Below are positions 1 to 30,136 of a DNA stretch of 30,136 bases, one piece after another; the stretch's first letter is position 1; the number at the start of each line of letters is the position of its first letter. Below the pieces are notes generated by a model that worked only from the letters and a program-made list of their open reading frames with translations, made no database searches and had not been told where the DNA came from. The stretch comes from a virus. The position numbers were made by a program, and so were the translations under genes. The DNA lies in the IMG/VR virus record IMGVR_UViG_3300042560_001639, positions 1-30,136 of that record; one strand, 5' to 3'.

Positions 1-48
1 TTTAGGAGAGTGCACCCACTATCGGGGTACAGGCTCCAGGCACCCGAG

Positions 49-76
49 GCCGGTCAGCCGGTCGCCGGTTGCCGGC
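49..76. repeat. Four short GCCGGY direct repeats
   Basis: GCCGGT occurs at 49-54, 57-62 and 64-69, and GCCGGC at 71-76, giving steps of 8, 7 and 7 nt. Such iterated hexamers can be protein-binding sites, for example for a small terminase subunit, but the tract is short and GC-rich, so chance is possible. Confidence 0.4.
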
Positions 77-117
77 GTCAGGGGGCACCAGGGAGCCAGG
101 GTCCCGATACCCGCGCA

Positions 118-160
118 CCATCCTTACCTTCCTCTTACCTTATCCTTCTCTTACCTGCGC
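118..160. repeat. Pyrimidine-rich tract with three CTTACCT repeats
   Basis: The heptamer CTTACCT starts at 123, 134 and 150 in an almost purely pyrimidine stretch, apart from the A of each heptamer. No function is known to me. A protein-binding or packaging-related site is one option given the terminase genes downstream. Confidence 0.4.
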
Positions 161-222
161 AGGCACACGCAACACAGGCAACCTGGCAACAGGCCAGACC
201 CCCCTGCTCCCCCCGCGGGCCG

Positions 223-242
223 GCGCGCGCGCATATATATAC
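223..242. other. Alternating purine-pyrimidine tract (GC then AT)
   Basis: Ten bp of alternating GC pass directly into about ten bp of alternating AT without breaking the purine-pyrimidine alternation. GC alternation is prone to left-handed DNA and AT alternation to melting, so this is a physically unusual spot in a non-coding region. Its role is unknown. Confidence 0.45.
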
Positions 243-363
243 TACGTGAACGGTAATTTTTGCTCATTTTTAGGACCGGACATCGATCCGGCGCTGCACG
301 GGAAAACAGCGGTCAATTTGCACCTCGGTGTCCGATCGTAAATCTGTCCCGTTTTCCCCCCTA

Positions 364-404
364 TCGTGCGGACCGTACGACGGCACAGGTGCCGCCTGAG
401 CGGC
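364..404 (+). other. Two adjacent hairpins in the 5' non-coding region
   Basis: TCGTGCG (364-370) pairs with CGTACGA (374-380) over a GAC loop, with one G-T wobble. GCCGC (391-395) pairs with GCGGC (400-404) over a CTGA loop. Neither is followed by a T-run, so neither looks like a classic intrinsic terminator. They may be structured RNA, or protein-binding sites on DNA. Confidence 0.4.
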
Positions 405-434
405 CCAGCCGCTGCCGGTTGTGACCTTGGGCAC

Positions 435-455
435 GTGGGGAATTTTTTTCCCCAC
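435..455. repeat. Perfect 8-bp inverted repeat around promoter copy A
   Basis: GTGGGGAA at 435-442 is the exact reverse complement of TTCCCCAC at 448-455, with five T between them. The identical 21-nt element recurs at 6518-6538. The left arm puts a reversed CCCCAC box upstream of the promoter-like module, but without a GGCT partner on that strand, so it is not a second full promoter. Confidence 0.7.
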
Positions 456-473
456 TGGCGGCTTATAATAAAG
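449..473 (+). promoter_or_regulatory. Promoter-like module, copy A (ahead of the terminase block)
   Basis: T, CCCCAC (450-455), spacer TGGC, GGCT (460-463), TATAAT (464-469), AAAG. It is the only copy whose last block lacks GG. The CCCCAC box is also the right arm of a perfect inverted repeat, GTGGGGAA / TTCCCCAC (435-457 region, T-rich loop). The start of the small terminase gene lies 215 nt downstream, so this copy would give a long, hairpin-bearing leader, unlike six of the other copies. Confidence 0.65.
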
Positions 474-516
474 CCCAGGGTACAGGACACCGGTACACCG
501 GTGCTCCGGTAACCGG

Positions 517-573
517 ATCGGCCCTAAGGCCGATACAGGAGCCGGTCACTGGATCGGCCCATTGGGGCCGATT
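517..573 (+). other. Twin ATCGGCC/GGCCGAT hairpins in the leader of copy A
   Basis: ATCGGCC (517-523) pairs with GGCCGAT (528-534) over CTAA. ATCGGCCC (553-560) pairs with GGGCCGAT (565-572) over ATTG and can be extended outward with a one-base bulge. Both stems share the same core, so they are repeats of one hairpin. They would lie in any transcript begun at copy A and could stabilise it, bind a protein, or attenuate transcription. Confidence 0.5.
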
Positions 574-603
574 CCGGATTGAACCGGTACCTTGGGAGCG
601 GTG

Positions 604-631
604 TTTTACCCCCAACGGTGAGCACTATGAT
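604..631 (+). promoter_or_regulatory. Weak candidate sigma70-type promoter
   Basis: TATGAT at 626-631 has a -10-like sequence, with TTTTAC at 604-609 sixteen nt upstream as a poor -35. It would start a transcript about 50 nt ahead of the small terminase gene. The match is weak and could be chance. Confidence 0.2.
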
Positions 632-688
632 ATATGGCTCTCGGTCCACACCGTCTGCTGTATACCCTTTCATTTAACCGAGGTATAT

Positions 689-1162
689 ATGAGCACCAAG
701 ACAACCGATCTTCAAAACGCCTTCATAGTGTGGTCGCTTAAACCCGTAAGTGAACGCGGTGCGATCGACACCGAAACCGCCTGGGCGGAGAAACACAAAG
801 TCTCGACTCGTACACTACGACGTTGGAAGACGCTCCCCGAGTTTCAAGCGCGCCTGACCGAGTTAAGTGAGGCCCGCAGTGTGACCTCCGTCACAGAACA
901 GACGACGTCAGCAGACGAGGGCGATTACCAAGTCGTGAAAGCCGCCCTGGTCGAGGGCGCGAAGCAGGGCAACCCAAAGTACCTCGAGTTGTACTTCAAG
1001 ACCTACGGCAAGCCCTTCGTCGAGGAGGAGGCCGCCAGTCGGTCATCCGACCTCACGGGCCTGGATCTGGAGGACCTGGTAAGCAAGGCACTGGTAGCAG
1101 TAGGTCCAGAGGTAGTTGCGGGACAGTTGCGTAAATTGGGGTGGCGATGCGAAGGTCCGTGA
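689..1162 (+). CDS. terS: Terminase small subunit
   Basis: A 157-residue protein directly ahead of the large terminase gene, in the usual place of the DNA-recognition subunit of the packaging motor. Residues about 27-52 (AEKHKVSTRTLRRWKTLPEF region) look like a helix-turn-helix with an STRTLRRW recognition helix, as expected for the N-terminal DNA-binding domain of small terminases. The middle is helical and charged and would form the oligomer ring; the C-terminal part (LDLEDLVSK...) may contact the large subunit. Size fits the family. ATG 689 follows a GAGG at 680-683. The stop overlaps the next start (TGATG). The call rests on the HTH, the size and the position; no sequence search was possible. 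Confidence 0.75.
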   Translation: MSTKTTDLQNAFIVWSLKPVSERGAIDTETAWAEKHKVSTRTLRRWKTLPEFQARLTELSEARSVTSVTEQTTSADEGDYQVVKAALVEGAKQGNPKYLELYFKTYGKPFVEEEAASRSSDLTGLDLEDLVSKALVAVGPEVVAGQLRKLGWRCEGP

Positions 1163-1395
1163 TGATTACTGTACTGCATGCGTTCAACGAGGCCCCAGGT
1201 GAAGGTCAAGAGAAGCACCTTGAGTATTGGTACGGCGCGGTAAAACCAGAGGATGAAGAGTACGAGGACCCAGAACGACCGGTAGTCTGCTGGTGCGGGG
1301 CGGTACAAGTACGTATCAGTAGGAATGTAGCGTGCGTATGGCACCAGGACTTCTGGCCCACAATGCATGAAGCCAAGGAGATCCCCAATGACTGA
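1162..1395 (+). CDS. Small hypothetical protein between the terminase subunits
   Basis: A 77-residue acidic protein of unknown function. I chose ATG 1162, which overlaps the small terminase stop and has AAGG at 1152-1155, over in-frame GTG 1141 and ATG 1147 farther upstream. The middle is rich in Glu/Asp (PEDEEYEDPE) and is followed by a small cysteine group (CWC, then a further C about 15 residues on) and two His, which might bind a metal but do not form a complete known finger. The gene overlaps the large terminase start by 8 nt, so the three are translated as a unit. A role in packaging is possible from context only. Confidence 0.6.
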   Translation: MITVLHAFNEAPGEGQEKHLEYWYGAVKPEDEEYEDPERPVVCWCGAVQVRISRNVACVWHQDFWPTMHEAKEIPND

Positions 1396-3181
1396 ATTAA
1401 AGCGTCAAAAGGAATTGAATCGCCTGTGGGTAGAACTGGAGTGGCGCCGTTGTGCGCAAGATGAATCCTACTTCATCAACAACTATGTATGGATCCCCTC
1501 GATGGAGGACCCACGTGGTCGTACTAAATTTGAACTTTTTGACTACCAAAACGAACTACTGTCCCTGACCAAGACCAACCGCTTCGTAATTGCCCTCAAG
1601 GCGCGTCAGATTGGCTTTACAACGCTCGGAATGGCCCATGCCCTATGGTTGGCCCTCTTCAGGCCTGGAGCGACCGTCCTGATCGTTTCTGAGACGCAGA
1701 AATCATCCAACAAGAACCTGGCCCAGGCACGCCTGGCCTACCAGTTCCTGCCCGCCTGGATGAAGGAACGGGGACCGAACGTCAAGAACGACTCCTCAAC
1801 CGGCATCTCATTCGAGTTTAATGACGGCATGGTATCAAACCTAAAGGCAAACCCCGCCACCGGCGGTGTGTTCGCAGGTGAGACCGCCACATTCGTATTG
1901 TGGGACGAGGCCGCCCTTGTCGAACCCGCCTCCCTGCAAGAGGACGTACTTAGAACACTACTACCAACGACGGACGCCGGCGGTTCGATGATGATCGTAA
2001 GTACCGCTCGTGGTGCCTACAACCGTTTTGCGAAGACCTACAGGGCCGCACAGAAGCGAGAGAGCCAGTTCGTGGCATTCTTCAAGCCCTGGATGGTATC
2101 GCCCTTCATGCGCTGTAGTGAGCACTGCGGTTGGTGCAGTGGTACCGCGGGTGAAAAGACACCATGCAAATCAAAGTACGATCTTAAACGCAGGGAGTTT
2201 GCAGACCAACCCTGGCGGTTCTTCCAAGAATACCCAGAACAAGAGGAAGAGGCATTCAGAGAATCCGGTCGCCCCCGTTTCGTAGGACTACCACCAGAGA
2301 CTGAGTACAATAATTTTACATTCCGTGGGGACCTATCATGGAAAGACGATCATTCGTTGGTTTTCACCCCAGACGAATCAGGACCACTTCATCTTGCAAC
2401 CATAGAACCCGACCCAAAGGGTTTCTATGTCATAGGCGCCGACCCATCCCAAGGTATCGGAAAAGACTACGCATCGGCACACATCATGACCATAGACGAC
2501 GACGGTAATCCAGAAATTGTCGGTTACTACCATAGCAATGTGGTACATCCTACCGAGTTTGCCTCAGCACTTGATCGGATGGGACGATACTTTTCCGGAC
2601 GTGAGTGGGCCGCTAAGTTGGCCATTGAAGATCAGGGAGGTCAGGGAGCACTTCCTATTAACGAACTACACCGGCACCTTGATTATCCAAACCCCTACAT
2701 GCACACATCGCCTGGTTCAAAGAAGTCCAGGGGCACGAGACTATTTGCATTCCCCATGACCGTAGACAGGAGACGCGCCGTTATTGATCGTCTGGCTAAA
2801 TACCTTGTAGTCAGGGACGGGCAGACCATTTTGAACGGTATACACCCAGCCCTGCGTATAGAACTTGGTCAATTCGTAGCCCAGGAAACACCAAACGGCA
2901 ACATACGATATGCCGCAGATGTGGGCTGCCATGACGACTTGGTCATGTCCTTGGCGATATCACTGTGGATTTTAATCGAAGAATATACCGAGGCCTCCCC
3001 AGAGGAGGCTATTACTGAGGAGGTTGTTTGGAAACCAAAGACGACGATCAACCTGTCCAAACTCCGAGAGGAGAGGGACAGGTATCTCGCAGAGGTAGAA
3101 GAACAGCAACGCCAGGCAATGGAATCATTTGTTATGGCGACCGAATTGATTCAGACACCAAGAGGTTACCGTGGCATATAA
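1388..3181 (+). CDS. terL: Terminase large subunit (packaging ATPase/nuclease)
   Basis: A 597-residue packaging motor that pumps DNA into the prohead through the portal using ATP and cuts the concatemer. The ATPase half shows a Walker A-like KARQIGFTT at residues 71-79 and Walker B VLWDEA at 170-175 (D173, catalytic E174). The nuclease half shows an RNase H-like acidic set: D352 in IGADPSQG, D415 in AIEDQGGQG and D516/D517 in GCHDDLVMS. I chose ATG 1388 because AAGGAG lies at 1374-1380; an in-frame upstream ATG at 1367 would absorb that SD. Unusual: four cysteines at residues 243-260 (C-x3-C-x2-C-x9-C) between the two domains, which could bind zinc. The end overlaps the portal start. Confidence 0.93.
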   Translation: MTELKRQKELNRLWVELEWRRCAQDESYFINNYVWIPSMEDPRGRTKFELFDYQNELLSLTKTNRFVIALKARQIGFTTLGMAHALWLALFRPGATVLIVSETQKSSNKNLAQARLAYQFLPAWMKERGPNVKNDSSTGISFEFNDGMVSNLKANPATGGVFAGETATFVLWDEAALVEPASLQEDVLRTLLPTTDAGGSMMIVSTARGAYNRFAKTYRAAQKRESQFVAFFKPWMVSPFMRCSEHCGWCSGTAGEKTPCKSKYDLKRREFADQPWRFFQEYPEQEEEAFRESGRPRFVGLPPETEYNNFTFRGDLSWKDDHSLVFTPDESGPLHLATIEPDPKGFYVIGADPSQGIGKDYASAHIMTIDDDGNPEIVGYYHSNVVHPTEFASALDRMGRYFSGREWAAKLAIEDQGGQGALPINELHRHLDYPNPYMHTSPGSKKSRGTRLFAFPMTVDRRRAVIDRLAKYLVVRDGQTILNGIHPALRIELGQFVAQETPNGNIRYAADVGCHDDLVMSLAISLWILIEEYTEASPEEAITEEVVWKPKTTINLSKLREERDRYLAEVEEQQRQAMESFVMATELIQTPRGYRGI

Positions 3182-5105
3182 AAGTCGATACACACTAAAA
3201 GACAAGCAGGCAGTTATCCGCGACGCTATTCGTCGTATGGAACCGGCACACGAGCACTGGCGCCTACTCGAGGCACTCTATCGTACCGGCGCACAAAGGG
3301 AACTGACACAACTGGATCTTAGTCGTATACTTCCATTCCCTATCCCAGGTTCATTCCTACGCACGGTAAACATGCTCCTGCCACACCTGACACTACTGAT
3401 TAACTCAGTAGCGGCCAGGGATCCTAAATTTGTAGTCACACCAGTTGACGGTGATCCATTGGTAGTAGAACAAAATGGTAGTATTGCTAAATCCGTGCTT
3501 GATTACTACTGGCGCCGTTCGGATGCAACCGAAGTACTGAGGGATATGACCCAGGACATGGTTGTTCTTGGAAACGGTTTTTGTAAAGTAGGTTGGTCAT
3601 ATTCTGAAACAACCGTCGATAGGGCACTTGATGATCTTGCCATCGAGACCACCGATCTAATGGTAGCCGCTAATGAGATAGCCGCGGAAACCGGCCTTGA
3701 GATGAGCGATGCCGCAATGGCAGAGATCGTAGAGTCAATCTCGCTTACCGAACAAATGGTAGAAACAGATGAACCATATGTTGAGTATGTGTCCCCATAC
3801 GACATGTTTCTCCCCGCCGATGCACGACGCATCAACCAGGCCCGTTGGGTATGTCAACGACTACGTCTACCACTTGATGAAATTAAATCAAATGATTTGT
3901 TTAATGCAAAAGCAATCAAGGATGTAAAAACAGATACTGGTTTTGCGGACAAAAATACCCTCGATCATTTTGAAATGAGAGAAGAGGGACTGCCCCCAGC
4001 ATTCTCATATGCCACAATATACGAGTTCTACGATATGCGCGACCGTACCGTATGCGTATTCCAACTGGATGCAGAAGAGGCACTATACGAAGGAGAGATA
4101 CCCTACGCCCACCGTTACCCACCGTTCGTACACATGCGCAACTTCTCAGACGGCGGTTCGACCATCTGGTCGTTCGGTGATCTCGAGAACGTAGCCGGTA
4201 TCCAATTGATGGTCAACGAGATCATGGTCGCCGAGATCAATGACCTCAAGCGTGTGGGCAACAAGTACTTCATTAACAAGAAGGTACTGACACCAGAACT
4301 TGCAAAGGCACTCGCAGAGAACCGACCAGACCAGGTAATTCCCGTGGATCTACCTGGGAATGTGTCCATGCAAGAGGTCCTGCAACCAGTGCAGCGTCTC
4401 GCTACACCGTCTGATAACTACATCATGGAAGACAAGATGCAGACCTACATGCAGCAGATTCTTGGTATCTCCGACCTGCAGATGGGCGCCCTTTCTGGTG
4501 CATCACGCGTCCCTGCTACTGCTGCTGCTGCAGTTGAGGGTGCCTCAACTACCAGGGCCCTTGATAAAATGACGAACGTCGAAAAGGCAAGTCGTGAGAT
4601 CGGTACGCGTATCCTCGGTCTGTGTCAGCAATTCATGGACGAGGGCAAGGCAATTCGTATTGCCGGACCTAACGCACCACAATGGTTGCAAATTACCTCA
4701 GAGGACATTGACGGTGAGTTTTCGATTGAAGCAGAGGGAGGTTCCACACAGGCCATTAACCCAGCCAGTCGTGCACGTCAGGGACTCGAGATGTTGCAAA
4801 TTGTAATTCCAGCACTGGCCCAACTCGGTTATAGTCCAGAACCGGCACTACGTACAGCACTATCATACATGGGATTAAACCCAGACCATATCATGGTCGC
4901 CGCACAACCGGCGGTACCCGAGGGTCAACCAATGGCACCTGAAGCACAGGCAGGAGCACAGTTACCGCCTGAACTGATGGCCATGCTTGCCCAACAGGGT
5001 GGAGCCCCTGTATCACCAGAGATGAATAGTCCGATGATGCAGGATCTGGCCGCCCTGGGCGGTCCTCCAGTACCAGCCGCAGGAATGGGGGAGGTGATGT
5101 TGTAA
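3171..5105 (+). CDS. Portal protein
   Basis: A 644-residue protein right after the large terminase, the standard place for the portal, the dodecameric ring that nucleates the capsid, serves as packaging channel and joins head to tail. It has a long helical and mixed core and ends in a flexible Pro/Met/Ala/Gln-rich tail (from about residue 570), which is usual for portals of podovirus-like phages. Length fits that group. The start is GTG 3171, inside the end of terL and preceded by AGAGGT at 3160-3165; this overlap suggests coupled translation. The stop shares bases with the next start (TAATG). Family assignment rests on size, position and general sequence character. Confidence 0.85.
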   Translation: MAYKSRYTLKDKQAVIRDAIRRMEPAHEHWRLLEALYRTGAQRELTQLDLSRILPFPIPGSFLRTVNMLLPHLTLLINSVAARDPKFVVTPVDGDPLVVEQNGSIAKSVLDYYWRRSDATEVLRDMTQDMVVLGNGFCKVGWSYSETTVDRALDDLAIETTDLMVAANEIAAETGLEMSDAAMAEIVESISLTEQMVETDEPYVEYVSPYDMFLPADARRINQARWVCQRLRLPLDEIKSNDLFNAKAIKDVKTDTGFADKNTLDHFEMREEGLPPAFSYATIYEFYDMRDRTVCVFQLDAEEALYEGEIPYAHRYPPFVHMRNFSDGGSTIWSFGDLENVAGIQLMVNEIMVAEINDLKRVGNKYFINKKVLTPELAKALAENRPDQVIPVDLPGNVSMQEVLQPVQRLATPSDNYIMEDKMQTYMQQILGISDLQMGALSGASRVPATAAAAVEGASTTRALDKMTNVEKASREIGTRILGLCQQFMDEGKAIRIAGPNAPQWLQITSEDIDGEFSIEAEGGSTQAINPASRARQGLEMLQIVIPALAQLGYSPEPALRTALSYMGLNPDHIMVAAQPAVPEGQPMAPEAQAGAQLPPELMAMLAQQGGAPVSPEMNSPMMQDLAALGGPPVPAAGMGEVML

Positions 5106-5353
5106 TGGATAAGTTTGTTAAACTTGCCGCGATTGAGCAGTTGGCCAAGCCGATGGAGGAATTCCACGGTAAGGATTCGGCTAAGTCTGAGTACAAAGAA
5201 GGTGGAAAAGACTGGGAATGCCCAGAATGCGGTACCGCTGTAATGGCAACTAAGGACATGGAAGAATGTGAATGCCCGTGTTGCGAATGCGAAATGGAAC
5301 CAGCCGAGGATACCGAAGAAGAAGACGAAGAAGAGTCCGAAGACGAGGACTAA
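5105..5353 (+). CDS. Small acidic protein with a zinc-ribbon-like cysteine cluster
   Basis: An 82-residue protein with a basic-to-neutral N-terminal half, a cysteine cluster at about residues 39-62 (CPEC, then CECPCCEC) and a C-terminal tail almost wholly Glu/Asp. Pairs of CxxC knuckles of this kind normally bind one zinc ion. The acidic tail might mimic DNA or bind a basic partner. It starts inside the portal stop codon, with GGGAGG upstream at about 5088-5093. Its place between portal and scaffold suggests a minor head or assembly role, but I do not recognise the family. Confidence 0.7.
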   Translation: MDKFVKLAAIEQLAKPMEEFHGKDSAKSEYKEGGKDWECPECGTAVMATKDMEECECPCCECEMEPAEDTEEEDEEESEDED

Positions 5354-5356
5354 GCC

Positions 5357-5980
5357 ATGAACGCAAAACGTGAAGGCTTAGAGAGAATCGTTAAAGGTGC
5401 TGCTAAAGTCGCAGACGATTGGGGATGGAGCCCTTCTCAGATGAAACCTGGTGAGATTAGCGGTACAGAGTTTAATCGCAGACTATCGGAACTAACTGGT
5501 CTTAATGATAACTTTAGCCTTAAGGAAAAACTCAGAAGGGCTGAGAGTGTAGCCAATAGTGATTTTTCTCGAGAGTCTGATAATGCTTGGAGGGAATTAA
5601 CTATTCTAAGTGATGCTGTGCAAAAACAAAGAGATAGGTCAAAGTATCCAAGTTTAAAAACAAAGTTTAAAACTATGGTTAAAGGAGGTTTTGAACCCGA
5701 TGCAATCTATGATTTAGAAAGGTTCAAGATAATGGAAGACGCTGGAATACCACGAAAGTGGACTGGAAAGATTGCAGATGCCATGGATAGGGCACCTGCT
5801 GGATTATTGCTTCACAATGGACTATATAGCACTTTTATAGCGGTGGAAAAGATTTCAGACATCATGCGCCTTATGACCAACGAACAGCGTCAAACATTCC
5901 TAAACTTACTTCCTAAGTGGACTGGTACCCTGGAAACCGCTGCATCCGCAGCCAAGAAACTGTATCGGAGGCCGTCATGA
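5357..5980 (+). CDS. Unknown protein, first of tandem paralogue pair 1
   Basis: A 207-residue protein I do not recognise. It shares with the next gene an N-terminal block around KVADDWGW (residues about 16-24) followed by a PGE(I/L) motif, a central AGIPR(K/E)WTGK motif, and a C-terminal block: MTNEQR, TFLNLLP, WTGTLETAASAAKKLYRR. Between these blocks the sequence is unrelated or strongly diverged, and the DNA there is clearly more AT-rich than the flanking portal and scaffold genes. The predicted character is all-helical and charged. Stop and next start overlap (ATGA). The place between portal and scaffold hints at a head-related role; that is inference. Confidence 0.75.
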   Translation: MNAKREGLERIVKGAAKVADDWGWSPSQMKPGEISGTEFNRRLSELTGLNDNFSLKEKLRRAESVANSDFSRESDNAWRELTILSDAVQKQRDRSKYPSLKTKFKTMVKGGFEPDAIYDLERFKIMEDAGIPRKWTGKIADAMDRAPAGLLLHNGLYSTFIAVEKISDIMRLMTNEQRQTFLNLLPKWTGTLETAASAAKKLYRRPS

Positions 5981-6516
5981 GTGCTCGTGAAGAGGCTATT
6001 GGTAGACTCGCCAAGGTCGCAGACGATTGGGGCTGGAAGGGGGGAAAGCCTGGTGAGTTGACGGGTGGGGAATATCAAAAACGGCTTGATGACCTATACC
6101 AACTATATAGCCGCAACGACGGTTTTGAGCGAGGATTTTATAATCGTTGGAGAAGGGAGGAGGATTTGCTTAGAGATAAGATGGACGCTATAATAGACGA
6201 TCAAGTGGCTAAATCTAAAAATTTTAATCTAAAGAAAATAGTATACCAAACAGGTATTGAAAAGTTTACTATGGATATGAAAGAACTGGAAAATGCTGGA
6301 ATTCCCCGCGAATGGACAGGAAAGGTATGGCCCGCCATTCAAGGCCAACTGCAAAGAAAATATGACTTTGTACCACCAATCCTTGCACAACAGGTGTCCG
6401 ATCTCATGCGCCCTATGACCAATGAGCAGCGTGAGACCTTTTTGAATCTCCTTCCCCGATGGACCGGCACCCTGGAAACGGCTGCTTCCGCAGCCAAGAA
6501 ACTATACCGCCGTTAG
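5977..6516 (+). CDS. Unknown protein, second of tandem paralogue pair 1
   Basis: A 179-residue paralogue of the preceding protein. The start is ATG 5977 overlapping the previous stop; the longer in-frame extension upstream runs through the preceding gene and has no need to be coding. It shares KVADDWGW, PGEL, AGIPREWTGK and the C-terminal MTNEQR-TFLNLLP-WTGTLETAASAAKKLYRR blocks, while the centre differs and is AT-rich with AGA and AAA codons. The C-terminal blocks are close enough to suggest fairly recent duplication or continuing exchange between the two. It ends directly before promoter-like copy B, so it closes the first transcription unit. Function unknown. Confidence 0.75.
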   Translation: MSAREEAIGRLAKVADDWGWKGGKPGELTGGEYQKRLDDLYQLYSRNDGFERGFYNRWRREEDLLRDKMDAIIDDQVAKSKNFNLKKIVYQTGIEKFTMDMKELENAGIPREWTGKVWPAIQGQLQRKYDFVPPILAQQVSDLMRPMTNEQRETFLNLLPRWTGTLETAASAAKKLYRR

Positions 6517-6517
6517 G

Positions 6518-6538
6518 GTGGGGAATTTTTTTCCCCAC
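6518..6538. repeat. Second copy of the GTGGGGAA/TTCCCCAC inverted repeat
   Basis: An exact copy of the 21-nt element at 435-455: an 8-bp stem with a five-T loop, starting two nt after a stop codon. Its right arm is the CCCCAC box of promoter-like copy B. The T-rich stretch is in the loop, not after the stem, so it is not a typical intrinsic terminator. Confidence 0.7.
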
Positions 6539-6556
6539 TCACGGCTATATATGAGG
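6532..6556 (+). promoter_or_regulatory. Promoter-like module, copy B (ahead of scaffold/capsid)
   Basis: T, CCCCAC (6533-6538), TCAC, GGCT (6543-6546), ATATAT, GAGG (6553-6556). The scaffold start is 82 nt downstream. The presumed start of the transcript runs straight into a hairpin, GGGTTG (6555-6560) with CAACCC (6569-6574), so the mRNA would carry a structured 5' end, as T7 late transcripts do. Confidence 0.65.
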
Positions 6557-6574
6557 GTTGTATTCCCGCAACCC
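6555..6574 (+). other. 5' leader hairpin of the scaffold/capsid unit
   Basis: GGGTTG pairs with CAACCC over an 8-nt loop at the very beginning of the leader predicted from copy B. A stem at the 5' end can protect mRNA from 5'-end-dependent decay, which would suit high capsid production. Confidence 0.4.
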
Positions 6575-6638
6575 ACGAATAACCCTGAACCAGATCCCTT
6601 AGAGGACACCTGGGTAAGGACTCGATACTGGAGGAAAC

Positions 6639-7649
6639 ATGGAAAACCAATCACTTACTGACATTATCCAGGAATCCCTGGCAACTGTGGAACCGGACAC
6701 CAACAAGGTACCGGTCAACCAGACAGAGGACCAGGAACCTGAAGATTCCGACGAAGTCGGCATTGATGATCTTATTGGAGATCTCGATGAGGACGAGGAG
6801 TTCGAGACCGATGAGGTAGAGGACAATGAGGAGGGTGATGAAGATCCACACCTGGCAGAGACATACCAGGTGAAGGTAGACGGTGAAGTCGTTGAGATTA
6901 GTCTCAAAGAAGCACTTGCCGGATACCAGCGCCAAGCGGACTACACCCGTAAGGCCCAGGCCCTCGCCGCGGAGCGTGAGGAGTTGATCTCAGCACAGTC
7001 AGAGTTTGCAGAAACACTGAATACGCTGGGTGTCCTGGATGAAGCATGGGATGAAAATCCCGTTCAAGTCCTGGCACACTTTACGGCCAACACCGACAAT
7101 CCGACGATGTCTTTGGCACTGTTGATTAAAGAACTGGCTACCGCCAATCTTCTTGATCAGGAGTTCTTGGAGATGTTCGGGATCACAAAAGAGGTCCGTC
7201 AAACCTGGGGCAAAGATACTGAGGTAGAACAACTGAAGCGTAAAGTCTCGAAGTCTGAGCAAGAGAAACAGACCAAGGCACAAGAGGCAGCGTATGAGGC
7301 AGAAGTCGCGCAAGCGATGAATCAATACGAACTGCAGATCGATGAGATTCTTGCAGCCGAGGGACTGAAACTTAAGCCCAGCCAGCGTGATGCGTTCCGC
7401 ACTCGTCTTGCGCAATATGCTTACGAAAATGAACTCACGAACCTCAAGGCCGCATATAAGGCATTGAAGTACGAGGAGTCTCAAAAGAAGAAGCAAGTTG
7501 CCGAGAAGACCAAGGAACGTGCCAAGCAGAAAAAGAACGCCTCGGTCGTCGGGCGTTCAGGTGCAGGTTCCGCAGGAGCCAAACCAATTTCAGACGGCTC
7601 CGATCTGACGGAGATCATCCGCCAGACGATGGGCGAATTGTCCATCTGA
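6639..7649 (+). CDS. Scaffolding (head assembly) protein
   Basis: A 336-residue protein immediately upstream of the major capsid gene, the usual position of the scaffold that guides capsid assembly and then leaves the head. The N-terminal 70 residues are strongly acidic (DEDEEFETDEVEDNEEGDED region). Then comes a YQVKVDGEVVEISLKEALAG block followed by YQRQADYTRKAQ, seen in many phage scaffold or head-assembly proteins, and a long helical, coiled-coil-like Gln/Lys/Glu-rich centre (about 190-300). The basic C-terminal segment (KTKERAKQKK) fits a capsid-binding end. ATG 6639 has an ideal GGAGG at 6631-6635. It is followed by a 68-nt gap and the capsid gene. Confidence 0.82.
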   Translation: MENQSLTDIIQESLATVEPDTNKVPVNQTEDQEPEDSDEVGIDDLIGDLDEDEEFETDEVEDNEEGDEDPHLAETYQVKVDGEVVEISLKEALAGYQRQADYTRKAQALAAEREELISAQSEFAETLNTLGVLDEAWDENPVQVLAHFTANTDNPTMSLALLIKELATANLLDQEFLEMFGITKEVRQTWGKDTEVEQLKRKVSKSEQEKQTKAQEAAYEAEVAQAMNQYELQIDEILAAEGLKLKPSQRDAFRTRLAQYAYENELTNLKAAYKALKYEESQKKKQVAEKTKERAKQKKNASVVGRSGAGSAGAKPISDGSDLTEIIRQTMGELSI

Positions 7650-7659
7650 TGGTAGATAA

Positions 7660-7709
7660 CCTCTAAGGATTGGACCAGTAAAGAGCCATACTCAAACAAC
7701 CTTAGGAGG
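7660..7709 (+). promoter_or_regulatory. Stem-loop that can mask the capsid ribosome-binding site
   Basis: CCTCTAAGG at 7660-7668 can pair with CCTTAGGAGG at 7700-7709: nine base pairs with one bulged G around a 31-nt loop. The right arm contains the AGGAGG Shine-Dalgarno of the major capsid gene (start 7718). It could delay or tune capsid translation, or be a processing site between scaffold and capsid messages. The pairing is seen in the sequence; the role is inferred. Confidence 0.45.
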
Positions 7710-7717
7710 TAAACATC

Positions 7718-8761
7718 ATGGCACTTGGTGACAACGCATTCACCCAACTTTTCACTTCTACCCTACAGAAGTACGAAAAGCAACTCGTGGACAACGTCCT
7801 TTTGGACCACCCTGTTCTCGAGATCTTCAAAAAGTCTGCTAAATCGCAGACCGGTCGTGGCCTGGTTATCCCGCTTCGCGCGGCAAACCTGTCCGCTACC
7901 AACTACACCGACAAGGGGATTCACGCTTCGTCCGAAGCCGCTGGTTCCGTTCCGTTCTCCGTATCTGTGTCTTCCGACATCCTCGGTTCCGCAGTGTACG
8001 AATGGGCCGACACCATCATCACCCCCTTCCGTCTGAAGCACCGCGACATTCTCCAGAACTCTGGTCCCGAGCAAATCGTGAACCTGGTCGAGGAATACGT
8101 CAAGGCCGCTGCAGCCGATCACGCTGACTTCATCGTGGCCGAACTGCACAAGAACACCTCAGCGTTCAACACCGGCGAAATCATGCCGTTGGACATGGTG
8201 TTCGGCAACGCTTCTTCGGATGCCTACTTCGACTCCTCGAACGCCCAGTGGGTTCCAGTCGGCGGGATCAACCCGAACGACTCTGGTAAGTCCTACTGGC
8301 AGTCGACCCGTCAGGAAATCGCAGACTCGTCTCAGGACATCGTCCAGGCTTTCCGCACCATCACCAACGACATCTACCGCAACTCGCGCAAGCGTCCTGA
8401 CGTAGTGATCGTGGGCTTCGATGTGTACGAAGAGTTCGAGAACTGGCTGACTGGTACCAACGGCGCCTCGGCTATCGCCCGCACGGTCTACAACGACCCG
8501 AACGGTGCAGCCCAGACCCGCTTCACCAGCATCAAGTTCGGCGACCTCGAGATCCGTCTCGATCCGGATTGTGCAGATGACCGCGCTTACTTCTTGAACA
8601 CCAACAGCCTCCGCTTCGGCTACTGCGCTGGTGAGTTCATGAAGGGCTTCCCCGCACAGGCCCTCGAAGGCACCCTCGACACCGTCGTACCGCTCGCCTC
8701 GTCCCTCGCATTCGGGACCTCCGAGCGTCGTGCGAACGGCGTCCTCATCCGCACCTACTAA
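7718..8761 (+). CDS. Major capsid protein
   Basis: A 347-residue protein after the scaffold gene, with the look of a phage coat protein: an N-terminal helical arm (about 1-45), a long beta-rich and helical core, a region with GGINPND and WQSTRQEI motifs, and a C-terminal stretch of beta and turn residues ending in GVLIRTY. An HK97-type fold is likely from context. Codon choice is much more biased towards C-ending and CGT/CGC codons than in its neighbours, as expected of the most expressed gene. ATG 7718 has a strong TTAGGAGGT upstream. It is followed by an intrinsic terminator at 8787. Confidence 0.88.
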   Translation: MALGDNAFTQLFTSTLQKYEKQLVDNVLLDHPVLEIFKKSAKSQTGRGLVIPLRAANLSATNYTDKGIHASSEAAGSVPFSVSVSSDILGSAVYEWADTIITPFRLKHRDILQNSGPEQIVNLVEEYVKAAAADHADFIVAELHKNTSAFNTGEIMPLDMVFGNASSDAYFDSSNAQWVPVGGINPNDSGKSYWQSTRQEIADSSQDIVQAFRTITNDIYRNSRKRPDVVIVGFDVYEEFENWLTGTNGASAIARTVYNDPNGAAQTRFTSIKFGDLEIRLDPDCADDRAYFLNTNSLRFGYCAGEFMKGFPAQALEGTLDTVVPLASSLAFGTSERRANGVLIRTY

Positions 8762-8786
8762 TCTCAGTAGTTCTTCGGAAGGCAAC

Positions 8787-8826
8787 GGCCTCCGCTCCCC
8801 AAAGGGGCGGGGGCCTTAGCCTTTTA
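8787..8826 (+). terminator. Intrinsic terminator after the capsid gene
   Basis: A 14-nt arm GGCCTCCGCTCCCC (8787-8800) pairs with GGGGCGGGGGCC (8804-8815), about 12 bp with a bulged T, followed by a short T-rich run ending CCTTTTAT (8819-8826). It is the clearest terminator in the window and would stop transcripts 26 nt after the capsid stop codon, directly ahead of promoter-like copy C. Confidence 0.8.
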
Positions 8827-8837
8827 TGGAGACAAGT

Positions 8838-8862
8838 TCCCCACTTGCGGCTATTGATGAGG
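8838..8862 (+). promoter_or_regulatory. Promoter-like module, copy C (ahead of adaptor/nozzle)
   Basis: T, CCCCAC (8839-8844), TTGC, GGCT (8849-8852), ATTGAT, GAGG (8859-8862). It lies just 12 nt after the capsid terminator, so downstream genes need a fresh promoter here. A separate GGAGAG (8869-8875 region) serves as SD for the adaptor start at 8879. Confidence 0.7.
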
Positions 8863-8878
8863 ATCATACGGAGAGTAA

Positions 8879-9541
8879 ATGAATAGAACTGCACTTACCA
8901 CACATGTTAGGGACCTAACGGGAATTTACTCGTCTGACGTTGTCTCCGATACTCTCATTCATACTTGGATAAATGAAGCCTATAATGAGATTGCACGGGA
9001 ACGGGACTGGGACTGGTTGGAACTGACCCATAGTGGGACTGTACCAGCCGCAGTAGATGGTATACACACCATCAACTTGACCAACGGTACCAGAAGGGTA
9101 CTGTCCGCTTATATTATTGATATAAACGGCAACGTAGAGGAAATGGTACAGGCACCGGAACTTGACCATGTAGAAATCAGCGACTCTCAAATACGCTACG
9201 ATGTTAACTTTTCGGGTGTATTTAAATTCGCACCAGAACAAGATACGAATAAGACCGTAAAGATCAGGTACACCCGCACCAATGTGGAACTATCCAGTGG
9301 TACAGATTCACCCGTATTTGACTCACAGTTCCACGTGGCCCTGGCCTACAGAGCAGCGGTAAAGGTACTTGCTTTTGTGTCCGATGACACCAATAGAACC
9401 GAATACTACCTGGCAGAGTACGCCTCTTTATTGGATGGTATGTATGGTCTATATGAACTTAATCATGATAGTAGGACATTTCAACTTGGACAAGACGGTA
9501 TTGAGTCGAGGAAGTACTTTCCCTGGTTCCGTCCGGCTTGA
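8879..9541 (+). CDS. Head-tail adaptor protein
   Basis: A 220-residue protein after the capsid gene, the normal place for the adaptor ring bound below the portal (comparable to T7 gp11). The N-terminal part (LTTHVRDLTGIYSSD, then TLIHTWINEAYNEIARERDW) is a helical pattern recurrent in phage adaptor proteins, where the INEAYxxI...RDWxWL segment is characteristic. The rest is mixed, with a C-terminal helical part. ATG 8879 has GGAGAG 4-9 nt upstream. The next gene follows after 12 nt, so they form one unit. Function by position and N-terminal pattern. Confidence 0.72.
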   Translation: MNRTALTTHVRDLTGIYSSDVVSDTLIHTWINEAYNEIARERDWDWLELTHSGTVPAAVDGIHTINLTNGTRRVLSAYIIDINGNVEEMVQAPELDHVEISDSQIRYDVNFSGVFKFAPEQDTNKTVKIRYTRTNVELSSGTDSPVFDSQFHVALAYRAAVKVLAFVSDDTNRTEYYLAEYASLLDGMYGLYELNHDSRTFQLGQDGIESRKYFPWFRPA

Positions 9542-9553
9542 TAGGAGGGGTAC

Positions 9554-12016
9554 ATGCAGAAAATTACAATCAATGACTTCTCTGGCGGCATTCAAGAATC
9601 TACTGTTCCCGACGACTTTACCGCAAGACAATGGGCGGAACTCAAGGGAGTTATCCCATCAAGTGAATTAAACTTTGAAAGCCAATGGGGAATACAAACA
9701 GTAGGATCATCCGCTACTGGATTCCAAGCAGTCTATCCACTTGTATGCTCCGCCGGTACATTCCTGGTAGGAATTAAGACTACTGGAACTTTATGGTGGT
9801 GCACCGTACCAGCAGTAGACGCTGCCTATACTACTGCCAATGCCGTGTCATGGACACAGATCACACAGGCAGAGAACTACAACGCAGACGGCGATGCAAA
9901 GATCTCCATTGTCTCAAACACGGATTATAAATTTATTTGCTCCGTACCACTTCCTGTATATAAATACGCAAAGACACCTACCGGTGGTAGCCTTACTAAC
10001 TCATCAAAAGATACATACACTGGATCTGTAATTGAAGTTGCAAGTAGTGTGTTGCTAAATAGCACTACCCTGAACGGATCCTCAGACGGAATTACACAAC
10101 AGGCGGTAGTGTTGTATGTTGACACCTCGGTACCATCTGTCAAGGCTGTTACATTCCCTAACGTTCGTAGGGCCCCCATGCATGACGCCGACGCCGGCGA
10201 TTACATTAAGGCCAAGGTAGATTCAGCCGGAACACTGGTACCATTCCCAACATGGTTTACTGGTACCAGTCCATTCCGAGCCTTTCACCCATATACCTAT
10301 CTTGATAAGTTTGCAACCCTGTTGCCTGGTCGTGGTATTATTCCTCGTGCTAATGTTGGCACAATGAAGGGATCCATCTTAATGCTTGGTGATATTGAAT
10401 GGCGTTCTGATGAGGCCGGCGAGGCCACATACCAGGCCGACGCCTACTTGACTACTACTGGCGGTTCTGATACCTTCGGGACCGGATCAGCAGAGGCGGT
10501 ATTTCCAGTAAACATTCCTACAGATGCGCGCGTTATTTATAATGAGGGATCTGGTATTATTTATGTGAAGAATGATACGTATGTCTCCGCCACCGTATCT
10601 AATAAAGAATCCTCATCTGGAACTGCGACACTAACCACCGCAGGAGCGCACGGATATACCGCTGGAGATAAGGTTGACATTGTGAATGTAGACAGTCTTC
10701 TGAATGGTACTCATACAATTGTAGCCACACCATCGAGTGTTACATTTACAGTGGCATCAGGGGCAACAATAACCTCAACTGCGGTGTCGGCAGGTAAGTC
10801 CTACTCCTACAAATACCGAGTAGAAGTAGGGGCGTACCAGACTATACCAAACTCATGGACGTCTTTATATGTGGCAGCATCAGTTGCAGATACTAAAATT
10901 AAGGCAGTAGCAAACTTGAACACTGCATACTTCCTGCTCAATGATGGTAATACTGGTCCCCACCGTGGTGGTATTTATTTCTCTACGGGTGGAGATATTG
11001 ACATGTTTGACCCACGTGCCGTGTTGATTCCAGGCAAGACTGATGTGGCGATCGCGGGTATGCACGTATTGGATGATACCGTCATCATAGTAACCACTGC
11101 CGGTTCAGCCCTTGACGGAGTCTTCAGGATCCGTGGATATCTATCCAGGGTCATTCAGTATGGTGGCACCAGCGACCCAACCGCCATTCGTATTGAACTT
11201 GTTAGGGGCGGAATTGGAGCACCACGTCGTACCACCAAGTTGCACAAAAACTATTCTACCTCATGGTCAGAAGCAGGTGTTGTAGTGTTCATTGATCGAC
11301 TCGGGGGTATCTGGTACACAAATGGTCAGGACTGTGATAGACTTGATCGATATGGTCCTAAGTCCCCAAATGTGGCAACAGAGGATGACCATGTAGCGGA
11401 ATTTGGAAAACACCTATTTGCCTGGAGAGACGGGAGGCTACTTTGCTTTACGATTATGGCCTCGGATCAAGAAGATAGGAGTGGTACCGGTTGTTGGACG
11501 GAATTGGTTCTCAACCGTAGTAATGGTACCCCGTTTGGTGTTCGATCAATGGTAGGTGCAAGGAGCGAGATGTTCTTCATTGCTACCGATACAGGCAACG
11601 TAATGCGAATGTCACCATCTGGACTTGGCACAGAGAGGGGTAAGATTGACAATAACAATATTACCATAACTGTTTCTACCCTGACCGCTGGAGAAGTATC
11701 AAACCACAAGCGTACGAATTGGCACAAGTTCGGAATGACCTTCACCACCCCCACAAGTTGCACAGTAGGTACGGTAAGGGTCCAGTCCACGGGCGCTTTG
11801 AATATATCAGGGTCTGCCTCTCCACCTGATGTCCAATATCTCAGTACACTAAACCGGACCTACTCCGATAAGGGCATCCTCGGTGAGTTTATTGTTAATG
11901 CCGGTATCGGACCCCAAGCCTCCTGCTCGGCCACGGTTACCTTTACCGGATACGTCCAGTTGCAGTCGGCGTCATTCTGGGTAAGCGGACAAACACCAAG
12001 GATCGGGGACAAATGA
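9554..12016 (+). CDS. Tail hub/nozzle-like protein
   Basis: An 820-residue, Gly/Thr/Ser-rich, predicted beta-rich protein following the adaptor, as T7 gp12 follows gp11. It begins with INDFSGGIQESTVPDDF, a start typical of podovirus tail nozzle or stabilisation proteins in which a FxGG(I/V) segment opens the chain. Repeated short beta motifs suggest a propeller body. A segment about residues 340-425 (ATLTTAGAHGYTAGDKV region) resembles an inserted Ig-like or fibre-type beta module. ATG 9554 has an excellent AGGAGGGG upstream. The stop lies two nt before promoter-like copy D. The assignment to hub/nozzle is by place, length and N-terminus. Confidence 0.7.
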   Translation: MQKITINDFSGGIQESTVPDDFTARQWAELKGVIPSSELNFESQWGIQTVGSSATGFQAVYPLVCSAGTFLVGIKTTGTLWWCTVPAVDAAYTTANAVSWTQITQAENYNADGDAKISIVSNTDYKFICSVPLPVYKYAKTPTGGSLTNSSKDTYTGSVIEVASSVLLNSTTLNGSSDGITQQAVVLYVDTSVPSVKAVTFPNVRRAPMHDADAGDYIKAKVDSAGTLVPFPTWFTGTSPFRAFHPYTYLDKFATLLPGRGIIPRANVGTMKGSILMLGDIEWRSDEAGEATYQADAYLTTTGGSDTFGTGSAEAVFPVNIPTDARVIYNEGSGIIYVKNDTYVSATVSNKESSSGTATLTTAGAHGYTAGDKVDIVNVDSLLNGTHTIVATPSSVTFTVASGATITSTAVSAGKSYSYKYRVEVGAYQTIPNSWTSLYVAASVADTKIKAVANLNTAYFLLNDGNTGPHRGGIYFSTGGDIDMFDPRAVLIPGKTDVAIAGMHVLDDTVIIVTTAGSALDGVFRIRGYLSRVIQYGGTSDPTAIRIELVRGGIGAPRRTTKLHKNYSTSWSEAGVVVFIDRLGGIWYTNGQDCDRLDRYGPKSPNVATEDDHVAEFGKHLFAWRDGRLLCFTIMASDQEDRSGTGCWTELVLNRSNGTPFGVRSMVGARSEMFFIATDTGNVMRMSPSGLGTERGKIDNNNITITVSTLTAGEVSNHKRTNWHKFGMTFTTPTSCTVGTVRVQSTGALNISGSASPPDVQYLSTLNRTYSDKGILGEFIVNAGIGPQASCSATVTFTGYVQLQSASFWVSGQTPRIGDK

Positions 12017-12017
12017 T

Positions 12018-12042
12018 TCCCCACTGGCGGCTTAGATAGAGG
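12018..12042 (+). promoter_or_regulatory. Promoter-like module, copy D (ahead of internal virion proteins)
   Basis: T, CCCCAC (12019-12024), TGGC, GGCT (12029-12032), TAGATA, GAGG (12039-12042). GAGGAG runs on as the SD of the gene at 12052. A GGGGA at 12005-12009 can pair with the TCCCC of the box, a weaker form of the inverted repeat at copies A and B. Confidence 0.7.
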
Positions 12043-12051
12043 AGACACAGC

Positions 12052-13101
12052 ATGGATTTCGGAGACATACTACGGGGCGTCGGCGGATTCGCCGCTAATG
12101 AACTTCTTGGCGTTGACGATTTTCGACGTACCTATAAGTACGCTAAACAAGGTGATTGGGGCAAGGCGTTGAAATCCGCTGGTGCCGGTGTCTTTGAACT
12201 TGGTTCAACATTTATACCTGCCGGAAGAATAGTAAAAGGTGGTAGGTTAGGAAGAACTATCTTACAATCAAGTCCATTTGGCGGACAAATTGTATCCCGA
12301 CTTCCTGGTTTTGCGGACGATGCCGGAAGGTTGACACAGTTTGGATCACGGGGACTGAATGCATTCAGGACCGCTGAAACTGGACAAAATATTTATAAAA
12401 CTTATAAAGGTTTTCAAGAAGGAAATGCTTCACCTAACCAACCCATGAGTCTTGGTACAGTGGCACCAAGGACAGCAACTACAGGGCAAACTGGTGGATA
12501 CGTTACCTCTCCCTATGGTGCGATGCCAGTTAGAAGTACCACAGGGCAGACTGCTTCTGGTACGGGTAGCACTACCGGTAGCACTGGTGGTAGTACTGCT
12601 ACTGGTGGTGGTACTGGTAGTACTACAGATAATCCCGCTACCGCACCAACGCCACCTGGTGGTCTGGCCGAGGCGGACGCCGCAGCAAAAGCAATATACG
12701 ACACCGCACTTGCAACTGCCCAAAAAAACCTTGATACGTATAATGCATCAATCGATATGGCAAGGAGAGAAGGCAGTACCGTAGATCAAGAGGCACTTCG
12801 TCAATTGGCACGAGCGACCCAGGGTGGTACGATAGACACCGCAGGCATGCTTGGGGAACTTGGATTCGGAATGTCCCCTGCTACTCTGGGTATGGCTATT
12901 GATCAATACCGTCAACGCGAGGCCCTCGGTCGTTCTAATATACTAAGTCGTATCATGGACCGTACAGCCAGACTCGGCAGGGAATCGACAGGGGCATTGA
13001 GCGCGTATGAAGCGGCATTGATTAATGCCGAGAATAATCTACTTGTAAACAGGGTAGGTAGGACAATAAGTCAACTTCAGCCATACTTAGGAGGTATATA
13101 A
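12052..13101 (+). CDS. Internal virion protein candidate (first of three)
   Basis: A 349-residue protein at the start of the internal-protein block. Residues about 15-50 (NELLGVDDFRR, KSAGAGVFELGST) are closely matched in the gene at 28698, so this is a duplicated domain. Residues about 165-205 are a Gly/Ser/Thr linker made from imperfect GGTAGYACT-type DNA repeats. The C-terminal half is Ala/Gln-rich and helical. Position after the nozzle and before two larger helical proteins matches the T7 gp14-gp16 ejection proteins, so an internal or ejected role is likely, but I see no family-specific motif. ATG 12052 has GAGGAG upstream. The stop overlaps the next start (TAATG). Confidence 0.65.
   Translation: MDFGDILRGVGGFAANELLGVDDFRRTYKYAKQGDWGKALKSAGAGVFELGSTFIPAGRIVKGGRLGRTILQSSPFGGQIVSRLPGFADDAGRLTQFGSRGLNAFRTAETGQNIYKTYKGFQEGNASPNQPMSLGTVAPRTATTGQTGGYVTSPYGAMPVRSTTGQTASGTGSTTGSTGGSTATGGGTGSTTDNPATAPTPPGGLAEADAAAKAIYDTALATAQKNLDTYNASIDMARREGSTVDQEALRQLARATQGGTIDTAGMLGELGFGMSPATLGMAIDQYRQREALGRSNILSRIMDRTARLGRESTGALSAYEAALINAENNLLVNRVGRTISQLQPYLGGI
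12545..12628 (+). repeat. Imperfect trinucleotide-like repeat coding a Gly/Ser/Thr linker
   Basis: Within the gene at 12052 the DNA is built from permutations of GGT, AGT/AGC and ACT/ACC, giving runs of GSTTGSTGGST type. Such tracts can expand or shrink by slippage and here encode a flexible linker between two folded parts. Confidence 0.6.
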
Positions 13102-14330
13102 TGGGACTTGAAAGAATTGGTGGACAACTACTTGGAAAGGGTTTTAGAAAGATATCGGGGTTGTTGGACTTCGGTCGCTTCAGTCGTGGTGCCGGAAATG
13201 TAGCAGGCGATGTAGGCTCTGGTTCATTCAGAAACATCGGTAGTCGTTTTGGCAATAGCGTCTCTGGTTTTGTCGGCAATCTTAATAAGCCTATAAGTCA
13301 GGTTCCTAAATTAAAATACGGTCTTGGGGCCCTTGGTATCGGAGCCGTTGGTAAGTCCATATGGGATTATATCAAAGATAATGATACCAAAGTTGGTCTT
13401 TCAGGTATACCGGCAGGTCCATCCTACGCTGATCTTATGTTTGGTGGTCCAAGTCAAGCAGATGTACTAAAAGAACTTTACACTTCACCTGTTTTCTCCC
13501 AACAGATGACTGCCCCTAACTACGAGGGTCTGGCCTCAGAGGCTAACCAAAGAGCAATGGCCAGTCTTAATGATTATCTTAATACACTTGCAGCAACCGG
13601 TCAAGTAACTGGACAGGATATCGCCAACGCATATCAAGAGTTTTCCAAGGACATCGGTAATTATGCCGAGGCTGAGCAGGTTCGTGGTCAAGATCTTGCT
13701 GCTACAATAGATCGCCTGTACCAGGACCTGGGACTGTCCCAGGCCGAACTTGCTGCCGGCGGTGGTACTTCGGCTGAACCTTCAATGGTAGGGGACCTTG
13801 CCCCCATGGGCGGGGAAATGGCAACGGCCCAACAGACTACACCTACTTATGGTGCAACCCTTGCTGATTACCTCGGTGCTGAATCTACCGCTGCTGCCAA
13901 TGCCCTACAACAGCAGGCACTATCAACTGCCGAGCAAGGTGCCGGTACAGCCTCAGGACTATTAAACATGATAAATCTCGCTGCAGCACAACAGAGGTTT
14001 GCCGCTGAACAAAACGCCGCCGATAGGATTGCCAACGCCAGACTGGCTGACTTGGATTACCGTAATCAGATGGAAGCAAACCGTATTGCCAGGGAGCAAG
14101 AGCAGGCAGTTAACATCTGGCAGGCCGGTCGCGAGGATGATCGGATTCGTCGTGAGTCTCAGAATGTGGTTACCAACGCAAGATCAACTGCTGCTTACTT
14201 GTGGGATACGGCTGAGGGTAAGACTAAGCAACAACTTGAGAAGGCATACGGAAAGGGTGTTGCTGGCAAGTCCTCGTTCTTGACCGCTGTTACCATGAAC
14301 CCAAACCTTATTACACGGTTTGGCGGTTAA
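13101..14330 (+). CDS. Internal virion protein candidate (second of three)
   Basis: A 409-residue protein, second in the block. The N-terminal 70 residues are Gly/Arg/Phe-rich (repeated GSRFGNS-type pieces), followed by a hydrophobic Gly-rich segment (YGLGALGIGAVG, about residues 72-84) that could enter a membrane. Residues about 130-400 are Ala/Gln/Glu-rich and look like long helices or coiled coil. That make-up resembles podovirus ejection proteins that form the conduit through the host envelope. ATG 13101 has GGAGGT at about 13089-13094. A GGAGGT near its end (14331-14336) serves the next gene. Function by context. Confidence 0.62.
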   Translation: MGLERIGGQLLGKGFRKISGLLDFGRFSRGAGNVAGDVGSGSFRNIGSRFGNSVSGFVGNLNKPISQVPKLKYGLGALGIGAVGKSIWDYIKDNDTKVGLSGIPAGPSYADLMFGGPSQADVLKELYTSPVFSQQMTAPNYEGLASEANQRAMASLNDYLNTLAATGQVTGQDIANAYQEFSKDIGNYAEAEQVRGQDLAATIDRLYQDLGLSQAELAAGGGTSAEPSMVGDLAPMGGEMATAQQTTPTYGATLADYLGAESTAAANALQQQALSTAEQGAGTASGLLNMINLAAAQQRFAAEQNAADRIANARLADLDYRNQMEANRIAREQEQAVNIWQAGREDDRIRRESQNVVTNARSTAAYLWDTAEGKTKQQLEKAYGKGVAGKSSFLTAVTMNPNLITRFGG

Positions 14331-14341
14331 GGAGGTAAGCC

Positions 14342-17300
14342 ATGGCAAATGGTTTCACACCTCAGTCATCAGCGAATGAAAAGATCAAGCGGTATCTTGA
14401 ACGTTCTGGATTTGAAATTCCTACCTCCTCGGAGAAGTCATTCAAGAGCATAATGGGTAACATTACCTCTTCTCAGCGCGCTGTTAAGGGTATAAAAGCA
14501 CTTGATAAAAAACCAAAACCAAAGGAAAAACAAGGTATCCTATCCCGTCTATTTGACCAGGAGAAGGGTATTCTTACCGCACCGGCACGTTTGGTAACCG
14601 CTTTTACCTCGTCCACCTTGGGTGGTATAGGTGATGTTAACAATGAAATGGAGGGAATGAATCCATTTGAGGCGGCGTATCGTTCATTTAAAGGAGAGTT
14701 CGCCATCACTGGCGGCGATATCATCAGGGTGAACGATGATGACCCGTTCTTAGAAAGACTTACTAAATACGCCGGTGCCCTTGCCTTGGATATAGTTACT
14801 GATCCCATAAACTATGTTGGACCTGTAAATCTCTTCAGCAAGAAAGGCGCAGCGGTATTGGCCGTGCGCAACGGAAACCAGATGCTTGGTGTTGCAGATG
14901 ACCTATTAAAACAATCAGGACGTGCCAATGAGGCCACAACACTTGTTGATCGTTTGTTTGATTCAACGAGATTGAATCAAGCAGCAAAGGCGCAAATACG
15001 TCTTGGTATTGAAGTCACACCAGGTTCCCCTGTGGATATCCTTAAGATGGGCACGGATGGATTGGTAAGTTCACAGATCAAGGCATCTCACGCTGGTTCC
15101 CAACTTGGACTATTGGTGGGTGAATCCCTCCTTACGGGAGGTCGCCCTAAGATTCGCCGTACTGTAGCCGAATTGTTAGGAAGCGATGACCTTGCCGCTA
15201 AGTTTATGGAACGCCTACCTACTGAGGTAAGTGGTGGTATATTCCTGAAGAATCCAGTTACCGGTCAACCACTAAAGAAAATTGCCGGAGGAAGGGGTGC
15301 TGGTGGTGAGGCTGTTGAGGCTATTAACAAGGCACGATTTGCACTATCTGCCCTACCACCAGTAAACTTCCTTACCGAAAACTTCTCAGGTAAATCAGGT
15401 GTAGTGTACGCAAATGTAAAAAAAGGACTTGCTTCCAAGTTAAAGCCGTCTGACATTGATAGAACCACCCTTCTTGACTTTGTTACTTTTAAGGATGAAT
15501 TGCAGGAGAGGGGTTTATTCCTGTCAGACCTTAGCCAGGCGTCTGCCCGTAAGGTATCAGGGGCTCTGGCTACGGCAAAGGTTTATGCTACAGATCCAAC
15601 CGCAAGGGGGGAATATGAAGCCGCATTTAAGGCCGCATTCCATAGTCCCCGTGCCCCACTTAGTCCGAATATGAGTGTTGCGCAACAAGAGGGAACCGCA
15701 GCAGCGGCAAACCTAAGGACAGCAATTATGGACGCCCATGCCGATCTTAAGGCTGCTGGTATTGAAGTAGGTGATCTTGGACCAGACTTTACTCCATTGA
15801 TGCGTACGGACGAGGCCCATCAGAAGAAACTTAAAATGGGGTACACTGGTGGCGCAAGGACCGAGACCGTGGCATACTCTGGTGGTTATGGTAGGCGTAG
15901 TCTAAAGGAACGTATGCCAGATCCAGAGCAACGTAAACTCGCTGGATTTGATGATCCTAAAGATCCAGATGTTGTAAACCTGAGTGCAGTTGAGGCAAAC
16001 AAGCGACTCCGTATTGCTGGTAAACTTGCGGATGATGAACTTGAGTATATTGAAGATCCAGTTGTTATTACTCAAAAATATCTTGAATGGGCAAACAATA
16101 GCCTATCTGCAAAAAGATTTGCCGATCGTGCTGCTCAAACAGGTGCCATCCTTAAGTTTCCCGCGGAGCAACGTACCTTCATTGAAACAGTTGACGGTCA
16201 GGCCTTTAGGGATGCAGTAGGAAAGGTATCTCCTCAGATCGCTAAAAGGGTAGAGGCAGTACGTAATGCCCTTGACGCTAAACTGCGTGCGGCCCTGGAT
16301 CCAAAAGAATTGGAGAGGGTACAGAACGATGTGATGCTTTTCAGGGGAGAAACACTTACTACATTTAAAGATGCCCAACTTGCATTGAGGGGCGCAAACC
16401 AGGAATTGTTGCGGGCAAATCGTGCCGTAGAGGCAGCCGCTGATAGACTACGTGCCGCTACTACCGAGGCCCGCAACGCCGCAGGTGGGCCTAACAATGT
16501 AGGGGCATTGGTACAAGAGGCGCAACGTGTCTATAATAACGCAAGGTCAAGACTGTCTAAAGCAGCGAACCAGGCCGAACAGGCCAAGGAATCATATGAA
16601 TTTATGGCCTCCAGATTGCCGTTGCCTGGACCCTCCCCTGAGTTGCTGGACGATAATCTTACCGCATGGTACGATGTCCTGGCTGACACGGATGTACAGG
16701 TATCTCGTACACAGCAACGTCTTAATGAGGAAATTATAACCAATCAGCAGGCCAGAGAGGAATTGACAAGGGCACGTGAACTTCGTCAGGGTGTATACGA
16801 TCAACTTGATGAGGCCCAGAAGCGTAACTTTGATATGTATGAAGAGGCACTGGTCGTACAAGAACGAGCCGCCGCAATTGCCAATAGTGCCAGGGCACGT
16901 AAGGATAAAGCCCTATTGGATGCCAGGGCGGCTGTTGAGGATACTACAATTCTACGAGCACAGGGTCTTGATGCACTGGTAAATAGATACACCAGGGCTA
17001 AATCTGAATACCTTGATATTAAGATGGGCATGAAAAAAGCGTATAAGGATATGACTGATGATGAGAAAAAGATCATCACAGAGGCCCGTGATGCCATGGT
17101 AAAGGCACATAGGGAACTAAAGGAGATGCTTGGTTATGCCACCAAAAGGGCCGGTGCTGGTGCGGAATATGCCAGACTTATAGTAAAACTGGCAGAGAAA
17201 CTACCAGAAATCGAGATTGAGGTGGCTCGTGTTATTTCGAGCACCAAGCGTATGAACGTTTTAATGGACAGTCTGCAAGATATGTCCAGGGATGATGCCC

Positions 17301-19153
17301 TTTCTACAATGGAGAATCTGTACAATACATACAAGAGCATACGTCGCCATGTAACTCCAGAAGAACTCAGTGCCCTGGGAGAGGCAGAGCAGGCCGTGTT
17401 GTCTGGTCCATTCTCTGGTCTTACCCGTAAGGGCAGGCGTATGTCCCGTGCGGCTGAGGAACTTTATTCGGAAACAGGTATTGCTAAAATTGGTTCTGGT
17501 CCAGAAAACGTAAAACTCTATCTACCTAAGACACTACAAGATTCGTTTGCACCCGAGGGTGTACGTACCGCAATGGAACGACTCTATCGTGCGGAACAGG
17601 ATCCATCTGAATGGCAGCAGTGGATGTCTAAAATTTATGACCCTGCAGCATTGGTATGGAAGACGGGCGCCACTGTAGCAAGAGGTCCGGCCTATGCAAT
17701 TACCAACTTGGTTGGTGCGTTAGTAATGAACTTCCTGTATCGTGTGACCCACAAATCCCACCGTATTTCTGCAGTTGTACTCAATAGGGTACAGACAGTA
17801 CTAAGGGAGGTCACAAAGGCTAATCCAGATAAGTCCTACTTTGAATTGGTAGAGATTGCCAAAGAGCGCCTTGAAAAAGAAATCGGTGGTATTAAGGTAG
17901 GGGATAAATCAGCAATTGATCTATTCTCTGGTTTCTTGGGTCGTGGTGGTCATTTCTCTACTGACACTTTCTATCAAATGAATGAACTTCAAAGACTCGG
18001 AATGGCCAATATAGAACCACTATCCCGTCGCTCAGGTATTCAGTTCCGTTTCGATGAGGCATCATCTGGTCCAATAGAAGACAAGTATCGTGCCGTAGTA
18101 ACGTTTATCCTAAATAACCCTGTTCAGAATGTATTGAACGACTTTGCCCAATTGAGTGAATTGTTCCCTCGTTTTGCTGCATATGTTGATGGTTATGCAA
18201 AATTTGGTAATGAGGCATCCGCAATGGACTTGGTGCATATGCTTCACTTTGACTACCAGGACCTGTCAAATGCTGAGATTTGGGTGAAGAGGTTTGTTCC
18301 ATTCTATACCTGGACCAGGCATAACATACCCCTACAATTGAGGGCGGCATTCTTGTCCAGCGACCAGATGTTAAAACTTTACAATGCTAATAATGAGGCA
18401 AAAGAGGCCTTTGATATTGATGGAGATGCGGCCTGGATCAATGACTTCCTGCCTGACTATATGGACATTAACGGTGGATTTTCTTCATACATTAAAACTG
18501 GAGATGGATATCTTGGGTTGTTCCCTAAACTTCCCATGCAAGATGCTGACCGTATGTTTGGTACCGTGTTTATCGGTGGTATACCAATCCCATGGCCAAG
18601 ACGTGATGCAATAATCTCGACTCTTGGTCCTATTATAAAGAGCCCTATTGAGTTGATTACGAACAGAAACTTTGAACTTGGTTACTCCTATGGTTCCGAT
18701 ATGGAGTTGCTGCAGGGACAGACACGTACCTTAATACCGTACTATGGTACAGCGAAGCGACTGCTTTCCGCTGCCGGATTGCCGGTTGATCGAGAGAAGC
18801 GCTTGGTCAACTTGCTTAACGTACTTGTTGGTGCCCCATATGGTGCAACTTTAATATCGGAGAAATCAATTGGTCAGGGTGCAAGGCAAACATCGGAGAA
18901 ACTTAACGCCCAATTACGAGCCGCTGCCGATGATGCAAACGTTGATATTGACTGGTTGCGTGACAAACTTAACAAGAATGTCCCATTGCCACAATTGATG
19001 GCCATGATCTCTACCGGTCAGGGTGCCAGGGAACGGGTAGAAATGAAAAAGAAGTTGGAGGAATTTATGAAACCACCTTCTGGAAAGAGTTATGCGGATG
19101 TTTTAGGACAATTAAGGAGTTCCGATAGGGGAATCCCCACCTACGGCTCTTAA
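14342..19153 (+). CDS. Giant virion protein, probable internal/ejection protein
   Basis: A 1603-residue protein, the largest in the window. Residues about 650-1000 are highly charged, Ala/Glu/Arg-rich and strongly coiled-coil-like. A hydrophobic stretch lies near 1115-1135 (ITNLVGALVMNFLY). At about 1318-1333 is FVPFYTWTRHNIPLQL, a motif I recall from giant proteins of environmental phages related to this gene order. I see no lysozyme or protease motif. By size and place it corresponds to T7 gp16, the large internal protein ejected into the cell. A tape-measure role is less likely as no long-tail genes are present. ATG 14342 has AAGGAGGT upstream. Its last codons lie inside promoter-like copy E. 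Confidence 0.65.
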   Translation: MANGFTPQSSANEKIKRYLERSGFEIPTSSEKSFKSIMGNITSSQRAVKGIKALDKKPKPKEKQGILSRLFDQEKGILTAPARLVTAFTSSTLGGIGDVNNEMEGMNPFEAAYRSFKGEFAITGGDIIRVNDDDPFLERLTKYAGALALDIVTDPINYVGPVNLFSKKGAAVLAVRNGNQMLGVADDLLKQSGRANEATTLVDRLFDSTRLNQAAKAQIRLGIEVTPGSPVDILKMGTDGLVSSQIKASHAGSQLGLLVGESLLTGGRPKIRRTVAELLGSDDLAAKFMERLPTEVSGGIFLKNPVTGQPLKKIAGGRGAGGEAVEAINKARFALSALPPVNFLTENFSGKSGVVYANVKKGLASKLKPSDIDRTTLLDFVTFKDELQERGLFLSDLSQASARKVSGALATAKVYATDPTARGEYEAAFKAAFHSPRAPLSPNMSVAQQEGTAAAANLRTAIMDAHADLKAAGIEVGDLGPDFTPLMRTDEAHQKKLKMGYTGGARTETVAYSGGYGRRSLKERMPDPEQRKLAGFDDPKDPDVVNLSAVEANKRLRIAGKLADDELEYIEDPVVITQKYLEWANNSLSAKRFADRAAQTGAILKFPAEQRTFIETVDGQAFRDAVGKVSPQIAKRVEAVRNALDAKLRAALDPKELERVQNDVMLFRGETLTTFKDAQLALRGANQELLRANRAVEAAADRLRAATTEARNAAGGPNNVGALVQEAQRVYNNARSRLSKAANQAEQAKESYEFMASRLPLPGPSPELLDDNLTAWYDVLADTDVQVSRTQQRLNEEIITNQQAREELTRARELRQGVYDQLDEAQKRNFDMYEEALVVQERAAAIANSARARKDKALLDARAAVEDTTILRAQGLDALVNRYTRAKSEYLDIKMGMKKAYKDMTDDEKKIITEARDAMVKAHRELKEMLGYATKRAGAGAEYARLIVKLAEKLPEIEIEVARVISSTKRMNVLMDSLQDMSRDDALSTMENLYNTYKSIRRHVTPEELSALGEAEQAVLSGPFSGLTRKGRRMSRAAEELYSETGIAKIGSGPENVKLYLPKTLQDSFAPEGVRTAMERLYRAEQDPSEWQQWMSKIYDPAALVWKTGATVARGPAYAITNLVGALVMNFLYRVTHKSHRISAVVLNRVQTVLREVTKANPDKSYFELVEIAKERLEKEIGGIKVGDKSAIDLFSGFLGRGGHFSTDTFYQMNELQRLGMANIEPLSRRSGIQFRFDEASSGPIEDKYRAVVTFILNNPVQNVLNDFAQLSELFPRFAAYVDGYAKFGNEASAMDLVHMLHFDYQDLSNAEIWVKRFVPFYTWTRHNIPLQLRAAFLSSDQMLKLYNANNEAKEAFDIDGDAAWINDFLPDYMDINGGFSSYIKTGDGYLGLFPKLPMQDADRMFGTVFIGGIPIPWPRRDAIISTLGPIIKSPIELITNRNFELGYSYGSDMELLQGQTRTLIPYYGTAKRLLSAAGLPVDREKRLVNLLNVLVGAPYGATLISEKSIGQGARQTSEKLNAQLRAAADDANVDIDWLRDKLNKNVPLPQLMAMISTGQGARERVEMKKKLEEFMKPPSGKSYADVLGQLRSSDRGIPTYGS

Positions 19154-19158
19154 TGAGG
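19134..19158 (+). promoter_or_regulatory. Promoter-like module, copy E (ahead of lysis genes), overlapping a stop codon
   Basis: T, CCCCAC (19135-19140), CTAC, GGCT (19145-19148), CTTAAT, GAGG (19155-19158). It encodes the last five residues of the giant virion protein, whose TAA stop lies within the AT-rich hexamer. GAGGA is the SD of the start at 19168. GGGG at 19128-19131 can pair with CCCC of the box. Confidence 0.68.
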
Positions 19159-19167
19159 ATGTGAACT

Positions 19168-19548
19168 ATGTCTATACAGGAATTGCTTATTAGCCTTGGT
19201 GGTGGGGCAGGTATTATCGGACTGCTTGGCGGTGCCCTTAAATCGCGACGCTTGAGATCCATGCTTGGACGTCTACTATCCAATTCTATGTTGGACCTTA
19301 CCGAGGCAGTTAATAATCTTAAATCCGTTGTAGATGCACAAGGCAATTCCATAGAATGGTTGCGTAATGAACTGACTACCACAAAGGCCGAACTTGAGTT
19401 GGCCCGTATTCAATTGACCAAGACCGAGGCACTGGCTCTTGAGAATGCATCCCTCCGCGCCAGAGTCGCTGATCTTGAGGCCCAGGTACATAGACTTGAG
19501 GACGAACTAAAGCGCCGCCGCGGTGGGAGGCCACGTGGCAATGAGTAA
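19168..19548 (+). CDS. Membrane-anchored coiled-coil protein, probable holin or spanin-like lysis protein
   Basis: A 126-residue protein directly before the endolysin and overlapping it. Residues 5-21 (ELLISLGGGAGIIGLLGG) form one short hydrophobic, Gly-rich segment followed by positive charges (KSRRLRS), so a single membrane pass is likely. Residues about 40-115 form a heptad-patterned coiled coil with regular Leu, and the tail is basic (KRRRGGRPRG). Small membrane protein plus endolysin is a normal lysis cassette. The single pass and long coiled coil fit an inner-membrane spanin; the place before the endolysin fits a holin. I cannot decide between them. ATG 19168 has GAGGA from copy E as its SD. 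Confidence 0.6.
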   Translation: MSIQELLISLGGGAGIIGLLGGALKSRRLRSMLGRLLSNSMLDLTEAVNNLKSVVDAQGNSIEWLRNELTTTKAELELARIQLTKTEALALENASLRARVADLEAQVHRLEDELKRRRGGRPRGNE

Positions 19549-20386
19549 ATTTCCTATTAAAAAACCATCGGTACCTTCTGATCTAAAGGGTAGGTCTAAC
19601 GGACTCCTTCCAAAGGAACTTGTAAAACCAATAAAACCAACAGGTCAACTGCATCATATTGCGGCAAGGGCCTGGCATGCCATGCGTTCCGCCGCATGGA
19701 AAGATGGTATCTTGCTCTCACTATCTCAGGGCTACCGCACGTATGACCAGCAGGTCGTACTCTTTAAATCAAGGTACACTACAGACGTCCTGCCTGGCCG
19801 TCCCACCAAGCGCTGGCAGGGGCAGGTCTGGTATCAGCGCCCTAAGACAGCCATGGCCGCTGTGCCTGGCACCAGCAACCATGGGTGGGCCCTGGCATTG
19901 GACCTGGCGATTGACGCCGATGGCGACGAGGCCTTTGAGTGGCCAGTCAAGTCTATCGACAAAAAGGCAGTCGATTGGTTGCTGAAGAACGCAGACAAGT
20001 ACGGGTTCTCCTGGGAACTACAGTCAGAGCCCTGGCACCTGGTCTACGTGGCGGGGGATAAACTCCCTCAGGCCGTTATTGACTTTGAGGGGGGAATTAC
20101 ACCACCCGCACCGTTGGTTGATAAAGTAGATGAGGGACTCCAGGCCGCAAAGAAGATGAGACTTAAACTCGGTTCAGGTGGGATCAAGGGACCACTGGCC
20201 GAGAAGGATGCGGTTATCTGGCTGCAGTTGCTCCTTAATAAGAACGGTGCTAACCTCCTGGTTGATGGTGACTTTGGTAAGAAGACCGATGAGGCTGTGC
20301 GAGATTTTCAGCGCCGCAACATCAACGCAGTTGGTGTGGCAGATGGACAGGTGGGACCAAAGACCTGGGCGGCCTTGGGGGTTTAA
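19541..20386 (+). CDS. Endolysin: M15-type peptidase with peptidoglycan-binding domain
   Basis: A 281-residue cell-wall peptidase. The catalytic part shows the LAS/M15 pattern of D,D-carboxypeptidase/endopeptidases: SQGYRTYDQQ near residue 62, SNHGWALALD with zinc ligands H114 and D121, and EPWHLV with catalytic E163 and ligand H166. The C-terminal part (about 210-281) is a PG_binding_1-type repeat (WLQLLLN, VDGDFGKKTDEAVRDFQ, DGQVGPKTWAAL). It would cleave peptide cross-links at lysis. No signal peptide, so release depends on a holin. I chose ATG 19541, with GGGAGG at 19525-19530, over in-frame GTG 19523. It overlaps the upstream gene by 8 nt. Confidence 0.9.
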   Translation: MSKFPIKKPSVPSDLKGRSNGLLPKELVKPIKPTGQLHHIAARAWHAMRSAAWKDGILLSLSQGYRTYDQQVVLFKSRYTTDVLPGRPTKRWQGQVWYQRPKTAMAAVPGTSNHGWALALDLAIDADGDEAFEWPVKSIDKKAVDWLLKNADKYGFSWELQSEPWHLVYVAGDKLPQAVIDFEGGITPPAPLVDKVDEGLQAAKKMRLKLGSGGIKGPLAEKDAVIWLQLLLNKNGANLLVDGDFGKKTDEAVRDFQRRNINAVGVADGQVGPKTWAALGV

Positions 20387-22102
20387 ATGAAAAGTAGAAA
20401 CGTACCAGATCGTAATAAGGTATTCTTTGGTCTCGGATCTCCAGAGGATACACTTGGGGAAATTAACAATGCACGCGATGAGGCCCTCAAGGATCTTGAA
20501 AATAAAGCAGAAGAACTCGCAGATGACCTCGGTGGTACCCCATCTACCAGAACAGTACCGACTATCCCTGGTGTAGTAACAGGTATTGGAACTATTACGC
20601 CAGTTACTGGAATGCCGTTTAACGGAATACTTGGCGATGTATTCACTACGTCAGATATTCAAACAGGTGCAGGTACTGGTCATGATTGCAGGGCAATGTG
20701 GTCCACGTATGATAAGGATGGATTGCTTGGATATGGTGTCCGCACATTCATTGCCTATAAGAGTAACAACTTGGTTGCAAACGACGTATATAAGTTCATT
20801 GCACACTGTACCGATACTGGAACATCTTATGACCTTGGATCTCCCGTGGCAATTACTACTGAACTTGGTGCAGCCACTACCAGGGAATATCAGATTGCAT
20901 TTGGTGGATCATCTGTTGCCGTACTTACCACCAATGCCCCATCAAAGACATTGTATCTCTATACCAAGGCGGGGGGTTGGACCACTACTACAGCGGCCAC
21001 TGCGGCTACGGGAACATCATTCAACACTGTGGGTTTTGTAAACAGTAAATTCTCTTTTAGCACGTCAAGTATAGAGGCGATCGGTGCAACTACAAGAATA
21101 AATACAACGTCTACTCATTACTATCGCAGTGGAGATACCGTAGTACTTGAAGATTCGATATACGATGCAGCAATTCCAGGTAAGATACTCGTACCTATGG
21201 GATCATACTCCGTAGTGGGAACCACCAGTAGTACCTCGTTTGACATAGACTTTGATGTTTTCACATTCACCTTGAATACTTATGGAACCGGAATAACCGG
21301 AACAGTAAATGCCACTGGAACAGGGAAGACCTTTATTGGATGCTACTGGGCCGGTACTGCCGGTGGTGGTTATGCCGTATACCGAACAGACGGGACCCTT
21401 GTTGTCGCCCTTGGTACGGGCCTTGGAAATACCTCTATGCGGGTAGGTGGGGGATATGTCTGGCTGAACAACGGATATGTGTCTGAGGCTAATCCTGTGG
21501 TTGGTTTTGTTGCCCGCTATGGATTCAGTATCGCACTTACAAACAGTCTTATATCGGCAGGGGCCGATGGTTTCTTGACACACGTACAGTTGTTCACCTC
21601 TGCTGGTATCACTACATGGGGGTGGCGTAGATATGATCCGACCCAATCGGTGACCTCCACCCAACTTACATTGTTCTCAGGCACTGGACTGGCCGCAGAC
21701 TTCGAGCCATGGGGATCGGCCAGGGTCGGTGGTACTCTCGCAATGGATCAGACTAAGGGTATCGTAGCGGTCCGTGGTGGTGAGGGGGTCGTATATTTTG
21801 CAGGATTCCTCGGATATCAGGCCTATCAAGACCCACTTACTGGACTCCCGTCCCTTCCAATTACTTCTGGTCCCACCACCTGGGTCCATGATGGCGTTAA
21901 CTTTGCAATCCTTAACTCTGCTCCAATCTCAGCCTTGAGTCTAATTCAACCAGGGACAGCAAACAACGGTTCTATCTTGTTTTCTGGTGTGGCGCCATTC
22001 TCAGAGACCGGAATCGTTGACGATGCAACTTCTATAATCGGGGGTACCAAGCAGGGAACTGGTGCCGCCGAATGGTGTACGGTATCGGGGGCGATTATTT
22101 AA
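20387..22102 (+). CDS. Tail fibre or virion surface protein
   Basis: A 571-residue protein starting in the first base after the endolysin stop. Residues about 25-50 are Ala/Glu/Leu/Asp-rich and helical (ARDEALKDLENKAEELADD), perhaps a trimerising coiled coil. The remainder is Gly/Thr/Ser-rich and beta-strand-like throughout, with many short GT repeats and few charged residues, as in receptor-binding fibres. No enzyme motif is visible. GGGGG lies 7-11 nt before ATG 20387 as SD. Promoter-like copy F follows five nt after the stop. Host-contact function is inferred from composition and its place among other fibre-like genes. Confidence 0.62.
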   Translation: MKSRNVPDRNKVFFGLGSPEDTLGEINNARDEALKDLENKAEELADDLGGTPSTRTVPTIPGVVTGIGTITPVTGMPFNGILGDVFTTSDIQTGAGTGHDCRAMWSTYDKDGLLGYGVRTFIAYKSNNLVANDVYKFIAHCTDTGTSYDLGSPVAITTELGAATTREYQIAFGGSSVAVLTTNAPSKTLYLYTKAGGWTTTTAATAATGTSFNTVGFVNSKFSFSTSSIEAIGATTRINTTSTHYYRSGDTVVLEDSIYDAAIPGKILVPMGSYSVVGTTSSTSFDIDFDVFTFTLNTYGTGITGTVNATGTGKTFIGCYWAGTAGGGYAVYRTDGTLVVALGTGLGNTSMRVGGGYVWLNNGYVSEANPVVGFVARYGFSIALTNSLISAGADGFLTHVQLFTSAGITTWGWRRYDPTQSVTSTQLTLFSGTGLAADFEPWGSARVGGTLAMDQTKGIVAVRGGEGVVYFAGFLGYQAYQDPLTGLPSLPITSGPTTWVHDGVNFAILNSAPISALSLIQPGTANNGSILFSGVAPFSETGIVDDATSIIGGTKQGTGAAEWCTVSGAII

Positions 22103-22106
22103 GGCC

Positions 22107-22131
22107 TCCCCACGGTAGGCTATATACAGGA
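22107..22131 (+). promoter_or_regulatory. Promoter-like module, copy F (ahead of second fibre gene)
   Basis: T, CCCCAC (22108-22113), GGTA, GGCT (22118-22121), ATATAC, AGGA (22128-22131). AGGAGG at 22128-22133 is the SD of ATG 22138, the shortest promoter-to-start distance of all eight copies. It also shows that the start is 22138 and not an earlier in-frame codon. Confidence 0.68.
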
Positions 22132-22137
22132 GGCTTT

Positions 22138-23109
22138 ATGTCAGGATTTTTTAGTACAGTTTCAGGTGGCGGCGGGGCATCATCCGCTGATCAAGTATCG
22201 TTTGACAACGTTGCTTCAGGTCTCGATGCCACGGATGTGCAGGCTGCTATTGACGAGGTAGTGGACGAACAGTTTACGGTTACTCCACGATTTTGGGAGT
22301 CTGTAGATTGGGTTACCCTGATCTCAGGTGCTGGTGCTCCTACCGCATCCACTGGTGGTCCAGGTTGGTATTACCTTGATACTACCTCAGGCTCTGAGGA
22401 ACTGTACGGACCGGCCTCATTTGACGGTAGCATTCCTGGTTGGGATTGGGGCACCGCCCTTGCTAACTTTGTTTTCTCTGCAACTGGTCCTACTAACGAA
22501 GCAGGAGACTGGTATGTATGGGATGAGAACGGAGATGGTTCGGTATACACTCTCTTCCAGAAGAAGACTACCGTTAACCACGATGACCTTATTCGCTCCA
22601 ATAGCGGAGTTCAGTGGGAAGCAGTAACCAACAAAATGTCTGGTCAGGATGTCTATGTTGACCTTAGTTCAATAGAATCTGGATTCGGTGTTACCAATGT
22701 TCAATCAGAATTCTTTAACCTTGAATCATACTCCGCAAGATCTTACGCTGGCTACTGGTCGGACAAGATTGTTGAGGAAATTCAAGGAACTTATGAGGTT
22801 CAAGCCGGATACGCTAACAACTTCTACTTGACCTTGGTGGATGATACAACCCTTAACCTACCAACTGATATGAATGCTGCGGTTGGTTTCTCTCAAAACC
22901 TGGCCAACAAGTCTTCTGAGATCAGTGTCATGCTTATCCAGGGTCCAGATGGACCGTACACCCTGACCTGGGGAACCATGGTATCAGAGCCTAACGGTGG
23001 CACCACCCTTACTCCCCATGCGGATGAGGCGGACTGGTTCAAGTTCATTACATTCGACAACGGTACCACCTGGTTCGTGTCCCGCCTGGGCCACAGGTAC
23101 GTGGTATAA
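22138..23109 (+). CDS. Tail fibre protein with ATDVQAAIDEV motif
   Basis: A 323-residue protein. I chose ATG 22138 because AGGAGG lies five nt upstream and copy F separates it from the fibre gene before; a longer in-frame reading would run back into that gene. Near the N-terminus is SGLDATDVQAAIDEV, the short (A/T)(T/D)NVQxAIDE(V/L) motif common in phage tail fibres, and a diverged copy (GVTNVQSEFFNLES) recurs at about residue 190. Middle and C-terminal parts are aromatic, Gly/Asp/Thr-rich, beta-type, ending DNGTTWFVSRLGHRYVV, like a fibre tip. It would take part in host recognition. Confidence 0.72.
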   Translation: MSGFFSTVSGGGGASSADQVSFDNVASGLDATDVQAAIDEVVDEQFTVTPRFWESVDWVTLISGAGAPTASTGGPGWYYLDTTSGSEELYGPASFDGSIPGWDWGTALANFVFSATGPTNEAGDWYVWDENGDGSVYTLFQKKTTVNHDDLIRSNSGVQWEAVTNKMSGQDVYVDLSSIESGFGVTNVQSEFFNLESYSARSYAGYWSDKIVEEIQGTYEVQAGYANNFYLTLVDDTTLNLPTDMNAAVGFSQNLANKSSEISVMLIQGPDGPYTLTWGTMVSEPNGGTTLTPHADEADWFKFITFDNGTTWFVSRLGHRYVV

Positions 23110-23112
23110 CAT

Positions 23113-23137
23113 TCCCCACCTGGGGCTTTCTATAGGA
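23113..23137 (+). promoter_or_regulatory. Promoter-like module, copy G (ahead of the tip cluster)
   Basis: T, CCCCAC (23114-23119), CTGG, GGCT (23124-23127), TTCTAT, AGGA (23134-23137). CTATAGGAGGA here strongly recalls the TATAGGGAGA end of T7-type promoters. AGGAGG is also the SD for ATG 23148. It starts four nt after the preceding stop. Confidence 0.7.
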
Positions 23138-23147
23138 GGATTATCAT

Positions 23148-23408
23148 ATGATCAACGCAACACTTTCAGTCGGAACTACAGCAGTAAAGGTGACACTGGG
23201 CGCCAACGAGCGTCCTGTTATTGTCAATACGGGAAGCACCACCTTGTATTTCGGCAACACGAACGGAGTTACTGCGGCTAACGGTATCCCGCTTGGACCA
23301 AATGTTGGCTACGAGTTTCCGATGAATCTTGGCCAGGCCCTTTGGAATGAGTTGTGGGTCATCTCATCGGCGGTAGGTGGAGAACTCAGGTACGCCCAAG
23401 TGGGGTGA
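23148..23408 (+). CDS. Small beta-rich structural protein
   Basis: An 86-residue protein of alternating polar and hydrophobic residues with many Val, Thr, Gly and Asn (TTAVKVTLGANERPVIV, TTLYFGNTNGVT), suggesting a small beta-sandwich. Short proteins of this kind between fibre genes in phages often cap or decorate capsid or tail fibres. ATG 23148 has an excellent AGGAGG. The following gene begins four nt after its stop. I do not recognise a specific family; a virion-surface role is inferred from composition and neighbours. Confidence 0.65.
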   Translation: MINATLSVGTTAVKVTLGANERPVIVNTGSTTLYFGNTNGVTAANGIPLGPNVGYEFPMNLGQALWNELWVISSAVGGELRYAQVG

Positions 23409-23412
23409 TACC

Positions 23413-23991
23413 GTGGGATTCTTTAACGTTTCTAACTCAAACGGTGCCTCGGTAGATACCGTAAGGGCGCACCTGCAGTATTCCGCATCTGCTGTAGATA
23501 CCTTTCCAAGGTCTTTTTCTGCGCAGACCGCTACCATTACAGCCGGTACCTGCTTCTTTAGTTTCTTTACTCCGCTCACCTCGATGACGGTATCGCAGAT
23601 TACCATGGCATCAGGTGCCACCGCCTCCTCTGGTCTTACCTATGCCGCTATGGGACTGTATACTTTTGATGGTACCACGGCTACACTTGTTGCCCGTACA
23701 GCATCAGACACCACCTTGTTCAACTCTACAAACACCGCATACACGAGATCATTCGATACTACTGGTGGATTCCCTGCTTCTTATCAACTACTGTCTGGTC
23801 AACGGTACGCCCTCGGTGTGCTCGTTACCGGTACCACCGCACCAAACGTCTATGCCGGAGCCTTCACACCTAACACAGTCAATGCCCTTGAACCAAGACT
23901 GACTGGTGCGGCCACAGGTCAGACTGCACTGCCTACTACACGCAGCACCTTTACACAAACTACTACCAATGCTTGGGGGAGACTATCATGA
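23413..23991 (+). CDS. Beta-rich virion or fibre-tip protein
   Basis: A 192-residue, Thr/Ala/Ser-rich beta-type protein with jellyroll-like patterning (GTCFFSFFTPLTSMTVSQI, LSGQRYALGVLVTG). Extracellular sheet proteins with a TTATLVA and a SGQRYALGV strand are frequent in tail and surface proteins. Both possible starts are GTG: 23377 lies inside the previous gene, while 23413 follows GGGGTGA at 23402-23408. I prefer 23413. The stop overlaps the next start (ATGA). No enzyme motif is seen. A receptor-binding or decoration role is inferred. Confidence 0.62.
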   Translation: MGFFNVSNSNGASVDTVRAHLQYSASAVDTFPRSFSAQTATITAGTCFFSFFTPLTSMTVSQITMASGATASSGLTYAAMGLYTFDGTTATLVARTASDTTLFNSTNTAYTRSFDTTGGFPASYQLLSGQRYALGVLVTGTTAPNVYAGAFTPNTVNALEPRLTGAATGQTALPTTRSTFTQTTTNAWGRLS

Positions 23992-24170
23992 TTATTACAA
24001 ATATTGAAGAACGTGAAGACGGTACTGTAATTGCCTATGTTGCTGACGATGCCGGTAACCCTGTCGGTGTGAACACCTATGGGCCTGATTCCTACCCACG
24101 TCCTGAACTCGGTGAGATCACGGAGGCCGGCGTTATCCGTAGATTCTGGAGGTGGGTAACAGGTGGATGA
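23988..24170 (+). CDS. Small hypothetical protein
   Basis: A 60-residue protein starting at ATG 23988, inside the stop of the gene before, with GGGGGAGA at 23975-23982 as SD. An in-frame TTG at 23973 is a less likely start. It opens with a short beta-like part (MIITNIEEREDGTVIAYVAD) and ends with an aromatic helix rich in Trp and Arg (RRFWRWVTGG), which may be amphipathic and bind membrane. It overlaps the next gene by 8 nt. Small genes between fibres and lysis enzymes may be chaperones or lysis helpers; no evidence decides this. Confidence 0.55.
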   Translation: MIITNIEEREDGTVIAYVADDAGNPVGVNTYGPDSYPRPELGEITEAGVIRRFWRWVTGG

Positions 24171-24705
24171 ACTCAAGGGCCTACCGTGGCTGGAGATTGA
24201 ACCAGGCGACATCGGGTTCGATGGCGGCATTGGTATCAGCGGTTGGTTGATCCGCCGCTCCACAGGCGCGTACGGACACGTATTCATTTACCACGAGAAG
24301 ATCGATGACAATGCCTGGCGTACCGTAGAGGCCGGTCCGTCTGGTGTCTTGTTCCGTATCCGTACAAGACCGGCTAACAAGGTAGTTCGCCTGTGGCGCA
24401 CCAAGGTGGAACAGAATCGTATCCTGGCCGCATCCGCTGAATGCGCCGGACGTAAGTACGGTTGGGGCGAGATCGCCCGTATCTGCCTGCACCTGATTGG
24501 TATCAAGATTAATGGGTGGAAGGATAACAAGGGTCGCATGATCTGCTCGAACCATGTGGCATACAGTATCGGTCAGATGAAGAAGGGCATCAAGTACACC
24601 TTCCCGTACAAGGCCGAGCACATCTGGCCACAGAAACTGGCTGAATGGTGCGACTGGTACACCTGGACCCGTGCCCGTATTGCCGAGAAGCGGAGGGCAA
24701 AATGA
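24163..24705 (+). CDS. Permuted NlpC/P60-like (YiiX-type) amidase or peptidase
   Basis: A 180-residue protein with the order of a circularly permuted papain-like fold: a PGDIGF opening (residues 14-19), then YGHVFIYHE with likely catalytic His39, and later GRMICSNHVAYS with likely catalytic Cys128. In this class, histidine precedes cysteine in sequence, the reverse of normal NlpC/P60. Members act on peptides of the cell wall or on acylated substrates. Here it could open the wall during infection or assist lysis. Start GTG 24163 has GGAGGTGGG at 24148-24156. It overlaps both neighbours by a few nt. Other possibility: a non-enzymatic relative. Confidence 0.72.
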   Translation: MDELKGLPWLEIEPGDIGFDGGIGISGWLIRRSTGAYGHVFIYHEKIDDNAWRTVEAGPSGVLFRIRTRPANKVVRLWRTKVEQNRILAASAECAGRKYGWGEIARICLHLIGIKINGWKDNKGRMICSNHVAYSIGQMKKGIKYTFPYKAEHIWPQKLAEWCDWYTWTRARIAEKRRAK

Positions 24706-25364
24706 ACGTTGCTGATTATTTAGTCCGTTGGTCCCCTAACATCGTTGAGGCCACCGCTGACGATATCGCACGCTTCGGTCCGAATGCGGCGCAGGTTCTT
24801 GGGTTGTTAAACTATCTTCCGACGATGAGTGACGATGGGGCGGAGGCGACTTATAGGATGTGGCGGACTCCGTTGAATGCCGCGGATGATGCCGCGTGGA
24901 ATGCCGCGTGGGATGCCTCGTGGGATGCCGCGAGTGCTACCGCGAGGAATGCCGAGATGCGTGCCGCGGATGATGCCGCGTGGAATGCCGCGCGGGATGC
25001 CTCGTGGGATACCGCGAGGACTGCCGCGAAAAATGCCGCGCGAGCCGAGGTAGTCTCAGACCTCATAACCCCCGAACAATACCGGTTACTCACCAACCCA
25101 CTCAATATTGGCCGCACATATCAAGAACGGATGGGTTTGATGCTACCCGATCAGCAAGGCCCATTCATGCAGATGATTAATCAACTACGGCCCGCTTCCG
25201 CCGAGGATGTCCTTGCAATCGAACGACTTAGCGGCAACCCCAATGTGAATGCACTGCTTGAGATGCTTGGTGGTATGGCCGAAGGTCAATCATTGGCGCG
25301 TAGAATCAAGGCCGCAGAAACTATGTACCGCGCTGGTCGTGAAGGCAGGAGGGGCATAGTATGA
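24702..25364 (+). CDS. Unknown protein with AAW repeats, first of tandem pair 2
   Basis: A 220-residue protein; ATG 24702 overlaps the previous stop and has CGGAGGG at 24691-24697, so I rejected a longer in-frame start. Its N-terminal 40 residues ([27 protein letters not shown]) and C-terminal 100 ([43 protein letters not shown]) closely match the next gene. The centre, about residues 60-115, is two 28-residue Ala/Trp/Asp repeats built from AAW and AAR tetrapeptides. It has no hydrophobic anchor and looks helical. I do not know the function; similar Ala/Trp repeat tracts occur in various phage and bacterial proteins of unknown role. Confidence 0.72.
24879..25046 (+). repeat. Two tandem 84-nt repeats inside the AAW-repeat gene
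   Basis: Units 24879-24962 and 24963-25046 agree closely over their first ~56 nt (only two or three changes) and less afterwards. Each is itself made of a 12-nt-like GATGCCGCGTGG or AATGCCGCG motif. The repeat is in frame (28 residues), so copy number could vary without breaking the gene. Confidence 0.75.
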
Positions 25365-25981
25365 GCGCCGCTGACTATTTGGTTCGTTGGTCCCCTAACA
25401 TCGTTGAGGCTACTGCTGACGACATCGCACGTTTCGGTCCGAATGCGGCACAGGTTCGGGCATTGTTGAACTACCTTCCGACGGTGTCTATTCCCGCGAG
25501 TAATGCCGCGCGGTTTTTTGTAAAAGGTGACGCTGCGAAGGGCGCGTGGAATGCAGCGATGGATGCTGTATGGCGTGCCCAGTCGAATACCCCGTTTAGA
25601 GACTTCGGAAAAGCCGCGAGTAATGCCATAGGTAATGACACTGGAATGTTTGGTTATGGTGCTTTGGATGCTGAAGTAACATCACACCTCATCAGCCCAG
25701 AAATCTACCGTACCATTACGAATCCACTCAATACTGGCCGTATACTACAAGAACGCATGGGACTCATGCTACCTAACCAACAGGGTAGATTCATGCAATT
25801 GATCAGAGGCGCTACCTCACCTGAGGACATCCTTGCAATCGAACGACTTAGCGGCAATCCAAACGTAGACGCTCTGCTTGAGATGTTGGCTGGTATGGCC
25901 AAAGGTCAATCATTGGCGCGTAGAATCAAGGCCGCAGAAACCATGTACCGCGCTGGTCGCGGTGGGAGGGGAATGGCATGA
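25361..25981 (+). CDS. Unknown protein, second of tandem pair 2
   Basis: A 206-residue paralogue of the preceding protein. Its first ~37 and last ~95 residues are almost the same, with long runs of DNA that differ only at a few third positions, for example around [11 protein letters not shown] and [15 protein letters not shown]. The centre is different: a short remnant of the Ala/Trp pattern (KGAWNAAMDAVW) in a less regular, more neutral sequence. Start ATG 25361 overlaps the previous stop and has CAGGAGGGG upstream. The pair arose by duplication and then exchanged or lost the central block. Function unknown. Confidence 0.72.
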   Translation: MSAADYLVRWSPNIVEATADDIARFGPNAAQVRALLNYLPTVSIPASNAARFFVKGDAAKGAWNAAMDAVWRAQSNTPFRDFGKAASNAIGNDTGMFGYGALDAEVTSHLISPEIYRTITNPLNTGRILQERMGLMLPNQQGRFMQLIRGATSPEDILAIERLSGNPNVDALLEMLAGMAKGQSLARRIKAAETMYRAGRGGRGMA

Positions 25982-26268
25982 CCCCCGCACGTAAACAGGC
26001 ACTACTCCGTATGGCCGGCGTCTCTGGCTTTAATAAGCCGAAGCGCACCCCGTCGCACCCCACTAAGTCCCACATCGTTGTGGCCAAGGAGGGCGACAAG
26101 GTAAAGACCATCCGGTTCGGTCAGCAGGGCGTATCCGGCAGCCCCCGTAAGGCCGGTGAATCCACGTCGTATCGCAAGAGGCGTGAGTCATTCAAGGCAC
26201 GTCATGCCAAAAACATTGCGAAAGGTAAGATGTCAGCCGCCTATTGGGCTGACAGGGTGAAGTGGTAA
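25978..26268 (+). CDS. Small basic conserved phage protein
   Basis: A 96-residue, strongly basic protein (many Lys, Arg, His) with a beta-like core (SHIVVAKEGDKVKTIRFGQQ) and a C-terminal GESTSYRKRRESFKARH followed by NIAKGKMSAAYWADRVKW. I recall this arrangement from uncharacterised proteins of several phages, but I cannot assign a named family from sequence alone. Basic charge suggests nucleic acid or acidic-protein binding. ATG 25978 overlaps the previous stop and has GGGAGGGG upstream. The AT-rich gene at 26271 begins two nt after its stop. Confidence 0.68.
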   Translation: MTPARKQALLRMAGVSGFNKPKRTPSHPTKSHIVVAKEGDKVKTIRFGQQGVSGSPRKAGESTSYRKRRESFKARHAKNIAKGKMSAAYWADRVKW

Positions 26269-26270
26269 TT

Positions 26271-28085
26271 ATGGCATTAAGTGATAATCTTGCACAGCAA
26301 TTGGCTAATACACCAGTATTTAAAGAAATTGCTAAATTTAGTACGGCATCTCCAGTATCTAAAGTTCCAGGTTCGTACTTAGAAGCCATGTCTTCATCTC
26401 CATCTTATGGACGTAAAATAGACTATGAACTACTTTCAAAAGAGTTGGCTGATCCACAAAACAGTGCATTATTGAAAGTACTTGCTAAATCATCACAAGC
26501 AACAGTAGCAAGTTTACCACAAGAATCACAATTTATACAGCAAGTAGTGCCAGTATTACAGCAAATACAAACTCAAATAAAACTACTACATCCTAAGGGA
26601 AGACCATTACCATCTGGATCTTATAAATTAAATCAAAATCTTCAGCAAATTGGCGCAAGGATGGTTCGAAATGTAGGAGAAATTACTGATACAAAAACAG
26701 TAGATGATGCTGTTCTTTCTTTAGTGGCTAATGGCAAACTTAAAGAAGCCGCTGAGGCTATATACGATCAAATGTATAATCTTGCAGTTTTAACTCCATA
26801 TGAAACAATTGATATATATCGTAAGGGAGTTGTTGATGGTATTACTCCATCAGAATTTTGGGATATCATGGGTCTTAGATCATCTGAAGCGTCAAGCATG
26901 GCAAATATTCCAACGTACGGAATAACTACAGGTAATGCTATTGGATCAAAACAGGCTGGTCCATCTCTTGACGAACTAAACTCTCTTATATCTATTGCCG
27001 GTTTAACTGTTGATCAAACGACAGGAAAAATTGTACCAAATGATGCCTTACTGCAAGCACTATTTGGAAATCAAATTAATATGCGCGGTGATGTTGCTCC
27101 TGGAATTGCATCAGTATTAAATAATGCTGACTTTATTAACCTTGGAGTACCAGGTCTTGCTGCCAAAACTTGGCCATACCGAGGTGCTATCGCTGAAAAA
27201 GAAATAATGACACCATCTGGTCTTATTATTCCAAAAGAAATACAACCAGATTATTCGTATATTGCAGACTCACAAGATGCTGCAAGTAGATTGGGAGCAA
27301 CTTCAGCAACAACACCAAGATCGTATGCAGCAGCAAAAGATGCAAAACCAGAGCGAGTAGCCGCTCAGGCTGCCAGATCAGCACTTAACTCTACAATTGC
27401 ACAATTGCCAGGTAGATATTTATCTGAGGCTTTGGGTCTTCCCGCAAATGCCGTTATGCAAATTAACTGGCCTGTGGGACGTATAGTCCGTGGAAGTAAG
27501 TTCTCTTCTGCGCCTATGACATACTTAAATACAGACTTAGGTAGAAGTAACTTTTTTAATACTATATCTATGCTATCTCCTGAGGCTCAAGAATTAGCAA
27601 AACAACCAGAGGCTGTTGCACGTCTTGCTGATAGAAATTCTAAAGTTGCACCTAACCTAAGAAAATTTAGATCACAAGGCGACTATGGACTTGCCAGTAA
27701 AGATGTATCTCAAGTTGCCTCGGCAGAAGAAAAAAGAATGGCTCAGGATATTGTAAATAATCCTATTCTACAAGAGCAGTATTCTCTTGATGCTGCTATG
27801 CAAGGTAAAGTTGTAGCACGTACAGATGTTGCTAAAAATCTTATTACACCAGCAGCACGAAATTACCCAGGATATGTTGAATTTAATCGTGATATTTTAA
27901 ATAAAGTTCACCCAAATGCGGCGTTAAAAGCACTACAGTTTATTGCCGGTACCGCAGGAACGCTTGGTGGAGCAAGGCTACTATCCAGTCTTAGTGAGGA
28001 TGGACAGGGGACAGATCCAGAATATGAGGCCCTGAGCCGGATGTTGTCCCCACTGCCGGCTTATAATGGAGGATTACGACGATGA
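26271..28085 (+). CDS. Large AT-rich unknown protein
   Basis: A 604-residue protein of unknown function. I chose ATG 26271, two nt after the previous stop; an in-frame GTG at 26262 is also possible. The SD is weak (AGGGTGA at 26253-26259). Most of the gene is markedly more AT-rich than all neighbours, with AAA, AGA and TTA codons frequent; composition returns to the window norm in about the last 140 nt. The protein looks helical and Gln/Ala/Ser/Leu-rich, with a hydrophobic stretch near the end (LQFIAGTAGTLGGARLL). This points to an acquired or fast-evolving gene. Its last ~13 codons overlap promoter-like copy H. Confidence 0.7.
   Translation: MALSDNLAQQLANTPVFKEIAKFSTASPVSKVPGSYLEAMSSSPSYGRKIDYELLSKELADPQNSALLKVLAKSSQATVASLPQESQFIQQVVPVLQQIQTQIKLLHPKGRPLPSGSYKLNQNLQQIGARMVRNVGEITDTKTVDDAVLSLVANGKLKEAAEAIYDQMYNLAVLTPYETIDIYRKGVVDGITPSEFWDIMGLRSSEASSMANIPTYGITTGNAIGSKQAGPSLDELNSLISIAGLTVDQTTGKIVPNDALLQALFGNQINMRGDVAPGIASVLNNADFINLGVPGLAAKTWPYRGAIAEKEIMTPSGLIIPKEIQPDYSYIADSQDAASRLGATSATTPRSYAAAKDAKPERVAAQAARSALNSTIAQLPGRYLSEALGLPANAVMQINWPVGRIVRGSKFSSAPMTYLNTDLGRSNFFNTISMLSPEAQELAKQPEAVARLADRNSKVAPNLRKFRSQGDYGLASKDVSQVASAEEKRMAQDIVNNPILQEQYSLDAAMQGKVVARTDVAKNLITPAARNYPGYVEFNRDILNKVHPNAALKALQFIAGTAGTLGGARLLSSLSEDGQGTDPEYEALSRMLSPLPAYNGGLRR
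28047..28071 (+). promoter_or_regulatory. Promoter-like module, copy H, inside a coding sequence
   Basis: T, CCCCAC (28048-28053), TGCC, GGCT (28058-28061), TATAAT (28062-28067), GGAG (28068-28071). The module encodes residues near the C-terminus of the AT-rich protein (SPLPAYNGG), so it is read as protein and probably as promoter. GGAGG is the SD of the gene starting at 28082. Confidence 0.65.
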
Positions 28086-28696
28086 ATAAAAGAAACCCCT
28101 TAATCCAGGCACTGTACAACCTACTGTCCTCGGGTACCCGTAGGTCCCCTATGTCTGCCGAGGCCGCCGCTGCCGCACGGGCCAATGTGGTACGAGATGC
28201 CCAGGCTATAGCCAAGGCCATGGAGGCTACTGGATTTACCTATGACCTTAAAACAGGTAGGCTTCTGGATCCTGCGGCATTCGGTGGTCCTGATGTTGGT
28301 CTACCTGTAGCAAACATACCTAAGTCTGGTCAGATTACCCAAACCGTACCCGCTACGCCACAGGATGTAATTAACGCGTTCGATGAGTTTAATAGACGTG
28401 GTCAGATATATGAAGGCTCTGCTCTCGGTGGTTGGAATTCAAACGGTAATCGAGTGTTCGATCCATCTAATGTGTTCGCTCCAGAGGAGCGCCGTGCTGC
28501 AATGCGTCAGGCCAGGGCCTTTGACCAGGATGCGGCATTTGACTTTAGTGCAGGTAAGGATGTCAGTACCACACAACTTCGTCAGGAATTTCAAGAAAAA
28601 GATGTCGGCCTGCAGGCATTGGCCGTCATGCTTGGTATTCCAGTTGCGACATTGGCTGCGGCATTGGCGGTAAAGTACTCTACTGAGGATAAGTAA
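28082..28696 (+). CDS. Unknown protein with a C-terminal hydrophobic segment
   Basis: A 204-residue protein, first of the unit behind copy H. The N-terminal half is Ala/Arg/Asn-rich and probably helical, with an EAAAAARANVVRDAQAIA helix near residues 27-45. The centre has an aromatic/Gly region and a charged RAFDQDAAFDF part. The C-terminal segment LQALAVMLGIPVATLAAALA (about 177-197) is hydrophobic and long enough to cross a membrane. ATG 28082 overlaps the previous stop (ATGA) and has GGAGG from the promoter module. I do not recognise the family; a membrane-linked or virion role is possible. Confidence 0.6.
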   Translation: MNKRNPLIQALYNLLSSGTRRSPMSAEAAAAARANVVRDAQAIAKAMEATGFTYDLKTGRLLDPAAFGGPDVGLPVANIPKSGQITQTVPATPQDVINAFDEFNRRGQIYEGSALGGWNSNGNRVFDPSNVFAPEERRAAMRQARAFDQDAAFDFSAGKDVSTTQLRQEFQEKDVGLQALAVMLGIPVATLAAALAVKYSTEDK

Positions 28697-28697
28697 T

Positions 28698-29396
28698 ATG
28701 GAACTCGGTGATGTACTAAAAGGTATAGGATCAATTCCAATTGCTATTGGGAAAGAGATTGTAACTAACCCTGTTAGTTTTGTGAGCAATGAGTTGCTTG
28801 GTCTTGATGACTTTAGACGGGCGCTAAAGTACGGAAGTCAGGGTGAGTTTCTTAAAATGCTTAAATCTCTTGGTGCTGGAACCTTTGAGTTGGGGTCAAC
28901 ATTAATACCCTCAGGTGCTTTGTTGAGGGGTACTAAGGTAGCCCCATTTGCAATGGACGCTGCAAGGTTAGGGGTTGCTGAGGGTACAATGATACCTGAG
29001 ATGGTATCAAAAATTCTACCTAACAGTAGGAAAGTATTTGGCCGTGAACTACCTGCCGTGTCTACAAGAATATTGTCAAGAATACCAGGGGCAACTGAAG
29101 TAGTAGGTTCTAATATCGCTACACGTGCGCCCCTATTCGGACTAACCAATGCCGGTCGTCGTGGATTACAGGGATTCCGTTTGGGAGAACTTGGTCAATG
29201 GGTTGACGCAGGTAATGCTATATCGGCAGGTATGGGAGCACCGTCTTTAAATATCGGATCTGCTTCTCAATTGCGCAATGAACAAGCACAGCAGATGTTG
29301 TTGGAAAGGATGCGTCTGGAAATAGCAAGGCAGGCCGAGGCCGATGCGCTCTTACGTGTACTGGCACAGGGTGGGGTAGACAGTTATGCCCTTTAA
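28698..29396 (+). CDS. Paralogue of the first internal virion protein
   Basis: A 232-residue protein. Residues about 30-75 (NELLGLDDFRR, LKSLGAGTFELGSTLIPSG) match the N-terminal domain of the gene at 12052 at most positions, and a weaker match follows (GRRGLQGFRLGELGQ against SRGLNAFRTAETGQ). The extension before the shared domain and the C-terminal part (MLLERMRLEIARQAEADALL helix) differ, and there is no Gly/Ser/Thr linker. It is therefore a duplicated domain carried in the accessory block. ATG 28698 has GAGG about nine nt upstream. Its end overlaps the next gene by 11 nt. It is probably a virion component or an assembly modulator. Confidence 0.68.
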   Translation: MELGDVLKGIGSIPIAIGKEIVTNPVSFVSNELLGLDDFRRALKYGSQGEFLKMLKSLGAGTFELGSTLIPSGALLRGTKVAPFAMDAARLGVAEGTMIPEMVSKILPNSRKVFGRELPAVSTRILSRIPGATEVVGSNIATRAPLFGLTNAGRRGLQGFRLGELGQWVDAGNAISAGMGAPSLNIGSASQLRNEQAQQMLLERMRLEIARQAEADALLRVLAQGGVDSYAL

Positions 29397-29550
29397 ATCT
29401 AAAGCACAACAGCGGTACTTGTATGCCACAAATCCTAAGGTCGCGGATAAGTTTGCAAAAGAAACTTCTAAATCTTCTTATAAGAATCTTCCAGAGAAGG
29501 TAAAGAAGAAGCGTAAGCGTGAGGCATTGAAGCGTATGGGGGGTAAGTAA
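29386..29550 (+). CDS. Very small basic protein (MPFKSKAQQRY type)
   Basis: A 54-residue, highly basic protein, MPFKSKAQQRYLYATNPKVA and a Lys/Arg tail (KKKRKREALKRMGGK). A MPxKSKxQQR(Y/F) start is familiar from tiny uncharacterised phage proteins. It is too short for many gene finders. ATG 29386 lies inside the preceding gene, and its stop shares bases with the next start (TAATG), which together with the clear coding character argues it is real. GGGGTAGA at 29372-29379 may be its SD. Basic charge suggests binding to DNA, RNA or an acidic protein. Function unknown. Confidence 0.72.
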   Translation: MPFKSKAQQRYLYATNPKVADKFAKETSKSSYKNLPEKVKKKRKREALKRMGGK

Positions 29551-29810
29551 TGATAAATAAACCTAAACCACCTCGTTCCCCTATACGTAGACCTGGGACA
29601 TCTACTGGTGCTAAACCACCAAGTCCCCTGACTCAAGTCTCAAAGGCGCCCCGTGTAACAACGCCGGCTCCAAGCATGCCCACAACGTCCACTATTAATT
29701 TTTACGGACCTAAAAAGAAGAAGAAAAAGAAGGGTTCTTTTCAGCAGGTATTGTCTTCTATGCGAAATACCCCTGGTTATGAATCAAGATTTATGCGCTT
29801 TGGTTCGTAA
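29550..29810 (+). CDS. Small Pro/Lys-rich basic protein
   Basis: An 86-residue protein starting in the last base of the preceding stop, with GGGGGG just upstream as SD. Residues 1-50 are Pro/Ser/Thr/Arg-rich and probably unfolded; residues about 55-61 are an unbroken run of seven lysines; the tail (QQVLSSMRNTPGYESRFMRFG) could be a short helix. The lysine run comes from an A/G-only DNA tract (AAAAAGAAGAAG...). Together with the preceding gene it forms a pair of very basic small proteins, perhaps packaged with DNA or acting on host nucleic acid. No family recognised. Confidence 0.6.
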   Translation: MINKPKPPRSPIRRPGTSTGAKPPSPLTQVSKAPRVTTPAPSMPTTSTINFYGPKKKKKKKGSFQQVLSSMRNTPGYESRFMRFGS

Positions 29811-29833
29811 GATCAGCGTTCACAGTGGCAGGT

Positions 29834-30136
29834 ATGCTTAAAGCCACTGCCATTGCCATCATTACAGGAACCCTTACCTTGACCGCCGCTACGCAGGCAC
29901 AGGAGGTGCTGGATATGCTGGCACCTGAGGCCGCTAAGGTCGTGTCTGATGCGAATCTTCGGACGATTTACACACAGGCTCGGAGCCTGAGTTACCTTGA
30001 AGAGATTCCCTTTGAGACCGCGATTGCCAGGGTATCACAGGACCTGAGTACAGAAGAGATCCGCTATACAGTATCCGGCATGACTGTACGCGCCGAGACT
30101 GATTGGTCATGCAGGATCCTCGTTGAGGAGGATGTC
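29834..30136 (+). CDS. Exported protein with signal peptide, cut by the window end
   Basis: The first 101 residues of a frame open to the end of the window. The start MLKATAIAIITGTLTLTAAT followed by QAQEV looks like a signal peptide, with a short positive start, a hydrophobic core and an AxA-like site near TQA, so the product is probably exported. What follows is helical and charged (PEAAKVVSDANLRTIYTQA), with one Cys near the end. No SD is obvious; GTG 29825 in the same frame is an alternative start. A phage gene for an exported protein suggests an effect on the host envelope, lysis or superinfection, but no family is clear. Confidence 0.62.
   Translation, partial: MLKATAIAIITGTLTLTAATQAQEVLDMLAPEAAKVVSDANLRTIYTQARSLSYLEEIPFETAIARVSQDLSTEEIRYTVSGMTVRAETDWSCRILVEEDV

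Follow-up and report, generated by a model that had tools for sequence, protein, structure and literature searches.

A repeat with rigid internal spacing in the late region of an uncultured podovirus-like phage is, on balance, probably the late promoter of the phage clade to which it belongs. Transcription would start directly after its AT-rich hexamer, and the host RNA polymerase would be redirected to these late promoters by early phage proteins. The mRNAs would then begin with the Shine-Dalgarno (SD) sequence of the adjacent gene or, before the scaffold and capsid genes, with a protective stem-loop. A phage-specific promoter had been proposed in an earlier note on this DNA, and the proposal is supported by the strand of the copies, the slots they occupy, their restriction to the late arm, an upstream terminator, a 5' hairpin, SD sequences at +1 and conservation in the clade. 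The operator and the RNA-processing signal that the note offered as alternatives both appear less likely than a promoter.

The repeat in the late region

The window, that is, the whole stretch of DNA analysed, is a complete linear IMG/VR record of 30,136 bases. It covers a podovirus-like late region, with genes for terS, terL, portal, scaffold, capsid, a 1603-aa virion protein, endolysin, tail fibre and others, and ends short of the early arm. A pattern scan for TCCCCAC-N4-GGCT-N6-purines found eight exact copies on the + strand of the window and none on the - strand, with no match to the reversed pattern; the eight copies previously reported are all present. The 11 fixed bases predict about 0.007 copies for each strand of a 30-kb stretch, and a chance origin was ruled out by the strand and slot statistics. 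Allowing two mismatches made the window scan uninformative (29 found vs 28 expected). A weight matrix built from 45 copies of the window and its relatives added a ninth copy with one mismatch, at 2996 on the + strand within the 3' end of terL, whose score of 23.9 compares with 5.2 or less in Markov shuffles in this genome; no site over threshold was found on the - strand of the window. Exact copies occur in the relatives in the terL slot matching the ninth copy. The copies and their neighbouring features are:

435..455, no strand: inverted repeat GTGGGGA-ATTTTTT-TCCCCAC, its right arm being the box; box-inverted copy in 14/19 terS slots
449..474, +: late promoter copy 1 (putative), opening the late arm before terS (ORF 689-1162), TCCCCAC-TGGC-GGCT-TATAAT-AAAGC; slot shared with relatives
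1367..3181, +: terminase large subunit (terL), the query for relatives
2996..3021, +: ninth copy, one mismatch (TCCCCAG-AGGA-GGCT-ATTACT-GAGGA), inside the 3' end of terL, followed after 175 nt by the portal ORF
6518..6538, no strand: inverted repeat GTGGGGA-ATTTTTT-TCCCCAC; box-inverted copy in 18/18 scaffold slots
6532..6557, +: exact match, upstream of the genes for scaffold (6639-7649) and major capsid protein (7718-8761)
6555..6574, +: predicted 5' stem-loop GGGTTGT-ATTCCC-GCAACCC, from +3; perfect stem in 16/19 phages at this slot, with covariation
8777..8825, +: predicted terminator, a strong hairpin of -34.7 kcal/mol with T-rich tail, after the major capsid gene and ahead of the copy at 8838; a separate scan flags 8804-8817
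8838..8863, +: copy before ORF 8879-9541, exact match
12018..12043, +: copy before ORF 12052-13101, exact match, GAGGAG at +1 as SD
19134..19159, +: copy overlapping the end of the gene for the 1603-aa virion protein, before ORF 19168-19548 (holin-like position), exact match
22107..22132, +: copy before the tail-fibre gene (likely start ATG 22138 after AGGAGG), exact match
23113..23138, +: copy before ORF 23148-23408, exact match, AGGAGG at +1..+6
28047..28072, +: copy overlapping the end of ORF 26262-28085, before ORF 28082-28696, exact match, GGAGG at +1

In the layout common to the copies, TCCCCA lies at about -21 to -16, GGCT at -10 to -7 and the AT-rich hexamer, ending in T, at -6 to -1, followed by purines from +1. 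Position +1 is a purine in 35/35 core copies, and T occupies -1 in 30/35. Five window copies lie 10-20 nt upstream of a start codon, as does that at 22107 if its gene starts at 22138. The view that the copies always sit at a gene edge holds for most of them, but about 220 and 86 nt separate those at 449 and 6532 from the gene that follows, and that at 2996 is intragenic. The boxes, described as invariant, are so among the exact matches sought; in the relatives the last base of the first box may be C, A, G or T and GGCT is replaced by TGCT, GACT, GGCC or GGCA, and the rigid part is the spacing. The likeness to T7 promoters noticed in CTATAGGAGGA (copy at 23113) is an SD sequence (AGGAGG) after the AT-rich hexamer.

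Other repeats were observed in the window. About 12 copies of a 12-bp repeat with DAAWNAA-like coding occupy 24854-25062 within ORF 24645-25364, adjoining a duplicated gene (24702-25349 and 25361-25969). Two tandem paralogous genes between portal and scaffold (5357-5980 and 5917-6516) are 77% identical over 121 nt. The products of 12052-13101 and 28698-29396, each of which begins shortly after a promoter copy, have a common N-terminal block (ELLG.DDFRR..KY...G).

Distribution in related phages

A search with terL identified ten close relatives, and when all IMG/VR contigs were scanned for the motif followed by GAGGA, 16 stretches were found, nearly all within those relatives. Two matches outside the clade were taken as chance, G014 being a tandem repeat and G011 having no common protein. 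The window and its relatives are fragments; one relative, G015, lacks only the portal-to-capsid stretch, which other relatives show. Distant relatives or none were found among isolated phages, and alignments of terL and of a sigma-region-4 protein (see below) against 84,980 bacterial and archaeal genomes gave no match that would point to a host.

The terL alignment extends to 73 loci. Those with terL identity of 63-73% (L057-L079) carry the motif on the + strand only and in the same slots as the window, and loci at or below 49% identity lack it. In the near group (terL identity of at least 63%), TCCCCA-N5-GGCT has 104 occurrences on the late strand and none on the other, against 0-2 for any spacer other than N5. 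Expectation maximization (EM) recovered the motif de novo from the near group as TCCCCAnTnnCGGCT, while simple k-mer and dyad enrichment were swamped by coding bias. The slots, all on the terminase strand, are before terS, at the end of terL, before scaffold, after capsid and upstream of a number of tail and lysis genes. In five relatives the early arm, which is transcribed in the opposite direction, has no motif. Spacing kept without exception fits a protein bound to DNA better than an RNA signal.

In the window copies at 449, 6532 and 12018 the box also forms the 3' arm of an inverted repeat (TGGGGA...TCCCCA). An inverted box also lies upstream, at variable spacing, in 14/19 terS slots (shuffled mean 1.1) and in 18/18 scaffold slots, and these copies rank among the highest-scoring. 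It may represent a second half-site or a hairpin. The inverted repeats at these two slots would suit a repressor operator or a replication or packaging repeat that is not a promoter at all; such a role is highly improbable, given that the copies have a single orientation, are phased to SD sequences and hairpin and are missing from the early arm, and that the inverted half is optional.

RNA signals around the putative start position

A hairpin with a T-rich tail, of -25 to -41 kcal/mol, precedes the post-capsid copy in 16/16 phages tested, and in the window it ends about 12 nt before that copy. Genes below so stable a terminator hairpin would need transcription to begin anew. At the scaffold slot, a perfect stem of at least 5 bp starts from +1 to +4 in 16/19 phages (shuffled mean 1.8, maximum 6), compared with 1-3 phages at three other slots. 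The stem covaries, with 90/90 outer cells paired vs 61 when the 3' arms were dealt anew, the former value being overstated because the rows were chosen for perfect stems. Most phages have, after the 5' stem-loop of this slot, a conserved element close to ACGAACAA (about 6575-6590 in the window). At least 5 nt of AGGAGG fall within +1..+8 in 17/27 gene-adjacent copies, in 0/19 at terS and in 0/18 at scaffold.

Since SD sequences and hairpins act in RNA and begin here at +1, transcription probably starts at about this position, directly after the hexamer; their placement fits a start that follows the AT-rich region with a purine as +1. A point against this position is that the host RNA polymerase, whatever its sigma factor, as a rule initiates 6-9 nt below a -10-like hexamer. 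If initiation took place at +6 to +8, transcripts would lack the SD sequences and the greater part of the hairpin, and these could then work only in RNA that reads through from upstream copies, which offers a way round the argument.

The same placement would be expected if the repeat were an RNA-processing site at which upstream transcripts are cut between hexamer and purines, leaving mRNAs led by a hairpin or an SD sequence. A second hairpin upstream at the scaffold and terS slots, with the box as its 3' arm, is in keeping with this idea. Processing is nevertheless quite unlikely: the N5 and N9 spacings are fixed with no conserved RNA structure, one copy comes just after a strong terminator in every phage tested, another copy opens the late arm, and no Rfam family matched.

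A sister motif in the same slots

The phages with 47-49% terL identity carry, in the same slots, a sister motif, CGCCCCA-N9-nATRRT-RRGG, with 42 sites on the + strand, three on the - strand and one in shuffled sequence. GGCT is lost in this motif, and the 9-nt distance from box to hexamer is unchanged from that of the near group. Slot alignment alone exposed it, EM on L084 and L087 having missed it. The sister group also has a stem-loop at the scaffold slot, as read by eye. At the scaffold slots of L083, G018 and L095, the upstream inverted repeat runs past the box into the N9 region (CACGATTGGGG...CCCCAGTTCGTG). GGCT as a -10 element was ruled out by its absence from the sister group.

The sister hexamer resembles a -10 element, having its A and T spacing, which counts against a start directly after the hexamer. 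An ordinary sigma-type promoter would accommodate this: the hexamer would be the -10 element, TCCCCA-N5-GGCT a phage activator site over the spacer, and the start would lie about 7 nt below the hexamer. The centres of the box and GGCT are 10 bp, one DNA turn, apart, which suits a two-HTH protein, and in phiEco32-like phages transcription begins 6-9 nt below the element (PMC8948821). This explanation is considered unlikely, as it would leave the SD strings and the 5' arm of the hairpin, which start from +1 to +4, untranscribed. Near-group hexamers, moreover, often lack the A at position 2. There is no -35 element, the box-hexamer distance being always 9 nt and not 16-18, and no excess of sigma-70 sites was found in 1-12500.

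Polymerase searches and candidate specificity factors

Among 17 relatives and distant relatives, none had a T7-type polymerase domain (PF00940) that scored above the cut-off, with T7 itself as control giving 1e-110, and no beta or beta' domain was detected in the relatives (controls positive in 14/14, with no separate control for phage-type split beta/beta'). The single-subunit RNA polymerase suggested earlier is not supported by these searches. A virion-borne polymerase within the 1603-aa protein was rejected, its one weak match (E 0.011, G008) being judged chance. The large unknown proteins of G015 had no Pfam polymerase match. G015 and, together, G010 and G000 account for the gene map, with no early ORF large enough for a polymerase.

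These results make it very doubtful that the repeat is a promoter for a phage RNA polymerase too divergent to recognise or encoded elsewhere. The compact layout, with a start right after an AT-rich hexamer, is in the style of single-subunit polymerases, and a similar arrangement is known in the jumbo phage AR9, whose late promoters have a four-base box near -10, a 6-nt gap, T at -1 and a purine at +1, with no upstream box in their consensus, and whose own multisubunit, non-virion polymerase reads the template strand of uracil DNA (PMC5312081, PMC9209446). The present motif likewise has a four-base box centred near -10, a fixed 6-nt gap, T at -1 and a purine at +1. Unlike AR9, beta/beta' genes are absent here and an upstream box is present.

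With no recognisable RNA polymerase in the relatives, the phage probably reprograms the host enzyme with small DNA-binding proteins of its own. Two such proteins, whose genes lie in the relatives' leftward early arm, are candidates for redirecting the host RNA polymerase, linked to the motif by co-occurrence in few genomes. One, of about 150 aa, has sigma region 4 only; it occurs in six near-group phages and, as a weaker match, in one of the sister group, and is encoded by every relative whose contig reaches its place. Its AlphaFold model, confident at about residues 50-105 only, matches sigma-E region 4 on -35 DNA with an rmsd of 1.2 A. Bound to TCCCCA, this protein would sit about 20 bp from the start and not 35, which counts against the assignment. 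Sigma region 2 (PF04542) was not found over cut-off in 14 records, with positive controls in 11. The phage-directed sigma factor of the earlier note is in this way partly borne out, by a region-4 protein, and partly not, region 2 being absent.

The other candidate, a tandem-HTH protein of about 200 aa, was identified in six phages (G001, G002, G003, G010, G015 and the sister phage G018). Cbp1, a tandem-HTH repeat-binding protein, is its top match in NCBIfam, and a fold search gave only weak matches, sigma factors first. The one-turn spacing of the box and GGCT would suit such a protein. A late gene of G010 (reversed contig, 1724-1870, +) starts with a 49-aa stretch that shares 49% identity with the C-terminal HTH of the tandem-HTH protein from the early arm.

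A more specific and rather speculative proposal is a split factor, made up of the sigma-region-4-only and tandem-HTH proteins and devoid of region 2, with which the host polymerase would start directly after the hexamer; the motif would have been switched between the sister groups with positions kept. We know of no description of bacterial initiation by such a split specificity factor without region 2.

Comparison with known promoter systems

Phage T7 has compact repeated late promoters that are AT-rich before +1 with purines from +1, a phi10 stem-loop on the capsid message and a terminator after the capsid gene. The compact repeats, the AT-rich and purine start layout, the 5' stem-loop of the scaffold slot and the post-capsid terminator of the present clade are similar; unlike T7, the relatives have no polymerase gene, the consensus is unrelated and the conserved part reaches -21. 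Sigma-54 promoters, which carry GG at -24, have similar-looking spacing and were rejected since this GG is absent.

The nearest working analogy is offered by phages phiEco32 and 7-11, in which the host polymerase with a phage sigma factor reads six to eight non-early promoters per genome, and in which promoter positions were kept while the motif changed with a diverged specificity protein; the 7-11 late promoter is bipartite, GTAAtg-16-aCTA (PMC8948821). Several late promoters per genome and positions kept under a changing motif are found here too. In those phages the sigma factor has region 2 and the start is 6-9 nt from the element; the present clade lacks region 2, has a spacing of 5/9 nt and carries RNA signals that begin at +1.

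RinA and Ltr are small DNA-binding proteins of Gram-positive phages that activate late genes via the host RNA polymerase, Ltr proteins binding several repeats upstream of one TATA-type promoter beside their own gene (PMC13123087). The present system would resemble them, if the candidate regulator holds, in using a small phage DNA-binding protein that acts through the host RNA polymerase, and differs in having about nine dispersed single sites and a candidate gene that is not adjacent. The start-associated sequences (SAS) of Cluster K mycobacteriophages, with consensus GGGATAGGAGCCC, lie in the right genome half (PMC3203893). They too are asymmetric repeats before start codons, nearly all in one orientation and some with an upstream inverted repeat; their consensus is not matched here, and the present copies also occur inside terL and far from starts.

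Each known promoter class tested misses at least one defining feature, and no description of this compact promoter was found in the literature searched. Neither the logic of sigma-type promoters nor that of known phage polymerases accounts for its geometry, with 9 nt from box to hexamer and RNA signals from +1, and the genome has no recognisable polymerase. The near and sister groups form a natural experiment in the coevolution of promoter and factor. A clade of uncultured phages gains a readable late regulon, the motif is already useful for annotation, and the promoter could serve as an orthogonal promoter.

Follow-up and report, generated by a model that had tools for sequence, protein, structure and literature searches.

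In a group of uncultured tailed phages, a small gene family situated between the portal and scaffold genes encodes a modular protein whose core is swapped between phages through recombination via the conserved blocks. This had been suggested in the original prediction for a tandem pair of these genes and is supported here, since cores of two types are younger than both the ends of the genes and the phage backbone and two of the genes are mosaic. As read from the sequences, the gene is modular, with a recombining core, fixed ends, variable copy number and one slot among the head genes.

The pair lies in a virus record of 30,136 bases from IMG/VR, which was analysed over its whole length and is referred to below as the window. 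In 5' to 3' order the window carries a small DNA-packaging gene, a terminase-like gene, the portal gene, an acidic 82-aa ORF, the two paralogues A and B, the scaffold gene and the major head protein gene:

1367-3181, terminase-like gene, named from gene order and similarity to annotated records
3171-5105, portal gene, P22-like portal (Pfam E 3.2e-21)
5105-5353, acidic 82-aa protein with CxxC pairs, between portal and A
5357-5980, + strand, paralogue A (core type A), 207 aa, no cysteine
5977-6516, + strand, paralogue B (core type B), 179 aa, its ATG start overlapping the stop of A
6518-6538, + strand, terminator-like hairpin directly 3' of B
6639-7649, scaffold gene, PHROG scaffolding family (E 3.6e-15)
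7718-8761, major head protein gene, downstream of the scaffold gene

Paralogue A follows the portal gene immediately except for the one small acidic ORF (5105-5353), and small acidic ORFs resembling it are found in the equivalent place of relatives (given below by L numbers), including L011, which carries no cassette gene. The stop of A and the start of B overlap as ATGA; the start of B was taken as the ATG at 5977, and a GTG at 5917 is the longer in-frame start in the ORF list. The hairpin after B was kept in this interval across the compared relatives, again including the cassette-less L011 (alignment of 8 loci). Rfam and tRNA scans of the window gave no hits. The first residues of the scaffold protein are SLTDIIQESLA and its last are SDLTEIIRQTMGEL, one short helix being nearly repeated at the two termini, and similar near-repeats are present in relatives.

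The original prediction described A and B as an adjacent pair with a common N block, an AGIPR-WTGK block and a near-identical C-terminus, and this description was confirmed, its coordinates and motifs being correct. The two genes were divided as follows, the A N block being delimited by the block split and shuffle test:

5357-5464, + strand, A, N block, residues 1-36 (KVADDWGW...KPGEISG)
5408-5424, + strand, A, 17-base run GTCGCAGACGATTGGGG, identical in B, where the mosaic junctions of L001 copy 3 and L002 lie
5465-5731, + strand, A, variable middle 1, residues 37-125, AT-rich
5732-5773, + strand, A, second conserved block MEDAGIPRKWTGKI, residues 126-139, travelling with the core
5774-5851, + strand, A, variable middle 2, residues 140-165
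5852-5977, + strand, A, C block, residues 166-207, helices and a basic end (KKLYRR)
5977-6066, + strand, B, N block, residues 1-30
6016-6032, + strand, B, 17-base run identical to that of A (GTCGCAGACGATTGGGG)
6067-6285, + strand, B, variable middle 1, residues 31-103, AT-rich
6286-6327, + strand, B, second conserved block LENAGIPREWTGKV, residues 104-117
6328-6393, + strand, B, variable middle 2, residues 118-139
6394-6513, + strand, B, C block, residues 140-179

BLASTP aligned A and B at 44% identity (210 columns, 36 of them gap positions; E 5e-43), and the signal in this end-to-end match is from the conserved blocks. The proteins were split at the blocks and compared by global alignment with 500 shuffles per pair, in 15 pairs drawn from six of the eight core types described below (types G and H were compared by identity only). 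For A versus B the conserved blocks scored far above the shuffles (z = 11.0 for the N block, 10.9 for the AGIPR block and 25.4 for the C block), the long middle gave z = 3.0 (p = 0.010, uncorrected over the 15 pairs; local z = 1.8, p = 0.062) and the short second middle z = -0.3. Among all pairs the AGIPR and C blocks were far above chance in 15/15 and the N block in 13/15 (the exceptions being L001 copy 1 with L014 and with L025), and the long middles had a global p above 0.05 in 13/15, the exceptions, again uncorrected, being A-B (p = 0.010) and L001 copy 1-L025 (p = 0.022). No short second middle reached a global p below 0.1 in the 15 pairs. A profile-profile comparison of three A middles with two B middles gave a probability of 0.5% (E 0.12), and the A and B middles, described as different in the original prediction, are thus not clearly above chance by either method.

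These results bear on the possibility of a plain old tandem duplication, in which the centres would have diverged past recognition with no exchange, and of which well-aligned centres had been named as the mark. Given that the long middles were near chance and the profile probability was 0.5%, such an alignment was therefore not obtained. The three blocks common to all members do make them clear homologues, type B is old and there is the weak residual similarity of the A and B long middles, all of which a duplication would account for; the codon counts and mosaic genes given below speak against it and overall we regard it as highly improbable.

The long middles of A and B have a GC content of 0.36 and 0.35, the N and C blocks 0.47-0.56 and the window 0.49; outside A/B and the ORF at 26262-28085, the lowest GC of any 240-base stretch of the window is 0.40, so none reaches 0.36. 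The AT-richness noted for the middles holds for types A, B and C and is not general, types D, E and F being not or only slightly AT-rich. The ORF at 26262-28085, of 607 aa, has a GC content of 0.39 and a third-position GC of 0.19 in this record of GC 0.49; it had no PHROG match and was perhaps recently acquired.

Relatives were found by scanning IMG/VR with A, B, alignments and the portal, and ten further records proved informative on the slot. All contigs come from metagenome assembly, and the independent L044 and L045 agree with each other, a check that applies to these two records alone; L045, a near-duplicate of L044 (6,621/6,624 bases), was excluded from all counts, and L010 and L012, which end inside or right after the portal gene, stand outside the copy count. 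The family comprised 13 proteins in nine records including the window, with one to three members in each of the eight further records. Between portal and scaffold there are two copies in the window, three in L001 and one each in L002, L003, L014, L042 and L044; L025 has at least one and L047 at least two, which are lower bounds because both records end before the scaffold gene. L011 has the portal, scaffold and head protein genes and no cassette copy. The cores that the same conserved blocks enclose in the 13 proteins are of eight types (A-H): type A is found in three phages (window, L001 and L002; core identity 78-82%), type B in four (window, L001, L044 and L047; 45-88%) and types C to H once each, with a core identity between different types of 26-39%, shared blocks included. 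The comparison of the locus in related phages thus bore out the original prediction, giving eight different middles and copy numbers of 0 to 3 in the portal-scaffold slot.

The portals form two clades, window/L001/L002/L003/L014 and L025/L042/L044/L047, with L011 outside, and type B is found in both. The C block roughly tracks these clades, ending in KKLYRR in the first and having LLPEW or LLPDW and an earlier stop in the second; L001 copies 1 and 3 are exceptions and depart strongly from this pattern. Stand-alone 61-aa ORFs that are little more than a C block overlap the stop of the cassette gene in L042 (6115-6300) and L044 (5528-5713). No further C block turned up in a search of 17 loci (3,701 frames), and the idea that it is a general tag of the other virion proteins of these phages was rejected on this result. 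In L042 the C-terminal part of the cassette gene (5363-6115) has an MRPMTNDQRE motif followed by another QLTNDQREAFLALLPEW block, which looks like a duplication of the C block.

Judged by its portal, the closest annotated phage was MW202803 (26% identity), in which the portal is followed by a hypothetical protein and then the head protein, with nothing annotated in that gap. Searches by tblastn with A and B against annotated phages, and with A against plasmids, found no relative. Two scans of prokaryote genome contigs likewise found none, and these scans therefore provide no prophage or host link.

Other small genes of the window and its relatives were observed in comparable arrangements. A second tandem pair of paralogues in the window (24645-25364 and 25361-25981; 63% identity) has conserved ends and an Ala/Trp/Asp-rich centre of variable length, and relatives of this pair occur at the equivalent place in the records behind L002 and L003. 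Another small gene family, with the motif MALLSGTA, occupies the portal-scaffold slot before the cassette gene in L002 (5438-6004) and L003 (5468-5983), and the L003 record (G003) has a MALLSGTA paralogue at 795-1298 on the - strand, about 20 kb away and close to where the window has its second pair; it seems that the same families are traded between these two slots. Two genes far apart in the window, 12052-13101 and 28698-29396, resemble each other in their N-terminal region (37% over 169 columns), and the 12052-13101 product had no Pfam or PHROG match.

The age of the cores was compared with that of the ends and the backbone by counting unchanged codons at identical residues with degenerate codons only. 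For A window-L001, A window-L002 and B window-L001, respectively, 83/92, 84/96 and 84/95 core codons were unchanged, compared with 18/33, 20/34 and 9/18 in the C blocks of the same pairs (Fisher's test, p = 3e-5, 8e-4 and 5e-4). The portal had 213/478 and 196/468 unchanged codons and the scaffold 119/208 and 113/223, so that the cores stood at 88-90%, the C blocks at 50-59%, the portal at 42-45%, the scaffold at 51-57% and the head protein at 72-74%. The difference between core and portal was pronounced (p < 1e-15), and even the head protein still differed from the core (p = 1.9e-4). Synonymous divergence (NG86) gave the same picture where it could be calculated, dS being undefined by saturation in many block comparisons: in the three pairs dS was 0.10, 0.19 and 0.13 for middle 1 and 1.34, 1.34 and 1.28 for the C block of the same genes, 2.71 for the window-L001 portal (undefined by saturation for window-L002), 1.39-1.75 for the scaffold (1.39 for window-L001) and a fairly low 0.58 for the window-L001 head protein. 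Along the genes, identity was 97-100% over the middles and dropped on both sides. The low dS of the cores could in part be an effect of composition; the exact runs of 60 bases argue for recent exchange. Judging from these comparisons, the A and B cores have recently been exchanged between phages with far more diverged backbones. For the window and L044, the B cores (62% identity) are about as diverged as the portals (64%), and descent therefore suffices there and explains part of the pattern.

Two genes are mosaic. L001 copy 3 has an exact run of 53 bases in common with copy 2 up to GATTGGGG, followed by a type B body, and the L002 gene has a 5' end like that of B in the window (94% in the N extension), followed by a type A body. 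The junctions of both lie in the shared GACGATTGGGG (DDWGW) codons, and junctions were also found before or inside the C block. The AGIPR-WTGK block travels with the core. Between genes of different types, the N extensions were 69% identical within the same genome (5 pairs) and 43% identical between genomes (permutation p = 0.006), reaching 95% for L001 copies 2 and 3 and 83% for the L047 copies. Cores of different types were 32% identical both within and between genomes (p = 0.50), those of the same type being 65% identical (9 pairs), and no within-genome homogenisation was detected for the C block (p = 0.55). We take this combination as core exchange between phages together with homogenisation of the N ends within a phage. 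Since the A and B cores are young, the N ends are common within a genome and two genes are mosaic, the cores are exchanged by recombination through the conserved blocks. A search of one related genome for an annealing recombinase found only an exonuclease and an unnamed neighbour of 282 aa. A plain old duplication does not fit cores that are younger than their own ends and backbone in three comparisons, nor mosaic genes, nor ends common to different types within genomes, and it was rejected on the shuffle test, the profile comparison, the codon counts and the within-genome sharing of N ends.

The C block of A versus B had a dN of 0.11 and a dS of 2.56 and, on this measure, is under strong constraint. 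The A core of window-L001 had 21 amino-acid to 9 synonymous changes, compared with 137 to 265 in the portal (p = 1.4e-4), and the excess of residue change over the portal was also seen in A window-L002 (p = 0.004) and B (p = 0.02). The synonymous sites of the portal are saturated and the comparison is therefore conservative; residue changes are relatively frequent in the cores.

No known family was assigned to the cassette proteins. Scans of the members against Pfam, PHROGs, NCBIfam and PADLOC gave no meaningful E-value, and the weak matches in all four (best 0.0022 to about 0.3) were rejected because they were short or partial. Three weak phage matches were also rejected, H2 with E 1 and on the strand opposite to the annotated gene, H3 and H4 with E 7 and 9. 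A sequence search of solved structures gave a best E of 0.37. AlphaFold2 models of A (pLDDT 75.6, pTM 0.69) and B (pLDDT 73, pTM 0.62) were all or nearly all helical and of moderate confidence, with the C block among the better parts. Foldseek searches with both models gave no match at E < 0.001, an absence that does not show a new fold, and the best VIA-align Z was 4.0. In the literature searches made, no paper on this cassette family was found.

Our hypothesis for the function of A and B, to which we would give about even odds, is that they are accessory proteins, probably packaged in the head, which would dock by their fixed ends and act on the host by their fast-changing core, much as the internal proteins of phage T4 do. 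A swapped core between fixed ends is a pattern expected of a delivered anti-host or anti-defence protein. The T4 internal proteins have in common little beyond a targeting peptide, and absent homology therefore decides nothing on membership of a T4-type group. To our knowledge, the neighbourhood of portal and scaffold is not that of the T4 internal protein genes. The cassette family gave no sequence or family match. The parallel, the best-studied one, would be a likeness in working, not membership. In the cassette family, a dispensable and variable set of genes between relatives was found, copy numbers ranging from 0 to 3 and cores being of eight types within a single slot. According to two papers, the T4 internal proteins IPI, IPII and IPIII are likewise small phage proteins in a head context, several per phage, with gain and loss between close relatives; they are described as mostly basic, non-essential and injected, encoded at two loci, and having apparently non-homologous bodies behind a shared packaging signal, the bodies matching different host defences by blocking different Type IV restriction enzymes (PMC12373910, PMC9026906). 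The arrangement of the signals is not the same: T4 has a short N-terminal targeting peptide cut by a protease, whereas the cassette family keeps both ends and a central block, and its N extensions are genome-specific, unlike the one shared peptide of T4.

Two other systems combine a conserved part with an exchangeable one. MuF genes, as described in one paper, also lie just downstream of the portal gene in the packaging module and have this division (PMC5576092). MuF toxins, however, vary at the C-terminus, and in the cassette family the exchanged part is central and the C-terminus most conserved. Membership was rejected because no MuF domain (PF04233 / PF06152) was found in A, B and six alignment members (hmmscan against Pfam, E up to 1) and because the variable part is central. 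Polymorphic toxins, according to another paper, diversify by recombination with C-terminal cassettes (PMC3482391). The cassette family differs from these in having a conserved C-terminus, no toxin domain match and no immunity gene seen, and membership was rejected given that the C block is the most conserved part.

We propose the following mechanism. The ends would dock the protein to the assembling head, the docked protein would be packaged and delivered with the DNA, and the core would meet a host target that varies, a defence system being the simplest candidate. During mixed infections a phage would acquire new cores when homologous recombination takes place through the conserved ends, and with tandem copies it could hold two or three different cores simultaneously. 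Docking to the head is suggested because the genes adjoin portal and scaffold and because the C block is strongly constrained and follows the phage lineage; that C blocks from one genome are no more alike than those from different genomes (p = 0.55, as above) and that L001 copies 1 and 3 fall off the clade pattern count against a strict docking role.

The same position between portal and scaffold, the constrained and lineage-tracking C block and the small separate C-block ORFs that follow the gene immediately in L042 and L044 would also suit a structural or assembly protein of the head, a partner of portal, scaffold or vertex, having a loop-like variable middle and neither delivery nor a host target. 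This seems to us rather unlikely, given that L011 has portal, scaffold and head protein and no copy where others have two or three, and that the cores have long shared stretches within a type, which is not free drift, and are exchanged as units. Accessory genes are common in late operons, and the variable copy number, the fast core and the lack of a structural family match could also be those of a non-virion accessory protein expressed late in the infected cell, for example in phage exclusion or counter-defence, with ends that serve as fold or recombination handles and not as packaging signals. We consider this unlikely, since the same head-gene slot was used in 9/9 records and the C block follows the lineage of the phage, a pattern that fits a partner belonging to the head proteins of that phage.

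Returning to the packaged accessory protein, a broader form of this reading, which we put forward tentatively and with some doubt, is an undescribed family of head-targeted cargo in phages of the short-tailed type, in which both ends together would serve for docking and packaging and the core would be an interchangeable counter-defence warhead, one to three being carried and reloaded by recombination through the fixed ends. If the cargo reading is true, the ORFs of L042 and L044 that are little more than a C block would represent docking modules that carry nothing. If packaging is true, the slot would amount to a naturally assembled collection of phage effectors for delivery. Any new core found in it could then be taken as a possible inhibitor of a host defence, and the two ends could be used as an existing delivery signal from beyond the T4 group. 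Packaged or not, this small gene lets the age of its core be separated cleanly from that of its ends, so that in uncultured phages the exchange of cores by way of conserved ends becomes measurable.
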